A stretch of 64,000 bases of DNA, taken from contig NZ_JAVIFT010000001.1 in assembly GCF_031157355.1 (NCBI RefSeq), positions 992,001 through 1,056,000 on the forward strand, in the 5' to 3' direction. Source of the stretch: Hyphomicrobium sp. LHD-15. GTDB taxonomy: Bacteria; Pseudomonadota; Alphaproteobacteria; Rhizobiales; Hyphomicrobiaceae. Below are positions 1 to 64,000 of this stretch, piece after piece. Positions within the stretch are counted from its first letter, which is position 1; every line of letters begins with the position of its first letter. The position numbers and the translations under genes are program-made. The notes beneath the pieces were generated by a model. The model made no database searches. It saw only the letters and a program-made list of their open reading frames with translations, and had not been told where the DNA came from.

Positions 1-698
1 CCCATGGCGCCCATGAAGAGCAGCAGCGCGAGTAGCGTCAGCACGTCGACCTCGTAGCCGAGGAACGACATGGATTTGCCAACGAGGCTAGGCGCTGCCG
101 CGAACACGGCATCGAGGTTGATCGAGTTGGTCATCGCGAACAGGCCGAAGATGCCGAGCGAGAACCCGAAATCGCCGACGCGGTTGACGACGAAGGCCTT
201 GATGGCGGCGGCATTGGCCTCGGGCTTCTTGTACCAGAAGCCGATCAGCAGATAGGACGCGAGGCCGACGCCTTCCCAGCCGAAGAACATCTGAAGCAGG
301 TTGTCGCTCGTCACCAGCGCAAGCATGGCGAAGGTGAACAGCGACAGATAGGCGAAGAAGCGGGGGCGGCTGTCGTCCTCGTGCATGTAGCCGATCGAAT
401 AGAGGTGCACGAGGGCGGACACCGTCGTCACGACGACGAGCATGACGGCGGTCAACGTGTCGATGCGGAGCGCCCAGGCGGTATCGAGTTCGCCCGACGT
501 GATCCAGCGGAACAGCGGCACACGCGCGGTCTCGCCGTCGAAGCCAACGCGGACGAAGACGATCCACGACAGGACGGCGGCGACCACCAAAAGGCTGGTC
601 GTGATGAGCTCTGACGGGCGCGGCCCCAGCAGACGGCCGAACAGCCCCGCAATCAGCGCACCCAGGAGCGGAAGGAGAACAATGGCAGCGTAAATCAT
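1..698 (-). CDS. nuoL: NADH-quinone oxidoreductase subunit L (partial, N-terminal part)
   Basis: This is the amino-terminal 232 codons of the large antiporter-like membrane subunit of complex I, a proton-pumping module in the inner membrane. The frame is open to the window edge, so the C-terminal part lies outside. Translation from the ATG at 698 begins MIYAAIVLLPLLGALIAG, a hydrophobic first helix, and later carries LVHLYSIGYMHEDDS and LLQMFFGWEGVGLASYLLIG. Both are hallmark NuoL segments, and the second contains the Glu in a membrane helix that is typical of Mrp-like antiporters. It follows nuoK with a 12-base gap and is the last gene visible of a minus-strand nuo operon; nuoM and nuoN presumably continue outside the window. 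Confidence 0.95.
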   Translation of the reverse strand, partial: MIYAAIVLLPLLGALIAGLFGRLLGPRPSELITTSLLVVAAVLSWIVFVRVGFDGETARVPLFRWITSGELDTAWALRIDTLTAVMLVVVTTVSALVHLYSIGYMHEDDSRPRFFAYLSLFTFAMLALVTSDNLLQMFFGWEGVGLASYLLIGFWYKKPEANAAAIKAFVVNRVGDFGFSLGIFGLFAMTNSINLDAVFAAAPSLVGKSMSFLGYEVDVLTLLALLLFMGAM

Positions 699-710
699 GC
701 GGTCCCCCGA

Positions 711-1019
711 TCAGCCCTTCATCATGTTGATGTCCTCAACCGCGATCGAGCCGCGGTTGCGGAAATAGACGACGATGATGGCGAGCCCGATCGCGGACTC
801 GGCCGCGGCGACCGTTAGGATGAACAGCGCAAACACCTGCCCGACGAGATCGGCGTGGAAGTGCGAGAAGGCGACGAAGTTGATGTTGACCGCGAGCAGC
901 ATCAGCTCGACCGACATCAGAATGACGATCACGTTCTTCCGGTTGAGGAAGATGCCGAACATGCCGAGCGTGAACAGGCACGCCGCAACCGTCAGATAAT
1001 GACCGAGCCCGATTTCCAC
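711..1019 (-). CDS. nuoK: NADH-quinone oxidoreductase subunit K
   Basis: Small 102-residue membrane subunit of complex I with three predicted helices (about residues 5-25, 28-50 and 60-85), the family's usual length. It keeps conserved acidic residues inside the membrane: the Glu of [17 protein letters not shown] and the Glu in [17 protein letters not shown], both part of the proton path in this family. It sits between nuoJ and nuoL in the standard nuo gene order and is very likely co-transcribed with them. Confidence 0.97.
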
Positions 1020-1082
1020 GGCGCCCCCCCTCTCAATTCCGGAAATGCGGCGCAGAGCCTGCGCCGAAGATTACGTCCGCCG

Positions 1083-1691
1083 TCATAGCCCCTGCCCCGG
1101 TTTGACCTTGACGAGCTCGACGGCCGTCTTCGGCCCGCGGGCCACCTGGGCGGCGATGGACTGGCGCTTGACGCCTTCCTTGTGACGCAGCGTCAGCACG
1201 ATGGCGCCGACCATGGCCACGAGGAGCACGAGGCCGGCCCCCTGAAAGAAGTAGATGTATTTGGTGTAGAGGATCTGCCCGAGCGCTTCGGTGTTGGTCA
1301 CGCCTTGCGGGATGGGAGAGGCTACGGAGCTTGCGGGCGTAGGCGCAATGACGCGAGCCCCCAGCAGCGCGATAAGCTCGGCCAGCACCACGCCTCCGAC
1401 CAGCAGGCCGACAGGGGCATTCTTAATAAAGCCCGCGCGCAGCTCCGCGAAATCGACGTCGAGCATCATGACGACGAACAGGAACAGCACGGCGACGGCG
1501 CCGACGTAGACAATGATCAGCAGCATCGCCAGGAATTCGGCGTTGAGCAGGATGAAGAGCCCGGCCGCGTTGAAGAAGGCCAGGATCAGGAACAACACGG
1601 CATGCACCGGGTTTTTCGCGACGATCACGGCGGCTCCGGAGGCAAGCGCCAGCGTCGAGAAAAGATAGAAGAAGATCGCCGTCAGTGCCAT
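1083..1691 (-). CDS. nuoJ: NADH-quinone oxidoreductase subunit J
   Basis: Membrane subunit J of complex I, 202 residues, with five hydrophobic segments and the typical N-terminus FFYLFSTLALASGAAVIV followed by NPVHAVLFLILAFFNAAGLF. Residues around 55-80 give the conserved EFLAMLLIIVYVGAVAVLFLF block, the region of the pi-bulge helix involved in coupling. The C-terminal 30 residues are polar and cytoplasmic. It lies 63 bases upstream of nuoK in the operon direction. Confidence 0.97.
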   Translation of the reverse strand: MALTAIFFYLFSTLALASGAAVIVAKNPVHAVLFLILAFFNAAGLFILLNAEFLAMLLIIVYVGAVAVLFLFVVMMLDVDFAELRAGFIKNAPVGLLVGGVVLAELIALLGARVIAPTPASSVASPIPQGVTNTEALGQILYTKYIYFFQGAGLVLLVAMVGAIVLTLRHKEGVKRQSIAAQVARGPKTAVELVKVKPGQGL

Positions 1692-1756
1692 TTCCCCTCC
1701 GTCCCCTCTTCCCTTCGAACACGCAGGAAAAGAGGAAGTTTTTTTACTTCAGCCGA

Positions 1757-2245
1757 TCACCGGTACGGCGCGTCGAGCGCGATGTTCTTCGCGATCTCGC
1801 GCTCCCAGCGATCTCCGTTCGCGAGCAGACGCTCCTTCGAGTAGTAGAGCTCCTCGCGCGTTTCCGTCGCAAACTCGAAATTCGGGCCCTCGACAATGGC
1901 GTCGACCGGGCAGGCCTCCTGGCAGAGGCCGCAATAGATGCATTTCACCATGTCGATGTCGTAGCGGGTCGTGCGCCGCGTGCCGTCGTTGCGGCGAGGA
2001 CCAGCCTCGATGGTGATGGCCTGGGCGGGACAGATCGCCTCGCAGAGCTTGCAGGCGATGCAGCGCTCTTCGCCGTTCGGATAGCGGCGCAGCGCGTGCT
2101 CGCCGCGGAAACGAGGCGAGAGGGGGCCCTTCTCGAACGGATAGTTCAGCGTCTTCTTGGGCGCAAAGAAATAGCGCATCGCCAGGAAGAACGCCGAGAC
2201 GAACTCCAGCAGAAACAGCGATTTCAATCCTTGGACCGCACGCAT
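1757..2245 (-). CDS. nuoI: NADH-quinone oxidoreductase subunit I (two 4Fe-4S clusters)
   Basis: Peripheral iron-sulfur subunit that carries clusters N6a and N6b and passes electrons toward NuoB and quinone. At 162 residues it has the usual alphaproteobacterial length. Two ferredoxin-type motifs are visible: [12 protein letters not shown] (about residue 61) and [12 protein letters not shown] (about residue 100), each CxxCxxCxxxCP. The N-terminal stretch [15 protein letters not shown] is the amphipathic membrane-associating segment seen in this family. The gene lies 13 bases downstream of nuoH. Confidence 0.98.
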
Positions 2246-2258
2246 GGGGCAGGATCTC

Positions 2259-3326
2259 CTATGCCGATCTCAGGATTTGCAGAACGCCGGCGACGACAAC
2301 GACCATCACGAGCGACAGCGGCAGGAACACCTTCCAGCCGAGGCGCATCAGTTGATCGTAGCGATAACGCGGCACCATGGCTTTGGCCATCGCGAACATG
2401 AAGAACATGAACACGACCTTTGCTGCGAACCAGAAGATGCCCGGAACGGCGTTCAGCGGCCAAATATCCACCGGCGGCAGCCAGCCGCCGAGGAACAGGA
2501 TGGTCGCGAGCGCGCACATCGTGGTGATCGCGACGTACTCGCCGAGCATGAACAATAGATAGGGTGTCGACGAATATTCGACCATGAAGCCGGCCACCAG
2601 CTCGCTTTCGGCTTCGACGAGGTCGAACGGCGGGCGGTTGGTTTCAGCCAGCGACGAGATGAAGAACACAACGAACATCGGCAGCAGCGGCAGCCAGTGC
2701 CAATCCAGCGCCGAGGACGGGAGCCCGAGCCAGGTTCCGATCCCGGCCGTCTGGGCCGTCACGACCGTCGCCAAGTTGAGCGAACCGACGATGAGCAACA
2801 CCGTAATGACGACGAAGCCGAGCGAGACTTCATAGGAGATCATCTGCGCGGCCGAGCGCAGCGCGCCCATGAACGGGTATTTCGAGTTGGAGGCCCAGCC
2901 TCCCATGATGACGCCGTAGACGCCGAGCGACGAGATCGCCAGCAGATAGAGCACGCCGACGTTCAGATCGGAAATAACCCAGGTGCCCCAACCGTCCTTG
3001 TTCATTGGGATGACGGCCCAGGCCGCGAGCGCGCAGGTGGCGGTGACAAGCGGAGCCAGAAGAAACACGCCCTTGTCAGCGCCGGCCGGGATCACGGCTT
3101 CCTTGAAGACGAACTTCAGAAGATCGGCAAAGGACTGAAAGAGGCCGAACGGACCAACCACGTTGGGGCCGCGCCGCATCTGCACGGCGGCCCAGACCTT
3201 GCGGTCCATCAGCAGAAGGAAGGCCACGCAGAGGAGCAGGCCCACAAGCACCAGCAGGGACAGCCCCACGGTGATGGCCAGCCAAAGGCCGTACTCCCAG
3301 AGCAGTGTAATCGTCTCGCTCGACAT
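2259..3326 (-). CDS. nuoH: NADH-quinone oxidoreductase subunit H
   Basis: Membrane subunit H (355 residues, eight predicted helices) that forms the quinone entry cavity at the junction of the peripheral and membrane arms. Conserved loops are visible: [19 protein letters not shown] near residue 45, the acidic [20 protein letters not shown] near residue 220, and [17 protein letters not shown] near the C-terminus. It is flanked by nuoG (15 bases upstream) and nuoI (13 bases downstream), in the canonical order. Confidence 0.98.
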
Positions 3327-3341
3327 GCGGTCGCTTGCTCC

Positions 3342-5456
3342 CTATTCCGCCGCAGCCAAGCCGGCAGCCTTGCCGGCCGCCTTCTTGAGCGCGCTCATCT
3401 CGGCCATGACGGCCGAGGCGCGCGCGATCGGATTGGTCAGGTAGAAGTCCTTGACGGCCGCGCGGAACGGCTCGTCCTTGACGGTGCCCTTGACGGAGGC
3501 CAGAGCGGCGACGGCCTTGATCTCAGCCGGTGCGACGCGATCGATGGCCGCGAGGGCAGGTGCTGCCTTGTACATGCCGGCGCGCAGAACGTTGATCGAA
3601 TCGTACGGCAACGTGTGCCCAACGAGGGGCGAGAGCGCGCGGATGATCGTCCAGTCCTCGCGTGCGTCACCCGGGGGAAATGCGGCCTTGGCGGTCATCT
3701 GGGCGCGGCCTTCGGTGTTGACGTAAGTCGCGCTCTTCTCGGCGTAGGCCGCGGCCGGGAAGATGACGTCGGCCCGATGGGCGCCAGCGTCGCCGTGGCT
3801 GCCCTGATAGACAACGAAGGTCTTGCTCAGACGGCTCATGTCGATGTCGTCGGCGCCAAGCAGGAACAGGACGTCGAGCGCTCCGGTTTCGGCGGCGGCA
3901 ACGAAGCTGTCGACGCCGGTGGACGCGGGCTTTGCGGGCACGAAGCCGAGATCGAGAGCAGCGACGCGGGATGCCGCGGCATGGAGCACGTTGAACGCAT
4001 TCCACGCCGGATCCTTGCCCTGGGTGGCGGCAACGGCGATGCGAGCGGCGGCTGCGAGCACGGCCTGTCCGTCGGTGCGGGCGATGGCGGCCGAGCCGAC
4101 GATGATCAACGGCGCTTTCGCAGCCTGGAGCTTCGCGGCGAATGCGTGCTTGCCGTCGGCGAGGTCGCGCAGCGTCTGCCCACCGGAGCCCAGATAGTCG
4201 TACGGATAGGTGAGATCCACCTGTTCGCCGATTAGGCCGATGGCGAGGCCGCCCTGACGCCAGCGCTTCCTGATGCGCGTGTTCAGAACCGCGGCTTCGA
4301 GGCGCGGATTGGTGCCGATCAGGAGAATGGCGTCGGCGTGCTCGATGCCTTCGATGGTGGAATTGAAGATGTAGCTCGCGCGCCCGGCTGCGGGATCGAG
4401 CTTGGCGCCGTCCTCGCGGCAGTCGACATTGGTCGAGCCGAGGCGGTGGAACAGATCCTTCAGCGCGAACATTTCCTCGGCGCCCGCGAGGGGACCGGCG
4501 ATGGCGGCGATACGGTCTCCCGAGGCCGCCTTCAGCTTCGCGGCCACGAGCGCGAGGGCCTCCTGCCAGGAGGCGGAAACGAGGCGGCCATCCTTGCGGA
4601 CGTAAGGCTGGTCCAAGCGCTGCGTGCGCAGACCGTCGGCGACGTGGCGCGTCTTGTCGGAGATCCACTCCTCGTTCACGGCATCGTTGTTGCGCGGCAG
4701 AATGCGCATCACTTCGCGGCCGCGCACGTCGATGCGGATCGCGGAGCCAACCGCGTCCATCACGTCGACGCTCTCTGTCTTGCGCAGCTCCCAGGGACGC
4801 GCGTTGTGCGCCCAGGGCCGGTGCGTCAGGGCGCCGACCGGGCAGAGATCGTTCACGTTGGCGCTCATTTCGGAGAGAATGCCGCGCTCGAGGTAGGTGG
4901 TGATCTCCATGTCCTCGCCGCGCCCGATCGCGCCCAACTCCTCGACGCCCGCGATCTCGGTCATGAAGCGGACGCAGCGCGTGCAATGAATGCAGCGGTT
5001 CATCGAGGTCTTGATAAGGGGACCGAGGTACTTGTCCTCGACGGCGCGCTTATTCTCTTCGAAGCGCGAGCCGCCGGCGCCGAACGCCATGGCCTGGTCC
5101 TGCAGATCGCATTCGCCGCCCTGGTCGCAGATGGGGCAATCGAGCGGGTGGTTGATGAGCAGGAACTCCATCACCCCTTCGCGCGCCTTCTTCACCGTCG
5201 CGCTCTTGGTCGAGATCACTTTCGGAGTGTTGTCGCGGTTCGGCGGCAGGTCGTTGACGCCCATGGCACATGACGCGACCGGCTTCGGGCTGCCCTGCAC
5301 CTCGACCAGGCACATGCGGCAGTTGCCGGCGATCGACAAACGCTCGTGGTAGCAGAAGCGCGGAATCTCGGCGCCCGCCTGCTCGCAAGCCTGGAGCAGC
5401 GTGATGCCGTCCTCGACCGTGATCTCCTTGCCGTCGATGATCAGTTGCTTCGGCAT
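3342..5456 (-). CDS. nuoG: NADH-quinone oxidoreductase subunit G
   Basis: Largest peripheral subunit, 704 residues, a member of the molybdopterin-oxidoreductase fold that carries several Fe-S clusters. The N-terminus is a 2Fe-2S domain (RFCYHERLSIAGNCRMCLVE) followed by the HPLDCPICDQGGECDLQ 4Fe-4S motif and the NRCIHCTRCVRFMTEIAG ferredoxin-like motif. The C-terminal two thirds match the molybdopterin-type domain, which in complex I lacks the cofactor. The C-terminal tail (about residues 640-704) is Ala-rich and ends ALKKAAGKAAGLAAAE. It sits between nuoF and nuoH; the gap to nuoF is 115 bases and contains a small inverted repeat. Confidence 0.97.
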   Translation of the reverse strand: MPKQLIIDGKEITVEDGITLLQACEQAGAEIPRFCYHERLSIAGNCRMCLVEVQGSPKPVASCAMGVNDLPPNRDNTPKVISTKSATVKKAREGVMEFLLINHPLDCPICDQGGECDLQDQAMAFGAGGSRFEENKRAVEDKYLGPLIKTSMNRCIHCTRCVRFMTEIAGVEELGAIGRGEDMEITTYLERGILSEMSANVNDLCPVGALTHRPWAHNARPWELRKTESVDVMDAVGSAIRIDVRGREVMRILPRNNDAVNEEWISDKTRHVADGLRTQRLDQPYVRKDGRLVSASWQEALALVAAKLKAASGDRIAAIAGPLAGAEEMFALKDLFHRLGSTNVDCREDGAKLDPAAGRASYIFNSTIEGIEHADAILLIGTNPRLEAAVLNTRIRKRWRQGGLAIGLIGEQVDLTYPYDYLGSGGQTLRDLADGKHAFAAKLQAAKAPLIIVGSAAIARTDGQAVLAAAARIAVAATQGKDPAWNAFNVLHAAASRVAALDLGFVPAKPASTGVDSFVAAAETGALDVLFLLGADDIDMSRLSKTFVVYQGSHGDAGAHRADVIFPAAAYAEKSATYVNTEGRAQMTAKAAFPPGDAREDWTIIRALSPLVGHTLPYDSINVLRAGMYKAAPALAAIDRVAPAEIKAVAALASVKGTVKDEPFRAAVKDFYLTNPIARASAVMAEMSALKKAAGKAAGLAAAE

Positions 5457-5498
5457 ATCTCAGATCCCTCGCGCCAAAAGCGCCCCTTCACCCCGACC

Positions 5499-5514
5499 CT
5501 CTCCCCAGGGAGAG
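5499..5514. repeat. CTCTCCC/GGGAGAG palindrome between nuoF and nuoG
   Basis: A perfect 7-bp inverted repeat with a 2-base spacer, embedded in the sequence cccttcaccccgaccctctc. The same pyrimidine-rich lead-in and CTCTCCCC core recurs at 38720-38745, and a related UUCG-looped version occurs at 26682-26705. It therefore looks like a short intergenic palindrome family of the kind common in Rhizobiales-type genomes. It lies inside the nuo operon in the nuoF-nuoG gap, so it could modulate mRNA stability; that role is inference. Confidence 0.55.
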
Positions 5515-5571
5515 AGTGGGAAGTGCGGCACGCTCGTTTCGAAGCGCAACGATTTCGACACAATCATCGCC

Positions 5572-6858
5572 CTACTCCGCCGCCTCTTTGTGCGCGGCCT
5601 GATAGGCGTCGATGCGCGCTTCGATGACGGGGCGGAAATGACGGATCAAGCCCTGCACGGGCCAGGCCGCCGCATCGCCCAGCGCGCAAATAGTGTGGCC
5701 TTCGATCTGCTTCGAGACATCGAACAGGCGATCGATCTCGCTCTTCTCGGCTTCGCCACGCGCCATGCGTTCCAAGACGCGCCACATCCAGCCGGTGCCT
5801 TCGCGGCACGGCGTGCACTGGCCGCAGCTCTCGTGTTTATAGAAGTAAGCGATGCGGGCGATGGCCTTGATGACGTCGGCGGACTTGTCGAGCACAATGA
5901 TAGCAGCCGTGCCGAGCCCCGACTTGAGCTTGGTCAGGCTGTCGAAATCCATCGTCAGCGTGTCGCAGAGATCGGCCGGGATCAGCGGCATGGACGAGCC
6001 GCCCGGGATCACGGCCAGGAGATTGCCCCAGCCGCCGCGCACACCGCCGCAATGCTCGTCGATGAGCTGGCGCAACGGAATGCCCATCTCCTCCTCGACG
6101 ACGCACGGGCGGTTCACATGGCCCGAGATCTGGAACAGCTTGGTTCCGGTGTTGTTCGGCAGGCCGAGCGCGGCAAACCAATGGCCGCCGCGGCGCAGGA
6201 TGTCCGGAACGACGGCGATGCTCTCGACGTTGTTGATCGTGGTCGGCGCACCGTAGAGGCCGACGTTGGCCGGGAACGGCGGCTTCAGGCGCGGCTGGCC
6301 TTTGCGGCCCTCCAGGCTTTCGAGCAGCGCGGTTTCCTCGCCGCAGATGTAGGCGCCGGCACCGTGCGCGATGTAGAAGTCGAAATCCCAGCCGTGGACG
6401 TTGTTCTTGCCGATGAGCTTGGCGGCGTAAGCTTCATCTACTGCGCGCTGCAGGCGCTCGCGCTCACGGATGAACTCGCCGCGGATATAGATGTAGCAAG
6501 TGTGCGCCCGCATCGCGAAACCCGCGAGCAGTGCGCCTTCGATCAGAAGGTGGGGATCATTGCGCATGATCTCCCGGTCCTTGCAGGAGCCAGGCTCGCT
6601 CTCGTCGGCGTTGATGACGAGATAGGACGGACGCGAATCCGCCTTCGGCATGAAGCTCCACTTGAGGCCGGTCGGAAAGCCCGCGCCGCCGCGACCGCGG
6701 AGACCCGAGGTCTTGACCTCGGAGATGATCCAGTCGTGGCCCTTGTCGATGAAGAACTTGGTGCCGTCCCACGAGCCACGCGACTGCGCACCCTTGAGCC
6801 CCGAGTCGTGGAACCCGTAGATGTTCTGGAAGATGCGATCCTTGTCTTCGAGCAGCAT
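5572..6858 (-). CDS. nuoF: NADH-quinone oxidoreductase subunit F (NADH and FMN binding)
   Basis: Catalytic flavoprotein of the NADH dehydrogenase module, 428 residues, which oxidises NADH through FMN and feeds cluster N3. The glycine-rich nucleotide loop [16 protein letters not shown] lies near residue 53. The FMN region ([15 protein letters not shown]) lies near residue 84. The 4Fe-4S ligands are in [16 protein letters not shown] near residue 348. It directly follows nuoE (6 bases), as expected since NuoE and NuoF form one subcomplex. Confidence 0.98.
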
Positions 6859-6864
6859 CGCGAC

Positions 6865-7572
6865 CTACCCTTTGGGTTCTTCGACAGGCTTGGTGCCAGC
6901 TGCGGCACCGCCTTCCTGCAGCTCCGGGAAGCGTGCACGCCAAGCGCCGCGCTTGGAGCCGTCATAGAGCGTGGGATCGGACAGTGTGGTCTGCGCGCCT
7001 TCAGGCGAAGAGTTCTTGCGGCCGATCTGCGAGCCGACCTTCGGCGTCGCGCCGCGCGCGAAGGCGCCGAGAATTTTTTCAAGTGCTTCCGGCGTCAGAT
7101 CCTCGTAGGTGTCCTTCCAGATCTGAACCATCGGCGCATTGGCGCAAGCGCCCAGGCATTCCACTTCTTCCCACGAGAACTGTCCGTCTTCCGACAGCTC
7201 ATGCGGGTGCTCCGCAATGCGTCTTTTACAGACCTCGATCAGCCCTTCGGCTCCGCGCAGCATGCATGGCGTGGTTCCGCATACCTGCACGTGCGCCTTG
7301 GTGCCAACCGGCGAAAGCTGGAACATCGTGTAGAAGGTCGCGACCTCGTAGGCCCGGATATAAGCAACGCCGAGCATGTCTGCCACGTGGCGCAAGGCGG
7401 GCTCCGAAAGCCAACCGCCCAATTGCTCCTGCGCGCGCCAGAGCAATGGAATGATCGCAGACGCTTCCTTGCCTGCCGGATATTTCGCAATGGTCTCTTT
7501 CGCCCAAGCGAGATTCTCGGGCGTAAAAGAAAAACCATGCGGCTGGTCGGGATGAAGACGGCGGACGCCCAT
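6865..7572 (-). CDS. nuoE: NADH-quinone oxidoreductase subunit E (2Fe-2S)
   Basis: Thioredoxin-like 2Fe-2S subunit (cluster N1a), 235 residues. Cluster ligands are visible in [12 protein letters not shown] and [14 protein letters not shown], the family pattern CxxxxC plus CxxxC. The residues after about 175 form a longer, low-complexity tail ending KPVEEPKG, common in Hyphomicrobiales NuoE. It is the first gene of the nuo run seen here; no nuoD lies upstream within the window, so transcription of nuoE-L probably starts in the 7573-7884 gap. Confidence 0.96.
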
Positions 7573-7884
7573 GCTGGCTCCCTCTGCGGATCATCCGCGG
7601 GGCTCTGGAAGTCTCAGATCAATCCAGGCTGCCAAGCCTCGATCATCCACGACCTCTCCACGCAACTTCCCCCGCAGCAGTCTTCATTTCCACTACGTCT
7701 ATCGCAGCGCGAAAGCAAGCGCGCAGGGCGCAGTGCCCCCGCGCTATTTCATCATTTTGGATTGTTGCGTTCGCGCGTACGCAAACGAGATGAAAAGCCG
7801 ATTGCTGGCGTCAGAGTTTTTGTCGACGAGGATTGCAAATCGCTTCGGACGAAAGTCTATGACGCGAAGCTGCGATCTCTGATC
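7573..7884. promoter_or_regulatory. 312-bp gap upstream of nuoE, likely nuoE-L promoter region
   Basis: I see no convincing gene here. Because nuoE begins at 7572 and the next minus-strand gene ends at 7885, the gap is the best place for a nuoE-L promoter. The only distinct structure seen is an inverted repeat TTGCGT (7765-7770) and ACGCAA (7779-7784) separated by 8 bases, which could be an operator half-site pair. No promoter element can be assigned with confidence. Confidence 0.35.
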
Positions 7885-8229
7885 TTACGCAGACGGCAAT
7901 GTGGCCCAGCCCGCGATGAGAAGCACGGCCGCGATCGGCGCGAGAAAGAGAGAGATCTGCGAGCCAACGCGCAGGAAGCCGGTCCAGAAGATCGCGAGCA
8001 GGACACCGAACAGAACGATGACCCATCCACCGTATTCGGTGCCACGTGCAGCCGCGAACCAAAGCGCGTTCGAGATCGCGAATACGCCGAGCAGTACGGG
8101 CACGACCGGGAAATCGACCTGAAGGGCGCCCATCGGCCATTGCTGGCGGCGAGCGAAGAAGTTGTAGGTCACGAGCGACAGTCCCCACCCCAACGCGGCA
8201 ACCGCCAACAGAAACAGATTGTCGATCAT
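7885..8229 (-). CDS. Small integral membrane protein, function unknown
   Basis: A 114-residue protein beginning MIDNLFLLAVAALGWGLSLV, with about four hydrophobic segments (residues 1-20, 40-58, 68-85 and 92-112) and almost no soluble part. The longer open frame up to 8472 would run through the SRP RNA gene on the other strand, so I chose the ATG at 8229, which has a purine-rich GGGGAG upstream. It lies between the SRP RNA and the nuoE promoter region. I do not recognise a family, and nothing in the sequence gives a function. Confidence 0.65.
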   Translation of the reverse strand: MIDNLFLLAVAALGWGLSLVTYNFFARRQQWPMGALQVDFPVVPVLLGVFAISNALWFAAARGTEYGGWVIVLFGVLLAIFWTGFLRVGSQISLFLAPIAAVLLIAGWATLPSA

Positions 8230-8396
8230 TTGACGCAACTCCCCTAGATTTGCCCACGGATTGTGCCAGCAATTCCGCAATTTCACCAGCTTCCGTTGAG
8301 ACGCCGGCTGAGCCGCAGCCCAATTTTCTCCGCGACGCATCGGAGCATCCTGCACGGCAAGGCTTGCCACCCCCTCGGCAAGGCGCCATATTCCGC

Positions 8397-8493
8397 CCGG
8401 AGGCTGGCGGCGGACGAGACCATCGCCAACCGGGTCAGGTCCGGAAGGAAGCAGCCCTAACGACAGGTGCACGGGTCGTTCGTCAGCCTCTCC
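8397..8493 (+). ncRNA. ffs: Signal recognition particle RNA, bacterial small type (4.5S)
   Basis: The SRP domain hairpin is unmistakable: the segment gtcaggtccggaaggaagca followed by gccctaac contains the GGTCAGGTCCGGAAGGAAGCAGCC apical loop and symmetric internal loop that bind Ffh. Flanking arms close the rod, with GGAGGCTG near 8399 pairing with CAGCCTC at 8484-8490. The size (about 97 nt) fits the small bacterial form without an Alu domain. The ends are estimated from the pairing. Location upstream of dnaX is a conserved arrangement in many alphaproteobacteria. Confidence 0.93.
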
Positions 8494-8540
8494 TTACTCG
8501 CTCACGCCTGCAAGCTCCGCGGGGGCGACACTGGCGTCTG

Positions 8541-8601
8541 AGCGAAGCTCGGCTCCGCCGAGACGGGTCGCATCCAAGCGAAGCTTGGCTTCGCCAAGAC
8601 G
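8541..8601. repeat. Two tandem 25-bp hairpins differing by compensatory changes
   Basis: Units at 8541-8565 and 8577-8601 share the frame agcgaagct..ggct..gcc..agacg. The first forms CTCGGC-tcc-GCCGAG and the second CTTGGC-ttc-GCCAAG, so the stem bases differ in a paired way. They start about 48 bases after the SRP RNA and may be part of its 3' processing or termination region, or a small repeat family. Confidence 0.6.
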
Positions 8602-8666
8602 CTCCCGAGCCTTTCAGGCCGAAATAGCGAGCTTCTTCAGACAGGCATTGCGCCAGACAGGGCATC

Positions 8667-9005
8667 GTGTCGAAGATCATTCGCCATCTCCTGGTCATCC
8701 TGACAGCGCTGCCGATATTTCTTGGACTGGCGACGGCCGGCTTTGCGGCGCCGTGCACGCATGAAATCAGCCAGCCTGGGACCGGATCCCATGAGCTGGG
8801 CGCGCCGGATCAATCAACCTGTCCTTGCTGCGAAAAAATGCTGCCAGCCGCCTCCGCAACCTGCGGGCTCGCCTGTCATACCGGCATCGTGGCGTCCGCC
8901 AACAAAGTGCGGCGCGAGCTCACTCCGTACCGGATCAAGTTTGCCCTGCTCGCACAGAGCGGGCACGGCATCGACCTCCAGCCGCCTCTCCCTCCCCCGC
9001 GTTGA
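8667..9005 (+). CDS. Secreted Cys-rich protein, DUF2946-like, possibly metal-linked
   Basis: A 112-residue protein starting at a GTG codon. It has a signal peptide (LLVILTALPIFLGLATAGFA, cleavage near residue 28) and a mature part with seven cysteines, including TCPCC and ATCGLACHTG, plus several His. The C-terminus ends LQPPLPPPR. Short secreted proteins with a CPxC-type motif and a Pro-rich tail (DUF2946 and CopL-like groups) are often found with copper genes, so a metal-related role is plausible but not shown here. It lies 47 bases upstream of a second Cys-rich secreted peptide gene, and the two probably form one transcript ending at the 9211 terminator. Confidence 0.6.
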   Translation: MSKIIRHLLVILTALPIFLGLATAGFAAPCTHEISQPGTGSHELGAPDQSTCPCCEKMLPAASATCGLACHTGIVASANKVRRELTPYRIKFALLAQSGHGIDLQPPLPPPR

Positions 9006-9052
9006 CGGGCATTCGACGTATCGAATTCCCATCAATCAAAGGAGAACTCTCA

Positions 9053-9175
9053 ATGGCAAAAGTCATTGCGTCGGCTGTGTTTGGCCTATTGGCCCTCACC
9101 GCCACGGCACAAGCGGCACAGGTTTGCTGCGATCTTCTGGTCTGCTGTGACGGCGGACCTTGCTGTGACGACTAA
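9053..9175 (+). CDS. 40-residue secreted peptide with three CCD motifs
   Basis: A tiny gene with a good ribosome binding site (GGAGA, 8 bases before the ATG). Residues 1-21 (MAKVIASAVFGLLALTATAQ and A) form a clear signal peptide with an AQA-type cleavage site. The predicted mature peptide is AQVCCDLLVCCDGGPCCDD, 19 residues with six Cys arranged as three CCD repeats. I know no named family with this layout. Vicinal cysteines with Asp suggest metal or metalloid binding, or a disulfide-rich peptide; this is inference. A strong terminator follows at 9211. Confidence 0.7.
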   Translation: MAKVIASAVFGLLALTATAQAAQVCCDLLVCCDGGPCCDD

Positions 9176-9210
9176 CCAGATGCCCAAATCGGGCACCTGA
9201 TTGGAAGGCG

Positions 9211-9246
9211 GCGCTCGCTCCCTAAAAAGGAGCGAGCGCTATTTCC
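9211..9246 (+). terminator. Hairpin terminator after the Cys-rich peptide genes
   Basis: A perfect 11-bp stem GCGCTCGCTCC (9211-9221) and GGAGCGAGCGC (9229-9239) with the loop ctaaaaa, followed by a short T-containing tail. It separates the Cys-rich gene pair from dnaX. Confidence 0.8.
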
Positions 9247-9368
9247 ATGGGACGGCCTGCGGGTACCCGCGCCTTGCTGATCGCCCGCTTTAAATCCTAA
9301 GATTGGCCTTGCTGTTCAGCCGTTCATGGCCGAAGTCATGGCGGACGTTGGAAATGATTGCGGGTTCA

Positions 9369-11255
9369 ATGGCCAAGAAGAAATCTGACAGTGACGTGAC
9401 AGCGGGCGGGGCCGAGGGATCGGCACCGGCGAAACCCTATGTCGTGCTGGCACGGAAATACCGGCCGCAGACGTTCGACGACCTGATCGGCCAGGAAACC
9501 ATGGTGCAGACGCTGCGCAACGCGTTCGCGTCTGGGCGCATCGCGCACGGCTTCATGCTGACCGGCGTGCGCGGCGTCGGCAAGACCACCACGGCGCGCA
9601 TCCTCGCGCGCGCCCTCAACTACGAAACCGATACGATCTCGGTGCCGACCATCGACATGCCAGGGCTCGGGCGGCACTGCCTCGAAATCATGGAAAGCCG
9701 CCATCCCGACGTGATCGAGATGGACGCCGCCTCCAACACCGGCGTCGACAACATCCGCGAGATCATCGAAAGCGCCCGCTACCGGCCGCTCTCCGCGCGC
9801 ACCAAGGTGTTCATCATCGACGAGGTTCACATGCTCTCCAAGGGCGCGTTCAACGCGCTTTTGAAGACCCTCGAAGAGCCGCCGGGGCATGTGAAGTTCA
9901 TTTTCGCGACGACGGAGATCCGCAAGGTGCCCGTCACCGTGCTGTCGCGCTGCCAGCGCTTCGACCTGAGGCGCGTCGACGTTCCGCGCCTCGCTCAGCA
10001 CCTCAAGAACATCGTCGCCAACGAAGGCGCGGCGGCCGACGACGACGCGCTGACGCTAATCTCGCGCGCGGCCGAAGGCTCGGTGCGCGATGCGCTTTCG
10101 ATCCTCGATCAGGCGATCTCGACGTCGTTCGCCCCCGAGACCGGCGGGGACAGCACCGTTACCGCGACTGCCGTCCGCGCGCTTCTGGGCCTTGCCGATC
10201 GCGGACGTATTTTCGATCTGCTCGAAACGCTCGCGGCCGGAGAGATCGCGTCCGCGCTCGGCGCGCTCGATGGGTTGCACAAGGACGGCGCGGAAGCGGC
10301 GCAAGTGCTTGCCGATCTCGCGGAAGCCGTTCACATCACCGCGCGCGTCAAGGCTGTTGGCCCCGATGCGGCCGGTGAAGCGCTCGCGCTCGAAGAAAAG
10401 CGTCGAGCGGCCACGCTCGGCGACAAGCTCTCGATGCCGCTGCTCGCGCGCCTCTGGCAGATGCTGCTCAAAGGGCTCGATGAAGCCGGAAAAGCGCCGA
10501 ACCCGTTGGCGGCAGCCGAAATGGTGCTGATCCGGATCGCGCATACCTCCGACCTGCCCCCGCCCGACGAGATCATTCGTGCGCTCGGCGGCGCGCCCGA
10601 GCGCCGGCGTAACGGCGCGGCCCCCGCCGAGGGAACAAGAGCGGGTGCAGGCGCCACAGCCGAAGCGACCGGCGACGCAGCCACCGCGCGCGCATCCCGC
10701 GCGCAACCCGCTTCCCCGGATTTCGACCTGGATCTGCTGCCGGAGGACGACCGGGACTTCGAGTTCCCGAGCGACGGCTCGATGATGGACGAGGACGGCG
10801 CCAGCGACGACGGCGACGGGGTTGCCGCGACGCTGGCCGGACAAGGCCCTTCGCTGCGGCCGCTCAACACGTTTGCCGATGTCGTCGGGCTGGCCGGCGA
10901 CCGGCGCGACGCCAAGCTCAAGGTGATGCTGGAAGAGCAGACGAGCCTCGTCAAATTCGACGGCGTGGCCGGCACCATCGACCTCTATCTGTTGCCGGCG
11001 GCTTCGCCGGACGTCGCCAACGACCTGCGCGAAAAGCTCAACAAATGGACCGGCCGCAGGTGGATTGTTGCCCTATCGAAAACACCCGGCGAAACGCCGA
11101 TCGGCCAGGTGCGGCGCGAGCGTGAGGCACAGGAGATCGCGGCCTTGAAGCGTCACCCCGCAGTCGCCGCCGTGCTCAATGCCTTTCCGGATGCGGAGGT
11201 CTCGCCCGTACGCCGCATCGCGCGCGATCGCGACGACGACAGCAAGGCGGGATGA
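9369..11255 (+). CDS. dnaX: DNA polymerase III subunit gamma/tau
   Basis: Clamp-loader ATPase of the replicative polymerase, 628 residues from the ATG at 9369 (MAKKKSDSDV), chosen over the upstream 9303 start because homology begins near residue 22 (KPYVVLARKYRPQTF). The Walker A motif is GVRGVGKT (residues 66-73), and Walker B with DEVH lies in VFIIDEVHMLSKGAF. The LSRCQRF sensor-1/arginine-finger region follows. The zinc module between Walker A and B keeps one Cys only (GLGRHCLEIM) instead of four, a loss seen in alphaproteobacterial DnaX. Residues about 420-500 are an acidic, low-complexity linker, and the C-terminus is the tau polymerase-binding part. It lies downstream of ffs. Confidence 0.97.
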   Translation: MAKKKSDSDVTAGGAEGSAPAKPYVVLARKYRPQTFDDLIGQETMVQTLRNAFASGRIAHGFMLTGVRGVGKTTTARILARALNYETDTISVPTIDMPGLGRHCLEIMESRHPDVIEMDAASNTGVDNIREIIESARYRPLSARTKVFIIDEVHMLSKGAFNALLKTLEEPPGHVKFIFATTEIRKVPVTVLSRCQRFDLRRVDVPRLAQHLKNIVANEGAAADDDALTLISRAAEGSVRDALSILDQAISTSFAPETGGDSTVTATAVRALLGLADRGRIFDLLETLAAGEIASALGALDGLHKDGAEAAQVLADLAEAVHITARVKAVGPDAAGEALALEEKRRAATLGDKLSMPLLARLWQMLLKGLDEAGKAPNPLAAAEMVLIRIAHTSDLPPPDEIIRALGGAPERRRNGAAPAEGTRAGAGATAEATGDAATARASRAQPASPDFDLDLLPEDDRDFEFPSDGSMMDEDGASDDGDGVAATLAGQGPSLRPLNTFADVVGLAGDRRDAKLKVMLEEQTSLVKFDGVAGTIDLYLLPAASPDVANDLREKLNKWTGRRWIVALSKTPGETPIGQVRREREAQEIAALKRHPAVAAVLNAFPDAEVSPVRRIARDRDDDSKAG

Positions 11256-11302
11256 CGACCGCACCATAGGAAGGGCAGCGCCGAGGCGTCACGCCCTCAA
11301 CA

Positions 11303-11333
11303 AACGGCCGCCGGAAACTTTCGGGCGGCCGTT
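11303..11333. terminator. Bidirectional hairpin between dnaX and a convergent gene
   Basis: Stem AACGGCCGCC (11303-11312) and GGCGGCCGTT (11324-11333), a perfect 10-bp pairing with an 11-base loop. It sits between the dnaX stop and the end of the minus-strand gene at 11355, so it can serve both convergent transcripts. Confidence 0.75.
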
Positions 11334-11354
11334 CGTCATTTCAGGCCTGTTTCT

Positions 11355-11801
11355 TCAAAGGACATTGAAGCGATTTTCGAGCGGCTTTCCATCCGGCCAG
11401 AATGCCGTGTCCTTACCCTTGTCCAGTTTCTTGTCGCCATCCACGTCCCGGTAAAGAGATCCCCAGAGTGTCATTCCGCTTTTGAGTTCTTTTCCGATAT
11501 CGACACTGACATTGCGATGATCGCCGGCCGCAAGCGGAACGTATCCCAGTACGTCGCCGGTCACCTTGCCGTCGGCATCACTGCCATACACGGCGACATA
11601 GCCATCGAACGGTAGATATACGTAGCTAAAGCTCACCGCCTTGCCCGCATTTCGCTGATCAAAAACGATCAGCGATGGATCGGTGTGCGCCGGTCCCGCG
11701 TCACGGGCTTGAGGCGCTTCGGGTGCAGCAAATGCTTTCATGGCGAACAGAGGGGCCACCAGGAGCGCCACTGCGCCGAGGCGAAAGCGATAACTTGTCA
11801 T
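11355..11801 (-). CDS. Secreted protein of the DUF7282-like type
   Basis: 148 residues with a signal peptide (residues 1-25, ending MKAFA). The mature domain (about 40-148) reads as a small beta-sandwich: SLIVFDQRNAGKAVSFSYVY, DGYVAVYGSDADGKVTGDVLG, then LWGSLYRDVDGDKKLDKGKD and a final PDGKPLENRF. This resembles the DUF7282 group of extracellular beta domains with a GYVAVY core. The segment DVDGDKKLDKGKD looks like a calcium-binding loop. No function is known to me. It is convergent with dnaX and divergent from the 12202 gene. Confidence 0.6.
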   Translation of the reverse strand: MTSYRFRLGAVALLVAPLFAMKAFAAPEAPQARDAGPAHTDPSLIVFDQRNAGKAVSFSYVYLPFDGYVAVYGSDADGKVTGDVLGYVPLAAGDHRNVSVDIGKELKSGMTLWGSLYRDVDGDKKLDKGKDTAFWPDGKPLENRFNVL

Positions 11802-12201
11802 GAGCGTTTCCTCTCCGGTTTGACGCCGATGCCATTTCGGCGTTCCTGCGAGATCAACGCGCGCGCGAGCCTATCGCTCCTTCACGTCGGATAACTTCAA
11901 TTTCAGGCGAATTGAATTTTCAGCGAAAGCAAATTGCGCCATTCGCGCCGTCTAAGGAAATGATCCTACGAAGTTTCGCGTAGCTCAATGACGGCTCGCG
12001 CCGGCGCTTTCGATAGACGCATCATGCGTTCTTGAAAACCAGACAAGACAAGGTAGGCGTCCCGCGCGCCAGCCTCGCATCCGGGAATTCCTCCCGATTT
12101 TAGGATACGGGAAGCGCTCCTCTCCCCGGGCATATAAAGCAATGTTATAGCGTCTCTACTCGCCCGCGCTTCGACCGGGCGAACTGTTCAGGGAGAACGC
12201 A
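11802..12201. promoter_or_regulatory. 400-bp divergent promoter region between two secreted-protein genes
   Basis: No gene is visible. An inverted repeat TTCAATT (11896-11902) and AATTGAA (11910-11916) with a 7-base spacer lies about 95 bases upstream of the minus-strand gene and is a candidate operator. AT-richer sequence with catataaagcaatgttatag (near 12129-12150) precedes the plus-strand gene and is the best place for its -10 region; this is a weak inference. Confidence 0.35.
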
Positions 12202-12468
12202 ATGCGCCTACACGCACTTACGGCCGCCACGCTTCTGCTGGCCGCCAGCCCGGCTCTCGCCGCCTCGGAGGGCAAATTCTCGAAAGCTACCGTCGACGGG
12301 ATCACCAAGTCGCTCGAGGCTGACGGCTGCAAGCTCGGCGAAATCCATTCGGGAGACGGCCGCTACGACGTTTCGGGCGCTCAATGCGCGGACGGGATCT
12401 ACACGGTCTCGGTCGATACCAACTTCAAGATCATCGAAAAGAAGAAAAAGCCGGAGCCGCCGAAATAG
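12202..12468 (+). CDS. Small secreted PepSY-like protein
   Basis: 88 residues with a signal peptide (MRLHALTAATLLLAASPALA) and a compact mature domain: VDGITKSLEADGCKLGEI, then GRYDVSGAQCADGIYTVSVD, ending in a Lys-rich FKIIEKKKKPEPPK tail. The helix, two-strand pattern with DGxYxVxVDxxFKI is that of short PepSY-like periplasmic proteins. Two Cys (near residues 51 and 68) could form a disulfide. It has a consensus site (CAGGGAGAA) before the ATG and is followed by its own terminator. Confidence 0.6.
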   Translation: MRLHALTAATLLLAASPALAASEGKFSKATVDGITKSLEADGCKLGEIHSGDGRYDVSGAQCADGIYTVSVDTNFKIIEKKKKPEPPK

Positions 12469-12490
12469 CGCCCACGGCGACAAGCAACTT

Positions 12491-12522
12491 CGGGCCGGGC
12501 GAAAGCTCGGCCTTCTTTTTTT
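12491..12522 (+). terminator. Intrinsic terminator with GAAA loop and T-tract
   Basis: Stem GGCCGGGC (12493-12500), loop gaaa, GCTCGGCC (12505-12512) with one G-U pair, followed by ttcttttttt. A classic Rho-independent terminator for the PepSY-like gene. Confidence 0.85.
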
Positions 12523-12563
12523 GTCGGCACGCCCCATCTCCGGCGAAGAATAAGGAGTGGCGT

Positions 12564-12926
12564 GTGACCGATCCCTTAAATCTCCATCGCTTCGTTGAAG
12601 CTCAATCGCTCGTCTATGAAACCGTGCTCGACCAGCTTCGCGCCGGGCGCAAGACGACGCACTGGATCTGGTTCATCTTCCCTCAGGAAAAGGGCCTCGG
12701 CAGCAGCGCGATGTCCGAGCGCTACGCCATCTCCTCGCTCGACGAGGCGCGGGCCTATATGGCTCACCCCATTCTCGGCCCGCGGCTCAAGGAATGCGTG
12801 GACCTCGTCATGTCTCACCAGGACATCCCGCTGGAGCAGATGCTCGGCGGTCTCGACGCCATGAAGTTCCTGTCGTGCATCGAGCTCTTCTGCAACGCGT
12901 GCGGCGACGACTGGCTGCGGCGATGA
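12564..12926 (+). CDS. DUF1810 family protein, shortened at the C-terminus
   Basis: 120 residues from the GTG at 12564, supported by AAGGAG about 8 bases upstream. The family signature is clear: HWIWFIFPQEKGLGSSAMS, ERYAISSLDEARAYMAHPIL and GPRLKECVDLVM, then LGGLDAMKFLSCIELF. DUF1810 proteins usually run about 140-150 residues with a conserved tail after the LF motif; here the frame stops soon after at CGDDWLRR. The tail is therefore missing or replaced, either a true short form or a 3' mutation. Function of the family is unknown. Confidence 0.75.
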   Translation: MTDPLNLHRFVEAQSLVYETVLDQLRAGRKTTHWIWFIFPQEKGLGSSAMSERYAISSLDEARAYMAHPILGPRLKECVDLVMSHQDIPLEQMLGGLDAMKFLSCIELFCNACGDDWLRR

Positions 12927-13045
12927 AGCGAAAACCGGCATTCGGCACCCGGCATGCGGCAATCGAGGGGTGGCGTTGGGTCGCCGTCTCTGCCACTCCT
13001 AATGCCGCGTGCTAACTGCCTATTGCCTAACGAAAAGGAGATCCG

Positions 13046-13366
13046 ATGAAAGACCTGATGGGTATGATGAAACAGGTCAAGGACATGCAGGACCGCATGC
13101 AGCGCCTGCAGGAGGAGCTTGCCGCCATAGAAGTGGAAGGCGCGGCGGGCGGTGGCCTCGTCTCGGTCACGCTCAGCGGAAAAGGCGACCTCAAGCGCGT
13201 CCGGATCGACCCCTCGCTTCTGAAGCCGGAAGAGGCCGAGATCGTCGAGGACCTGATCGTCGCGGCGTCTTCGGACGCCAAATCAAAGGTCGAAGCGCGC
13301 CTCCAGGAAAAGATGAGCGAAGTGACCGGCGGGCTTCCGCTGCCGCCCGGCATGAAGCTTTTTTGA
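13046..13366 (+). CDS. ebfC: Nucleoid-associated protein, YbaB/EbfC family
   Basis: 106 residues with the typical helix-strand-helix layout: N-terminal amphipathic helix MKDLMGMMKQVKDMQDRMQR, the central GGGLVSVTLSGKGDLKRVRI sheet, and a C-terminal GGLPLPPGMKLF tail that is diagnostic for the family. Members are dimeric tweezers that bind DNA. The gene has a strong AAAAGGAG site. In many bacteria it is followed by recR in a dnaX-ebfC-recR unit; here several small genes separate dnaX from ebfC and recR does not follow. Confidence 0.95.
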   Translation: MKDLMGMMKQVKDMQDRMQRLQEELAAIEVEGAAGGGLVSVTLSGKGDLKRVRIDPSLLKPEEAEIVEDLIVAASSDAKSKVEARLQEKMSEVTGGLPLPPGMKLF

Positions 13367-13542
13367 CGTTTTCTCCTTCCAAGGCGCCCCGCGGGAGAAA
13401 AAAACTTCGCCCCAAAGGTCACGAAAGGCCTTTGAGCTGTTGAATTCCGCGGGGTTCTGCCCTATCTGCGCACGCTTGCTCAAAGTGCGGGTGCACGCGA
13501 GCTGTCTTTGTTTGGTCTCTCATGCAGGAAGGGAGCTTCGCC

Positions 13543-14757
13543 TTGGACAGCGTTCTCATCATCGGTGCCGGTGCGGCAGGTTCGGTCACGGCGCAGAAGG
13601 CCGCGATGAACCGCGACGTCTTCAAGAAGGTGCACCTCGCCTCGCGGCGCCTCGAAAGCTGCGAGAAAGTCGCCAAGCTCTGCGTCACGCCGATCGAGAT
13701 TTCTCAGGTCGATGCCGACAACGTCGACGAGGTCGTCGCGCTGATCGAGCGCGTGAAGCCGGATCTCCTGATCAACATGGCACTTCCCTACCAGGATCTG
13801 CCGATCATGGACGCGTGCCTCAAGACCGGCGTCCACTACATGGACACCGCGAACTACGAACCGCGCGACGTCGCTAAGTTCGAGTACTCCTGGCAATGGA
13901 AGTACCAGGACAAGTATGCCGACAAGGGCATCATGGCTGTGCTCGGCTGCGGGTTCGACCCCGGCGTTTCGAACATCTTCTGCGCCTATGCGCAGGAGCA
14001 CCTGTTCGACACGATCGATACCATCGACATTATTGATTGCAACGACGGCAGCCACGGCAAGTCGTTCGCCACCAACTTCAATCCGGAGATCAATCTCCGC
14101 GAGGTGACGCAGCGCGGTAAATACTGGAAGGACGGCAAGTGGATCGACATCGATCCGCTGACGATCTCCTGCATGATCGACTATCCGGAAGTCGGCCCGC
14201 GCAAGAGCTACCTCATCTATCACGAGGAGGAGGAAAGCCTCGTCCAGAACATCAAGGGTCTGAAGCAGATCCGCTTCTGGATGACGTTCTCCGACAACTA
14301 CATCAAGCACCTCGACGTGCTGCAGAGCGTGGGCATGACGCGCATCGACCCGGTGATGTACAAGGGCACGCCGGTGATCCCGATGGAATTCCTGAAGGAG
14401 CTGCTGCCGCCGCCGTCGTCGCTTGGCGAGAACTACACCGGGCGCACGTCGATCGGCTGCATCATTGACGGCACCAAGGACGGCAAGCGCAAGACGGTGC
14501 TGATCTATAACGTCTGCGACCATGCCCAGTGCTACAAGGAAACCAAGGCGCAGGCCGTCTCCTACACGACGGGCGTGCCACCGGTCGTCGGTGCGATCCA
14601 GATGTTCCAGGGCGCGTGGGCTGGCCGCGGCGTGTTCAACGTGGAACAGCTTCCCTCGAAGCCGTTCCTCGACGAGCTCGGCAAGCAGGGCCTGCCGTGG
14701 CACATCCTCGACATCACGCCGGCCGACCAGGCCGAGCTGTTCGCGGTCAAGACCTGA
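13543..14757 (+). CDS. Carboxyspermidine/saccharopine dehydrogenase family enzyme
   Basis: 404 residues with an N-terminal Rossmann motif (VLIIGAGAAGSVTAQ) and the saccharopine-dehydrogenase-like C-terminal domain. Characteristic stretches are INMALPYQDLPIMDACLKTG, HYMDTANYEPRD and VLGCGFDPGVSNIF. It matches the carboxy(nor)spermidine dehydrogenase group, which reductively joins aspartate semialdehyde to putrescine or diaminopropane with NADPH. A carboxynorspermidine decarboxylase gene lies 3 kb downstream (17704), which supports a polyamine role over lysine metabolism. I prefer the TTG at 13543, which has GGAAGGGAG 8 bases upstream and places the Rossmann loop at the usual distance; an ATG at 13522 is possible but lacks a site. 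Confidence 0.88.
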   Translation: MDSVLIIGAGAAGSVTAQKAAMNRDVFKKVHLASRRLESCEKVAKLCVTPIEISQVDADNVDEVVALIERVKPDLLINMALPYQDLPIMDACLKTGVHYMDTANYEPRDVAKFEYSWQWKYQDKYADKGIMAVLGCGFDPGVSNIFCAYAQEHLFDTIDTIDIIDCNDGSHGKSFATNFNPEINLREVTQRGKYWKDGKWIDIDPLTISCMIDYPEVGPRKSYLIYHEEEESLVQNIKGLKQIRFWMTFSDNYIKHLDVLQSVGMTRIDPVMYKGTPVIPMEFLKELLPPPSSLGENYTGRTSIGCIIDGTKDGKRKTVLIYNVCDHAQCYKETKAQAVSYTTGVPPVVGAIQMFQGAWAGRGVFNVEQLPSKPFLDELGKQGLPWHILDITPADQAELFAVKT

Positions 14758-14786
14758 TCCGCGCGCTTCGCTTCTGCAATATGTGA

Positions 14787-14813
14787 TGGGCGGCTTCGGC
14801 CGCCCATTTTTTT
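14787..14813 (+). terminator. Intrinsic terminator with UUCG loop
   Basis: TGGGCGGC (14787-14794), ttcg, GCCGCCCA (14799-14806), then seven T. An ideal Rho-independent terminator 30 bases after the dehydrogenase stop codon, so the dehydrogenase is not co-transcribed with the following genes. Confidence 0.95.
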
Positions 14814-14897
14814 GTTTCCTTCCAGCCGCTTTCCCCTTCAGATAACGGAGAATTTGGCGCGCGAGAAAGCGCGACCGAACGGCGGGGGACACTTCTG

Positions 14898-16238
14898 ATG
14901 CAAGAGACCGTGCAGGCCTACTTGGCGGCGGGGACGGACGCGAACGCGGCACCTGTCATCGTGACCGTGCACGGCACCAACGACGCCCATGCCGACGACG
15001 AGGGCACGCGCTGGTGGCAACGCGGCTCGAAGTTCACCCAGCACCTGGTCGACAGCCTTGCGGCGCGCGGGCTGCCGCGGGCGGAAATCCTGCCGCTGCA
15101 CTGGTCCGGCCAGAACTCCGACTTCGACCGCCTCAAAGGTGCCGCCGATCTCGCGCGGACATTGCGCCGCCTCGATCGCGACGGGCGTCCGCACGCCGTG
15201 ATCGCGCATAGTCATGGCGGCAACGTCACCGTCGAAGGGCTGACGCTGGCGGGGCGCTCGCCGCATCGCGGCGGGATCATTTCGTTCGGCACGCCCTTCT
15301 TCACGCGGCGTCTCAAGACGGTACCGATGCTGATTGCGCTGTTTCAGCTCGTGCTCGGCCTCGTCATTCCGCCGATCATGCTGTGGTATCTGGCCGAGAT
15401 CCTCCCGTCCGATAGCAACAAGAAGGTGGAAGGCGTGCTGCTGTTCGGAGGGCTCGCCGCACTCGGGCTCTGGAGCCTCGTCCGCGGGGCGCGCCGGCTT
15501 TTGCAGCGGCAATTTGCGACCCGCTTGTTCGCCCGCTCGCTCGCGCCTTCGCAATGGCTGGTCGTTCACAGCCCGCGCGACGAGGCGATGCAGCTTCTGG
15601 AGACAGCCGCGCAGATCTCGCCGCAATACGTCAAGACCAGCTCGGCGATGCGGTCGCTCACGGCGTTCGCGTCGCTTGCCGGCGTCGTGGCCACGACCGG
15701 TCTGTTCATCTGGTTCGGCGGCCACTTCCTCAATCCCATCGTCGAGAAGATTTCGGCCGGCGAGTTCGGGCTCGGCACGGCTGCCGATTTGACCTTCCTG
15801 TTGCTCGTTCCGATCGTTTACGGCGCGGTGTTCTTCGCGATCTGGCTGATCGCGCGGGCGGGCGGCGCTTGGCTCTATGCCAAGATGCTGACGAACGCCA
15901 TTCACGGCGGCGTGCTGGGCGCGGCCTTCGGCGGAGACGGACCGTTCAAACTTGTCGGCATTACGCGGCTCCCGCCCTACCTCGTTAAGGCAAAAGAGGA
16001 GCGCCTCGAAGCGCTCGACCTCGGCGGCATCGACGATGCGGCGTTGTTCGTCGCGGCGCAGAACCTTTACAACAGCGTCGTTGCCAACGACGGACCGGAA
16101 GGCGGCATTGCCAATCCCGACGTCATGTGGAAACGCCTGTCCGATGCGCTCTACCACAACGCGTATATGCGCGACGACGGGGTGATCGCGACGGTTGCGG
16201 ATCACCTCGCGGGGAGCTGGCGCAAGCCGGGGAAGTAA
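14898..16238 (+). CDS. Membrane-anchored alpha/beta hydrolase
   Basis: 446 residues. The N-terminal domain (about 1-150) has an alpha/beta-hydrolase core: VIVTVHGTND (oxyanion region) and the nucleophile elbow IAHSHGGNVT with Ser105, then ISFGTPFF. Two hydrophobic hairpins follow (about 145-190 and 250-330), including LIALFQLVLGLVIPPIMLWY and LTFLLLVPIVYGAVFFAIW, placing the protein in the inner membrane. The C-terminal 100 residues are soluble. It resembles lipase or esterase-like proteins of unknown substrate; no closer assignment is possible. Confidence 0.7.
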   Translation: MQETVQAYLAAGTDANAAPVIVTVHGTNDAHADDEGTRWWQRGSKFTQHLVDSLAARGLPRAEILPLHWSGQNSDFDRLKGAADLARTLRRLDRDGRPHAVIAHSHGGNVTVEGLTLAGRSPHRGGIISFGTPFFTRRLKTVPMLIALFQLVLGLVIPPIMLWYLAEILPSDSNKKVEGVLLFGGLAALGLWSLVRGARRLLQRQFATRLFARSLAPSQWLVVHSPRDEAMQLLETAAQISPQYVKTSSAMRSLTAFASLAGVVATTGLFIWFGGHFLNPIVEKISAGEFGLGTAADLTFLLLVPIVYGAVFFAIWLIARAGGAWLYAKMLTNAIHGGVLGAAFGGDGPFKLVGITRLPPYLVKAKEERLEALDLGGIDDAALFVAAQNLYNSVVANDGPEGGIANPDVMWKRLSDALYHNAYMRDDGVIATVADHLAGSWRKPGK

Positions 16239-16572
16239 CCAGCGCTCAGCGTTTGCTACGTGCGATTGACGCGCGACCGATTCAGAATTTTTCGCTCGCA
16301 TCTGGAATAAAATTCGCAACTAAAAAATCAGCCATTCAGAGCGAATGTGGCGCGGTGCGTCCCATTTGAATCACAGAATCACAACATGGTTTGCCTCGTG
16401 ATTTGAACCGCACCGCCTCGAACGGTCATGGAACCAGATCGGGCGGCCCAAATTTATACTCGCACGCATTTTCAAAGGTGAACCTGATTCACCGGCCGTT
16501 CGTGCCCGCAAGGGGGCAGAGAAGCGGCCGCGCCAGCTTCGCCGGAAAATGCCCAGCAACGGGGGACCAACC
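16239..16572. other. 334-bp gap with an imperfect long hairpin (16352-16416)
   Basis: No gene is visible. Within it, GCGGTGCG (16352-16359) pairs with CGCACCGC (16409-16416), and inside that GAATCAC (16368-16374) pairs with GTGATTT (16398-16404), leaving asymmetric internal loops and a 23-base apical loop. The two helices nest properly, so a folded RNA or an operator-like cruciform is possible. It lies about 155 bases upstream of the next coding start. Confidence 0.4.
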
Positions 16573-16962
16573 ATGGCTCAACTTTCTCAGAAACTCGCGG
16601 AAATGCACCGCAGGCTGGCGGAGAACGCCCAGGAGGAGCAGGCGCTCGTCCGCGCGCTCAACTCCGCGCTCAATCACGTCGACGAGAAGCTGTTGACGGA
16701 GATCCGGCACGTCACGCAGCAGCATGAGGCCCGCCGCTCGGTGATCATGAACGAACTGCAGCTGCTCGCGACGCGCCTGTGCGCCTTCCCCGCCTTGCAG
16801 CATCAGGGCGAAGCTGTGGCGGCGATCGAGGACGAGAATTACACGCCGCCGCAGAACGGAAGCCGCAACGGGGCGACGCACGCACCCGGCAACTGGCGGA
16901 TCGCTGCCCAGAACATCCAGGACGACCTGGACTTCTTCAGCGACCACCCTCAGCCCAACTGA
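16573..16962 (+). CDS. Coiled-coil protein of unknown function
   Basis: 129 residues from the ATG at 16573, which has GGGGGA 5 to 10 bases upstream; an in-frame ATG at 16549 is less likely. The first 75 residues are an extended amphipathic helix (MAQLSQKLAEMHRRLAENAQ, then EEQALVRALNSALNHVDEKL) with heptad spacing, so dimerisation is likely. The C-terminal part is Asn/Gly-rich (YTPPQNGSRNGATHAPGNW) and ends with an acidic DDLDFFSDH. No signal peptide and no recognised domain. Confidence 0.6.
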   Translation: MAQLSQKLAEMHRRLAENAQEEQALVRALNSALNHVDEKLLTEIRHVTQQHEARRSVIMNELQLLATRLCAFPALQHQGEAVAAIEDENYTPPQNGSRNGATHAPGNWRIAAQNIQDDLDFFSDHPQPN

Positions 16963-17084
16963 GGCTCGAGCCCCTGGTCGCCGGCTCGCATACCCGGTGC
17001 GACCGGAGCCAGGCCCGGGGATTTCATTTGTTCGACGCGTTGCCTATGCTGCCCCCCGGCTAACTCACACGGCGCGGGGGGCGC

Positions 17085-17507
17085 ATGACCGAGGGCGAAA
17101 TTCTATCCATCCGCAATGAGCTCATTGCGCTCGTCGTGTCCGTCGTCTCGGTGAGCTTCGGGATGATCTCGGCCTACATCGTGGGCTTGTGGCTGTTTCT
17201 CAAAAAAGCGCCGGTCGTGCTCCGCTTGCTGGCGTTCCTCCTGCTTTCGTGCGGGCTCGCTTTCATGGGCGTGCTGACGGGCGGCCTCAATGCGCTGCTG
17301 CTCGGCACCGAACGGGCCTGGAGCAAGCTCGACAAGACATCCGTCGAGATCCCGAGCTTCGGCAGCGAGCGGCCGGATTTCCTCTACGGGCTGTCGCTCT
17401 ACGAGGCTTCGGCGGCGCTCGGCTGTGTCGCCTTCCTTGCGATCTACGCGGCGCTGTTCTTCATCACGTTCTTTTATCGCTGGGCGGACGAGACCGAGCC
17501 AGATTAG
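17085..17507 (+). CDS. Small membrane protein of unknown function
   Basis: 140 residues with three clear hydrophobic segments: residues 12-38 (ALVVSVVSVSFGMISAYIVG), 45-75 (LRLLAFLLLSCGLAFMGVL) and 108-132 (AALGCVAFLAIYAALFFITF). The central loop, about 75-105, is polar. No family recognised. It lies 122 bases after the coiled-coil gene and just upstream of a repeat element. Confidence 0.6.
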   Translation: MTEGEILSIRNELIALVVSVVSVSFGMISAYIVGLWLFLKKAPVVLRLLAFLLLSCGLAFMGVLTGGLNALLLGTERAWSKLDKTSVEIPSFGSERPDFLYGLSLYEASAALGCVAFLAIYAALFFITFFYRWADETEPD

Positions 17508-17535
17508 CCGTTTTGCCGCTGCTAACCATTCGATG

Positions 17536-17640
17536 AGACCGATGATTCACGCTTCGGACTTTGTCTGCGCTACCGATTCACGCCTCGGCCGATAGGGGCC
17601 GCGGCGATCGGAGCGCGAGGATCCGAAGCGATCATGGTCT
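17536..17640. repeat. Palindromic repeat, nested form (copy A)
   Basis: A 105-bp copy of the dispersed palindrome family. The outer arms are agacc-g-atgat-tcac-gcttcggac on the left and tccgaagc-g-atcat-ggtct on the right. The loop contains a second palindrome of the same design, gcgct-a-ccgat-tcac-gcctcggcc, closed by gggccgcggc-g-atcgg-agcgc. It ends 63 bases before the decarboxylase start. Confidence 0.85.
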
Positions 17641-17703
17641 AGAACTCGTCATCCAGCGATGCCATATAGCGCGCTCGGTTCCTTCCTCGCGCGATGGTCA
17701 GCC

Positions 17704-18843
17704 ATGCTCCCCAACATTCCCAGCGATATCCGCACCCCCGCCTATGTGCTCGACGCGGCGGCCCTCAAGCGGAACCTCGAGACGGCTGCCCGCGTCAAGC
17801 GCGAGGCCGGCGTCAAAGTCCTGCTCGCCACCAAGGCGTGGGCGATGCCGGCTGCCTTCCCGCTGATGCGCGACGTGCTGGACGGCACCACCGCGTCCGG
17901 CGAGTACGAAGCCCGCATGGGCCGCGAGGAGTTCGGCCGTGAGGTGCACGTCTATGCGCCGGCCTACGGACCGGGCGAGGTCGAGCGGCTGACGGCGATC
18001 GCCGATCACATCTACTTCAATTCGCCCGAGCAGATTGCGCGCGGCCTTCCGCTCGTGAAGGCGGCCGGGCGTGAGGTCGGCATTCGCATCAATCCCGGCT
18101 ATTCCAATGCGACCGTCGGCGGGGCGCTCTACGACCCTTGCGCGCCGTGCTCGCGCTTCGGCACCACCGTGGACGAGATCGACCAGCTGCCGTGGGATGA
18201 CATCGACATCTTCCACGTCCATGCGCTTTGCGAATCTCTCGACAACGGATCGGTCGGGTTGATCGAGCATGTGGCACGTGGCTTCGCGCCCTATCTCCGC
18301 CGCGTCAAAGCCGTGAACTTCGGCGGCGGGCATTTCATGAACAAGCCGGGCTACGATGTGTCGAAGCTGATCGCGGCGCTGCGTGCCTTCCGCGCCGAGT
18401 TCGGTATCGAAGTTTACCTCGAGCCTGGCGCCGGCCTTGTCGTCGATACCGGCTATCTGGTGTCGACGGTGATTGGGCTGCATCACAACGTGAAGGACAT
18501 CGCGATCCTCGATGCCTCCGCCTCGACGCACATGCCGGACGTGCTGGAGGTGCCATACACGCCGACGGTGATCGGCGCGAAGGAGCCCGGCGCGCTCCCG
18601 CATTCCTACCTGCTCGGCGGCAAGACCTGCATGACCGGCGACGTGATCGGCGAATACTCTTTCGCCGAGCCGCTCGTGCCCGGCTCGCGCGTCGTGTTCA
18701 CCGACATGATGCAGTATTCGTTCGTTAAGAACACGACCTTCAACGGTACGCCGCTGCCGGATCTCGCCATCCTGCACGAGGACGGGCGCTACGAGGTGGT
18801 CCGGACGTTCGGCTACGAGGAATTCAGGCGGCGGCTCGGCTAG
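17704..18843 (+). CDS. nspC: Carboxynorspermidine/carboxyspermidine decarboxylase
   Basis: PLP-dependent alanine-racemase-fold decarboxylase, 379 residues from the ATG at 17704; the upstream frame overlaps the repeat region. Family features: DIRTPAYVLDAAALKRNLE, the PLP lysine in VLLATKAWAMP, the barrel motif DIDIFHVHALCESLDNGS, NFGGGHFMNKPGYD, the C-terminal LEPGAGLVVDTGYLV and LGGKTCMTGDVIGEYSF with the active-site Cys and Asp. It removes CO2 from carboxy(nor)spermidine, the last step of the alternative (nor)spermidine pathway, and so pairs with the dehydrogenase at 13543. The two genes are not in one operon. Confidence 0.93.
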   Translation: MLPNIPSDIRTPAYVLDAAALKRNLETAARVKREAGVKVLLATKAWAMPAAFPLMRDVLDGTTASGEYEARMGREEFGREVHVYAPAYGPGEVERLTAIADHIYFNSPEQIARGLPLVKAAGREVGIRINPGYSNATVGGALYDPCAPCSRFGTTVDEIDQLPWDDIDIFHVHALCESLDNGSVGLIEHVARGFAPYLRRVKAVNFGGGHFMNKPGYDVSKLIAALRAFRAEFGIEVYLEPGAGLVVDTGYLVSTVIGLHHNVKDIAILDASASTHMPDVLEVPYTPTVIGAKEPGALPHSYLLGGKTCMTGDVIGEYSFAEPLVPGSRVVFTDMMQYSFVKNTTFNGTPLPDLAILHEDGRYEVVRTFGYEEFRRRLG

Positions 18844-19055
18844 AGCGCGTTCCAAAAACGGGTGTATTTTCTGGACGCAGGCGCTCCGCCTCGTCGGGAA
18901 CGCGGGGCTGTGCCATGGCCCCGCGCTTCATTCCGGGAACGAAAACGCGGAGCCATAGTTACACACCATCGGACACGATACCGAGGGATATCCTCACTCA
19001 CGCGATAACCTCTCCTCGCTACGGGCGAGATTGGCCGGGCACAAGGAATGTCTCT

Positions 19056-19781
19056 GTGACCTCACGCCTCATGTTCCAGCCGCCACTCGTTCTCGATTCC
19101 AACGCGGGAAATGCCGCCAAGAATTTTCCGATATCGCTTCGAGTCTACGGTTCGACGTCCGACATGACCGAGCTCTATCGGCTTCGCTATCGCGCCTTCC
19201 GGAGTGCGGGCTGGATCGGCGAAACCCCGGACCACGAATTTCTTGATCGCTACGATGCAATGGAAACGACGGTTGCGATCGGTGCCTTTCACAACGGTGA
19301 CTGCATCGGCTCCTTGCGGCTGGCCTTTGGCGGGAGCGCGACCAGGGCGGGTTCGATGCCGTGCGAGGAGCAGTTTCCGGTCGAAGTCGGCGCGCTGCGC
19401 GAGGCCAACCATCATCGCCTCGTCGAATTCTCGCGCATGGCGGTCGAGCCTTCGCTCACCAACAGGTCGTTCAGGACGACGCTTTACGCATCGCTGGTGC
19501 GTGCCGGGCTGATCCTCACGACGGCGTCCGGTGTCGATGCCGCGGTCATCGCCGTGCACCGCAACGTCTCGCCCTTCTATCAGGCGATGTGCGGGTTCAC
19601 GGTCCTGGGCACTTCGGCTTTTTACGCAGGTATTGCGGAGCCTACACACTTCCTGGCTCTGCCGTTTCAAACGCTGGACGAGCGCCGCAAACGGCAAAAC
19701 GCATTCTTTGCGGTGTCTGCAGAAGAAATCGAACGGGCGCGGATCACGCTTGCCGCCATGCGGCGGCAAGTGGCGGCATGA
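19056..19781 (+). CDS. FeeM-like N-acyltransferase (GNAT fold)
   Basis: About 241 residues. The core resembles N-acyl amino acid synthase FeeM and related autoinducer-synthase-like acyltransferases: ELYRLRYRAFRSAGWI, DRYDAMETTVAIGAF, CIGSLRLAFGG and LVEFSRMAVEPSL. After this come NVSPFYQAMCGFTVLG and a C-terminal helix. Such enzymes use acyl-ACP to acylate an amino group. I chose the GTG at 19056, preceded by AAGGA; ATG codons at 18915 and 19071 are alternatives. No biosynthetic partner genes lie nearby. Confidence 0.7.
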   Translation: MTSRLMFQPPLVLDSNAGNAAKNFPISLRVYGSTSDMTELYRLRYRAFRSAGWIGETPDHEFLDRYDAMETTVAIGAFHNGDCIGSLRLAFGGSATRAGSMPCEEQFPVEVGALREANHHRLVEFSRMAVEPSLTNRSFRTTLYASLVRAGLILTTASGVDAAVIAVHRNVSPFYQAMCGFTVLGTSAFYAGIAEPTHFLALPFQTLDERRKRQNAFFAVSAEEIERARITLAAMRRQVAA

Positions 19782-19920
19782 AGTAGGTTCTTCGCGCGGC
19801 GCTTGTGCCCCTCCGGGAAGCGCCAGGGTTGCGCGCGCGGGGTAATGGGTCTTAGTCTGTGGGTGTGGGGGGCGTAAGCGATATGCCGCGAGGGGTGGCG
19901 CGCCAGTAAAAGGAGCCCAC

Positions 19921-20448
19921 ATGGCCACATCTGCCAAGCTGGAGCGAAGCGTCCTCAGCCATGAGGAGTTCGCCCTCGTCAAAGACACCCACCACCCTGA
20001 AATCTATGGTGTCGGCGATCTCAAGGCCTTGCAGGAGCTGCAAAGCAGATTGCGCACGCTGCGCGGCAAGGAACGCACGCTCACGCGTCAGAAGCGGCGG
20101 GAGACCCGAGGAAAATCCGAGGCGCGCGGCAAGAGCTTTCCGGGCACCTCCGAGCAACCTCTCAAGCGGAAACAGGTGTTCGCGGCAGCGCTGAAGCGCG
20201 TCAACAACGAGGTCCGGCGCGTGCGTGCGATCGAAGCCACCGCCCGAAACGTGGAAGCTGCTCACAAGGCGTTCCAGCTCAAGCGCGAAGCCAATTTTCT
20301 CCATCATCCGGTCGAACGCACAGCCAGCGACGGGATGAAGTCTCTTTCGAACACTCGCCGACGTTCGCATATTCCGGGAAGCCAGATCGGTAGCGTCTCG
20401 CAGGCGACAAAGGTCGCGCAGGCGATCAAGGATTCGCGCCCGTCGTAA
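19921..20448 (+). CDS. Basic protein of unknown function
   Basis: 175 residues, strongly basic, with a good AAGGAG site 5 bases before the start. The N-terminal half reads DTHHPEIYGVGDLKALQEL, then an Arg/Lys-rich helix (RLRTLRGKERTLTRQKRRET). The middle and C-terminus contain KRVNNEVRRVRAIEATARN and a Ser/Gln-rich tail. No signal peptide or membrane segment. The charge suggests nucleic-acid binding, but no domain is recognised. Confidence 0.6.
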   Translation: MATSAKLERSVLSHEEFALVKDTHHPEIYGVGDLKALQELQSRLRTLRGKERTLTRQKRRETRGKSEARGKSFPGTSEQPLKRKQVFAAALKRVNNEVRRVRAIEATARNVEAAHKAFQLKREANFLHHPVERTASDGMKSLSNTRRRSHIPGSQIGSVSQATKVAQAIKDSRPS

Positions 20449-20473
20449 CGGCTTCTCGCGCTAAAAAACCAAC

Positions 20474-20505
20474 GGGCCGCCGGCCTCTTGCGAGGCGGGC
20501 GGCCC
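20474..20505. terminator. Strong bidirectional hairpin between convergent genes
   Basis: GGGCCGCC (20474-20481) pairs with GGCGGCCC (20498-20505); inside, GCCTC (20483-20487) pairs with GAGGC (20492-20496) around a ttgc loop. It separates the basic-protein gene from the minus-strand Lys-rich gene, with an A-run (ctaaaaaacc) on the left that becomes a T-run for minus-strand transcripts. Confidence 0.85.
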
Positions 20506-20565
20506 TAACCGTTCGAGCGAAGCGATGCGACCCAGCCCTGGTGCCCGCCCCGCGACATCCGACGG

Positions 20566-20868
20566 CTATTTCTTGTCGTCAGCTTTCTTGTCGACCTTCT
20601 TGGCAGTTTTCTCTGCTGCCTTCTTGTCAGACTTCTTTTCGACCTTCTTCACCTTCTTGGCCTTGTGCGCCTTCTTCTTGTGCTTGTGCTTATGCTCGGC
20701 CTTCGCCTCCTGCTTCTTGCCACGCTCGTGAGAGGCAAACGTCACCTCGGACGCGGCAGAACCGGTGTGTGCGCTCGGCCCCTTGGGCAGCGCAACGGCC
20801 ATCGAGCTGGCTGCAAGCAATCCGATCAAAGCGGCGCTCAAAGCCGCAGACTTCTTGAACGTCTTCAT
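20566..20868 (-). CDS. Secreted Lys/Ala-rich protein
   Basis: 100 residues from the ATG at 20868, which has GGAGGG upstream; the longer frame up to 20946 lacks a signal peptide at its start. The signal peptide is SAALSAALIGLLAASSMAVA. The mature part is dominated by Lys, Ala, Glu and His: EHKHKHKKKAHKAKK, KVEKKSDKKAAEKTAKK, ending VDKKADDKK. It is a histone-H1-like low-complexity composition. A His/Lys cluster (HKHKHKKK) could bind anions or metals. Function unknown. Confidence 0.65.
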   Translation of the reverse strand: MKTFKKSAALSAALIGLLAASSMAVALPKGPSAHTGSAASEVTFASHERGKKQEAKAEHKHKHKKKAHKAKKVKKVEKKSDKKAAEKTAKKVDKKADDKK

Positions 20869-21080
20869 CAATCCCTCCGTAGGACGATCCCCGGTCGGAC
20901 GCATAGGCCGGCCCAATGCCGCCTCGCGCTGATCGACCATGCTCAAACGCGTACAAACGCCTCGGAGAAATTATTGAGGGGCTCGAACGGAGGGAAAGAT
21001 TTAGTGCTTATAAGAAGCCCAGCGCGCCGGTGCATTCGTAATCACGGACGCGCTGCTTCCGTTGCCCGGTGCAGAATGGC

Positions 21081-21278
21081 TCAGCGCTTCGCGCGGCAGG
21101 ATTGCAGGCAGCGCGTCAACTCGGAGCCGCAGCTCGGGCTGTCCTTGGTGGCGCGGCGGCAGGAGTTCTCCTGCGCATAGCAACGCTGTGCACAATCGTT
21201 GGCAAAGGTTGCGGCCGGAATCAGGGCCGAGAACCCGAAGCACAAGGCTGCGGTCGCGTAACGAATTGTCCGGTTCAT
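21081..21278 (-). CDS. Small secreted twin-CxxxC protein
   Basis: 65 residues from the ATG at 21278 (GGAGGG site). After a signal peptide ending FGFSALIPAATFA, the mature part is about 39 residues: NDCAQRCYAQENSCRRATKD followed by SPSCGSELTRCLQSCRAKR. Six Cys fall as C-x3-C-x6-C-x8-C-x7-C-x3-C, with CxxxC pairs at both ends, the layout of a disulfide-stapled helical hairpin. No family recognised; a periplasmic structural or copper-handling role is conceivable but unproven. Confidence 0.65.
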   Translation of the reverse strand: MNRTIRYATAALCFGFSALIPAATFANDCAQRCYAQENSCRRATKDSPSCGSELTRCLQSCRAKR

Positions 21279-21526
21279 TTTCGACCCTCCCTCTGCTGGA
21301 TTGGCTTTCGACACAACGCCCTGCTCTGCTCAATAGGAGCGGCCTGCCCGATAGTGGCCCTTGTTCGCCCCGTTGCGCGGATGATGCGTAAACGTGGTTT
21401 ACACGCTCAACGATGAACGTCACCTGAACCGGGCCGTCAAGCCTTCCGCGCCATTTAAGGTTGCTGCAACATGGCGTTCGGAAAGCACTAGGAGTAGCGC
21501 AGGCACGCACGCTCCAGGTCTTGGCA

Positions 21527-21805
21527 AGACCGAGGATTCACGCTTCAGGCATTTCCTGCGCTGCCGATTCACGCCGCGGCCAATAGGGGCCGCGACGATC
21601 GGAGCGCGTGGGCCCAAAGCGATCATGGTGGTTTTTAGTGAGACCGACGATTCACGCTTCAGGTTTCTCCTGCGCTGCCGATTCACGCCGCGGCCGATAG
21701 GGGCCGCGACGATCGGAGCGCGTGGGTCCGAAGCGATCGTGGTGGTTTTTAGTGAGACCGACGATTCACGCTTCGGACTGATAGCGTCCGAAGCGATCGT
21801 GGTCT
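21527..21805. repeat. Palindromic repeat tandem array: two 114-bp units plus one 51-bp unit (copy B)
   Basis: Units 21527-21640 and 21641-21754 are each exactly 114 bp and nearly identical. They are nested versions, with an outer palindrome split by an inner GC-rich palindrome. The third unit, 21755-21805, is the simple 51-bp form: agacc-g-acgat-tcac-gcttcggac, a 7-base loop, then gtccgaagc-g-atcgt-ggtct. The array overlaps the gshA stop codon by two bases. The 250 bases to its left (21279-21526) hold the 21278 gene's promoter and a GTAAAC-gtg-GTTTAC palindrome (21388-21402) but no gene. Confidence 0.9.
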
Positions 21806-23186
21806 AGAACGCGAATTCCTCGAAGATGTGGTCGATGTTGCCCTGCCAGGGGCCCTCGAAGCGGTCGATCAGCTCGTCGGCCACGGTGCGGCCCGCGGCC
21901 GCCAGCCGCTGAAGCGGGGCCAGATAAATCGTCTCGTCCTGGCTTTTGACGTTGATCTGGCGGCGATTTTTGAGGCCGAGGTGGGAAATGCGCAGCGCCG
22001 TGCGCGCCAGCTCCTGGACGGTGGTGTCCTTGAACTTGGCGTCCAGGGCCAAGCGCGGCACGATCGCGCGCAACTCATCCCGGTCGGCGGCGGTCCAGGT
22101 CTTGACCATATCCCAGGCAGCATCGAGCGCGACCTCGTCGTAAAGAATGCCAACCCAGAACGCGGACAGCGCACAAATACGAGGCCAACGTCCACCGTCG
22201 GCGCCGCGCATCTCGAGGAAGCGCTTCAGGCGCACTTCAGGGAAGAGCGTGGTGAGGTGATCCGACCAATCATCCAGCGTCGGGCGTTCACCAGGAAGGG
22301 CCGCGAGCCTCCCCTCCATGAAATCCCGGAAGGATGCTCCCGCGACGTCGATGTAGCGGCCCGAGCGATAGACGAAGTACATCGGCACATCGAGCGCGTA
22401 ATCCACATAACGCTCGTAGCCCATTCCGTCCTCGAATACGAAGGGCAGCATGCCGGTGCGGCGCGGATCGGTCTCGCGCCAGACTTCGCTGCGCAACGAC
22501 TTCATGCCGTTGATGCGGCCTTCGGTGAAAGGCGAGGAGGCGAACAGCGCAGTGGCGATCGGCTGCAGCGCGAGGCTCACACGCAGCTTCTTCACCATGT
22601 CGGCTTCGCTGCCGAAGTCGAGATTCACCTGGATGGTCGCAGTGCGATACATCATGTCGAGACCGCGCTTGCCGACCGTCGGCATGTAGCGCGTCATCAC
22701 CGCATAGCGCTGCTTCGGCATGTGCGGGGTTTCTTCGAGCGTCCATTTCGGCGAAAAGCCGACGCCGAGAAATCCGATGCCGAGATCCTCACCGACGTCG
22801 AGCACCTCGTTCAGATGCTGCTGCGTCTCGTCGGCGGTTTCATGAAGGGTCTCGAGCGGCGCGCCGGACAGCTCGAACTGGCCGCCTGGCTCGAGGCTGA
22901 TGGTACCGCCGGGCTGCCCGTCCGGCCGCTTGAGCGCGATGATGTTCTCGCCCTCGGTGATCGGCTCCCAATCATAGCGCGCGATCATGTGTTCCATCAG
23001 TGCGCGGATACCGCGCGGGCCCGCGTATGGAACAGGCGTCAGCGTCTCGGTCTGGAAGACGAACTTTTCGTGCTCGGTGCCGATGCGCCAAGCATCCTTG
23101 GGCTTCTCGCCAGCCGCGATCCAGGCGACAAGATCGTCGCGGGAACGCACGGGCGGACTTTTGGCCCCATCCTGGCGGGTCGACAT
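21804..23186 (-). CDS. gshA: Glutamate-cysteine ligase (plant/alphaproteobacterial type)
   Basis: First enzyme of glutathione synthesis: ATP-dependent formation of gamma-glutamylcysteine in the cytosol. Its 460 residues are typical for class 2 (plant-like) ligases. Motifs: WRIGTEHEKFVF (substrate and metal binding, residue about 35), GGTISLEPGGQFELSGAPL near 110, YMPTVGKRGLDMMYRTATIQ near 165, and YVDYALDVPMYFVYR. Its stop codon touches the palindromic repeat array. Glutathione fits formaldehyde detoxification in methylotrophs, though no partner gene is adjacent. Confidence 0.95.
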   Translation of the reverse strand: MSTRQDGAKSPPVRSRDDLVAWIAAGEKPKDAWRIGTEHEKFVFQTETLTPVPYAGPRGIRALMEHMIARYDWEPITEGENIIALKRPDGQPGGTISLEPGGQFELSGAPLETLHETADETQQHLNEVLDVGEDLGIGFLGVGFSPKWTLEETPHMPKQRYAVMTRYMPTVGKRGLDMMYRTATIQVNLDFGSEADMVKKLRVSLALQPIATALFASSPFTEGRINGMKSLRSEVWRETDPRRTGMLPFVFEDGMGYERYVDYALDVPMYFVYRSGRYIDVAGASFRDFMEGRLAALPGERPTLDDWSDHLTTLFPEVRLKRFLEMRGADGGRWPRICALSAFWVGILYDEVALDAAWDMVKTWTAADRDELRAIVPRLALDAKFKDTTVQELARTALRISHLGLKNRRQINVKSQDETIYLAPLQRLAAAGRTVADELIDRFEGPWQGNIDHIFEEFAF

Positions 23187-23311
23187 GCGTGGGGCCTCTG
23201 GGGGTCCGGAAAAGGCGTAGGCGTTGCTGGGCAGGAGTTATGGCGACCCCGGGGCGCCTAAACAAGGGGTTGCTGTCGTTGGTCGCGCGTCCGGTCGCCG
23301 CGCGCGCTCGA

Positions 23312-23758
23312 CTAACGGGGACGCGCGGGTGGTAAACAGGGCAGCACGCGGCGCGGGTCGTCCGGAATGGTTTCCGATTGCAGGCAGGCCTCGAGGCGGC
23401 GGATCATCACCGAGCTATGGTTTGCCCGGAGACAATCGATAAACAGCCGGACTCCCTGGGCAACGCAGCCGTCTAGCTCGGCCATGATGAACTGGGGCGC
23501 GTCGACATCGGGGCGATCTTTGCGAGAAAGGTCGATGTTCGGCTCGATGAAAATCGAGGGCCCGTCGTTTCGGCCGGGCCTTCCAGGCCGATCGTCGGGG
23601 CGTCCGGGACGCGACCGGTCCCCGCCTCTCTCCTGCGGACGCACCATCTCCGCTGGCCCCGGGCCCTCCTGGGCCGCGAGTTGCATGGGCGAAATGGCGG
23701 TCAACACCGCCGCGCAGACCAGGGCCGCCTTGGCTTGCATATCCATCTGCTTCTGCAT
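23312..23758 (-). CDS. Secreted protein with Arg/Gly/Pro-rich linker, unknown
   Basis: 148 residues with a signal peptide (about 1-29, ending MQLAAQ). A low-complexity segment follows (ERGGDRSRPGRPDDRPGRPG). The C-terminal domain, about 70-148, has four Cys: DGCVAQGVRLFIDCLRANH, RLEACLQSETI and RRVLPCLPPARPR. The two first Cys are eight apart on a likely helix. No family recognised. Confidence 0.55.
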   Translation of the reverse strand: MQKQMDMQAKAALVCAAVLTAISPMQLAAQEGPGPAEMVRPQERGGDRSRPGRPDDRPGRPGRNDGPSIFIEPNIDLSRKDRPDVDAPQFIMAELDGCVAQGVRLFIDCLRANHSSVMIRRLEACLQSETIPDDPRRVLPCLPPARPR

Positions 23759-23868
23759 TCAAGGAGCGCATCAGCCGGCAGGCTTCGCGCCAGCCCTCCA
23801 CGATAGATAGGGAACGTAAACGAATCGCTCCTTAAAATTCGACCAGCAATTCAGGAATGGAGGTCGCG

Positions 23869-24195
23869 ATGAAATACGAGGCACTCCTCGCCGGCGGGAT
23901 AATCGTGGCGGGCATTGCAGCCGCGGCCCTGACGCTCGATGGCGAAACGGTTCCCAACAAGAAGATGGCCGGCGGGTCGGAGGCGTGCACCTATCACGCG
24001 GGTCCGATGGACGGCGATCTCATCAGCGAAGGCTCGGATGCCGGACGGCGCATCCTTCAGTCCATTCTCGCGCTCGAACGTAAATGCGAGTACGTCACGC
24101 TTGCGTTGCCGGACGGCACGCGTCAGGTCATGAAGCTCGGCAAGGCCGGCCGCAAACCGGGCGAGCGCGGCCCACCCAGCATCACAACGTTCTAG
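23869..24195 (+). CDS. Small exported or membrane-anchored protein, unknown
   Basis: 108 residues from the ATG at 23869, chosen because AATGGAGG lies 6-12 bases upstream. One N-terminal hydrophobic segment (EALLAGGIIVAGIAAAALTL) is either a signal peptide or an anchor. The rest is polar with two Cys (EACTYHAGPMDG and ERKCEYVTLALPDG). Function unknown. Confidence 0.55.
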   Translation: MKYEALLAGGIIVAGIAAAALTLDGETVPNKKMAGGSEACTYHAGPMDGDLISEGSDAGRRILQSILALERKCEYVTLALPDGTRQVMKLGKAGRKPGERGPPSITTF

Positions 24196-24207
24196 AGCAT
24201 CTTCCGA

Positions 24208-25140
24208 CTATCTCGGCTCGGCCGCGAGGATCTCGCGGGCCTTGGCGCAATCGGCTTCCATCTGGCGCACAAGCTCCTCGGCAGATGCAAACTTGCGATC
24301 GCCGCGCACCTTGTCGACGAAGCTGACCTCGATGGTGCGTCCGTAGATCTTCTCGTCGAAGTCGAACAGGAACACCTCGAGCACGGGCATTCCGTCGTCG
24401 AAAGTGGGGCGGGTGCCGAGGTAGGCGGCGCCCTCGAGCGATTTGCCGTCGAGCTTCACGCGCACCGCGAAGATGCCGTGGCCCAGCGCGGTTCCCTTCG
24501 GCATCGCCACATTCGCGGTCGGGAAGCCGAGGTCGGTTCCGCGCTGCGCGCCGCCGATGACCGGTCCCCGCACGCGCCATTGGCGCCCCAGCGCCTTGGC
24601 CGCGCCGCGCACATCGCCTTCCGCAAGCAGCAAGCGGATCGCCGTCGAAGAAAACGGCTCGCCGCGATCGGCTACCGGCTCGACCACGGTCACGCCAAAT
24701 CCATGCGCCGCGCCGGCCGCGCGCAACGTCTCGGCCGAGCCGGTGCGGTTCTTGCCGAAGAAAAAATGATAGCCGACCACGACATGCGCAACAGCGAGCG
24801 CGCCGACTAGAATTTCCTCGATAAAGCGGCCTGCATCGAGCCCCGCAAGGGCCGCATCGAAAGGCAGCACGACGGCGAGATCGAGCCCTATCTCGTCCAG
24901 CACAGCGAGCTTCTCGTCGCGCGGCGTGAGATGGAAATGCAGCTCGTCAGGGCTGAAGAACTCGCGCGGATGAGGCTCGAAAAGCAACACGCCGGCCGGG
25001 CGCCCGATGCGTTTTGCTTCTTTCTGCGCGGCGCCGATCAAAAACTGGTGGCCGCGGTGCACGCCGTCGAAATTGCCGAGCGCCAGCACGGCGCCCTTCG
25101 CCTCGGGCGGTACCGCTTCAAAACCATTGACGATCAGCAT
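24208..25140 (-). CDS. ribF: Bifunctional riboflavin kinase / FAD synthetase
   Basis: 310 residues. The N-terminal nucleotidyltransferase domain shows LALGNFDGVHRGHQFLIG (the HxGH-type motif near residue 30) and later the FMN adenylyltransferase region FFGKNRTGSAETL. The C-terminal riboflavin kinase domain contains the RGTDLGFPTANVAMP and AYLGTRPTFDDG loops and the catalytic Glu in VLEVFLFDFDEKIYG. It converts riboflavin to FMN and FAD in the cytosol. It ends 13 bases from the convergent small gene at 24195. Confidence 0.97.
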   Translation of the reverse strand: MLIVNGFEAVPPEAKGAVLALGNFDGVHRGHQFLIGAAQKEAKRIGRPAGVLLFEPHPREFFSPDELHFHLTPRDEKLAVLDEIGLDLAVVLPFDAALAGLDAGRFIEEILVGALAVAHVVVGYHFFFGKNRTGSAETLRAAGAAHGFGVTVVEPVADRGEPFSSTAIRLLLAEGDVRGAAKALGRQWRVRGPVIGGAQRGTDLGFPTANVAMPKGTALGHGIFAVRVKLDGKSLEGAAYLGTRPTFDDGMPVLEVFLFDFDEKIYGRTIEVSFVDKVRGDRKFASAEELVRQMEADCAKAREILAAEPR

Positions 25141-25176
25141 CGGGGTTTTTCTCGTGCGTGCAGCCGAAGCCGAGCT

Positions 25177-25611
25177 TCACGCGGCCGGGCGGCTTGGGAC
25201 CATCATGACGGCTTCGCCGGTGAGAACCGGCTTGCCGTTCACCGCGCAGACCGTCTCGAAGCGGGCACGCTTCTTTTCGGGCAGCAGCTCGACGAGCTTC
25301 ACAGTGGTCACGACCGTGTCGCCGATCTTGACGGGCGCCTTGAAGGCCAGCGTCTGCGACAGGTAGATCGCGCCGGGGCCTGGAAGCTTCATGCCGAACA
25401 CCGCGGAAATATAAGCCGCCGACAGCATGCCGTGGGCGATGCGCCCTTTGAACATCGTTGAAGCCGCATAGGCCTCGTCGAGATGAACGGGGTTGCGGTC
25501 TCCGGAGACATCCGCGAAGGCGGTGATGACCGCTTCCGTCACGGTGTTAGAGAGCGAGGCCTCCTGGCCCACGGCAAGGTCCTCGAAGTAGGTGATGCTA
25601 TCGGTTGCCAT
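25177..25611 (-). CDS. MaoC family (R)-enoyl-CoA hydratase
   Basis: 144 residues, single hot-dog domain. The hydratase motif FADVSGDRNPVHLDEAYA (near residue 31) supplies the catalytic Asp and His, and GRIAHGMLSAAYISAVFG follows. Such proteins hydrate trans-2-enoyl-CoA to (R)-3-hydroxyacyl-CoA, for example to feed polyhydroxyalkanoate synthesis (PhaJ-like) or lipid pathways. No PHA genes are adjacent, so the exact role is open. It lies 36 bases upstream of ribF in the same direction. Confidence 0.85.
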   Translation of the reverse strand: MATDSITYFEDLAVGQEASLSNTVTEAVITAFADVSGDRNPVHLDEAYAASTMFKGRIAHGMLSAAYISAVFGMKLPGPGAIYLSQTLAFKAPVKIGDTVVTTVKLVELLPEKKRARFETVCAVNGKPVLTGEAVMMVPSRPAA

Positions 25612-25653
25612 GGTTATCGCTCCTCAAGACGGCGCCGGCCTCTTATGGTGAAG

Positions 25654-25704
25654 AGACCGATGATTCACGCTTCAGGCTGGTAGGGCCTGAAGCGATCATG
25701 GTCT
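25654..25704. repeat. Palindromic repeat, 51-bp form (copy C)
   Basis: agacc-g-atgat-tcac-gcttcaggc, loop tggtagg, gcctgaagc-g-atcat-ggtct. All 5+5+9 arm positions pair; the bulges (g and tcac on the left, g on the right) are the family constants. It lies between the MaoC gene start (25611) and trcR (25881). Confidence 0.9.
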
Positions 25705-25880
25705 AGCGGGCGGCCCGCCTATGTGCAACTTGCCGTATAACAAGCCGTGCACCCACAAAAACCGGAACGCAGGTGTTGCGGCCGGAGGCGGGAAAGCGTT
25801 ATAAGGCGCAATCCCCAAATTCCTACCCCCTATAATGGCCTTCGCAGCCCGTCGCCGCGAAAGCCCGGAGAAGAGCCGCT

Positions 25881-26672
25881 ATGAGCGACCGTAAACCCCT
25901 GATGCCGAAGGCCACCGCCGTGTGGCTGGTCGAGAATACCTCGCTTTCGTTCGAGCAGATTGCCACGTTCTGCGGGTTGCATGTGCTCGAAGTCAAAGGC
26001 ATCGCCGACGGGGACGTGGCCCAGGGTATCAAAGGCCTTGATCCGGTCACCTCGAACCAGCTCACGCGCGACGAAATCGAAGCCGCCGAGAAGGATTCCG
26101 GCCGGCAGCTGCACATCGCCGAGCCCAAGGTCGTGATGCCGGAAACAGCCGCCTCGAAGCGCGGCCCCCGCTACACGCCGGTTTCGCGCCGCCACGACCG
26201 GCCCAACGCCGTGCTCTGGCTCCTGCGCAATCACCCCGAACTCAAGACGAGCCAGATCATGCGCCTCGTCGGCACCACGAAGCCGACCATCGCGCAGATC
26301 AAGGATCGCACGCACTGGAACTCGCAGAATCTCGTCCCTCAGGATCCGGTCACGCTCGGGCTTTGCTCGCAGACCGATCTCGACAACGAGGTGAAGAAGG
26401 CCGCGCGGCGCATGGAGCGCGAGCGGCGCGAGGCACAGAAGGAAGCGATCAAGGCCGGCACGCTGCTGCCGACTGAAGAAACCACGGCACCTGCCGGCAG
26501 CGAGGATGATGACGATGAGGGCTTCCGCCCGACTGCCGAGATCGTGCAGCCGAAGGAAGCCGACGCCGCGCGCGAGGAAACTCCCGCCGAGGAAGAGGCT
26601 CGCGTGTTCGCCAAGCTCAAGGAGCTGAAGTCGGGCACGGACGAGGCCGCCGAAGAAGAAGACAAGGACTGA
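25881..26672 (+). CDS. trcR: Cell-cycle transcriptional regulator TrcR (DUF1013)
   Basis: 263 residues. The conserved alphaproteobacterial DUF1013 core occupies residues 1-165: MPKATAVWLVENTSLSFEQI, CGLHVLEVKGIADGDVAQG, PVSRRHDRPNAVLWLLRNHP, then KTSQIMRLVGTTKPTIAQI and RTHWNSQNLVPQDPV. This looks like two helix-turn-helix units. The remaining 95 residues are a charged, Glu/Ala-rich tail that varies in the family. TrcR is known as a cell-cycle transcription factor in Caulobacter-type bacteria. Confidence 0.9.
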   Translation: MSDRKPLMPKATAVWLVENTSLSFEQIATFCGLHVLEVKGIADGDVAQGIKGLDPVTSNQLTRDEIEAAEKDSGRQLHIAEPKVVMPETAASKRGPRYTPVSRRHDRPNAVLWLLRNHPELKTSQIMRLVGTTKPTIAQIKDRTHWNSQNLVPQDPVTLGLCSQTDLDNEVKKAARRMERERREAQKEAIKAGTLLPTEETTAPAGSEDDDDEGFRPTAEIVQPKEADAAREETPAEEEARVFAKLKELKSGTDEAAEEEDKD

Positions 26673-26681
26673 TCTTCTCGT

Positions 26682-26705
26682 CATCTCCCCGTTCGCGGGG
26701 AGATG
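26682..26705. terminator. UUCG hairpin between convergent trcR and ubiA
   Basis: CATCTCCCCG (26682-26691), ttcg, CGGGGAGATG (26696-26705): a perfect 10-bp stem with a stable tetraloop. It is 10 bases after the trcR stop and 8 bases from the ubiA stop, so it can end both transcripts. Confidence 0.8.
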
Positions 26706-26712
26706 GGGGATG

Positions 26713-27723
26713 TCAGCTCAGGCCGGCCCACCACGACAGCAGCGTGTCGGTCAAGAGCGCCAGGAAGATCGCCGCGCCGACGTCCCGGTTGGCGCGGAAC
26801 CTGCGCAGGCAGTTCTTCGGATCGGACGTATCCAACGTCGAGACCTGCCAGGCCATTTGCAGCCCCACCAGCGCGACCCCAAAAAAGAACACGAGATGCG
26901 TGCCGGCAAGGAAGCCGGCCGTGATCCAGAGCAGCAGCGCGCCGACATAGAAGCTGCCGATCCAGAACGGCGTATCCTCGCCAAAGGTCAAAGCCGTCGA
27001 CTTGAGGCCGAGCGTCGCGTCGTCATCGGTGTCCTGGTGGGCATAGATCGTGTCGTAGCCGATGGTCCACAGCACCGCGCCGGCATAGAGCAGCAATGCG
27101 GGCAACGCCAGCGACCCCTTTACCGCCGCCCAGCCCATCAGCGCGCCCCAGTTGAACGCGAGGCCAAGCACGGCCTGCGGCCAGTAAGTGATGCGCTTCA
27201 TGAACGGATAAATGGCGACCAGCGCCAGCGATGCGATGCCGAGGACGATCGTGAAGAAGTTGAACTGAATGAGAACCAGGAAGCCGATCAGCGACAGGGC
27301 ACCCGCAAAAATCAGCGCCGCCTCCGGCGACACCTGTCCCGACGGGATCGGGCGGCTCGCGGTCCGCTCGACGCGCGCGTCGTACTCGCGGTCGACGTAG
27401 TCATTGTAGGCGCAGCCGGCGCCACGCATGACGATGGCGCCGATGGCGAACAGGGTCAGCATCCAGGGGTTCGGATAGGGGTGGCCGATCGAAACCTCGG
27501 CCAGCGTCAGCGACCACCAGCACGGAAACAGCAGCAGCCAGGTGCCAATCGGACGGTCCACGCGCGCCAAACGCAGGTAAGGCCGCCAGGCCGCCGGAGC
27601 GAAGCGATCGACCCAGTTGCCGTCCTCGGCGTCGGACACGGTCGCCGACACTCCTTCGAGCTCGTTTTCGTCGCCGGAATTCGCCGCGTGCGCCGCCATC
27701 GCCGATTTTTCCTTGTCGTCCAT
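26713..27723 (-). CDS. ubiA: 4-hydroxybenzoate polyprenyltransferase
   Basis: Integral membrane prenyltransferase of ubiquinone synthesis. From the ATG at 27723 (MDDKEKSAMA) it has 336 residues; the upstream ATG at 27855 would start inside a repeat element. The first Asp-rich motif is NDYVDREYDARVERTASRP; the second is YDTIYAHQDTDDDATLG. Both bind the Mg-diphosphate. Around nine hydrophobic segments are present. The N-terminal 45 residues before PYLRLARVDRPIGTWLL are polar and variable. Confidence 0.95.
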   Translation of the reverse strand: MDDKEKSAMAAHAANSGDENELEGVSATVSDAEDGNWVDRFAPAAWRPYLRLARVDRPIGTWLLLFPCWWSLTLAEVSIGHPYPNPWMLTLFAIGAIVMRGAGCAYNDYVDREYDARVERTASRPIPSGQVSPEAALIFAGALSLIGFLVLIQFNFFTIVLGIASLALVAIYPFMKRITYWPQAVLGLAFNWGALMGWAAVKGSLALPALLLYAGAVLWTIGYDTIYAHQDTDDDATLGLKSTALTFGEDTPFWIGSFYVGALLLWITAGFLAGTHLVFFFGVALVGLQMAWQVSTLDTSDPKNCLRRFRANRDVGAAIFLALLTDTLLSWWAGLS

Positions 27724-27840
27724 TGTGCGGCCGAACCTACTCGCCGCGGCCCTCTCGGGCAACTCGGACAGCGAGCGACGACGGACGCGACCAAAGGATG
27801 GCGGCGCACTGCGACAGTTTTCCGCTTCGCTTCTTGAATG

Positions 27841-27891
27841 TGACCGATGTTTCACGCTTCAGGCTGGTAGGGCCTGAAGCGATCATGGTCA
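27841..27891. repeat. Palindromic repeat, 51-bp form (copy D)
   Basis: tgacc-g-atgtt-tcac-gcttcaggc, loop tggtagg, gcctgaagc-g-atcat-ggtca. Compared with copy C, the terminal base pair changes on both sides (a..t to t..a), keeping the stem. The last three bases overlap the stop codon of the ankyrin gene. Confidence 0.9.
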
Positions 27892-29556
27892 CTTGGATGT
27901 GACCGAGTGGGCCGCCGGAGCCGCCGCCAGGAGCACATCCGCGACGTCGTCGGAGAAGCGGCGGCGGACACCGTCCACGATTACGCCGTCCGAGCCTTCC
28001 GGGTCGGGGCGCGCCGGGGGCAGGCCATGTGCGACGAGGGCTTCGGCGCAGCCGGGCCAGTCTCCACCTTCGACCGGCGTGTTGCAGGAGGCCCAGGAGA
28101 GCGAGCCGCAGACGTTGTCGCCGAAGCCGTGCGTCTCCTTCCAGCTCGCGCCGTGTTCGAGGAGGAAGCGGACGAGCCCAGCGTCGCCGCGGAACACGGC
28201 GTGGTTCAGCGCCGACGCCATCCAATCGCCGCCGCGGGTGGCAATCGGCCAACCCAAGATCACCATCAGCCGCACGGCTTCGCCACAGCCCTCGGCTGCC
28301 AGCTCCGGCAAAAGGGCGAGCTGGAATTCCGAGAGCGCACCGATGAGATCCGGGCGATCCGCCAGCATCCGCCGCGCCGCCGCCTCGTCACCGGCTGCGC
28401 ACGCCGCGATGAATTGCTCCTCACGCGAAAGCGTCGTGCCTGCGCCGCCGGCCTTGCGCAGCAGATTCGCGACCTCGGGAAGCCCATATTGCAAAGCCAG
28501 CACGTAGGCGTTTACGCCTTTGGGGGTGCTTGCCGCAGGGTCGGCGCCTGCGGCGAGCAAGGCATTAACATGAGCTGGCGACCGGCGCCGCCTGATCGCC
28601 CACAGCAACGGTGTGCCGTAGTCGTTGGTTGGCGCGCTACTGGCCGGCTCGTTAGGATCTCCGCCGTGCGCCAGCAAAAGCCGCAACGGCTCAGCGTCAG
28701 CGAGATCGAGCGACCGATAAAGGGCGTTGCTGCCGGTGACGCGGGCGCCGGCTTCTAACAGCAGCCGCGTGCAGATCGGGTTCTCCAGCGCGTGGTAAAG
28801 GGACTCGCCGTCGTTCGGATCAGCACCGGCCTTGAGCAGAAGCTTCGTCAGCTCGGGATCGTGGTTCTGTCCGGCTGCCCCATAAAGCGCAGAGAGACGG
28901 TAGGACTCTGACGGTGCGTCCGGCGAAGCCGCCCATCGGCTTTGAACGCTTTGATTGGGATCGGCGCCCGCTTCGATCAAAAGCCTTGCGCAGGCGTGCA
29001 GGCGATCGCGATAGGCCGGAAGCCTCACCAGGCTCGACTGCGTCACCGCGACGAGCGGCGGAAGACTGAGCGGTCCACCCGGGCGGTCAACCCATGCGGG
29101 ATCGCGATCCGTCTCCCGGCGCAATACGGCTTCATCGCCGACCCCGCAGGCGAGATAGGGGTCGTTGCCCAATAGATCCGGGCGCTCTTCCAAAATGCGC
29201 GCGGCCACGGAAGGCTGGGCGCGGTTCATGCCGCCCGCGATGTCGCCCGCGTAGATAAGGCGCAGAAGATTATGGTTCGCAGTGGCGGGATCGTCGGCCT
29301 GCGCATTGCGCGCGGCGACGAAACCCGCGAGGTCCGCCCACGACGCGAAGCCGTACTCGCGCGCAACACACGACTGGGCGTCGTGCAGGCGCAAACCGAG
29401 TGCCGCGATGGCATGATCGTCCTTGGCGGCGGCAGCGGGAAGAGCGTTGCGAAAACGGGCGATGGCCGCAGGATCACCACTCCGATAGAGGGCGAGCAGT
29501 TCCTTGGCCTGCTTTTTCAAATGGCCAAGATTCGGCCGGTCCGGGAGTCGCTTCAT
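27889..29556 (-). CDS. Ankyrin-repeat protein
   Basis: 555 residues from the ATG at 29556 (MKRLPDRPNLGHLKKQAKEL). The first 80 residues match the helical N-terminus common in bacterial ankyrin proteins (REYGFASWADLAGFVAARN). Multiple ankyrin units follow, such as ARLLIEAGADPNQ, TKLLLKAGADPNDGESLYHA, TRLLLEAGARVTGSNALY, VNALLAAGADPAASTPKGVN and VRFLLEHGASWKETHGFGDN. No signal peptide, so probably a cytosolic protein-protein interaction scaffold. Target unknown. Confidence 0.88.
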   Translation of the reverse strand: MKRLPDRPNLGHLKKQAKELLALYRSGDPAAIARFRNALPAAAAKDDHAIAALGLRLHDAQSCVAREYGFASWADLAGFVAARNAQADDPATANHNLLRLIYAGDIAGGMNRAQPSVAARILEERPDLLGNDPYLACGVGDEAVLRRETDRDPAWVDRPGGPLSLPPLVAVTQSSLVRLPAYRDRLHACARLLIEAGADPNQSVQSRWAASPDAPSESYRLSALYGAAGQNHDPELTKLLLKAGADPNDGESLYHALENPICTRLLLEAGARVTGSNALYRSLDLADAEPLRLLLAHGGDPNEPASSAPTNDYGTPLLWAIRRRRSPAHVNALLAAGADPAASTPKGVNAYVLALQYGLPEVANLLRKAGGAGTTLSREEQFIAACAAGDEAAARRMLADRPDLIGALSEFQLALLPELAAEGCGEAVRLMVILGWPIATRGGDWMASALNHAVFRGDAGLVRFLLEHGASWKETHGFGDNVCGSLSWASCNTPVEGGDWPGCAEALVAHGLPPARPDPEGSDGVIVDGVRRRFSDDVADVLLAAAPAAHSVTSK

Positions 29557-29812
29557 AGAAACCTCCGTGCATGAAGCGCCGAGTGACCCGCAAATTCGGC
29601 TGCACAAAGGTTCGAGTGTCAGCGTGCGACTGCAAGTGGGCTCAGCCCTTTCCGCGGGTCCGGACGCGGCTTGCACCGCAGCCTCATGCTAGGACAGGCG
29701 GTCGCCGCCGGTCAACGCGGGTGCGCTACTGGGCAGGTATGGGACCGCCCCGTGTCTCGGTTGGAGGGTGCCTCGGTTGGAAAGAAGCCGGGCATCGGCT
29801 ATGGGATTGCCC

Positions 29813-30553
29813 ATGGCAGTCCACGATTTCACCTCTCAGCGCCTTTTCGTCGATCACCCGCTCAATGCAGGCGCGCAGATCATCTGCACGCCGGAGCAGG
29901 CGAGCTACCTGCGGTCGGTTCTCCGGCTTTCGGGCGGCGACGAGATCCTGATCTTCAACGGCCGGGACGGCGAATGGCGTGCCCGCCTTGCGGAGGCGGG
30001 GAAGCGCGGCGCGACGCTCGAAGCGCAAAGCCTGGTGCGCCCGCAGACCGGCGGCCCGGACATCCACTACCTTTTTGCGCCGCTGAAGCGGTCGCGGCTC
30101 GACTACATGGTGCAGAAGGCGACGGAAATGGGCGTCGCGCGGCTCACCCCCGTGCTCACGCGCCACACCGTCGCCGAGCGCGTGAACCTGGACCGCATGC
30201 GGGCCAACGCCATCGAAGCGGCCGAGCAATGCGGAATCCTGCGCGTGCCCGAGGTCGCGGAGCCGGTGAAGCTTCCGTCGCTGATCGACGGCTGGGAGGC
30301 GTCGCGCCGCCTGATTTTCTGCGACGAGGGGGCGGAGCAGGCGAGCCCGCTCGCCGCGCTTGGCACGCTCTCGCCGGGGCCGGTCGCCGTGCTGATCGGA
30401 CCCGAGGGCGGATTTTCGCCCGACGAGCGAGCTATGATCCGCGCGCGGCCGGAAGCGCTCGCGCTTTCGCTCGGGCCACGTATCATGCGGGCCGATACGG
30501 CTGCTGTCGCCGCGCTTGCCCTCGTCAACGCCGCGCTCGGCGATTGGCGCTGA
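29813..30553 (+). CDS. rsmE: 16S rRNA (uracil-1498-N3)-methyltransferase
   Basis: SPOUT-fold methyltransferase, about 246 residues, methylating U1498 of 16S rRNA with S-adenosylmethionine. N-terminal PUA-like domain: QRLFVDHPLNAGAQ and LRLSGGDEILIFNGRDGEW. The SPOUT core has FAPLKRSRLDYMVQKATEMG, AIEAAEQCGILRVPEV, the knot loop VAVLIGPEGGFSPDE and LSLGPRIMRADTAAVAALAL. I chose the ATG at 29813; 29801 is also possible and neither has a strong site. Confidence 0.95.
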   Translation: MAVHDFTSQRLFVDHPLNAGAQIICTPEQASYLRSVLRLSGGDEILIFNGRDGEWRARLAEAGKRGATLEAQSLVRPQTGGPDIHYLFAPLKRSRLDYMVQKATEMGVARLTPVLTRHTVAERVNLDRMRANAIEAAEQCGILRVPEVAEPVKLPSLIDGWEASRRLIFCDEGAEQASPLAALGTLSPGPVAVLIGPEGGFSPDERAMIRARPEALALSLGPRIMRADTAAVAALALVNAALGDWR

Positions 30554-30571
30554 ACAAATAAGGAGCAGGTC

Positions 30572-31177
30572 ATGCTGACGCTCTACCACAACCCGCATTC
30601 GCGCTCGCAGATCGTGCACTACATGCTCCACGAGCTCGGAGAGCCGTTCGAGATCGTGCCGATCGATCTCCAGAAGAAAGAGAACAAGGCGCCCGAGTTC
30701 CTGAAGATCAATCCGATGGGCAAGATCCCGGTGCTGCGCGACGACGAAGCCGTGGTGACGGAGGCGCCGGCGATCCTCACCTTTCTCGCCGACAAGTATC
30801 CGAAGGCGAGGCTCGCGCCGGCCATCGATGCGCCCGAGCGAGCCCGCTACCTCAAATGGATGTTCTTCTACGGAAGCTGCTTCGAGCCGGCCTGCATCGA
30901 CCTGTCGATGAAGCGGGAGACCCCGCCCTCGATGGCCGGATGGGGGCAGCCCGCCGACGTGCTCGATACCCTGTCAGCCGCCCTCATCCCGGGGCCGTGG
31001 CTGCTCGGCGAGCGGTTTTCGGCCGCGGACGTGCTGATCGGCTCCGGCGTGCGCTATATGCTCGGGTTCAAGGTGCTGCCTGAGCGGCCGGAATACCTCG
31101 ACTACGTCAAGCGGCTCGAGGCCCGTCCGGCCCACCAGGCGGCCCGGGCGGCCGACGAAAAGCGGCTTTCCGGCTGA
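30572..31177 (+). CDS. Glutathione S-transferase family protein
   Basis: 201 residues with a thioredoxin-like N-terminal domain (MLTLYHNPHSRSQIVHYML, then KINPMGKIPVLRDDEAVVTE and the cis-Pro plus ES/EA glutathione site EAPAILTFLADKYP) and an all-helical C-terminal domain (GPWLLGERFSAADVLIGSG, the N-capping Asp motif). It starts 18 bases after rsmE with AAGGAG, so likely co-transcribed. Substrate unknown. Confidence 0.9.
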   Translation: MLTLYHNPHSRSQIVHYMLHELGEPFEIVPIDLQKKENKAPEFLKINPMGKIPVLRDDEAVVTEAPAILTFLADKYPKARLAPAIDAPERARYLKWMFFYGSCFEPACIDLSMKRETPPSMAGWGQPADVLDTLSAALIPGPWLLGERFSAADVLIGSGVRYMLGFKVLPERPEYLDYVKRLEARPAHQAARAADEKRLSG

Positions 31178-31298
31178 CGCGCCGCAATCCCTGGGGCGCA
31201 GGCTTTGCGTCCTGCGTCTCGGGTTGCTAGAACGCCAGCAAATCGCGGGCGGCCCAAAATCCGGGGCGTGCCCCCTCCTGACATGAAAGACGGCGGAA

Positions 31299-34200
31299 AT
31301 GGCAAAGGGCAACGGCGTGGCGGAAACCGACGTCAAGGGCAGCGACGGCGCTGGTGGGCGCGACTGGAGCCAGACGCTCAATCTGCCGCAGACCGATTTT
31401 CCGATGCGGGCGGGGCTGCCCGACCTCGAGCCGAAGATCCTCAAACGCTGGCAGGAGCGCAATCTTTACAAGGAGTTGCGGGACGCCTCTCAGGGACGCC
31501 CGAAGTTCGTGCTGCATGACGGGCCGCCCTACGCCAACGGCCACATCCACATCGGGCACGCGCTGAACAAGATCCTCAAGGACCTGGTGGTCAAAAGCCA
31601 GCAGATGCTCGGCTTCGATTCCAACTACGTGCCGGGCTGGGACTGCCACGGGTTGCCGATCGAATGGAAGATCGAGGAGCAATATCGTGCCAAGGGCCAG
31701 GAGAAGCCAAACTTCTCGGACCCGGCCGCGATCAACGCGTTCCGCGACGAATGCCGGCGCTTCGCGGAGAAATGGGTCGACGTGCAGCGCGAGGAGTTCA
31801 AGCGGCTCGGCGTGATCGGCGACTGGGCGAACCCGTACCTCACGATGAGCTACGCGGCGGAAGCGACGATCGCCAGCGAGCTGATGAAGTTTGCCGCCAA
31901 CGGGCTTCTCTATCGCGGCTCGAAGCCGGTGATGTGGAGCGTGGTCGAGAAGACGGCGCTGGCGGAAGCCGAGGTCGAGTACCAGGACTATCAGAGCGAC
32001 GCGGTGTGGGTGAAGTTTCCTGTTCGTGACGCGCTTACCGCTACCAAACCTGAATGGCTTGACTCATCGAAGCCATTTCCAATGGTGAATGCGGCAAACT
32101 TGCTGTTCGACGCTTCAATCGTCATCTGGACCACCACGCCGTGGACACTCCCCGGCAACCGCGCCATCAGCTTCTCGTCGAAGATCGCATACGGCCTCTA
32201 CGAAGTGACCGCTGCGCCCGAAAACAATTGGGCTAAGGTCGGCGACAAATACATTCTTGCGGACAAGCTCGCGGCCGACGTGATGAAGTCTGCGAAGGTG
32301 GAAGCCTTCGAGCGACGGAGCGACGTGGCGTCTGAAGACCTCAAGAGCCTCGTCAGTGCGCATCCGCTCGCTGCGCTCGGCTATGATTTCGACGTCCCCC
32401 TCCTCGACGGCGATCACGTCACCGACGACACCGGCACGGGCTTCGTGCACACGGCGCCCGGCCACGGCGCGGACGACTACATCATCTGGATCGCGAACCA
32501 GAAGGCGCTGCGTGACCGCGGCGTCGACACCACAATCCCGTTCACCGTGGATGCCGACGGCGTGCTGACCAAGGAGGCGCCCGGCTTCACCGGCAAGCGC
32601 GTGCTGAAGGAGAACGGCGACAAGGGCGACGCCAACGACGCCGTCATCAAGGCGCTCAGCGAAGCCGGCAACATCATCGCGCGCGGGCGGCTCAAGCATC
32701 AGTATCCGCACTCGTGGCGCTCGAAGAAGCCGATCATCTTCCGCAACACGCCGCAGTGGTTCATTGCGATGGATAAGTCGCTTTCGCCGCTCAAGACCTT
32801 GGAAGGCGACGTCGTGCCTGCTCCGCTACGCACGCTGCGCCAGATCGCACTCGACGAAATCAAAGCCACCGAGTGGGTGCCGGAAGCGGGAGAGAACCGC
32901 ATCAACGGCATGATCGCCAATCGGCCGGATTGGGTCGTCTCGCGCCAGCGCGCATGGGGCGTGCCGATCACCGTGTTCGTCGCCAAGGCCGATCATGACG
33001 GCTTCAAGGAAGGCGATATCCTGCGCGACGAGAGCGTCAACACCGCGATCGCCGACGCGTTCGCCAAGGACGGCGCGGACGCGTGGTTTGCGGCCGGCTC
33101 GGCTGAGCGCTTCCTCAAGCCGAAATACGATCCCGCCAAGTGGGAGCAAGTGCGCGACGTGCTCGACGTATGGTTCGACTCGGGCTCCACGCACGCCTTC
33201 GTGCTCGATGATCCAAAGCAGTTCCCCGGCCTCTCAGGCATCAAGCGCGTTCGTGATGGTGGCCGCGATCGCGTGATGTATCTCGAAGGCTCGGACCAGC
33301 ATCGCGGCTGGTTCCATTCCTCGCTGCTCGAAAGCAGCGGCACGCGCGGGCGCGCACCCTACGACGTGGTGCTGACGCACGGCTTCATCCTCGACGAAAA
33401 GGGGGATGAGAAGATGTCGAAGTCGAAGGGCAACGTGCTGTCGCCGCAGGACGTGATGAAAACGTCAGGCGCCGACATCCTGCGCCTCTGGGTGGCGTCG
33501 GCCGATACCACGAACGATATCCGCTTCGGACCTGCCATCGTGCAATCGGGCGCAGAAGCTTACCGCAAGCTTCGCAACACGCTACGCTGGATGCTCGGCG
33601 CGCTGCACTATTTCTCGCCGGAGCTGCAGGTCGCACGCGCCGACCTGCCCGAGCTCGAACGGCTGATGCTGCATCGTCTTTGGGAGCTCGACCGCGACGT
33701 GCGTGCCGCTTACGCGGCTTATGACTATCGCGGCGTCGTCGCGGCGCTGTCGCCGTTCATGAACACGGATCTCTCCGCCTTCTATTTCGACATCCGCAAG
33801 GACACGCTCTACTGCGAAGCCTATTCGAGCGTGAAGCGGCGGGCGGCGTTGACCGTGATCGACCAGATCTTCGGCTGCGTGACTTCGTGGCTGGCTCCCA
33901 TCCTCAGCTTCACGGCGGAGGAAGCCTGGATCCACCGCTATGGACCCGAGCGCAGCGTGCATCTCGAAACCTTCCCCGACGTTCCCGAAGCCTGGCGTGA
34001 CGACGCGCTGGCCGAGAAGTGGGAGCGCGTACGCGATGTGCGGCGCGTGGTGACCGGTGCGCTCGAACTAGAACGGGCCGCAAAGCGGATCGGCTCCAGC
34101 CTCGAGGCGGCGCCCGAGATCTACGTGACGGATGCCGCAACACTCGAAGCCATCCAGGGTATCGATCTCGCCGAAATCTCGATCACGAGCGCGGCGACCC

Positions 34201-34403
34201 TGGTGCGCAAGCTGGCGCCGGATAACGCCTTCACGCTCCCCGACGTGGCGGGCGTCGGCGTGGTGCCGCAGCGTGCGGAAGGACGTAAATGCGCTCGCTC
34301 GTGGCGGATCACCACCGATGTGGGGTCAGATCCGGATTTTCCGGACTTGTCGGCCCGTGATGCCACTGCCGTCCGCGAGCGCGACTCACGGGGTCACGCA
34401 TGA
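31299..34403 (+). CDS. ileS: Isoleucyl-tRNA synthetase
   Basis: 1034-residue class I synthetase charging tRNA-Ile. HIGH motif in [15 protein letters not shown] (near residue 84), editing domain with [19 protein letters not shown], and [15 protein letters not shown]. The C-terminal zinc finger of many bacterial IleS is degenerate: [17 protein letters not shown] and LSARDATAV replace KCxRCW and LCxRC, so only one of four Cys remains, a pattern usual in alphaproteobacteria. It overlaps lspA by 4 bases (ATGA), indicating translational coupling. Confidence 0.97.
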
Positions 34404-34930
34404 CCGCTGCGGCAGGATCTTTCTCGCGGTGGTTGTGGGGACCTTATTCTGCCCTCGCGCTCAAGATCGCGGTTGTGACGTTCGTCGTCGACCAGGCGCA
34501 CAAGTGGTGGATGCTGCTGATCTACCGGATCGAGGAGAAGGGGCGGGTGACGATCACCTCCTTTTTCGATCTCGTTTTTGTTAAGAATACCGGCATCAGC
34601 TACTCGATGCTGGACGGCTCAAGTTCCTCCTGGCAGCTTGTTCTGGCTTTGTTTTCCGTTATCGCCTCTGCCGCCCTTTGGGCCTGGCTCGCGGGCGCCG
34701 GAACCGGCCGGCTGATGGCCTGGGCGCTTGGTCTGATCATCGGCGGAGCCCTTGGAAACGGGCTCGACAGGGTGCTGATCGGTGGGGTGGCGGACTTCTT
34801 CTCGCTGCACGCCTATGGGTTCTACTGGTATGTCTTCAACATCGCAGATGTGGCGATTGTTGCCGGTGTGGTGTTGCTCTTGTATGACTCCTTCGTGGGG
34901 AGTCGCAATGACGCCGCAAACTCGGGTTAG
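34400..34930 (+). CDS. lspA: Lipoprotein signal peptidase (signal peptidase II)
   Basis: 176-residue aspartyl membrane protease that cleaves prolipoproteins. The catalytic Asp pair is visible: [16 protein letters not shown] (Asp123) and [15 protein letters not shown] (Asp150). Four membrane segments fit the family. Its start overlaps the ileS stop, a common ileS-lspA pairing. A lipoprotein gene follows 56 bases downstream. Confidence 0.97.
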
Positions 34931-34986
34931 CCCGTCGGATGTAACGCACGGGTTTGCAGGGCAAAAAACGGGGCGGGCGATCAAAC

Positions 34987-35454
34987 ATGATCACAGGCTT
35001 GAAATTCGCTAAGCGCTTGGTGGCCGTCGCGGTCATCCCGTTTGCGCTGGCCATTGCCGGATGCTCGGCCGACGACGTCCAGCTCAACGGCAAGATCTTC
35101 GATGCGGTCGGGCTCAACAGCATCGGCCAGAAGTCCGCCGAGCCCAAGATGGTCGAGCGCGCGCCGCTCGTCATGCCGCCGAGCCTCGATCGCGTTCCCG
35201 AGCCCGGCCAGCCGGCCGACGCGGCCGCGAACGACGTGACGGCGATGGTCGACGACCCCGACAAGAAGGCTAAGACCAACCGCGCCGAACTCGAGAAGCA
35301 GCAGGCCGAATACTGCAAGACGAACTACGAGATGGCGAAGGCGCGCGGTGACGACAACGCCGACCTTGCCACCGGCCCGCTCGGACCGTGCCGCGCGTCC
35401 GTGCTGTCGGCCATCCAGATATGGAACAAGGGCGACGACGCCGACGAGGAATGA
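34987..35454 (+). CDS. Outer- or inner-membrane lipoprotein of unknown function
   Basis: 155 residues from the ATG at 34987. The lipobox LAIAGC follows a hydrophobic signal (KRLVAVAVIPFALAIAGC), so Cys23 is the predicted lipidation site. The mature part contains LNGKIFDAVGLNSIGQKS, a Pro-rich segment (PLVMPPSLDRVPEPGQP) and a C-terminal domain with two Cys (QQAEYCKTNYEM and GPLGPCRASVL). It resembles short alphaproteobacterial lipoproteins annotated only as conserved. Its location after lspA suggests co-expression. Confidence 0.75.
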   Translation: MITGLKFAKRLVAVAVIPFALAIAGCSADDVQLNGKIFDAVGLNSIGQKSAEPKMVERAPLVMPPSLDRVPEPGQPADAAANDVTAMVDDPDKKAKTNRAELEKQQAEYCKTNYEMAKARGDDNADLATGPLGPCRASVLSAIQIWNKGDDADEE

Positions 35455-35707
35455 GCGGCGGAAGCGCCGCCCGCTCGTCCATGGCGTTCAGGGAAATCCC
35501 TGACCGATCAATCCTCTGATCTGCATATACCGTTCTCCTAACGTGATTTTTCCCACTTCGACATGAACGGGTTGTCATTTGACAATGGCGCCCGGAATGC
35601 CGAGATCTCGTGCACGTATTTGCCTGCCCTTCCGGTCGGCGCCGGACGGCAGTTTTCCCCCCGCGATCACTCGCCGCCGAGGATCCGATCTCGCCACCGA
35701 GGATCAT

Positions 35708-37102
35708 ATGATGCATTCAACGGGCGTACTGCGCCTTCTTACCTGGATTGCCTCGATCATGCTCGCCATTGCGCCTTCACAGCTTCATGCCCAGCCCCGT
35801 ACCAGCGAATTCAAGCTCGCCAACGGGCTTCAGGTCGTCGTGATCCCCGATCATCGCGCCCCCGTCGTCACGCACATGGTCTGGTACAAGGTCGGTGCGG
35901 CCGATGAGCCGAAGGGCGTCTCGGGCATCGCGCACTTTCTCGAACATCTGATGTTCAAGTCGACGGACAAGATTCCGCTCGGCGAATTCTCGAAGATCGT
36001 CGCCCGCCTCGGCGGCAACGACAACGCCTTCACCGGCCACGACGTGACAAGCTACTTCCAGCGCATCTCCAAGGACCGCCTCGGCACCGTCATGGAGATG
36101 GAAGCCGACCGCATGGTCAATCTGCGCCTCACCGAGAAAGAGGTTCTGACCGAGCGCGACGTGATCCTCGAGGAGCGGCGCAGCCGCATCGAGAACAACC
36201 CGGCTGCGATCATGGACGAGCAGATGAACGCGGCGCTCTACTACTCGCATCCCTACGGCATCCCGGTGATCGGCTGGGAGCACGAGATGGCGAAGCTTTC
36301 GCCGCAGGATGCGATGACCTTCTACAAACACTTCTACGCGCCCAACAACGCGATCCTCGTCGTTGCCGGCGACGTCACCGCCGATGAAGTGCGCGCACTC
36401 GCCGAAAAGACCTACGGCCAGATCCCTGCCAACCCCACGGTCGGGGCGACGCGCGAGCGTCCGCAGGATCCGCCGCAGCGCGCAGCGCGGCGCGTCGAAT
36501 ACAGCGATCCGCGGGCCGGCAAGGCTTCGTTCCATCGCGACTACGTCGTGCCGAGCTACATCACCGCGAAGCCCGGCGAGGCCGAAGCGCTCGACCTTCT
36601 GATGAAGATCGCCGCAGACGGCGCGACGAGCCGGATCTACAAGCGCCTCGTCGTCGAGGAGAAGATCGCCTCGTCCGCAGGCGGCAGCTACTCGGGCTCG
36701 GGCCTCGATTATGGAACGATCAGCCTCTACGCCGTCGAAGCAGGAACAGCCGGTCTTCCGCAGATCGAAGCGTCAATCGACAAGGTGCTGGCGGAGATCC
36801 GCGACAATGGCGTCACGGAAGCCGAGCTCAAGCGCGCGCAGTCGAGCTATATCGCCGACTACATCTACGAGAACGACGACCAGGCCTCGCTCGCCCGGCG
36901 TTACGGCTGGGGCCTCGCGCTCGGCCGCTCCGTCGCGCAGATCGAAGGCTGGCCGGATGCCATCTCCAAGGTGACGGTCGACGACATCAAGCGCGCCGCA
37001 GGAACCTATCTCGATGTTCGCCGCTCGGTGACGGGCTATCTGCGCCCGTCGACGGAAGGCAATGTCCGTGCGGAGCAGCCGGGCGCAAAGAGCCGCTCAT
37101 AG
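35708..37102 (+). CDS. Zinc-dependent M16 peptidase, active subunit
   Basis: 464 residues with a signal peptide (about 1-28, ending QLHAQ). The inverted zinc motif HFLEH (residues 76-80) is followed by the third ligand Glu in DVILEERRSRI. The rest forms the two roughly homologous M16 domains (for example PNNAILVVAGDVTADEVRAL). The ATG at 35708 has GAGG upstream. It is a periplasmic processing-peptidase-like enzyme, and it is paired with the following M16 gene that lacks the zinc motif, the usual active/inactive heterodimer arrangement. Confidence 0.92.
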   Translation: MMHSTGVLRLLTWIASIMLAIAPSQLHAQPRTSEFKLANGLQVVVIPDHRAPVVTHMVWYKVGAADEPKGVSGIAHFLEHLMFKSTDKIPLGEFSKIVARLGGNDNAFTGHDVTSYFQRISKDRLGTVMEMEADRMVNLRLTEKEVLTERDVILEERRSRIENNPAAIMDEQMNAALYYSHPYGIPVIGWEHEMAKLSPQDAMTFYKHFYAPNNAILVVAGDVTADEVRALAEKTYGQIPANPTVGATRERPQDPPQRAARRVEYSDPRAGKASFHRDYVVPSYITAKPGEAEALDLLMKIAADGATSRIYKRLVVEEKIASSAGGSYSGSGLDYGTISLYAVEAGTAGLPQIEASIDKVLAEIRDNGVTEAELKRAQSSYIADYIYENDDQASLARRYGWGLALGRSVAQIEGWPDAISKVTVDDIKRAAGTYLDVRRSVTGYLRPSTEGNVRAEQPGAKSRS

Positions 37103-37137
37103 GGCTCTTCACCAATCGTGCTCGCCCGGAAACTTTC

Positions 37138-37265
37138 GTTCGCACGGCTCCGCCATGACTTGTTCGCACGGCTCCGTCGAGATCTGCTTCAGAAGTTTCC
37201 GGGAGCACACTCTAAGTTGGCAGTGCTCCTTATTGGAAAACCGCTTCACACTTTTCCGGGAGCAC
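37138..37265. repeat. Short direct repeats in the gap between the two M16 genes
   Basis: GTTCGCACGGCTCCG occurs at 37138-37152 and 37162-37176 (24-base period). TTTCCGGGAGCAC occurs at 37196-37208 and 37253-37265. GGAGCAC (37202-37208) also pairs with GTGCTCC (37223-37229), so a local hairpin is possible. The gap is 178 bases and otherwise shows no gene. Confidence 0.6.
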
Positions 37266-37280
37266 TTTAAGGACATCCCA

Positions 37281-38654
37281 ATGCCCATGCTCAACCGCTC
37301 GCTCGTGCGTCTACCCCGCATCGACATCGCGCTCTCGTTGACCGTCCTCGCATTCGCCCTCCTCTTCTCTTTTTCCAGGCCCGCTCACGCCATGAAAATC
37401 CAAGTCGTCAAAAGTCCGGGCGGTATCGAGGCCTGGTTGGTCGAAGCCCGCGAGAACCCGCTGCTGGCGCTCAAGTTCTCGTTCGAAGGCGGCAACTCGC
37501 AGGATCCGAAAGGCAAGGACGGCGTCGCCAACTTCGTCTCGGCGATGCTCGACGAGGGCGCGGGAGACATCCCGGCAAGCGACTTCCAGGAGAAGATGGA
37601 AGAGCTCGCGATGCGCATGCGCTACGAGGACAGCCGCGATGCGTTTTACGGCAACTTCGAGACGCTGACGCAGAACCGCGACGAATCCGTCAAGCTCCTG
37701 AAGCTCGCACTGACGAAGCCGCGCTTCGACCAGGATGCGGTCGAGCGCATCCGCGCGCAGCTGCTGGCCAACCTCGTTTATTCCGATCGCGATCCCGAGA
37801 AGGTCGCGGCAAAGGAATGGTACGCGACCGCGTTCTCCGGGCACTCCTACGGCCGCCCGTCGCAGGGAACCGAAGAAACCGTCACCGCCATCACGCGCGA
37901 CGATCTCGAAGCCTATCGCAAGCGGATCTTCGCGCGCAGCAATCTCAAGGTCGTGGCGGTCGGCGACATCACGCCGGAACAGCTCGGCAAGCTGCTCGAC
38001 GACGTGTTCGGCGATCTCCCGGAAAAGGCAGAGCTTGCGGACGTGCCGCTGACCAAGCCGGTCTCGGGCGCCCAGGAAAAGTGGATCAATATGGACGTTC
38101 CGCAGTCCGTCGCGGTATTCGGCCTGCCCGCCATGCCCCGCAAGGACCCGGACTTCATGGCCGCATTCGTTCTCAACCAGCTCATCGGCGGCGGCGGCTT
38201 CGCTTCGCGTCTGATGGAGGAAGTCCGCGAGAAGCGCGGCCTCGCCTATTCGGTCTATAGCTACATTCAGCCGTTCCGGCATACGTCGATCTTCTCCGGC
38301 GGCGTGGCAACCCGCGCGGATGCCATCCAGCAGTCGCTCGACGTAATCCGCAAGGAGCTTAAGCAGGTGGCCGACGAAGGCCCGACGCCGGACGAGTTCG
38401 AGAACGCCAAGAAATACCTGACCGGCTCCTATGCGCTCCGCTTCGATACCAACTCGAAGATCGCAAGCCAGCTGCTCGGCCTTCTGGAAGACGATTTCGG
38501 ACCCGACTACATCGACAACCGCAACAAGATGATCGAGGCTGTCACGCTCGACGACGCCAAGCGCGTCGCCAAGCGCCTGCTCGATACCAACAACCTGATC
38601 GTGACGATCGTCGGCCAGCCGGCAACGGCTCCAGCGGCCGACAAGAAGGGCTGA
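37281..38654 (+). CDS. M16 peptidase-like protein, inactive partner
   Basis: 457 residues from the ATG at 37281, with AAGGA 7-12 bases upstream. A signal peptide ends FSFSRPAHA. The fold markers are M16: LALKFSFEGGNSQDPKGKDG, a substrate-binding region with LIGGGGFASRLMEEVREKRG and LAYSVYSYIQPF, but the HxxEH site is replaced by VANFVSAMLDEGAGDIP. In such pairs the second subunit keeps the R/Y substrate motif (here EKRGLAYSVY) while the first supplies zinc. It probably acts with the preceding gene product in the periplasm. Confidence 0.9.
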   Translation: MPMLNRSLVRLPRIDIALSLTVLAFALLFSFSRPAHAMKIQVVKSPGGIEAWLVEARENPLLALKFSFEGGNSQDPKGKDGVANFVSAMLDEGAGDIPASDFQEKMEELAMRMRYEDSRDAFYGNFETLTQNRDESVKLLKLALTKPRFDQDAVERIRAQLLANLVYSDRDPEKVAAKEWYATAFSGHSYGRPSQGTEETVTAITRDDLEAYRKRIFARSNLKVVAVGDITPEQLGKLLDDVFGDLPEKAELADVPLTKPVSGAQEKWINMDVPQSVAVFGLPAMPRKDPDFMAAFVLNQLIGGGGFASRLMEEVREKRGLAYSVYSYIQPFRHTSIFSGGVATRADAIQQSLDVIRKELKQVADEGPTPDEFENAKKYLTGSYALRFDTNSKIASQLLGLLEDDFGPDYIDNRNKMIEAVTLDDAKRVAKRLLDTNNLIVTIVGQPATAPAADKKG

Positions 38655-38687
38655 GCCAGCCCTTCTGCCCTCAGTCAGGGGCAGAAC
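38644..38687 (+). terminator. Two overlapping hairpins at the M16 stop codon
   Basis: AGAAGGGCT (38644-38652) pairs with AGCCCTTCT (38658-38666) across the stop codon. TCTGCCC then pairs with GGGGCAGA further on. No T-run is present, so an mRNA-end stabiliser is as likely as a terminator. Confidence 0.45.
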
Positions 38688-38719
38688 TCTCCTTCGCGCA
38701 AGCGTATGCCCTCACCCAA

Positions 38720-38745
38720 CCCTCTCCCCAGCCGCGGGGAGAGGG
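38720..38745. repeat. CCCTCTCCCC/GGGGAGAGGG palindrome
   Basis: A perfect 10-bp inverted repeat with a 6-base spacer, preceded by ctcaccca. It is the same kind of element as at 5499-5514, with a related stem at 26682-26705. It lies 97 bases upstream of pgi. Confidence 0.6.
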
Positions 38746-38841
38746 AGATCGCTTGGCGAACGGAGCAAAAAAGGCTACCTCCACGCGGCAACCAAGGCGG
38801 TTCCTCGCAGGTTATGGGGACGCCATGCCCATCAGGACGCC

Positions 38842-40203
38842 ATGACCTCATCCAGCTCTCTCGCCTCCCCCTCCTATCGCCAGTCGATTGCAGGCTGCCT
38901 TTCGGGCGCCATCGGCGAGCACGGCCTTTCGGAGAGTGAACTCGGCCGATGGCTCGAGAAGCTCAAGCCCGCGCTGCACGACCTCAAGGCCGACCACGCG
39001 AGCGGACGCCTGCCGCTGCTCAGAATTGCCGAAGAGACGGCCGACCTCGACGCAGCGGAGGCCGCGCTCGACAAGCTCTGCCAGGACGCGGAGACCGTCG
39101 TGTTTTTCGGCACCGGAGGATCGGGGCTCGGCGGACAGACGCTGGCGCAGCTTGGGGGCTGGAACCTGCCGGGCGTTTCCTGCTGCTCGGCCGGGCGCCA
39201 GAACCGGCCTCGTCCCCGCACGCGTTTCTACGACAATCTCGATCCGCTCACGCTTTCGGCCGGGCTTGCTCGCCTCGATCTCGAGAAGACGCGCTTCGTC
39301 GTCACGTCGAAATCCGGCGGCACGACCGAAACGCTGGCGCAACTGATCACAACGCTGTCGGCAATCAAGGCGGCGGGCCTCGAAAGCAAGATCCCGCAGC
39401 TTTTCCTCGGCATCACCGAGCCTGACAAACCTGGCAAGACGAACGGCCTCAGGGCGCTGCTCGGCAGCCTCGGCGTTCCGATGCTTGAGCATCACACGGG
39501 GATCGGCGGGCGCTTCTCGTGCCTCACCAACGTCGGCCTGATGCCGGCAATCGCGCGCGGCCTCGATGCGCGCAAGATCCGCGAAGGCGCGCGCGAGGTG
39601 ATCGACAGCCTCGTCAACGCATCGTTCCCGATCGCGTTCGCACCTGCCATCGGCGCGGCGACGGCCGTCGGGCTATCGAAAGAGCGCGGCATCCGCACGC
39701 TCGTCATGATGCCCTATAACGACCGCCTCGGCCGTTTCTCGGAATGGTACGTGCAGCTGTGGGCGGAAAGCCTCGGCAAGGGCGGCGAAGGCACCACGCC
39801 GGTTCCGGCGCTCGGGCCGCTCGACCAGCACAGCCAGCTTCAGCTGTTCATGGACGGCCCGCGCGAGATCGCGGTGACCGTCGTGCGCGTCGCAAGTGCC
39901 GGTGCGGGTCCGGTTCTCGACGCCGAATTCGCGAAACTCGCCGGGCAGGATTTCCTCGGCGGGAAGACGCTCGGCGACGTGGTCGATGCGCAGGCCCATG
40001 CGATCGCAGAAGCGCTGACGCAGGCGGGCCGGCCAGTCAGAACCTTCGATATCGATACGCTCGACGAGCGCTCGGTCGGCGCGCTGCTCATGCATTTCAT
40101 GATCGAGACGATTTTGGCGGGGCGGCTTCTGGAGCTGGATCCGTTCGACCAGCCCGCCGTCGAGCTTGCGAAGACGCTAACCAAAGAACGGCTGTCGCGC
40201 TAA
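38842..40203 (+). CDS. pgi: Glucose-6-phosphate isomerase
   Basis: 453 residues, the short bacterial form. Sugar-phosphate isomerase features: VVFFGTGGSGLGGQTLAQLG, FVVTSKSGGTTETLAQLIT (phosphate-binding SIS loop), RFSCLTNVGLMPA and a Glu-containing MPYNDRLGRFSEWYVQLWAE region, then GPLDQHSQLQLFMDGP near residue 330, the family signature with active-site Gln/His. It interconverts glucose-6-phosphate and fructose-6-phosphate in the cytosol. No obvious partner genes adjoin it. Confidence 0.92.
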   Translation: MTSSSSLASPSYRQSIAGCLSGAIGEHGLSESELGRWLEKLKPALHDLKADHASGRLPLLRIAEETADLDAAEAALDKLCQDAETVVFFGTGGSGLGGQTLAQLGGWNLPGVSCCSAGRQNRPRPRTRFYDNLDPLTLSAGLARLDLEKTRFVVTSKSGGTTETLAQLITTLSAIKAAGLESKIPQLFLGITEPDKPGKTNGLRALLGSLGVPMLEHHTGIGGRFSCLTNVGLMPAIARGLDARKIREGAREVIDSLVNASFPIAFAPAIGAATAVGLSKERGIRTLVMMPYNDRLGRFSEWYVQLWAESLGKGGEGTTPVPALGPLDQHSQLQLFMDGPREIAVTVVRVASAGAGPVLDAEFAKLAGQDFLGGKTLGDVVDAQAHAIAEALTQAGRPVRTFDIDTLDERSVGALLMHFMIETILAGRLLELDPFDQPAVELAKTLTKERLSR

Positions 40204-40264
40204 TCCGCGTTCTGGAGCGTGACTGCCCTTCTTCGAATTGCAATCACGCTCAAGATTCTTGATG

Positions 40265-40315
40265 AGACCGATGATTCACGCTTCGGACTGATAAGGTCCG
40301 AAGCGATCATGGTCT
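40265..40315. repeat. Palindromic repeat, 51-bp form (copy E)
   Basis: agacc-g-atgat-tcac-gcttcggac, loop tgataag, gtccgaagc-g-atcat-ggtct. Relative to copies C and D, two inner stem pairs (aggc/gcct to ggac/gtcc) change together. It lies between pgi and the minus-strand response regulator gene. Confidence 0.9.
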
Positions 40316-40374
40316 GGTCGTGATCCTCGAGCGAGCCCGAAGATCACAGCGCGTGGAGGATTCGCGGGCGCTTC

Positions 40375-40992
40375 CTACTTGATGCGGCGCTCGACGGAGA
40401 GGCGGATCAGATCGGCCGTGCGCTCGACGCCGAGCTTCTCCTTCAAGCGGCTGCAGGAGTTCGCGACCGTCTTGTAGGCGATCCCGAACGTAGCTGCGAT
40501 CTCGGCCAGGCTCTTGCCCTCGCCGAGCAGACGCAGAATCTCCACCTCGCGGTTCGACAGCTTGTGCAACGGATCTTCGGTGAAGGCCGAGCTGAACACC
40601 AGCTCGCTTGCCATAGAGCGATCGAGATAGCGATCTCCCGACGCGATCTTCTTCACTGCCGTGACGAGCTCTCCTGCTTCCGCGCTCTTGCTGACATAGC
40701 CCGCCGCGCCGGCCTTGAGGGCGCGCATGGCATAGCTCGGCTCCGAATGCATGGTGAACATCACGATGCGGGACGCGACGTTCTCGGCCTTGAGACGGCG
40801 CAACAGCTCAAGCCCGCTCGACCCATCAAGATTGATATCGAGCACGACCACATCGGGATTGATCGCGCGCGAGAGGTTCATCGCATCCTGGGCGGTTGCG
40901 GCCTCGTGGATCTCGGCGCCGGAAATGGTCGCGAGCAGGCGGCGAATGCCCTCCCGCACCACGGCGTGATCATCGACCACTAGAATTTTCAT
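40375..40992 (-). CDS. LuxR/NarL-type response regulator (copy 1)
   Basis: 205 residues from the ATG at 40992, which has AGGAGG about 9 bases upstream; the longer frame is unsupported. Receiver domain: MKILVVDDHAVVREGIRRLL with phospho-acceptor Asp52 in VVVLDINLDG and a Lys in GYVSKSAEAGE. The C-terminal HTH is LSNREVEILRLLGEGKSLAE and IAYKTVANSCSRLKEKLG. By eye about two thirds of residues match the second regulator at 46523. It ends the minus-strand quinoprotein locus; no kinase is directly adjacent, so it may share the kinase at 47137. Confidence 0.93.
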   Translation of the reverse strand: MKILVVDDHAVVREGIRRLLATISGAEIHEAATAQDAMNLSRAINPDVVVLDINLDGSSGLELLRRLKAENVASRIVMFTMHSEPSYAMRALKAGAAGYVSKSAEAGELVTAVKKIASGDRYLDRSMASELVFSSAFTEDPLHKLSNREVEILRLLGEGKSLAEIAATFGIAYKTVANSCSRLKEKLGVERTADLIRLSVERRIK

Positions 40993-41092
40993 TGTATAGC
41001 AACCTCCTCGCAGCCCCATGAGGGTATCACCCTCGGTGCGCTTCAAACAGGCGGGAGAAATTCCCGTTCTCGACCTCTACCGCTCGCTGCGG

Positions 41093-42067
41093 TCAAGGCT
41101 TTATGGCAATGCCCCAGGGCAGGCGCCCGACCGGAACCGACCGGAGCGGCTTCAGGGTGGCGATATCGACCACCGTCATGTCGTTGGTCAGTCCGTTGGC
41201 GACGAACAGCTGCGATCCGTCCGGGTGCACGGCCATATGCCAGGGGCGCTGGCCAACCAGGATGTAATTCTTGATCTCGAAGGTGTTCGTATCGACGACG
41301 GCGACGCGGTTGGCGTGGCTTAGCGCGACGAACGCGAGCTTGCCGTCCTTCGACATCTCGATGCCGACCGGCTGGATCAGCTCCGGGTTGACGCCGGGAA
41401 TCGTGAAGCCGAACTTCTTGATCACCTTATAGGTCGCAGCATCGATGACCGACACCGTGCCGCCGATCTCGGCCGAGACCCACACGTGGCGACCATCTCT
41501 CGTGAATTGCGCCTCGCGCGGACGGGTATCGACGAGGATGTTTTCCAAAACCTCGAGCTTTTCGTTGTCGATGATGTGCGCCATGCTCGTCTGCTCGGAT
41601 GTGGCCACCGTGATTTTGTTGTCGGGCGCCACCGCCATGCCCTCAGGCTCGACCCCGATCATGATCTCGGCCAGGACTTTGCCGTCGGCAGCCTCCATAA
41701 CCGTGACGTAGCCCTCGTCCTCGTTGGCGATGTAGATCCGCTTGCCGTCCGGCGACACGTCGAGCAGCTCGGGATCAGGCCCCGAGTTCAACGTTCGGGA
41801 AATCTCGAGCGTCGCGGTGTCGATCACGTCGAGCCGGTTGTCGTCGCCGATGCAGACGAGCACTTCCTTGAAGTCCGGCGTGATGCGGATACCGCGCGGA
41901 CGCATCCCTGTCTGGATCGTTTTTATGATCTTCAGGGACTCGTCCAGCACCGTGACGGTGTTGTCCTTCTCATTGGTGACGAAGATCGTGAAGGCGCCGG
42001 CCGGTGCGGCCGCGGCCGACCCCAACAGAAGGGCGAACGTGGCGGAGGCGATGGTCCTGATATGCAT
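41093..42067 (-). CDS. PQQ-associated YVTN beta-propeller protein
   Basis: 324 residues from the ATG at 42067 with a signal peptide ending AAAAPAGA. The mature part repeats about seven blades of the YVTN type: FTIFVTNEKDNTVTVLDES, RIYIANEDEGYVTVMEAADG, HVWVSAEIGGTVSVIDA and LFVANGLTNDMTVVDIATL. Such periplasmic propellers accompany PQQ-dependent dehydrogenase clusters; a role in substrate or electron handling or in enzyme assembly has not been defined. It lies 32 bases downstream of the XoxJ-ankyrin gene. Confidence 0.9.
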   Translation of the reverse strand: MHIRTIASATFALLLGSAAAAPAGAFTIFVTNEKDNTVTVLDESLKIIKTIQTGMRPRGIRITPDFKEVLVCIGDDNRLDVIDTATLEISRTLNSGPDPELLDVSPDGKRIYIANEDEGYVTVMEAADGKVLAEIMIGVEPEGMAVAPDNKITVATSEQTSMAHIIDNEKLEVLENILVDTRPREAQFTRDGRHVWVSAEIGGTVSVIDAATYKVIKKFGFTIPGVNPELIQPVGIEMSKDGKLAFVALSHANRVAVVDTNTFEIKNYILVGQRPWHMAVHPDGSQLFVANGLTNDMTVVDIATLKPLRSVPVGRLPWGIAIKP

Positions 42068-42099
42068 CGATGGCCTTCTGTTTCGTCTCATGAATTTGC

Positions 42100-43932
42100 T
42101 CAGTTAGGCAGGCCCGGATCGACCGGTGTCTTGGCGGCGCGCCCGGGCGACTTCTGCATCAGCTTCAAGGCGCCAACGGCGGCGTCGAAGCCTGCACCGG
42201 TCGCGATTTCGAGCGCCGTCTGGCCGTTCGAGGACTTCGTTTCGAGGTCGGCGCCCGCTCCCGCCAAAAGGCCGATGATCGGCGCGTTGTTGTGACCGGC
42301 CGCGATCATGACGGCGTTGACGTTGTCCTTTGAAAGGGCGTTGACGTTCGCGCCCTTGTCGACCAGCAGGCGCGCGAGATCGAGCGGCTGCGGGCCTTGC
42401 GCGAGATTGCCGGAGCGGGTCTTGGCTGCGAGCTGCGTCGCCAGCACCATCAGTGGCGTCACGTTCTCGATGCCGGACGGCGCATTCACGTCGGCGCCAA
42501 GATCGATCAGCGCCTTAGCTGCGAAGTATTTGCCGTCGCCGATGGCCCACGAGAGCGGCGTGATACCCTGCTTGGTCTTGAGCTCCAGGTTCGCGCCCTT
42601 TTTCGCAAGCATCTCGACCGTGGGCACGTGATTGCGGTTGATGGCATGCAGCAGCGGGAAAAATCCGTCCGCGTCTGGCGTGTTGGGATCCGCACCTGCG
42701 TCGACCAGGATCTCGATCAGACTCGGAGCGCGGTTGCGGGCAGCCGTATCGAGCGGCGTGAAGCCACCCGAATCGCGAGCATTTACGTCGGCGCCCTTCT
42801 TGATCAGGAAGCGGATACGGTCGAGATCCTTGCCGATGATCGCGTTGACGAGTTCCTGGTTGACATCGGCGCCTTCCGCCAACCAAGCCTCGAGGCGCTC
42901 TTCCGTCACGATCTGGTCGGGCGAAGCCTTGTCGCTCGGCGGGACGCGCGGTGCCTCTTTCAGGAAGCGATCCTGCGAAACCTTGCGGATACGATCGTAG
43001 TAAGAGCCGTGCGAAGGCAGGTCTCCATCCACCGCGCATTTGGAACACTTGACGAGCGGTACGCCGTACTCCTTCAACACAGCGGCAATCTCTTCCTTCT
43101 TTCGGCTCAGCGCCCAATCGATCATGTACTTCAGCATGACCTGGTTGCGTTGCATGCCGATCGCCAGCTCGAACTCCATCGGAACCTCGTTCTCCCAGAG
43201 GTTCACCGGTTGAATGACGATCGGCTCTTTTCTTTGTGTCTTCAGCCAGCCGGCAAACGGTCCCCAGACACCGGCCACATCCAGCTCACCGTCGATGACT
43301 TTCTGCACCTGCTGCCAGGGCTGATGTTTCGGTTGCAGATCCGTGTCGTAAGCGATGATGTGGAGGTCCAGGTTCTTGTGGCCGCGACGCTCGAGCGCCT
43401 CGCGCAGCCCGGAATGCTGGAACACGCCAATGCGCAGTGTCTTGAGCAGCGGGTCGTCTAGGCTCTTGATGTCGAGCTTTTTGTCCTCGCGAGACGCGAA
43501 CACATAGGTCGTGCTGTAGATCGGTTCCGTCGTGAGCAGGTCCTGAAGCGCGATCGGCATATCCATCAGGATATCGCATTCGTCGTTCTGGAATGTCTCG
43601 CGGGTCAGCCCGCGCTCGTGATAGGGGCGCCAAAAGAAGCTCGCGCTGCCGCCGAGATCCTCGGCCAGAATCTGCGCGATCTTGTTCTGATAGCCTTCCG
43701 CCTTCGCGTTCGAGAGCGGCATATTGCCGGGGTCAGCACAGACGCGGAGAATGCTGAGCTTCCGATTGCGCGCGTCCTGGCGCACCTTCGTGTGCTCCGC
43801 GGAGGTCAGTTCATCGAACGACTTGTTCTTGGTATAGGAGCGCAAGTTCTCCGGCCTCTGCTGTGCGAAGGCTGGCACAGCGACAACAAGAGAAAGAGTT
43901 GCGAGCAGCAGGGCCTGAGGCAGCTTTCTCAC
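42100..43932 (-). CDS. XoxJ/MxaJ-like binding protein fused to ankyrin repeats
   Basis: 610 residues. After a signal peptide (LLLATLSLVVAVPAFA), residues about 55-300 form a periplasmic solute-binding domain like the quinoprotein-dehydrogenase-associated MxaJ/XoxJ proteins: LSILRVCADPGNMPLSNAKA, IAQILAEDLGGSASFFWRPY, LRIGVFQHSGLREALERRG and ELDVAGVWGPFAGWL. Residues about 340-600 are ankyrin repeats: IRFLIKKGADVNARDSGGFT, IEILVDAGADPNTPDADGF, AKALIDLGADVNAP and ARLLVDKGANVNALSKDN. Standard XoxJ is about 270-300 residues and lacks the ankyrin half. It follows xoxF, so it probably helps assemble or activate the methanol dehydrogenase, with the ankyrin part adding a docking surface. Confidence 0.9.
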   Translation of the reverse strand: MRKLPQALLLATLSLVVAVPAFAQQRPENLRSYTKNKSFDELTSAEHTKVRQDARNRKLSILRVCADPGNMPLSNAKAEGYQNKIAQILAEDLGGSASFFWRPYHERGLTRETFQNDECDILMDMPIALQDLLTTEPIYSTTYVFASREDKKLDIKSLDDPLLKTLRIGVFQHSGLREALERRGHKNLDLHIIAYDTDLQPKHQPWQQVQKVIDGELDVAGVWGPFAGWLKTQRKEPIVIQPVNLWENEVPMEFELAIGMQRNQVMLKYMIDWALSRKKEEIAAVLKEYGVPLVKCSKCAVDGDLPSHGSYYDRIRKVSQDRFLKEAPRVPPSDKASPDQIVTEERLEAWLAEGADVNQELVNAIIGKDLDRIRFLIKKGADVNARDSGGFTPLDTAARNRAPSLIEILVDAGADPNTPDADGFFPLLHAINRNHVPTVEMLAKKGANLELKTKQGITPLSWAIGDGKYFAAKALIDLGADVNAPSGIENVTPLMVLATQLAAKTRSGNLAQGPQPLDLARLLVDKGANVNALSKDNVNAVMIAAGHNNAPIIGLLAGAGADLETKSSNGQTALEIATGAGFDAAVGALKLMQKSPGRAAKTPVDPGLPN

Positions 43933-44091
43933 GCTTCACCTATAATGTTATAATGTTGCTAATATAGGCGACGCGCCGCTCCTGCAAGTCCGGATCCCCC
44001 CTCGGGACAGTCACAGTGCGATCACTCTTTCGCGTGCGGCGCCGATCATCGGACTTCGAAATACGCTTCCGAATGGTCCGTCATGCAGAAA

Positions 44092-44121
44092 GACGCCCGG
44101 TGTCGCAAGACACCGGGCGTC
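44092..44121 (-). terminator. Terminator hairpin after xoxF
   Basis: GACGCCCGGTGTC (44092-44104) and GACACCGGGCGTC (44109-44121), a perfect 13-bp stem with a 4-base loop, followed on the minus strand by TTTCT. It likely limits readthrough from xoxF to the downstream xoxJ-like gene. Confidence 0.85.
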
Positions 44122-44139
44122 CCGTTTTCTAGCCTTCGA

Positions 44140-46029
44140 TCACTCGCCGAGGGCGAACGTGTAGAGTTCGCCGCCCTGCGGGATCTTGTCGAGGCCGGTG
44201 GCTTTCGCCATCGCCGTCGCACCGATCGCGCCGAACTTGTCGTTCATGTCGAGACCAGCCGTGACAGGGATGCCGATCCAGCCGCCCAAGCCTGCGAAGA
44301 TCGAGACATATTGCTTGCCCTTGATCTTGTAGGTGATCGGGTTGCCGATGATGCCGGAGCCGAGCTTCTTCTGCCAAAGCACCTTGCCGGAGGCACGGTC
44401 GACTGCGCGGAAGTGGCCGCTCTTCGAGCCGTAGAACATCAGGCCGCCGTCGGTGACCATGGTGCCCGACCAGTTCGGATAGGGATCGGGGATTTCCCAA
44501 TCGGTCTTGCCGGTCACGACGTCGAACTTCTTGATCTTACCCGAGATGCCAGGCTTCTCAGGATACATGTACACGTTGGCGAACACGTAGACCGTGCCCT
44601 GCTGCGTGTGCGTGCGCTCCTGAGGCTCGTCCTCCATGCACCAGTTGTTGGTGGGGCAGTAGAACTTGTTCGGCTCCTTCGGATCGACGGAGCAGGGCTG
44701 CTGATCCTTGCCGCCCATCGCCGACGGGCAAGCCGCAACGTTACGGCCAACTTCGAACGGCGAGTGCTCGTAGACCTTGATCGGACGGCCGGTCTTGAGA
44801 TCGACCTTCTCGGCCCAGTCCACGGTCACGAACTTGTTGGCGCGCAGCAGCGTGCCATTCGTGCGATCGAGGACGTAAGCAAAGCCGTTGCGGTCGAAGT
44901 GAACCAGCGCCTTCACCTTCTTGCCATCGACGTCGAGGTCGTTGACCAGAATGTTCTCGTTGACGCCGTCATAGTCCCACTGATCGAACGGCGTCATCTG
45001 GTAGGCCCAGACCGTCTCGCCGGTGTCCACCTTGCGAGCGAAAATGGTCATCGACCACTTGTTGTCCCACTTGCCGGTGTTGCACTCTTCGTGAGTCTTG
45101 TCGCCGCAGCGATAGCTCGGGCTCCAGTGGCCGGGGTTGCCGGTCGACCAGTAGACGAGCTTGAGCTCGGGGTCATAGCTGCCCCAGGCCCAGTAAGCGC
45201 CGCCGCCGATCTTCCACTCACCGTCGTTGGTCGTCGGATACGAAGTGATGCCGATGTCGGTGCCAGCGGTGCCGAAATGCGGATTGGCCTTGTTGGTGTC
45301 GGGCGTCAGGCAGACGTCCTTATCCGAACCCGTCGAGTGGCACTTCCAGACTTCCTTGCCGGTCTCGATGTCGTAGGCGGTCAGGCGTCCGCGAGCCGCG
45401 AACTCGTCGCCGCCGAAGCCGGCAATGACAAGGTTCTCAGCCACAAGCGTCGGGCCGGTGATCGTCTCACCCTTCTCGGGATAAGCGTGCTTGACGACCC
45501 ACTTCTCGGCGCCGGTGGTGGCATCGAGTGCGATCACGAAGCCGTCGAGGGTGTGATAGATGACCTTGCCGGCCGCGTAGTTGACGCCGCGGTGAACGGT
45601 GTCACAGCAGGCGCGTGGAACGGCCGATTCATCGCGATCGGTGGTCTTGACGTAGTTCCAGATCTGAACCGGGTTGTCAGGGTCAGAGAGATCAAGAGCC
45701 TGCAGGATGTTGCACTGGGCCATGTTGGGGCAGCCCGACGAGAAATACATCATCGGCTTGCCGTTGTGCTCGACGACGACCGGCTGGCCCTCGTGACCAC
45801 GCAGAGCACCCGTCGATTGCGACCAGACATACTCCAGCTTCTTTACGTTCGACGTATTGATGTCTTTCAGCGTCGAGTGACGCGTGAGCTTGTTGTCGCG
45901 GCCCGGGGCGGGCCAGAGATTTTCATTCTTCGCGTTCTTCTCGATCTCGGCGTTTGCGAGCACAGGCCCGCTCATACCGAGCAGAGCAGCAATTACGCTG
46001 CCCGCTACAAAGGCTAACCTCTGTTTCAT
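44140..46029 (-). CDS. xoxF: Lanthanide-type PQQ methanol dehydrogenase
   Basis: 629 residues, periplasmic quinoprotein that oxidises methanol to formaldehyde or formate and passes electrons to cytochrome c. Signal peptide ends SGPVLA. The vicinal disulfide Cys141-Cys142 (RACCDTVHRG) contacts PQQ. In MTPFDQWDYDGVNE, Asp352 is the catalytic Asp and Asp354 is the extra acidic ligand that marks lanthanide-dependent XoxF (MxaF has Ala there). HFDRNGFAYVLDRTNG and eight W-type propeller blades also fit. An extra Cys pair (YRCGDKTHEECNTG) is absent from the XoxF5 sequences I recall, so the clade may differ. No cytochrome (xoxG) gene is adjacent. Confidence 0.95.
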   Translation of the reverse strand: MKQRLAFVAGSVIAALLGMSGPVLANAEIEKNAKNENLWPAPGRDNKLTRHSTLKDINTSNVKKLEYVWSQSTGALRGHEGQPVVVEHNGKPMMYFSSGCPNMAQCNILQALDLSDPDNPVQIWNYVKTTDRDESAVPRACCDTVHRGVNYAAGKVIYHTLDGFVIALDATTGAEKWVVKHAYPEKGETITGPTLVAENLVIAGFGGDEFAARGRLTAYDIETGKEVWKCHSTGSDKDVCLTPDTNKANPHFGTAGTDIGITSYPTTNDGEWKIGGGAYWAWGSYDPELKLVYWSTGNPGHWSPSYRCGDKTHEECNTGKWDNKWSMTIFARKVDTGETVWAYQMTPFDQWDYDGVNENILVNDLDVDGKKVKALVHFDRNGFAYVLDRTNGTLLRANKFVTVDWAEKVDLKTGRPIKVYEHSPFEVGRNVAACPSAMGGKDQQPCSVDPKEPNKFYCPTNNWCMEDEPQERTHTQQGTVYVFANVYMYPEKPGISGKIKKFDVVTGKTDWEIPDPYPNWSGTMVTDGGLMFYGSKSGHFRAVDRASGKVLWQKKLGSGIIGNPITYKIKGKQYVSIFAGLGGWIGIPVTAGLDMNDKFGAIGATAMAKATGLDKIPQGGELYTFALGE

Positions 46030-46522
46030 TGTGCTTCCTCTCCTAGTTTTCGATGACTTTCAGACGGCACCTCTAAACCCAGCCGTTTTCTGAAATTCAC
46101 CCCATCTCGCTTCCCGGCCATTTTGGCTTGGCCAAAAAACGCGATCCCGCATTACGCAAAACCGCATCAACGGCGCTTTCGGCCGCGATCGTCTTGCGCA
46201 TCCAAACTTTTTCAATCGTGCGTGCTGACCTCTTTTTGAGGCAGGAATAACTGTGCTTGGGAAAGAGCTGGGCGCCGAAAGAACCCAAAGGAGGAGAGCG
46301 GTCGTTTCGACGCCCCAGCCATACTGCAAGCCGGCAAACCATAGGCACGACCAATGTCTTGCACTATGGGATTAGCTCCCGATGTCGATTGCCAAGTTTC
46401 CCGATCACACAGACGTGATTGAGGGGCCCGTTTCGCCAATTACGTAAGTGTTTTAGGGGGTTCTTATGGGATTACTTCCCGGGCAATTCAGGCGGCAAAA
46501 ACGACGCCTTGCAGAAAACCGA
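46030..46522 (-). promoter_or_regulatory. 493-bp xoxF upstream region with paired GGGA-N5-TCCC sites
   Basis: No gene is visible in this gap. A 17-bp sequence recurs exactly 100 bases apart: TATGGGATTAGCTCCCG (46365-46381) and TATGGGATTACTTCCCG (46465-46481), matching at 15 of 17 positions. Each contains the dyad GGGA-N5-TCCC. They lie 336-452 bases upstream of the xoxF start and just after the response-regulator gene, so they are candidate operators for the adjacent LuxR-type regulators. The xoxF start itself is preceded by AGGAGAGGAAG. Confidence 0.55.
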
Positions 46523-47140
46523 TCAATTTCGGCGGTTCTCAATGGAAAAGCGGATCAAATCGGATGTCCGCGGCAAATCTAGTTTTTCCTTTATGCGACC
46601 GCAGGAATTGGCGACGGTTTTGTAGGCGATGCCAATTGCATCGGCGATACCCTGCAGGCTTTTTCCTTCGCCAAGCATGCGCAGAATTTCGATCTCGCGA
46701 TTGGTCAGCTTGCGCAACGGATCCTCGGCGCGAACGCTGCTCATCACCAATTCGCCGGCCATGGTGCTGTCGAGGTAGCGCTCGCCGTCGGCAACCCGCA
46801 GAACAGCTGTCGTCAGCTCCTCGGCGCCCGCGCTCTTGCAGACGTAGCCGTATGCGCCGGCCTTGAGGGCACGGTTTGCATAGATCGGCTCGGAATGCAT
46901 CGAGAACATCAACACGCGGGTCGCCGGATTCTCGATCCGCAACCGGCGCAGCAGCTCGAGGCCGCTCGCGCCTTCGAGGTTGATATCGAGCACGACCACG
47001 TCGGGGCTCTCCTTGCGGGCGAGCGCCAGCGCTTCGTGCGCGGTCGCGGCTTCGAACACCACCGCATTCGGGATCGCCGACAGGAGGCGCTGGACCCCCT
47101 GGCGAACAACCGCGTGATCATCGACGACGAGAACCTTCAT
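46523..47140 (-). CDS. LuxR/NarL-type response regulator (copy 2)
   Basis: 205 residues. Receiver: MKVLVVDDHAVVRQGVQRLL with Asp52 in VVVLDINLEG and CKSAGAEEL. HTH: LTNREIEILRMLGEGKSLQG and IAYKTVANSCGRIKEKLD. Its start overlaps the stop of the upstream histidine kinase gene (ATGA), so kinase and regulator are translationally coupled partners. The next gene downstream in the same direction is xoxF, making methanol oxidation the likely target. Confidence 0.94.
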   Translation of the reverse strand: MKVLVVDDHAVVRQGVQRLLSAIPNAVVFEAATAHEALALARKESPDVVVLDINLEGASGLELLRRLRIENPATRVLMFSMHSEPIYANRALKAGAYGYVCKSAGAEELTTAVLRVADGERYLDSTMAGELVMSSVRAEDPLRKLTNREIEILRMLGEGKSLQGIADAIGIAYKTVANSCGRIKEKLDLPRTSDLIRFSIENRRN

Positions 47141-48585
47141 GTGTTGCCCCCCGGAACGGCAGATCCGTCGAATGCGGCATAGCTTTCCCGTATCGGCAGC
47201 CGGACATCGACCCTAACACCCGCCAAATCGTCCCTGTTCTTAATTTCTACCGTTCCGCCCAGCGCCGTCACGCGCTCCCGCATGGCAATGAGACCGAAGC
47301 CGCTCGACAGGCTCGCGGCTTTCAAACCGCCACCGTCGTCCTGGACGACAACGCGCACATCGTCGTCCTCGTTGCGCGTCACCTCAATGTCGAGTTCGGT
47401 GGGCTCTGCGTGCTTGAAGGCGTTGCTGATGGCTTCTCGCACGATGCCGTGGATGACGGTGTCGAGCTTCTGGCCGCAGCCCCGGTCCGTGACCTCGACG
47501 TTGAAGGTTACATCGGGATTGCGCAGTTGCCAGGAGGCGACCAGCGTCTCGATGGCGTTGGCGAGCCCCAGCTCCAGATGTGCCGTGGGGCGCAGCCGGC
47601 TCAGAATCGACTTCACGTGCTTCTTCATGTGGGCGACGGCGTCGCGGATGGCATCCGCGCGGGCCGCGAGGACGGGCTTTTCTATTTCGGCCTGCGGGTT
47701 TTCGACCATTTGCCGGATGCTCGAGGCATCGACGTCGACGGAGAACAAGAACGGGCTCACCTCGTCGTGCAGGTCTCGCGCAAGATCCGCGCGCTCTTCG
47801 TCCTGCACGGTCGCGAGCTGCTCGTTGAGCTCGCGGTTTCGTTTCTCCATCTGGCCGAGGCGGCCGGCCATCTCGTTGAAGCCCGAGCAGAGCTTGGCGA
47901 GCTCGGTAGGGCCGCTTTCCGCGACCCGTACCCCATAGTCGCCGCCGCCGAGGCGTTCGAAGGCGTTCGACAGCTTGGGGAGCGGCTCCAGCGCACGGCC
48001 GACGGTGATGTAGACCAGCGTCGAGACGAGCGCACAGAAGAAGCTCAGGATCGCGAGCTTCAGGAGCAGATCGTCCCAGACTTCGCCCACCTCGCCGCGC
48101 TGCTCGGATTGCAATTCGAATGCGCCGTACGGCTTCAGATCGTCCGGCAACGGGATGTGGATGACTTCAGGCGGGAGGGCGATCAGCGAATAGAACCAGT
48201 CGGGGAGCTCTTCCGCCGGCGCCACGAAGCTCGAGATACGCGCACCGATCGGCTCCGGCTCGATGAAAGTAGCCTTCACGTGGCGGTTGCCGTCGAACAC
48301 CCGCACGAGGCGCACGAGCTGAAGGCGCGGCTCGTCGTCGTGGGCGATTTCCTGCACCACTTTGCGCACGGTTTTCTCAGCGATCGACAGAGCGGCGCTG
48401 ACTTCGGTCTCGACCTTCGTTGCGGCCTGCCAGTAGGTCACGAGACCGCTCATGACGAGCGTCACGACCAGCACGATCGAGATGTTGCGGATGATGGTCG
48501 CGCTCAGCGACTCGGACTTGCTTGGTCCGAGCGAGCGGTTGAGGCCGACCCTCTCACGCAATGACGCAATCTCACGCAAGGACAT
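47137..48585 (-). CDS. Membrane sensor histidine kinase (HisKA_3 type)
   Basis: 482 residues. Two membrane segments (about 31-51 and 174-196) flank a periplasmic sensor domain of about 120 residues with no recognised fold. HAMP follows at about 197-250. The dimerisation and phosphorylation motif is LARDLHDEVSPFLFSVDVD (His273), and the ATP-binding domain has VREAISNAFKHAEPTE, VVQDDGGGLKA and SGFGLIAMRERVTALGG. This architecture pairs with NarL-type regulators, here the overlapping gene at 46523. A periplasmic signal linked to methanol oxidation, such as metal or substrate, is plausible. Confidence 0.93.
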   Translation of the reverse strand: MSLREIASLRERVGLNRSLGPSKSESLSATIIRNISIVLVVTLVMSGLVTYWQAATKVETEVSAALSIAEKTVRKVVQEIAHDDEPRLQLVRLVRVFDGNRHVKATFIEPEPIGARISSFVAPAEELPDWFYSLIALPPEVIHIPLPDDLKPYGAFELQSEQRGEVGEVWDDLLLKLAILSFFCALVSTLVYITVGRALEPLPKLSNAFERLGGGDYGVRVAESGPTELAKLCSGFNEMAGRLGQMEKRNRELNEQLATVQDEERADLARDLHDEVSPFLFSVDVDASSIRQMVENPQAEIEKPVLAARADAIRDAVAHMKKHVKSILSRLRPTAHLELGLANAIETLVASWQLRNPDVTFNVEVTDRGCGQKLDTVIHGIVREAISNAFKHAEPTELDIEVTRNEDDDVRVVVQDDGGGLKAASLSSGFGLIAMRERVTALGGTVEIKNRDDLAGVRVDVRLPIRESYAAFDGSAVPGGNT

Positions 48586-48605
48586 GGCTCATTCCATTGG
48601 TTTCG

Positions 48606-49739
48606 TCATGGCATCGGATCGCGGGGCACCAGATCGCGGGCAACGCGGAAACCGACGCTGAAGTTGCGAAAATCCGGAACGTTGCGGACCCGCATGGCGG
48701 ATCGCATGGCTTTGGCGGGATAGAATGCCGATCCGCCGCGCAGGCTGTAAACGCCTCGCGCGGGCGGACGATCCCCTTGCGGCGGACAGTCATCGACGAC
48801 CCGTGGCGTACCGTCCTTCGGACCTGCGCTATAGTCCTCGCAGTAGAGGTCCGCGGTCCATTCCCAGACGTTGCCGTGCACGTTGTGCAAGCCCCAGGAA
48901 TTGGCCGGAAAGGCGTCGGCCGGCGCGGGAGACTTGCTGTCCCACTCGCTCCCGCACCCCACGCAGGCGGCTCGCGCGACGCCATCGGCGGGCAGCGTAT
49001 CCCCCCACCAAAAGGCGGTGCGGGTGCCGGCGCGTGCGGCCAGCTCCCATTCGGCTTCCGACGGCAGGCGATAGGCATGGCCGGTTTTGGTCGCGAGCCA
49101 CTTGGCGTAGGCAACCGCATCCTGGTGGCTCACCCCCACGATGGGCTGGCCCGGCGCCGTCAGCGCTTCGCCGAGATTGAGGTAGTAGCGGCTCGATCCG
49201 GTTTCGATGTTGTGCTGGCCGCCGGGCTCGAGCCATTCCGGAGGCTTGCAGCCTGAGGCGGCAACGCAGGCCTTGTATTCCGCGACCGTGACCGGACGCG
49301 TGCCGATGGCAAACGAGCGGATGCTGACAGCGGTCAGCTTTTCGTCGTCCGAGCGATCCTTCTCCTCGGGCGGCGAGCCGATGGCGAACCCCGGCGGCGA
49401 GGCGGGGATCACCACCATCGGCGGGCAGGCCGCTTCGGCCTCGCAATCGGAGAACGGTTTGGCGCCGCCAGAAACCCGGGCCTCGACACGTGCTTTTCCG
49501 GGCAGGCCTGCCGGAACCTGCACCACATCGAGACCGAGCGCCTTGGCGCGGGCCGCAACCTTGTCCGCTGCGCCGGGATCGCGGTCGAGCAGACCCTGAA
49601 GCGCCCGCCCATCGGCGGCGGCCAGGACGGCATCGGCCGTGCTTTCGCCGGCATGGCTGGGCGGCATCCCCCCCGCCAGTGCCAGGAGGACGGCAGCAAC
49701 TACCCGGACGATCGGGGAATTTTCGGGCGCGTTTTGCAT
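48606..49739 (-). CDS. Secreted formylglycine-enzyme-like (SUMF1-fold) protein
   Basis: 377 residues with a signal peptide (VVAAVLLALAGGMPPSHA). Residues about 105-370 form the FGE-sulfatase fold: MVVIPASPPGFAIGSPPEEK, PVTVAEYKACVAASG, VSHQDAVAYAKWLATKTGHA, YRLPSEAEWELAARAGT, NVHGNVWEWTADLYC and SLRGGSAFYPAKAMRSAMR, ending FSVGFRVAR. In true FGE the segment after RGGS carries two catalytic Cys; here both are replaced (SAFYPAKAM), so formylglycine synthesis is unlikely. It lies 20 bases upstream of the kinase gene and probably shares its promoter. Confidence 0.85.
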   Translation of the reverse strand: MQNAPENSPIVRVVAAVLLALAGGMPPSHAGESTADAVLAAADGRALQGLLDRDPGAADKVAARAKALGLDVVQVPAGLPGKARVEARVSGGAKPFSDCEAEAACPPMVVIPASPPGFAIGSPPEEKDRSDDEKLTAVSIRSFAIGTRPVTVAEYKACVAASGCKPPEWLEPGGQHNIETGSSRYYLNLGEALTAPGQPIVGVSHQDAVAYAKWLATKTGHAYRLPSEAEWELAARAGTRTAFWWGDTLPADGVARAACVGCGSEWDSKSPAPADAFPANSWGLHNVHGNVWEWTADLYCEDYSAGPKDGTPRVVDDCPPQGDRPPARGVYSLRGGSAFYPAKAMRSAMRVRNVPDFRNFSVGFRVARDLVPRDPMP

Positions 49740-49873
49740 GAAAACTTTCAGTGTAACAAGGTAACATCTCCTATGTTATAAATTGTCGCATCGCGCAAGG
49801 GTCGGCCAGCACATTCGCCGCGCTCGGTAAGCGAGCCGTCATTCAAGGCCTCATCGAGAAAGGACCTCTGACC

Positions 49874-50728
49874 ATGACCGGATGCTTCATTTTCCCCTCC
49901 CGCCGCTCATTTGTTCTCGGTGCGCTTGCCGCACCTTCCCTTGCGGGCGCCTGGGTTGTTGCAACATCGCGTCCAGCAATTTCGGCGGAAGAGGATCTGT
50001 GGCCCGGCTTGCGGGAAGAGGTGTTCGGGGCGCGCGAGATCGCCGAAAACGATGGCGCGATCACCTTGTTCGGCCCGGAGCGCGCTGAGGACGCGGCCCT
50101 GGTGCCGATCAACGTCCGCATTCCAAGTACCGTGGCGCCGAATGCGGTGGCGCTGACCCTCCTCATCGACCGCAACCCGGCTCCAGTCGCAGCGACGTTC
50201 AAGTTCGGCGACGCATTCCGGCGCGGACCCGATATCGGCGAGCGCCAGCTCGCGACGCGCATCCGGCTCGACTCGTTCTCCAAGGTCCGAGCCGTGCTCG
50301 AAACGGCGGATGGGCGGCTGCACATGTCCTCGCGCTTCATTTCGGGTGCGGGCGGATGCTCGGCGACGCCGTCCAAGGATCTCGAAGCCGCGCTTGCGGG
50401 GCTCGGAAAAATCGACATCAAAGCGAAGAACGAACCGGCGCGCGGCGAAGCTTTTCGCGAGGCGCAAGTGATGATCCGCCATCCCAACTTCACCGGATTG
50501 CAGCTCGATCCGGATTCGCGCGGTTACGTGCCTGCGCGTTTCGTAAACGATCTCGAAGTGAGGAGCGCGGGGGCGCTGCTGTTCCGCATGGAAGGCGGAA
50601 TTTCGATCTCGGAGAACCCGCATTTCCGTATCAGCTACGGCGGCGCTCCCGGCGACGTGATCGAGGTCAACGCCCGCGACACGGAAGGGGCTGCGTTCTC
50701 GCAGCGCTCGGGGGCGGGCGGATCATAG
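49874..50728 (+). CDS. Quinoprotein-dehydrogenase-associated SoxYZ-like carrier
   Basis: 284 residues. A twin-arginine-like signal (SRRSFVLGALAAPSLAGAW) suggests export by Tat. The N-terminal SoxY-like half holds LVPINVRIPSTVAPNAVALT and SSRFISGAGGCSATPSKD with a conserved Cys, and the C-terminal half is SoxZ-like: VMIRHPNFTGLQLDPDSRGY and FVNDLEVRSAGALLFRMEGG. The mobile GGCGG tail of genuine SoxY is absent. Fused SoxYZ proteins of this type commonly accompany PQQ dehydrogenases. Divergent from the SUMF1-like gene across a 134-base gap. Confidence 0.88.
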   Translation: MTGCFIFPSRRSFVLGALAAPSLAGAWVVATSRPAISAEEDLWPGLREEVFGAREIAENDGAITLFGPERAEDAALVPINVRIPSTVAPNAVALTLLIDRNPAPVAATFKFGDAFRRGPDIGERQLATRIRLDSFSKVRAVLETADGRLHMSSRFISGAGGCSATPSKDLEAALAGLGKIDIKAKNEPARGEAFREAQVMIRHPNFTGLQLDPDSRGYVPARFVNDLEVRSAGALLFRMEGGISISENPHFRISYGGAPGDVIEVNARDTEGAAFSQRSGAGGS

Positions 50729-50744
50729 ACCGTAGGGCGCGTCT

Positions 50745-51986
50745 TCACTCGGACGCGAGACGGAGCAGATCCTCGGCGAGGGTATCGAGCCCGTCGATCA
50801 CGTCGGTGTTGATCAACAGCGTTACGGATGTCCACGTGCCGGCGAGCGTGCCGCCGTGGTGCGTTTCGGCGGCGATCAGGTTGTAGGACGTGAAGCCCGG
50901 CACCAGGCCGGAGTGCGTGAACACATCGCGGCCAGCGCGGTGCTCCACGAACCAGCCCATGCCGTAATAGAGTTCCGGCGTGACGCGGGCGCCATCGGAC
51001 ACCATCAGCGCGAGCAACTCGGGCGGCAGAACGTGCCCTGACATGAGCGCGGCATTCCAGGCATAGAGATCGGCGGCCGAGCTCGCGACGTCTGCGCTGC
51101 CTTTCAGCCAGTCGGGCTGATCGAACACCGGCCGGCGGCGATAAATCGGACGCGCAACCACGGCGCCTGCCGCGTAGTCTCCGACGAACCCGGTCTCGGT
51201 CAGATGTGCGCGTGGGAAGATCTCGCGGCGCAGGACATCGCGGTGCGCGTGGGGTGCCGTTTCGCCCGGGACGATGGCCTCCTCCATCGCCTCGGCGAGC
51301 AGGAAGTAGCTGGTGTTCGAATATTCGAACGTATTGGGCCAGCCGGATGGCTTCAGCTTCTTGAGCTCGGACAGCAGCTCCGGCGCGCCGATCCGTCCCC
51401 ACGGGTTCGTCGTGGAGGGCGGCAGCCGCGTGAAGTTCGGGAGGTTGGACGTCATGGTCAGCAAGCTTCGGAGCGTGACCGGCTGAGCATCGCTCGCGGC
51501 ATCCAGCCCCGGCCAATGCGCGACGCCTTCGAAAATCTGAGCGAGCGCGAGGTCGAGCGTGACGGGCGTTCCGTCGCGCAGCGTCGCGTTGCGGCCGATC
51601 AGGTCGAGCACGGCGGCGGCCGTGAACTGCTTGGCGAGGGAGCCGACATGAAAAACCGTGTGCTCGGTGGCCGGCACGCCGGGCGACGTCTCGCCATAAC
51701 CCTTCGCAAGCACAGCCTCGCTTTCCGTCCCGATCGCGAGTGCCAGAGCCGGCTTCGGAAACGCTTCGCCGGACGCATTCACGCGGGCCAGAAATTGCTC
51801 GATCAGAGCGTCGGCCCGAGCCGACTTTTCCGGAGACCATCCGGCCGCCTCAACGGGCAGGATGGAGAGCATCAGGCAAAGCGTTGCGTGGGCGAGAGCG
51901 GACAACACCCAGCGGGGCCTCAACCGGCTACATTGCTTCGACGCGCAGATGAAATTCCCGAACAGCCGCATGCGCCCTAAGATCAA
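50745..51986 (-). CDS. Serine hydrolase, class C beta-lactamase family
   Basis: 413 residues with an N-terminal signal (about residues 25-47, LSILPVEAAG end). SxxK motif in VGSLAKQF (Ser116-Lys119), YxN motif in FEYSNTSYFLLAEAM and HxG-like motif in FTHSGLVPGFTSYN. The family includes beta-lactamases, D-amino-acid peptidases and esterases; the target cannot be set from sequence. ATG codons at 51986 and 51971 are both possible starts. It is convergent with the SoxYZ-like gene, with only 16 bases between. Confidence 0.85.
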   Translation of the reverse strand: MILGRMRLFGNFICASKQCSRLRPRWVLSALAHATLCLMLSILPVEAAGWSPEKSARADALIEQFLARVNASGEAFPKPALALAIGTESEAVLAKGYGETSPGVPATEHTVFHVGSLAKQFTAAAVLDLIGRNATLRDGTPVTLDLALAQIFEGVAHWPGLDAASDAQPVTLRSLLTMTSNLPNFTRLPPSTTNPWGRIGAPELLSELKKLKPSGWPNTFEYSNTSYFLLAEAMEEAIVPGETAPHAHRDVLRREIFPRAHLTETGFVGDYAAGAVVARPIYRRRPVFDQPDWLKGSADVASSAADLYAWNAALMSGHVLPPELLALMVSDGARVTPELYYGMGWFVEHRAGRDVFTHSGLVPGFTSYNLIAAETHHGGTLAGTWTSVTLLINTDVIDGLDTLAEDLLRLASE

Positions 51987-52155
51987 CCGCTAGAGCCTGA
52001 TCTTCAGGAATTCTGTGAGGCGCGAGAGTGCAAGTCAAGGCGGAGCGGCGCGCTCTGCCACTCCACCTCTCCACGAAAAAGGCTCCTGAGGCGTGGCGAT
52101 CTCAGGAGCCCTTGGATTGCCTGCATGTGGTTTGCCTGCAGGCGTTCGATGCCGG

Positions 52156-52533
52156 TTATCGGATCGGCGCCGTCGGCACGCGCGCGGCCGGCTTCGAGCC
52201 TGCGGCCGGATCGGACGGTGTGCCCGTGCTCGGACCCGGCTGCACGTTCTCGGTGGTGTTCGGATCGGCCGGGATGCCGGCGGGCGACTCGAAGCCCTCA
52301 CCTGTGCTCATGCCCTCGCTCGCGGAGCTTCCAGTTCCGGGAGGCGAGGTCGGAACGCGGGCCGAAGGAGAGCTTCCGGCCGCCGGATCAGACGGCGTCG
52401 TCGCACTCGGGCCAGGTTGCTTGTTCTGATTGGTGTTCGGGTCGGCGGGAATTCCAGCCGGCGATTGCGCCATCGAGGCCGATGCGCCGAGCGCGACGGC
52501 GAGCGCCGTCAAAGCGGATAAGGTTTTGGTCAT
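52156..52533 (-). CDS. Secreted Pro-rich protein with an internal duplication
   Basis: 125 residues from the ATG at 52533 (AAGGAACG site). Signal peptide ends ALGASASMA. The mature protein is two copies of one unit: SPAGIPADPNTNQNKQPGPS then ATTPSDPAAGSSPSARVPTS, and SPAGIPADPNTTENVQPGPS then TGTPSDPAAGSKPAARVPTA, joined by a Gly/Ser linker. No folded domain is evident; it may be an intrinsically disordered periplasmic or surface protein. Function unknown. Confidence 0.65.
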   Translation of the reverse strand: MTKTLSALTALAVALGASASMAQSPAGIPADPNTNQNKQPGPSATTPSDPAAGSSPSARVPTSPPGTGSSASEGMSTGEGFESPAGIPADPNTTENVQPGPSTGTPSDPAAGSKPAARVPTAPIR

Positions 52534-52798
52534 CGTCGTTCCTTTTTTCTTGTGGTCGATGTCTCCCAAGAAAAGAAACTCATCCTCTCGCCGAGGGTTC
52601 CAATGTTCGCGCGTCGGGCAGCGACGATCAGGCGCTCGCAAAATCCGCCAACTCGGGGCCGTCTCGCCGCTCAGCTAGCAGGCTTCATCCTCCGCGCCGG
52701 ACAAGCCGGACAACACTAAGCCTACGTTTCGGAAAACGCGCGATTGGGCGGGAAGGATTGCTGGAATTGCTCGGAGGAGCGTTACGCCGCAGGCAATT

Positions 52799-52873
52799 TG
52801 GAGCGGGCGATCGGGATCGAACCGACGACATTCAGCTTGGGAAGCTGACGTTCTACCACTGAACTACGCCCGC
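52799..52873 (-). tRNA. tRNA-Gly (anticodon CCC)
   Basis: Read on the minus strand, the acceptor GCGGGCG pairs with CGCCCGC. The D-arm is AGTTCAGTGGTAGAAC, the anticodon stem TCAGC/GCTGA holds the loop TTCCCAA (anticodon CCC), and the T-arm is TCGGTTCGATCCCGA. The CCA end is encoded (52799-52801). It would read GGG glycine codons. Confidence 0.93.
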
Positions 52874-53013
52874 AAGGCCTTATTCTCTGGGGTTTTTAGC
52901 CTAAACGACGGCCCCGTCAAACGGACAATACGGGAACACGCATCCAGAGTCCCGAAGATCTCGAACTGGGCCGTTCGGCGTCGAGGCCATCGCGGCGGCA
53001 CTGTGCTGATCTT

Positions 53014-54111
53014 TCAGGTCTGGCGCCCGACAGCGCTCAGCAAATCGGTCTGCGAGATAAGCCCGAGCACATGCCTGCTGCTGTCGACGATGATGACCGC
53101 GTGCGTTCTGCCATCGGTCAGCACCGGCAAAAGGCTGACCGCAGGCGCCAACGGAGACGCCGTCGCTGGCGTCGAAACGACCTCGGATATGTGATCGCCC
53201 TCGCCGACAAGCTCGCGAAGACCCACCGTGCCCAGCAGGTGCCCGTCGTCGTCCGTAACGGGCAGCACCCGTATGTTGTGCCGAAGGAGCAATGACAGCG
53301 CCTCCTGCTGCGTGGACTGCGGCCGGATCGCAATGACATCGCGGGACATGATGTCGGCGCAGGAGATCTCGCCATGCGAGCGGATTGCTGCCTGTAGCTC
53401 GACCTCTTTCAGCAGCCGTTCGAGATCGTCGCGATCGATGTCGAATGATTCATCGACCTTGGCGAGCGCGGCATCGATGTCTTCCTTGTGAAAACCGACC
53501 CGCAGAGGCGACGGAAGATCCGAAGTGCCATGGGTGTTGACCGGCTGCGCCGGCGCGACATGCGGATAGGCTCGCCGCGACAGCCGATGAAACAGCACGC
53601 CCAGCCCCACGAGAATGCAGGAGTTCAGAGCCACCGGTACCAGCGGAAACAACAATCCCCATTTGACGATCACCGGTCCACCGAGCACCGCCGTCAAAGC
53701 CGCTGCCCCACCGGGTGGGTGCAAGCAGCGCGCAAACGTCATCACGGCAATGGCCATGGCAACAGCGACACCCGCTGCAATGATTGGCTCGGGGACAGCG
53801 TATCCGACCAGAACGCCGGCCAGCGCCGACAGCGTGTTCCCGCCCACAATCGCCCAGGGTTGCGCGAGCGGGCTCGACGGCACCGCGAAAAGCAATACCG
53901 CCGACGCGCCCATCGGCGCGACCAACAGCGGGAAATGGGAATCGCGACCGAGGACAAGCGCACAGACGAGGCCGGTCAGGCCAATGCCGATCAGCGCACC
54001 CAGACAAGCGACCATGCGCTCGCGGAGGGTCGCACCTGCGAGTATCGGGACGAACAGGCGAAACCGGGTTCGTGACGGTGTCGAAGCGTTTGGATCGGAT
54101 TTTTCGGACAT
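53014..54111 (-). CDS. HPP-family membrane protein with a CBS domain pair
   Basis: 365 residues. N-terminal HPP domain with five membrane segments: RMVACLGALIGIGLTGLVC, PLLVAPMGASAVLLFAVPS, IVGGNTLSALAGVLVGYAVP, and the namesake FARCLHPPGGAAALTAVLGG. Residues about 235-365 are a CBS pair (ISCADIMSRDVIAIRPQST, LLLRHNIRVLPVTDDDGHL, then LTDGRTHAVIIVDSSRHVLG), a ligand-sensing module for adenosine nucleotides. HPP proteins are thought to transport small anions such as nitrite in some organisms. It lies just downstream of the LysR gene. Confidence 0.9.
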   Translation of the reverse strand: MSEKSDPNASTPSRTRFRLFVPILAGATLRERMVACLGALIGIGLTGLVCALVLGRDSHFPLLVAPMGASAVLLFAVPSSPLAQPWAIVGGNTLSALAGVLVGYAVPEPIIAAGVAVAMAIAVMTFARCLHPPGGAAALTAVLGGPVIVKWGLLFPLVPVALNSCILVGLGVLFHRLSRRAYPHVAPAQPVNTHGTSDLPSPLRVGFHKEDIDAALAKVDESFDIDRDDLERLLKEVELQAAIRSHGEISCADIMSRDVIAIRPQSTQQEALSLLLRHNIRVLPVTDDDGHLLGTVGLRELVGEGDHISEVVSTPATASPLAPAVSLLPVLTDGRTHAVIIVDSSRHVLGLISQTDLLSAVGRQT

Positions 54112-54192
54112 GGAAAGCCTTCCCTGCGGCCTTTCAGCAGACGGCAGGTGGAGAATGGAGGTTGAGAGCTGCGCCGCGACGCAGGGCGATGT

Positions 54193-55068
54193 TCAGGCTG
54201 GGATACGGTTGGTGCCGGCGGCGGCCGTCAGGACATCCCAAAAGGCGTCGAATGCCGGTGGACGACGGTCACGGCGGCGAATGAGCAGCGTGTCGACGTC
54301 GCCGAGAACGTGGAGTTTGAACGACGAAGTCGAGGGCATGATCTCAAGAACCGAGCGCGGAATAACTCCAACGGCTCCTCCGGCCGAAACGCTGGCCAGA
54401 ATGGCGTGATAGGAGCCGACCTCGATGGTTTGTACCTCGGCCGATTTGCCGACCCACGCTTCTGCGACACGCCGGTACGTGCAGCCCGGCTCCAGCGCGA
54501 CCAGTGTGTCGACCTGCAAGCCTGCGGCATCGTCGATTTCCGGATGATCGCGCGGCATGACGATGAGCAACTGTTCGGTGAATACCCGCTCCGCCTTGAT
54601 CTTGCCGGCGCCCGCAATCGATCCGGGTGGCCGGGCGACAAATGCGCAGTCCAGCCGTTCCTCGACGACGTCGTCGATGAGTTCGCGCGTGGCTCCCATC
54701 GTGAGCTTGATCGAGACCGTGGGCCAACGTGTGTGAAACCACGAAAGGACTTTGGGCAAACGGCTGGCGGCGGTGCTTTCCATGGTCCCGACACGCAGAC
54801 AGCCTCCCGGCTCAACGGGCTTCACGGCCTCGCGCGCTTCCTGTGCCAGCGCCAGCAGACGGTTTGCGTAGGCGAGAAAGGTTTCGCCCTCCTGGGTGAG
54901 CGTCATTTTCTTGCCGTCCCGGCTGAAAAGCGCCACCCCGAGATGCTGTTCGAGCTGCTGCACGCGAATGGTGACGTTCGACGGCGCACGCCCAAGCGCC
55001 TTTGCTGCACGGGTGACGCTTCTCTCGGCGGCAACGACGCGCAGGATTTCCAGGGAAGTCAGGTCCAC
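54193..55068 (-). CDS. LysR-type transcriptional regulator
   Basis: 291 residues from the GTG at 55068. N-terminal winged HTH: LTSLEILRVVAAERSVTRAA, KALGRAPSNVTIRVQQLEQH and LGVALFSRDGKKMTLTQEG. The C-terminal effector domain begins LRVGTMESTAASRLP and has two type-2 periplasmic-binding lobes. The longer ATG frame (55164) would lengthen the HTH unusually and overlap its own operator. The adjacent minus-strand HPP gene is likely co-transcribed, so it may be a regulatory target. Confidence 0.88.
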   Translation of the reverse strand: MDLTSLEILRVVAAERSVTRAAKALGRAPSNVTIRVQQLEQHLGVALFSRDGKKMTLTQEGETFLAYANRLLALAQEAREAVKPVEPGGCLRVGTMESTAASRLPKVLSWFHTRWPTVSIKLTMGATRELIDDVVEERLDCAFVARPPGSIAGAGKIKAERVFTEQLLIVMPRDHPEIDDAAGLQVDTLVALEPGCTYRRVAEAWVGKSAEVQTIEVGSYHAILASVSAGGAVGVIPRSVLEIMPSTSSFKLHVLGDVDTLLIRRRDRRPPAFDAFWDVLTAAAGTNRIPA

Positions 55069-55128
55069 AATATTGTTCTCATTTTGAGAATGATTTGTGA
55101 TTATGATTTCGCACTGGACAATATTGTG
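55066..55128. promoter_or_regulatory. Candidate LysR operator region
   Basis: CACAATATTG (55066-55075) and CAATATTGTG (55119-55128) form an inverted pair, and between them TTCTCATTTTGAGAA (55076-55090) is a perfect palindrome with a 3-base centre. The set lies at and upstream of the LysR GTG start, the usual place for autoregulatory LysR sites. It also lies within 40 bases of the end of the ABC binding-protein gene at 55169. Confidence 0.5.
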
Positions 55129-55168
55129 CAAGGGCCTTGCTGGTCGCAGCCTGCGGATCGGCATGCGC

Positions 55169-56446
55169 TTAGCATTTTGCAGCCAGATGCTCGCGCTGGT
55201 CCCACATCAGGTCCAGCGCCCGCATATGTTTGACCAGGATGTGCTGGTGCTGAGTCCACCAATCGATGATCGATCCATATTCCTGGATGCGTGCCCGCCC
55301 ATTTTCGATGGTCACGACGGGCCAGTCGCCGACGAGGGCGTTATCGATCCCGAACAGATCCTTGCCCCACCATATCGCCTCGCCAAACGCATGCTTTCCC
55401 ACCCCGCCCACCTTCATCATGGCGAGAACGGACGCGGGGTCGAAGGAGCGCGCCTGCTGCACGGCTGATTTCCATAGCTCGAGCGTCGAGGCGTACTCCC
55501 ACGACACGGCGCCCCATGTGCCGGGAAAGCGCTTGCAGAAGTCGGCGTAGAATTCGTTCGCGTTCTCGAAATTGACCTGCGGCTCGGCAAGCCGGGGATC
55601 GTCGAAATCCGGGAACTGGAAGACGAATCCCTCCATGAACTCCGCGCTCGTTCGGCGGATCAGCTCCGGATAGTTGTCGCAGGTGCAGGACAGGATCTGC
55701 CCGTCATAGCCTCTCTTGAAGGCTTCAATGGTGAGCGCATGCACAAAGGGCTCGTAGGCCGTATCCCAGCACAGGATGTCAGGATCGTCGGCCATTAGAT
55801 CTTCGACGATCGACGCGAAATCACTGGTCGTGGGCTCGAACAATCGTTCCGCCACGATCTCGATGCCCGCCGCCTCGAATGCCGCGCGATATGTTGCGAG
55901 CGACGGTAGCCCCAAGAGATCGCGCTGAGCGCACAAGGCCGCGGTCTTGAGGTGCGGTTTGGTGCGTTTCAGCCAATCGACACCGGTGACATTGTAGATC
56001 GGATGCACCTCAGTCGGTGCGAGCAGGGTTGGCGCATCGGGCGAAAGATCGCTCGGCAGAAGCGTCGTGACGAGCATGCGGTGGCGGCTCACGAACTCGC
56101 GCACCTCGGGCGAGAAGTCGTTACCTCCCATCATGAGAATGAGCTTTACGCCATCTTCCATGATGAGCTTCTTTGCGCCCTGGAGGGCTACCTCGGGCTT
56201 ATAGAGAGTGTCGTGCTCGACGAGCTCGACGAGGAACCTGCGGTTTCCGACCTTGAGGCCGCCCTGCGCATTCACGCGATCGAGCCAAATCTTGCAGCCA
56301 TCGCGGCCCGGCGAAGCCCAAGACTTGAGTGCGCCACTCAACGGCGCGAGGAATCCAATCTTCAGCGTCCGGTCCGGCTTGGCTCCCAAATCTCGCATCG
56401 CAACTTGCAATGCGGTCGCCAGCGGACTTCGTGATTTTGCAATCAT
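55169..56446 (-). CDS. ABC-type ligand-binding protein without signal peptide (copy 1)
   Basis: 425 residues of the branched-chain amino acid / urea / short-chain amide binding fold (Peripla_BP_6, UrtA/FmdD/AmiC relatives): LKIGFLAPLSGALKSWASPG, GVKLILMMGGNDFSPEV, HPIYNVTGVDWL, LPSLATYRAAFEAAGIEIVA and EGFVFQFPDFDDPRLAE. The N-terminus MIAKSRSPLATALQVAMRDL is polar with no signal peptide, so the protein may stay in the cytosol like the amide sensor AmiC. No ABC permease or ATPase gene is adjacent. It follows its paralogue with a 58-base gap and probably serves sensing of a methylated compound. Confidence 0.85.
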   Translation of the reverse strand: MIAKSRSPLATALQVAMRDLGAKPDRTLKIGFLAPLSGALKSWASPGRDGCKIWLDRVNAQGGLKVGNRRFLVELVEHDTLYKPEVALQGAKKLIMEDGVKLILMMGGNDFSPEVREFVSRHRMLVTTLLPSDLSPDAPTLLAPTEVHPIYNVTGVDWLKRTKPHLKTAALCAQRDLLGLPSLATYRAAFEAAGIEIVAERLFEPTTSDFASIVEDLMADDPDILCWDTAYEPFVHALTIEAFKRGYDGQILSCTCDNYPELIRRTSAEFMEGFVFQFPDFDDPRLAEPQVNFENANEFYADFCKRFPGTWGAVSWEYASTLELWKSAVQQARSFDPASVLAMMKVGGVGKHAFGEAIWWGKDLFGIDNALVGDWPVVTIENGRARIQEYGSIIDWWTQHQHILVKHMRALDLMWDQREHLAAKC

Positions 56447-56504
56447 GACTTGGCTTTTTCAGCTTGCAGAAAGCGTATCAGGCATTGCGGAAGAGCCGTT
56501 CGCA

Positions 56505-57815
56505 TCAGGTTGTCTCAGCTCGGCCGAAATCCGCGAAGCGCGGCGTGAACGGGACCGGCTCGCGCTGGTCCCACATCAGGTTCATGCTTCGCATATGCCG
56601 GACCAGCAACGCCTTGTTCTTGCTCCACCAGTCGGGGATCGACGAGAATTCCTGGATGCGCGCCCGCCCGTTCTGGATCATGACCACAGGCCAATATCCG
56701 ACCAGAGCATTGTCGATGCCGAACAGCTCATCTCCCCACCAGTGCGCTTCTCCAAAGGCGTGATGTCCGACACCACCGAATTTCATCATGGAGAGCACTG
56801 AGAACGGCTCGAACGTGCGGGCGCGTTGAACCGCCAATCTCCACAGCTCGAGCGTCGAGGCATATTCCCAGGACACGGCACTCCACGTTCCCGGAAAACG
56901 CTCGCAGAAATCCGCATAGAAGTCGTTCGCGTTCTCGAAGTTGACCTGCGAGTCGTTGAGGCGGGGATCGTCGAAGTCCGGAAACTGGAAAACGAAACCC
57001 TCCATGAATTCCGCGCTCGTGTGCGCAATGAGGCTTTGATAGTTGTCGCAGGTGCACGAGAGCAGACGCCCCTTGAAGCCGCGCTTGAACGCTTCCCTGG
57101 TGAGCGCATGCAAGAACGGCTCATAAGCCGTGTCCCAGCATAGAATGTCGGGATTGCTCGCCATGAGTTTGTCGACGATGGGGCCGAAATCCGTAGTTTC
57201 GACGGGAAAAAGATGCTCGGCCACGAGCTCGATACCTGCCGCCTCGAACGCAGCCCGATAGGTGGCGATGGATGGCAGGCCGTGCAAATCATCCTGCGCG
57301 CACATCGCGGCCGTCTTCAATGTCGGATCCTGCCGCGCGAGCCAGTCCACGCCCGTCACATTGTAGATGGGGTGCACTTCGCTCGGCGCGACGAGGGTGG
57401 GTGCATCGGGAGTGAGATCGGTCGGCAACAAGGTCGCCACCAGCATGCGATGCTGATTGATGACCCTGCGCACCTGCTCGGTAAAATCGTTGCCGCCCAC
57501 CATGAGGATGAACTTCACATTATCCTCGTTGATGAGCTTCTTGACGCCGGCGAGCGCAAGGTCGGGCTGGAACTTGGTATCAAACGGAACCAGATCGACC
57601 ATGTAGCGGCGCATGCCGACCTTGATGCCACCCGCGGCATTCACTCGGTCACGCCAAATCAAGCTGCCATTGAGACCAGGCTCCGCCCAGGACTTGAGCT
57701 TGCCGGTCAGCGGGGCGAGAAAGCCCACGCGTAGGACAGTCGGCGATTCAAGATCGTGATCGGCGAGAGCCAGCGAAAGAGCAGAGGCGAGCGGGCTCTT
57801 TGGGCGCGCAATCAT
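56505..57815 (-). CDS. ABC-type ligand-binding protein without signal peptide (copy 2)
   Basis: 436 residues from the ATG at 57815 (MIARPKSPLASALSLALADH), which aligns with the start of copy 1; an upstream ATG at 57875 is possible. The same fold: LRVGFLAPLTGKLKSWAEPG, VKFILMVGGNDFTEQVR, HPIYNVTGVDWLARQDPTL, LPSIATYRAAFEAAGIELVA and EGFVFQFPDFDDPRLND. By eye copies 1 and 2 are highly similar through the whole length, so they are a recent or maintained duplication. No signal peptide is present here either. It lies between the GntR regulator and copy 1 on the same strand. Confidence 0.85.
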   Translation of the reverse strand: MIARPKSPLASALSLALADHDLESPTVLRVGFLAPLTGKLKSWAEPGLNGSLIWRDRVNAAGGIKVGMRRYMVDLVPFDTKFQPDLALAGVKKLINEDNVKFILMVGGNDFTEQVRRVINQHRMLVATLLPTDLTPDAPTLVAPSEVHPIYNVTGVDWLARQDPTLKTAAMCAQDDLHGLPSIATYRAAFEAAGIELVAEHLFPVETTDFGPIVDKLMASNPDILCWDTAYEPFLHALTREAFKRGFKGRLLSCTCDNYQSLIAHTSAEFMEGFVFQFPDFDDPRLNDSQVNFENANDFYADFCERFPGTWSAVSWEYASTLELWRLAVQRARTFEPFSVLSMMKFGGVGHHAFGEAHWWGDELFGIDNALVGYWPVVMIQNGRARIQEFSSIPDWWSKNKALLVRHMRSMNLMWDQREPVPFTPRFADFGRAETT

Positions 57816-57909
57816 AGGGCCGCAACCTTTCCGGCGTGCGCCGAAAGGGCCGCTCGCATAACGCTTTCGCCCCATTTCAATTTAGCCGGTTGCATCTTGC
57901 CTCCTTCAG

Positions 57910-57927
57910 GATTGCCGACCGGCAATC
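57910..57927. promoter_or_regulatory. GATTGCCG-AC-CGGCAATC palindrome upstream of the binding-protein genes
   Basis: A perfect 8-bp inverted repeat with a 2-base centre, 95 bases before the start of the copy 2 binding-protein gene and about 108 bases after the end of the GntR gene. It is a candidate operator or stem in the leader; the regulator is not known. Confidence 0.4.
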
Positions 57928-58016
57928 TCTCTTTTCTTCTTATAGCCAGCCACGATCTCCGATATGGCACCCTTCGTATGCAGCTCGCCGAACGCTCGGC
58001 TGGCTGCTGCCGCTCA

Positions 58017-58802
58017 TCACGATGCGGCGTAGATCATGCCCTCTTGTCCCGAAGCCAGATACAGCCTCATGCACTCCACCGCCGTGTCGACATCACGACG
58101 CTCGAGCGCCGTAAAGAGAGACCGCAGCGCACGCCGCGCTTGACGGATATTGTCGGGTGTAAGCGTGCGCTTTTTGTCGGCGCACCATTGCGGCTGTTTG
58201 CGAACCTCATGCAGCACGCGATACATCGTGATGATCGCAGTGTTGTGTGTCCCCTTGCATAGGGTCATCATGAATTGCTTCTCGAGATGCGCGAAGCGTT
58301 CGGCGTCGGCAACGATCTCGTCAAGTTCCTCCAGCACGGTCCGCAAGGCGGTCAGGTCGCGAATGGACATGTAGATCGTTGCCAGTCGCGCGATCTCCGG
58401 CTCGATAATCGATTCCGCGACGTTCATCTCGAATGGAGAGACGGTCTCGGCGATGGCGGTAATATTGATGACGCCGCCCCCCTCCTCGCTCACGACAGAC
58501 TGGGTGGTCGTCCTCCGATAGGTCACGAAGGCCCCAAACCCGGCGCGCCGCGCGACGACGCCGTAAGTCTCCAGAAAATCCAGAGCCTGGCGCACGGTGT
58601 TGCGGGATTCTGAGAAATCCTGCGCAAGCTCGCGTTCGGCTGGGATCCGCGTGCCGTAGGAATATTCACCGGAGACAACACGCGCGAAAATTTGCGCGGC
58701 CACGGTTTTGACGGGCTGCTTCACCAACGGATGGTCCGAAGCATCCACTTCCCAGGGCGGCGGCTCCGCCGTCCGTTGCATCATCTGGTCGTTGTCCGTC
58801 AC
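58017..58802 (-). CDS. GntR-family regulator, FadR (FCD) subgroup
   Basis: 261 residues. N-terminal winged HTH: TVAAQIFARVVSGEYSYGTR, IPAERELAQDFSESRNTVRQ and ALDFLETYGVVARRAGFGAF. The C-terminal FCD effector domain (about 120-250) is helical: VAESIIEPEIARLATIYMS, ADAERFAHLEKQFMMTLC, HNTAIITMYRVLHEV and RRDVDTAVECMRLYLASG, with the Asp/His/His metal-binding arrangement suggested by the E/H positions. Its ATG overlaps the TPR-like gene stop by 4 bases (ATGA). It probably controls the flanking amine-uptake and demethylation genes. Confidence 0.92.
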   Translation of the reverse strand: MTDNDQMMQRTAEPPPWEVDASDHPLVKQPVKTVAAQIFARVVSGEYSYGTRIPAERELAQDFSESRNTVRQALDFLETYGVVARRAGFGAFVTYRRTTTQSVVSEEGGGVINITAIAETVSPFEMNVAESIIEPEIARLATIYMSIRDLTALRTVLEELDEIVADAERFAHLEKQFMMTLCKGTHNTAIITMYRVLHEVRKQPQWCADKKRTLTPDNIRQARRALRSLFTALERRDVDTAVECMRLYLASGQEGMIYAAS

Positions 58803-59620
58803 CGCTCGATTGCCTCGCTTGTGGTTGCTTTACCGGCGCGACCGGCATGATGCCTCTCGGCGGGGAAGCCGGGAATGACGAGGCCGGTGAGATGAGCTGC
58901 ACGCTCGACGTCGGCGCATATATCAGCCTCTTCCCCAGAGAGAGCTCGCCGAGGAAGCCCAACGATACGTTCGGACTTGAGGCGGTAGGGGGACGGATCA
59001 ACGGCACCCTCCTGCCCGCCGCGGGCAAGCTGATCGCGCGCGATCACAGCCTCCGCACAATTTGGGCCGAACGCTTCGCATACCTTCGAGAGAAACTCGG
59101 AAGCCTGCGCCCCGCGCTCGCGCCACAAGGGGCTCCGGTTGAGTTCAGTCATTTGCGTCGCGGTTCCCAGCAATTCAATCACACGCCGCCGCCGCAACTC
59201 GGCAAAGGCCGAATGATGGCGTGCTGCCAGCATCAAGTGGAACGACGAGCTGCGACCTGAAATCGGGATCTCCGTTTCGCGAACGCTCAGCAGGGTTTGC
59301 TTCCACAGCGAAGCAGCTGTCTCGAAAGCGGATCCGGCGTCCTGAGACCGGTCGCGGAGGAGATGAGCGAGACCCGCGTTGTTGTGAATAGCGGCGCGCA
59401 ACGGAGGCGACGCTTCGGTGGCGAGTTCGGCTTCCATACGCAGCAGCAAATCAGCGGCATCTTCGTGCCGACCGGTTGCGAGACGAGAAAACGCCCTCGC
59501 CGTGACGACCTCCCAATCTTCTGATGAAGACGAAACCATACCAAAGCCACCGTAATGCGCCGACGCCTTGAGAGAAGCGATTGCAGCGCCATCAAACCAA
59601 AACAGACCATATTGAACCAT
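58799..59620 (-). CDS. TPR-like helical protein of unknown function
   Basis: 273 residues, mostly alpha-helical. Residues 30-120 look like two or three TPR-type helix pairs: VTARAFSRLATGRHEDAADL, LLRMEAELATEASPPLRAAI and HNNAGLAHLLRDRSQDAGSA, with Ala/Gly at TPR consensus positions. No signal peptide. The 4-base overlap with the GntR gene suggests the two work together, perhaps with this protein modulating the regulator or assembling the demethylase. It is the first gene of the minus-strand unit, back to back with the permease. An ATG at 59539 is an alternative start. Confidence 0.6.
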   Translation of the reverse strand: MVQYGLFWFDGAAIASLKASAHYGGFGMVSSSSEDWEVVTARAFSRLATGRHEDAADLLLRMEAELATEASPPLRAAIHNNAGLAHLLRDRSQDAGSAFETAASLWKQTLLSVRETEIPISGRSSSFHLMLAARHHSAFAELRRRRVIELLGTATQMTELNRSPLWRERGAQASEFLSKVCEAFGPNCAEAVIARDQLARGGQEGAVDPSPYRLKSERIVGLPRRALSGEEADICADVERAAHLTGLVIPGFPAERHHAGRAGKATTSEAIER

Positions 59621-59729
59621 GGCGGTAATTTCCAGCGAAAATTCAATGTATCGCTCGGCTATCGGCTCTGACCGCCATTATCCTTCACCTTTCCAAGGCA
59701 GAAAGTTTCCCCAGAGTGAACTTTTTCGA

Positions 59730-59743
59730 TTGATCACGATCAA
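59730..59743. promoter_or_regulatory. TTGATC-AC-GATCAA dyad in the divergent promoter region
   Basis: A perfect 6-bp inverted repeat with a 2-base centre in the 290-base gap between the TPR/GntR unit and the permease-dmm operon. It is a reasonable candidate site for the FadR-type GntR protein, controlling both directions. The rest of the gap (59621-59910) holds AT-rich sequence but no gene. Confidence 0.45.
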
Positions 59744-59910
59744 CTTTAAATTAGACTGCATGCGACCGTACCAATAATGGCTCGGTTTGGACAAATTTGG
59801 TTTGATCTGGATGGGAGTTTCCCACCTGAGATCAGCACGGGTTTGACCAGGCGTCGCCGGCGCAAAGCCGGGGCACGGCGCGAAAAACAAAAATCGACTG
59901 GGGAAGAAAC

Positions 59911-61689
59911 ATGAATGTCGTAACAGGCACGTTGGCGGCCGAGCAGCCGCCCTCACTACAGCGCGCAATAGATTGGCGCGGGGCCTTCTGGGTTGCCAGC
60001 GGTGTCCCTGCGCTCGTGTTGTTTTCCATTGGCGGTATTGCCGGCACGACCGGCAACGTGGCCTTTCTGGTCTGGTTCGCCAGCATGTGCATGGGCTTCA
60101 TCCAGTCCTTCACGTACGCTGAAATCGCCGGACTGTTTCCCAACAAGTCGGGTGGCGCTTCCGTTTACGGCGCATCCGCCTGGGTTCGCTATTCGAAGCT
60201 GATCGCTCCGCTCTCGGTGTGGTGCAACTGGCTCGCCTGGACGCCGGTGCTCTCGCTCGGCTGCTCGATCGCAGCGGCTTACATTCTCAATGCCCTTGGC
60301 CCCATTCCCGGCGCAGAGTCGCCTGAAGTGCTGGCCTGGGTGAAGGCCAACGCCAGCTCGATTGCCGCCGATAGCCCGCGGGTCGTCGAGTGGCTCGCCG
60401 CCAATGCCGGCAAGACGGCCAACGAAGCTGTCGCAGCGCTTCTCGCGCAGGATGGCGTGGCCGCTCTGACGCCGGCTTTCCGCAACTGGACGCTTACGAG
60501 CGGGACCATCGGTCCGGTGTCGTTCTCGCTCAACTGGACGTTCTTTATCGGCGTCGCGCTCATGCTTGTGACGTTTGCGATCCAGCATCGCGGCATCCTC
60601 GGCACCGCGAACGTGCAGAAGTACATCGGACTTCTGGTCATCGTGCCGATGCTCATCGTCGGCATCGCGCCGATCGTGACCGGCCAGATCAACTGGGACA
60701 ACTATTCGCCGCTCGTCCCGCTCAAGGAAGCCTACGTGCCTAGCCACGGCGAATGGAACATCGGCGGCTGGACGCTCGTCCTCGGCGGCATGTTCATCGC
60801 GGCTTGGTCGACCTACGCGTTCGAAACGGCCATCTGCTACACGAGCGAGTTCAAGAACCCGAAGACCGACACGTTCCGCGCCATCTTCTATTCCGGTCTT
60901 CTCTGCCTCGTCCTCTACTCGCTGGTGCCGTTTACGTTCCAGGGCGTGCTCGGACTTAATGGCATGCTCGATGCTTCCATCGTGGACGGCTCGGGTGTCG
61001 CGCACGCAATGGGGCAGATGGTCGGCGGCGGCGGCTTCATCACATCCATCATGGTGATGCTGATGATCTTCGCCCTGATGCTCGCGATCATGACGGCGAT
61101 GGCCGGCTCGTCGCGGACCCTCTACCAGGGCTCGGTCGACGGCTGGCTTCCTCGCTACCTGTCGCGCGTGAACAGCCATGGTGCGCCTACGGCCGCGATG
61201 TGGTCGGACCTCATCTTCAACCTCGGCCTGCTGGCGATCGCTGCGGCGGACGCGACGAGCTACTTCTTCATCCTCGCCGTTTCCAACTGCTGCTACGTCA
61301 TCTTCAACTTCCTGAACCTCAACTCGGGCTGGATCCACCGCATCGACAACGGCCACATCCAGCGTCCGTGGAAGGCACCGACAATCCTGCTCGGACTCGG
61401 CACACTGTTCGCCTTCGCCAACGCCGTGTTCCTCGGCGCCGGCGCGAAGGTCTGGAACCCCGTGGCACTTTGGGCCGGCATGATCGCGGCAAGCCTGATC
61501 ATCCCCGTGTTCCTTTTCCGCCACTACGTTCAGGACAAGGGTCGCTTCCCTCCGAACATGCTCGAGGACCTCAACCTCACCGAGGCTGACCTCAAGGTGC
61601 GCAAGGCAGGCATCCTGCCCTACCTGACGCTGATTGCAGGCGTTGCGGTTGTTCTCACGGCCAACTGGTTCTTCCAGCTGCCAGGTTGA
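59911..61689 (+). CDS. APC-superfamily permease (likely amine or amino acid uptake)
   Basis: 592 residues with about 12 hydrophobic segments. APC features: ALVLFSIGGIAGTTGNVAF (first helix with the Gly-rich break), FPNKSGGASVYGASAWVRYS (the conserved loop), and GWTLVLGGMFIAAWSTYAFE (helix 6 region). A long insert of about 60 residues between helices 3 and 4 (residues 134-200, VKANASSIAADSPRVVEWL) is periplasmic. The C-terminal tail carries RFPPNMLEDLNLTEADLK. As the first gene of the dmm operon it probably imports dimethylamine or a related amine, though the substrate is inferred from context. Confidence 0.88.
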   Translation: MNVVTGTLAAEQPPSLQRAIDWRGAFWVASGVPALVLFSIGGIAGTTGNVAFLVWFASMCMGFIQSFTYAEIAGLFPNKSGGASVYGASAWVRYSKLIAPLSVWCNWLAWTPVLSLGCSIAAAYILNALGPIPGAESPEVLAWVKANASSIAADSPRVVEWLAANAGKTANEAVAALLAQDGVAALTPAFRNWTLTSGTIGPVSFSLNWTFFIGVALMLVTFAIQHRGILGTANVQKYIGLLVIVPMLIVGIAPIVTGQINWDNYSPLVPLKEAYVPSHGEWNIGGWTLVLGGMFIAAWSTYAFETAICYTSEFKNPKTDTFRAIFYSGLLCLVLYSLVPFTFQGVLGLNGMLDASIVDGSGVAHAMGQMVGGGGFITSIMVMLMIFALMLAIMTAMAGSSRTLYQGSVDGWLPRYLSRVNSHGAPTAAMWSDLIFNLGLLAIAAADATSYFFILAVSNCCYVIFNFLNLNSGWIHRIDNGHIQRPWKAPTILLGLGTLFAFANAVFLGAGAKVWNPVALWAGMIAASLIIPVFLFRHYVQDKGRFPPNMLEDLNLTEADLKVRKAGILPYLTLIAGVAVVLTANWFFQLPG

Positions 61690-61697
61690 TTGCGAAG

Positions 61698-61723
61698 GGC
61701 GACGGGCCTCACGGTCCGTCGCC
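61698..61723 (+). terminator. Hairpin between the permease and dmmA (possible attenuator)
   Basis: GGCGACGG (61698-61705) pairs with CCGTCGCC (61716-61723) around a 10-base loop, starting 9 bases after the permease stop. No T-run follows, so it could reduce rather than stop transcription into dmmABC, or protect the permease mRNA end. Confidence 0.5.
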
Positions 61724-61833
61724 ACCCACGGCCTTATGAAGCACCCGTAGCGAGGGCAATGGCAACTCGGCACGTCCGAGCCGCCGTGCAACCCTCAGCA
61801 AAGCGAAAAAGCAGAACCATCGGAGGAATGCCC

Positions 61834-62439
61834 ATGCTTATCGAGGGCATCAAGAGCAGACCGCAATATCCGGGCCTGGTTGCCGACCCCCATGCGAACC
61901 ATCACGTGTTCGCAGCGGATGGAGACGGCGCGCAAGCAATCATCGATCTGTTCAATCGGCATGGTGCGCAGATCAAAGGGCGCGTCACGATCGTCTATGC
62001 CGAAACCGACGCCAACAGCGCCGACTACACGACGCGGCTGAAACAACTTCCCGTCGAGTTCGTCCACGCCCTGCCGACGATCGTCACCGCGATCCGCCGC
62101 CTGCAAGGCGTGCTGAACGTCGCGCGGATGGGGACGCGCATCTACGCAGCGGGAACCGAAACACTCATCGGGCTCGCCGTCCAGCTCTCACAGGAGCTCG
62201 GAATGGACCCGCAAGCCGTTCTGACCGAACACCGCGGCACGCTCGCCCGCCGTGTCCAGTGCGTTCATTGCAAGGGATTTACCGAGAACGTGAAGACGAA
62301 CATCGTCAAGTGCGCGCACTGCGGCACCAATCTTCTCGTCCGCGACCACTACTCGAAGCGGCTCGCGGCTTTCCAGGGTGTCTGCGTCGACGCGGAGATT
62401 CCCGGCGAGCTTCCTGAAATCGTCGAGGTGTTCAAATGA
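61834..62439 (+). CDS. dmmA: Dimethylamine monooxygenase subunit, DmmA family
   Basis: 201 residues from the ATG at 61834. GGAGGA ends directly before an ATG at 61828 and sits 6 bases before the ATG at 61834, so the latter is the functional start. The N-terminal domain is alpha/beta (GDGAQAIIDLFNRHGAQIKG, VTIVYAETDANSADYTTRL). The C-terminus is a small zinc or iron ribbon with two CxxC pairs: VQCVHCKGFTENVKTN and VKCAHCGTNLLVRDHYSKRL. This matches the DmmA subunit that accompanies the heme-dependent oxidative N-demethylase. The stop overlaps the dmmB start (ATGA). Confidence 0.85.
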   Translation: MLIEGIKSRPQYPGLVADPHANHHVFAADGDGAQAIIDLFNRHGAQIKGRVTIVYAETDANSADYTTRLKQLPVEFVHALPTIVTAIRRLQGVLNVARMGTRIYAAGTETLIGLAVQLSQELGMDPQAVLTEHRGTLARRVQCVHCKGFTENVKTNIVKCAHCGTNLLVRDHYSKRLAAFQGVCVDAEIPGELPEIVEVFK

Positions 62440-63395
62440 GCGGAGCAGAAATTCCCGTCCGCGTGGCCCGGGTCGAGACCGTCGCCGAGCGCATCAAACA
62501 CGTCCGTTTCGTTCCGGTCGACGGCAGGCCGCTCCCGAAGTTTTCCGCCGGCGCGCATACCGTCGTTACGATGCGCGACGGCGCCAAGACCATCAAGAAT
62601 CCCTATTCGCTTATGGGCCCGCTGAACGACACCACCGGCTACGAAATCAGCGTTCTCAAGACCAACAACTCGCACGGCGGCTCTCTTTTCGTGCACGAAA
62701 AGCTCTACGAAGGGGCTTTCGTCACCCTCAGCCATCCGTCCAATCTCTTCTCCATCGATCTCAGGGCCCGCAAGCACCTGCTCATCGCGGGTGGCATCGG
62801 CATCACTCCCATCATGTCGATGGCCGAACAGCTCTCGCAGATCGGCGCGCCGTTCGAGCTCCACTATTCCACGCGCACGCCGAGCTCGGGCGCCTACGTC
62901 GAAACTCTGAAGCAGAAGTACGGGCGCAAGCTGCACCACTACCAGACCGTCTCGGCCCAGCGCATCGATCTCACCAATCTGCTCGGCCAGCAGCCGCTCG
63001 GAACCCATCTCTACGTCTGCGGTCCGGATGTGATGATCGAAGACGTCCTGCGGCTTGCGCAAGAAGCGGGCTGGCCGAGCCAGCATGTCCACGCCGAGCA
63101 CTTTACCGCTCCGCGCGGCGGCCTTCCGTTCGACGTGGACCTCACGAAATCGGCGCGGACCGTTCGGGTGAAGGAAGACGAAAGCATTCTGCAGGCGCTC
63201 GAATCCGCCGGGCTCGAACCGCCCTACCTCTGCCGCGGCGGGGCATGCGGGCAATGCGAGACCGCCGTCGCAAACTGCGACGGAGGCATTCTCCACTACG
63301 ACCACTATCTGACCGACGAAGAAAAGCAGGCAGGAAACAAGATCATGATCTGCGTCTCTCGCATCAAAGGATCTCGGATCGCCCTCGATCTCTGA
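62436..63395 (+). CDS. dmmB: Dimethylamine monooxygenase reductase (PDR/VanB type)
   Basis: 319-residue electron-transfer protein. N-terminal flavin domain (PLPKFSAGAHTVVTMRDGAK, PYSLMGPLNDTTGYEISVL), NAD-binding domain (LLIAGGIGITPIMSMAEQL, HLYVCGPDVMIEDVLRLAQ), and a C-terminal plant-type 2Fe-2S domain (PPYLCRGGACGQCETAVANC and a last Cys in IMICVSRIKG). It takes electrons from NAD(P)H to the heme N-demethylase. It overlaps dmmA by 4 bases and is 34 bases from dmmC. Confidence 0.92.
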   Translation: MSGAEIPVRVARVETVAERIKHVRFVPVDGRPLPKFSAGAHTVVTMRDGAKTIKNPYSLMGPLNDTTGYEISVLKTNNSHGGSLFVHEKLYEGAFVTLSHPSNLFSIDLRARKHLLIAGGIGITPIMSMAEQLSQIGAPFELHYSTRTPSSGAYVETLKQKYGRKLHHYQTVSAQRIDLTNLLGQQPLGTHLYVCGPDVMIEDVLRLAQEAGWPSQHVHAEHFTAPRGGLPFDVDLTKSARTVRVKEDESILQALESAGLEPPYLCRGGACGQCETAVANCDGGILHYDHYLTDEEKQAGNKIMICVSRIKGSRIALDL

Positions 63396-63429
63396 CCCCG
63401 ATTTCAGCGACGCGCTCAAGGAGCAGGCT

Positions 63430-64000
63430 ATGAACCAGGAATTCAAGAAAGAGACATTTCGGGACGACTACACCTTCTTCAACAGTCCCGAATCTATTCG
63501 GCGCTTTCCGTTCCCGTTCTGGGAAGACAAGTACATGTACTCGGTGAACATCGAGCCGCACACCAAGGGCCCCGCCGGCTCGGTGTTCGAGTTTCCGATC
63601 GACATCAACGAGCACTATGTTTCCGAGATGCAGGATCGCGCGATCGTGCTCAAGGAGGATCCGCTTCGCTGCCAAGCGCTGCCCCACATGATGCTTGCGC
63701 AGTGGGACTTCCTCGAACTCATCATGACGTCGATGGCGCGGGACTACCCGCAGTGGTTCTCGCTCAAGACCGAGGGCGACCATTGGCACTGGATCAACAA
63801 GCCGCTCAACATCGACCAGAAGTTCGTCTTCGGTGATGTCTCGACGCTTCCCTACGAGCCGATGGAATACATCGGCCGCCAATGCCAGGGCGACTTCTCG
63901 ATCCAGGATCAGCGTGACGGCCAGCTCTGGATAGATGCCGGCATCATCACCACGCAGGCCGACTGGTCGCTCGATTTCGACGTCGGCATGAACTTCATGG
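63430..64000 (+). CDS. dmmC: Heme-dependent oxidative N-demethylase, DUF3445 (partial)
   Basis: N-terminal 190 residues of the DUF3445 catalytic subunit of dimethylamine monooxygenase; the frame is open at the window end, so the C-terminus is missing. Family features: FFNSPESIRRFPFPFWEDKY, VFEFPIDINEHYVSEMQDRA, KEDPLRCQALPHMMLAQWDF and YPQWFSLKTEGDHWHWINKP, then the QDQRDGQLWIDAGIITTQAD stretch. Known members oxidise dimethylamine to methylamine and formaldehyde with O2 and NADPH. Co-directional with dmmA and dmmB. Confidence 0.92.
   Translation, partial: MNQEFKKETFRDDYTFFNSPESIRRFPFPFWEDKYMYSVNIEPHTKGPAGSVFEFPIDINEHYVSEMQDRAIVLKEDPLRCQALPHMMLAQWDFLELIMTSMARDYPQWFSLKTEGDHWHWINKPLNIDQKFVFGDVSTLPYEPMEYIGRQCQGDFSIQDQRDGQLWIDAGIITTQADWSLDFDVGMNFM

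What the first reader, a model, noticed from the sequence alone, without database searches (positions are those of the whole stretch)
17536..40315. Dispersed palindromic repeat family with compensatory changes and fixed bulges
Copies at 17536-17640, 21527-21805, 25654-25704, 27841-27891 and 40265-40315 share the plan 5 bp, bulged g, 5 bp, bulged tcac, 9 bp, 7-base loop, then 9 bp, bulged g, 5 bp, 5 bp. Arms change in pairs: agacc/ggtct to tgacc/ggtca (27841), gcttcaggc/gcctgaagc to gcttcggac/gtccgaagc (40265), and atgat/atcat to acgat/atcgt (21755). Meanwhile the g and tcac bulges are constant. This is what selection on a folded strand looks like, as with REP elements recognised by RAYT (TnpA-REP) transposases, but the bulge layout is not one I recognise.
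Basis: seen in the sequence. Interest (0 to 1): 0.78.

Follow-up and report, generated by a model that had tools for sequence, protein, structure and literature searches.

The report
One-way hairpin repeats in Hyphomicrobium chromosomes
A family of small mobile DNA hairpins with fixed bulges is scattered through Hyphomicrobium chromosomes and, unlike known strand-biased elements, nearly all copies in the three genomes counted point the same way round the whole circle instead of switching direction where DNA replication does.

Summary
The repeat is real. The named copies are present, their arms change in pairs, and the bulges are nearly fixed (each base of TCA in 94-95 of 97 copies; the single G in 81 of 97). 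A covariance model finds 134 copies in the window's genome and 96 in a closed relative (H. nitrativorans NL23). Copies are intergenic, tandem or nested, and mostly not shared between species: they behave like a non-autonomous REP-like mobile element. The proposed partner, a RAYT/Y1 transposase, was not found (0 of 8 genus genomes), so REP/RAYT membership is not supported.

Orientation is uniform round the chromosome: 133 of 134 copies within contigs of the window's genome, 89 of 96 in the closed circle, 30 of 30 on two contigs of a third species. It does not flip at the origin or terminus, although two other polar motifs do. The strand bearing the hairpins is also G-rich in one replichore, while the other replichore has almost no GC skew. 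A one-directional, whole-circle process may set the insertion strand; what it is remains open. Two sister-genus genomes show mixed orientation. The enzyme is unknown.

The parts
17536..17640 (+). composite copy: outer hairpin with a second hairpin in its loop
   Evidence: fold -37.5 kcal/mol, z -6.45; model match 17566-17617
17567..17616 (+). inner hairpin of the composite; same plan (5 bp, single-base bulge, 5 bp, TCA bulge, stem), unrelated stem sequence; here the single bulge is A
   Evidence: alignments A2, A3
21527..21631 (+). composite copy, first of three tandem units, outer stem partly mismatched
   Evidence: fold z -3.11; inner hairpin model match 21557-21608
21641..21745 (+). composite copy, second tandem unit
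   Evidence: fold z -3.05, 1 of 200 shuffles as good; inner hairpin model match 21671-21722
21755..21805 (+). short hairpin, third tandem unit, followed by AG so that it ends in GGTCTAG
   Evidence: 73.8 bits, z -5.96
25654..25704 (+). short hairpin; TCTAG at its right edge is present in the unoccupied site of three relatives
   Evidence: 75.1 bits; site alignment
27841..27891 (+). short hairpin with a broken pair in the middle stem (GTTTCAC)
   Evidence: 66.2 bits, z -6.20
40265..40315 (+). short hairpin
   Evidence: 75.7 bits, z -6.76
40214..40252 (+). leader hairpin A (AGCGTGACTGC-loop-GCAATCACGCT), about 12 bases upstream of the bulged hairpin; part of a longer form of the element
   Evidence: of 20 leader hairpins found in 0.86 Mb, 19 lie directly 5' of a bulged hairpin (each palindrome counted once)

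Best explanation
It is a non-autonomous, REP-like mobile palindromic element of Hyphomicrobium and related genera. The unit is a bulged hairpin (5 bp, usually a single G bulge, 5 bp, TCA bulge, about 10 bp, TGATAGG-like loop), alone, in head-to-tail arrays of about 60 bp, or with a second hairpin nested in its loop; many arrays start with leader hairpin A. SHOWN: folded-strand constraint; intergenic placement independent of the direction of neighbouring genes; sites mostly not shared between species; one orientation round the chromosome in three species, not reversing at origin or terminus. INFERRED: an unidentified single-strand DNA enzyme, acting in trans, recognises the folded strand by its bulges and pastes copies into exposed single-stranded DNA. 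INFERRED, weaker: the strand exposed for insertion is the same all round the circle, so the exposing process runs one way through both replichores (for example a one-directional mode of chromosome duplication or single-strand transfer), and the same process supplies the whole-circle part of the base-composition skew.
For: Fold and covariation. Turnover: of 24 site-by-relative comparisons (4 window sites, 6 relatives) one is occupied, by a diverged copy in G005 at the 25654 site (25.5 bits); G006 and G007 carry copies at other points of the block. Placement: of 63 loosely patterned sites 56 lie between two called genes, with flanking genes both along the element 14, both against 14, convergent 21, divergent 7; all gaps of 100 bp or more are convergent in 57 of 432. 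Polarity at E 1e-5 or less: G000 C1 48+/1-, C2 42+, C3 4-, C4 8+, C5 13-, C6 9-, C7 2+, C8 6+, C9 1+; the exception is an inner hairpin flipped inside a normally oriented composite. G006 89+/7- on one closed contig; G007 C2 11+, C3 19-. G004 at E 1e-6 or less: C3 10+, C11 7+, C2 7-, three single copies elsewhere. No flip at ori: copies of one strand lie on both sides of a parS-like site on the same contig in G000 (C2:192466), G004 (C3:446194), G006 (418944) and G007 (C3:1383189). Contrast, all sampled loci of three species with arms set at parS: GGGNAGGG along/against the element 62/14 in one arm and 27/70 in the other; GCGCTGGG 110/9 and 8/101. Base composition: gene-corrected third-position GC skew on the element's strand .126/.142/.110 in one arm and .004/-.004/.023 in the other for G000/G006/G007.
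Against: No enzyme was found. Two sister-genus genomes (G084, G088) have mixed orientations within contigs. In the flat arm GCGCTGGG is strongly oriented and coding leans to the strand expected for ordinary origin-to-terminus forks (coding along the element 0.44, 0.42, 0.47), so replication there looks ordinary and the one-way process is not directly seen. In G006 a stretch at 2.34-2.50 Mb beside the terminus has full reverse skew, which a uniform mixture of fork directions does not predict unless that stretch was inverted. G002 shows a similar arm asymmetry with only 4 copies, so skew and element need not be causally linked. 7 of 96 copies in G006 run backwards. In the aligned blocks gene order mostly keeps its direction relative to the elements (22 of the 26 block pairs, some overlapping), so inversions have seldom put polarity to the test.
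Confidence: 0.4

Rival explanations
1. Orientation is selected, not set by insertion: the hairpins are functional polar marks read by a machine that travels one way round the chromosome, for example while DNA passes through the hypha into the bud. Wrongly oriented copies are lost.
For: Near-uniform polarity in three species although most sites compared are not shared. The two elements seen in blocks inverted relative to G000 both follow their own genome's polarity (L082, L138).
Against: G002 has only 4 matches and two sister-genus genomes show mixed orientation, so a vital function is unlikely. By reasoning, a whole-circle mark cannot guide both arms of a loop to one place. The genus has other polar motifs that do flip.
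Confidence: 0.2
2. A share of chromosome duplications is one-directional from ori, so the flat arm is copied both ways about equally. Elements enter the lagging-strand template of the clockwise fork, as IS200/IS605 elements do.
For: The flat arm has near-zero skew in three species and the other arm full skew. Chromids with one-directional replication exist (PMC7858055, passages).
Against: Ordinary counter-clockwise forks would also give insertions of the other orientation in the flat arm, yet 48 of 49 copies on C1 point one way. GCGCTGGG and GGGNAGGG polarity in that arm indicates ordinary arms.
Confidence: 0.15
3. Classical REP elements mobilised by a RAYT (TnpA-REP) transposase.
For: Folded single strand, a short motif at one foot (TCTAG in 18 of 44, TCTAA in 7 of 44 last units), intergenic placement, arrays and nested units.
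Against: No Y1_Tnp in 0 of 8 genus genomes with working controls, 1 of 14 in other genera. Foot motif is not GTAG. Lagging-strand targeting predicts a flip at ori, not seen.
Confidence: 0.08
4. An RNA element in 3' untranslated regions (terminator-like or stabilising hairpin).
For: Convergent gaps are over-represented (21 of 56 against 57 of 432). No Rfam family covers it.
Against: Between co-oriented genes it runs with and against transcription equally (14 and 14), although the bulges are strand-specific. No T-run follows the hairpin in the copies read.
Confidence: 0.06

Closest known systems
REP / BIME / REPIN elements with RAYT (TnpA-REP) transposases
   Same: short imperfect palindromes with mismatches, intergenic, arrays, proposed single-strand mobilisation
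   Different: no Y1 transposase found, foot most often TCTAG instead of GTAG, head-to-tail arrays rather than inverted pairs, 53-105 nt with two nearly fixed bulges, whole-circle polarity
CGTC-tagged REPs of alphaproteobacteria (PMC3733652; abstract, CGTC section and passages seen)
   Same: alphaproteobacterial palindromes that, per that abstract, apparently lack a dedicated transposase
   Different: those have 8-9 bp stems, 4-5 base loops, a terminal CGTC and mostly head-head dimers; this one has about 20 bp in three parts, 6-7 base loops, no CGTC end and head-to-tail arrays
IS200/IS605 elements (IS608, ISDra2)
   Same: strand-specific hairpins recognised as single-stranded DNA; orientation bias
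   Different: their orientation follows replication direction (PMC5371812, passages); this one ignores it
KOPS / Chi / other skewed polar motifs (recalled)
   Same: strong chromosomal polarity
   Different: those reverse at ori and ter and are short and non-palindromic; GCGCTGGG does so here and serves as internal contrast
One-directionally replicating chromids of Pseudoalteromonas (PMC7858055, passages)
   Same: strand asymmetry that does not reverse half-way
   Different: there a secondary replicon, here the main chromosome with polar motifs that still reverse

Membership tests
REP / RAYT | RAYT or other Y1 transposase gene in the genome | tested here: not met
   PF01797: 0 of 8 genus genomes, 1 of 14 from five other genera
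REP / RAYT | GTAG-type tetranucleotide at the foot of the hairpin | tested here: not met
   five bases after ATGG in 44 last units: TCTAG 18, TCTAA 7, TCTGG 4, 13 other kinds once or twice
REP / RAYT | short intergenic imperfect palindrome in high copy number | tested here: met
   134 copies; 56 of 63 patterned sites between genes, 5 in called genes are not model matches, 2 lacked a flanking gene
REP / RAYT | pairs in inverted orientation (BIME/REPIN) | tested here: not met
   arrays are head-to-tail; one inner hairpin is inverted
CGTC-tagged REP | terminal CGTC and 8-9 bp stem with 4-5 base loop | tested here: not met
   sequence and fold against PMC3733652 section 6
IS200/IS605-derived MITE | orientation follows replication direction | tested here: not met
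IS200/IS605-derived MITE | in vivo single-strand excision and insertion by TnpA | not testable with these tools
   needs an experiment
Rfam RNA families | match above a gathering score | tested here: not met
   window gives only tRNA and small SRP RNA
Integron attC site | GTT/AAC recombination core with extrahelical bases | tested here: not met
   no GTT/AAC core at the hairpin ends; the attC motif is recalled, not looked up

The most novel reading that the evidence does not exclude
The Hyphomicrobium chromosome has a whole-circle strand identity: besides ordinary bidirectional replication, some process (one-directional copying or single-strand transfer linked to budding) runs one way round the entire main chromosome, exposing the same strand in both arms. 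The hairpins are its insertion record and the half-absent GC skew its mutational record. A folded-strand mobile element using an enzyme family not yet described would exploit it.
Probability: 0.25. Interest if true: 0.92.

Novelty: new variant of a known kind. Interest (0 to 1): 0.7.

Why it matters
Strand-biased mobile elements and skewed motifs are described as following replication forks and so reversing at origin and terminus. A repeat family that keeps one orientation through both, in a genus whose chromosome also lacks GC skew in one arm, implies a process that current models of bacterial chromosome duplication do not include, or a strong selection on a polar mark of unknown use. It also offers a bulged hairpin whose binding enzyme can be fished for directly. 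Both questions can be tested in culturable environmental strains.

Tried and rejected
RAYT/Y1 partner: searched, not found in the genus. RNA element: disfavoured by the 14:14 gene-direction balance. Orientation following replichores: rejected by parS, GGGNAGGG and GCGCTGGG contrasts. Assembly artefact: unlikely, since G006 is one contig whose length, 3,653,837 bp, equals the published H. nitrativorans NL23 chromosome and other genomes agree. Neighbouring autonomous copy: blastn of 41 loci (0.86 Mb, about a fifth of the genome) found one repeated gene within about 1 kb of two copies (L029, L033); it is an L,D-transpeptidase pair, taken as a host cell-wall gene. A second whole-circle octamer, TGGTTTCG, stood out in G000 and G006 but failed in G007 (3:0 and 1:3), so it is treated as chance. 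rRNA operon direction could not be used: RF00177 gave 0 of 3 genomes although NL23 is published with three operons, so that search was blind. tRNAs were too few. G002 arms were assigned with the motif itself, so its counts are circular and not used. G088 in small samples showed no fixed relation between element and motif. The first family pattern used too short a gap and undercounted; redone.

Corrected on re-check: one search had left out L045, L048 and L149 and had counted G006 240-260 kb in the wrong arm; all sampled 20-kb loci of G000, G006 and G007 and the window are now in, with arms set at parS. L045 (C1 2-22 kb, flat arm) has a high skew.108. In one search the two exceptions of the G007 flat arm both come from L149, which lies on the other side of parS.

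Literature: nine searches; none of the listings showed a paper on this repeat or on whole-circle polarity. Only open-licence papers are held, and most hits were seen as listings only. PMC3971601 is not held.
Full report
OBSERVATION. Folded as DNA, four short copies reach -17.1 to -19.3 kcal/mol (z -5.96 to -8.01) and three long ones -28.3 to -37.5 (z -3.05 to -6.45); of 200 shuffles each, none did as well except 1 for one long copy. The structure is AGACC/GGTCT, bulged G, ATGAT/ATCAT, bulged TCA, ten pairs, seven-base loop. In 23 distinct copies 8 of 20 pairs change on both sides, against 2.6 in shuffles; most such cells come from two stem haplotypes. In other genera, where a 15-base core but not the arms was required, 222 of 288 free arm positions pair, against 132.6 by shuffling (48 distinct sequences copied from the listings, at least one of them, G062, looks like chance). 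In 97 model matches each base of TCA is kept in 94-95 and the single G in 81. The long copies are composites: a second hairpin with the same plan but unrelated stems sits in the loop of the first. Many arrays start with a leader hairpin A; of 20 leader hairpins found by a loose pattern, 19 lie directly upstream of a bulged hairpin.

DISTRIBUTION. Model R1 finds 134 copies in G000, 96 in G006 and 30 in G007 at E 1e-5 or less, and matches in all 8 genomes of the genus at E 0.001 or less, 4 of them in G002. A core pattern matches 22 of 103 family genomes, with no match of the reversed control; some single hits are chance. A narrower pattern in the named collection returned 63 stretches, all from Hyphomicrobium records or one Hyphomicrobiales MAG; records near the window's own genome may be left out there. 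G006 equals H. nitrativorans NL23 in length; G004, G088 and G084 match contig lengths of H. zavarzinii ATCC 27496, H. sulfonivorans S1 and strain D-2.

MOBILITY. In the block of window 15-30 kb, aligned to six relatives, four occupied sites give 24 comparisons; one is occupied, by a diverged copy in G005 at the 25654 site. At four of the others (17536 in G001 and G006, 27841 in G005 and G006) a neighbouring gene is also missing from the alignment, so these are not exact empty sites. Two weak matches in G004 (20.9 and 17.1 bits) lie elsewhere in the block. G006 and G007 have strong copies at other points. In other aligned blocks one further site appears shared, G007 L065 with G000 L013. At 25654 the TCTAG at the right edge is already present in the unoccupied sites of G001, G002 and G006; over the genome sample the last unit is followed by TCTAG in 18 of 44 and TCTAA in 7 of 44. 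Of 63 loosely patterned sites, 56 lie between called genes, 5 fall in called genes (none is a model match), and 2 had no flanking gene in the locus. Neighbouring gene direction is balanced, 14 along and 14 against; convergent gaps are favoured.

POLARITY. On each contig of G000 all copies share one strand except C1:1072013, an inner hairpin flipped inside an otherwise normal composite: 133 of 134. In G006, one contig, 89 copies are + and 7 are -; with parS at 418,944 and the terminus near 2.25 Mb this is 40+/1- in one arm and 49+/6- in the other, or 33+/6- as sites in the second arm (p 1.4e-5 against even). In G007 two contigs of 1.52 and 2.51 Mb carry all 30 copies: 11 of 11 + and 19 of 19 -. 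Copies keep their strand on both sides of a parS-like site within single contigs in G000, G004, G006 and G007, apart from the minus copies of G006 just named. The parS matches have one mismatch to a recalled consensus; G006 has a second, different one at 2,422,533 near the terminus, which I did not take as ori because skew and motif switch at 0.38-0.42 Mb. Two of the seven minus copies of G006 lie at 2.34-2.50 Mb, where base skew is also reversed, as a local inversion would give; two + copies lie in the same stretch. The GGGNAGGG (KOPS) motif is also recalled.

CONTRAST WITH REPLICHORES. Over all sampled loci of three species with arms set at parS, GGGNAGGG runs along/against the element 62/14 in one arm and 27/70 in the other, and GCGCTGGG 110/9 and 8/101. 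GCGCTGGG was picked after the fact, as the strongest reversing octamer in G000 and G006; G007 was not used to pick it and gives 15/1 and 0/8. In G006 it switches between 0.38 and 0.42 Mb, at parS, and is mixed at 2.22-2.24 and 2.34-2.36 Mb, the terminus. On G000 contig C1 it is 0+/42- in the sampled loci, where the hairpins are 48+/1- over the contig.

BASE COMPOSITION. Third-position GC skew corrected for gene strand, read on the element's strand, is .126.142.110 in one arm and .004, -.004.023 in the other (G000, G006, G007; genes called by a simple home-made caller). The arms of G000 and G007 rest partly on skew where a contig has no parS, so the informative part is that the second arm is near zero instead of reversed. 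Six E. coli stretches by the same method gave +.008, -.021, +.076 in one arm and -.039, -.048, -.054 in the other, a noisy control. G002 shows a similar asymmetry with 4 element copies.

MECHANISM. Constraint on one strand that is independent of transcription points to recognition of folded single-stranded DNA, as for REP and IS200/IS605. The usual partner is missing: Y1_Tnp in 0 of 8 and 1 of 14 genomes. Lagging-strand targeting, reported for IS200/IS605 (PMC5371812, passages), would reverse at ori and does not. I therefore infer that single-strand exposure runs one way round the circle, or that orientation is selected. Tn7 TnsE, which inserts with biased orientation into plasmids during transfer (same passages), is a precedent for transfer-linked bias. 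The budding bacterium Hyphomonas neptunium moves its chromosome through a stalk, and skew there did not locate ori (PMC6650430, passages); that is suggestive only.

LIMITS. The enzyme, the one-way process and any function remain unidentified. In the sister genus G084 and G088 are mixed while G087 is uniform in 14 of 14, so polarity is not general to the repeat. Only part of each genome was read (about 0.86 Mb of G000, 0.8 Mb of G006, 0.3 Mb of G007); element positions come from whole-genome searches.

Noticed in passing
G000, G006, G007 sampled loci; G002: One replichore has strong gene-corrected GC skew and the other almost none, in three Hyphomicrobium species and probably a fourth.
   Followed up: partly
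G006 circle, G000 C1/C2, G007: The octamer GCGCTGGG is strongly oriented from origin to terminus (110/9 and 8/101 in the two arms) and switches at parS; a likely polar chromosome signal of Hyphomicrobium.
   Followed up: partly
window 21083-21205: A stretch of about 120 bases in the intergenic region next to the repeat array is 83-86% conserved in five of six relatives; no Rfam match at gathering scores.
   Followed up: no
L019:13938-14043 (G000 C1 near 1,072,013): One composite copy has its inner hairpin inverted while the outer one keeps its orientation, as if the hairpin tip had flipped.
   Followed up: partly
G006 C1 2.34-2.50 Mb: A stretch beside the terminus has reversed skew and two of the seven backward copies: a possible local inversion.
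   Followed up: partly
G084 and G088: In two sister-genus genomes the same hairpin has mixed orientation within contigs, in blocks on some contigs.
   Followed up: partly
L029:16293-16832 and L033:2462-3481: Two paralogous L,D-transpeptidase (YkuD) genes, 71% identical over 174 residues, each within about 1 kb of a hairpin copy; probably coincidence.
   Followed up: partly
window 8399-8494 and 52799-52873: Small SRP RNA and tRNA-Gly (ccc), the only Rfam matches of the window at gathering scores.
   Followed up: no
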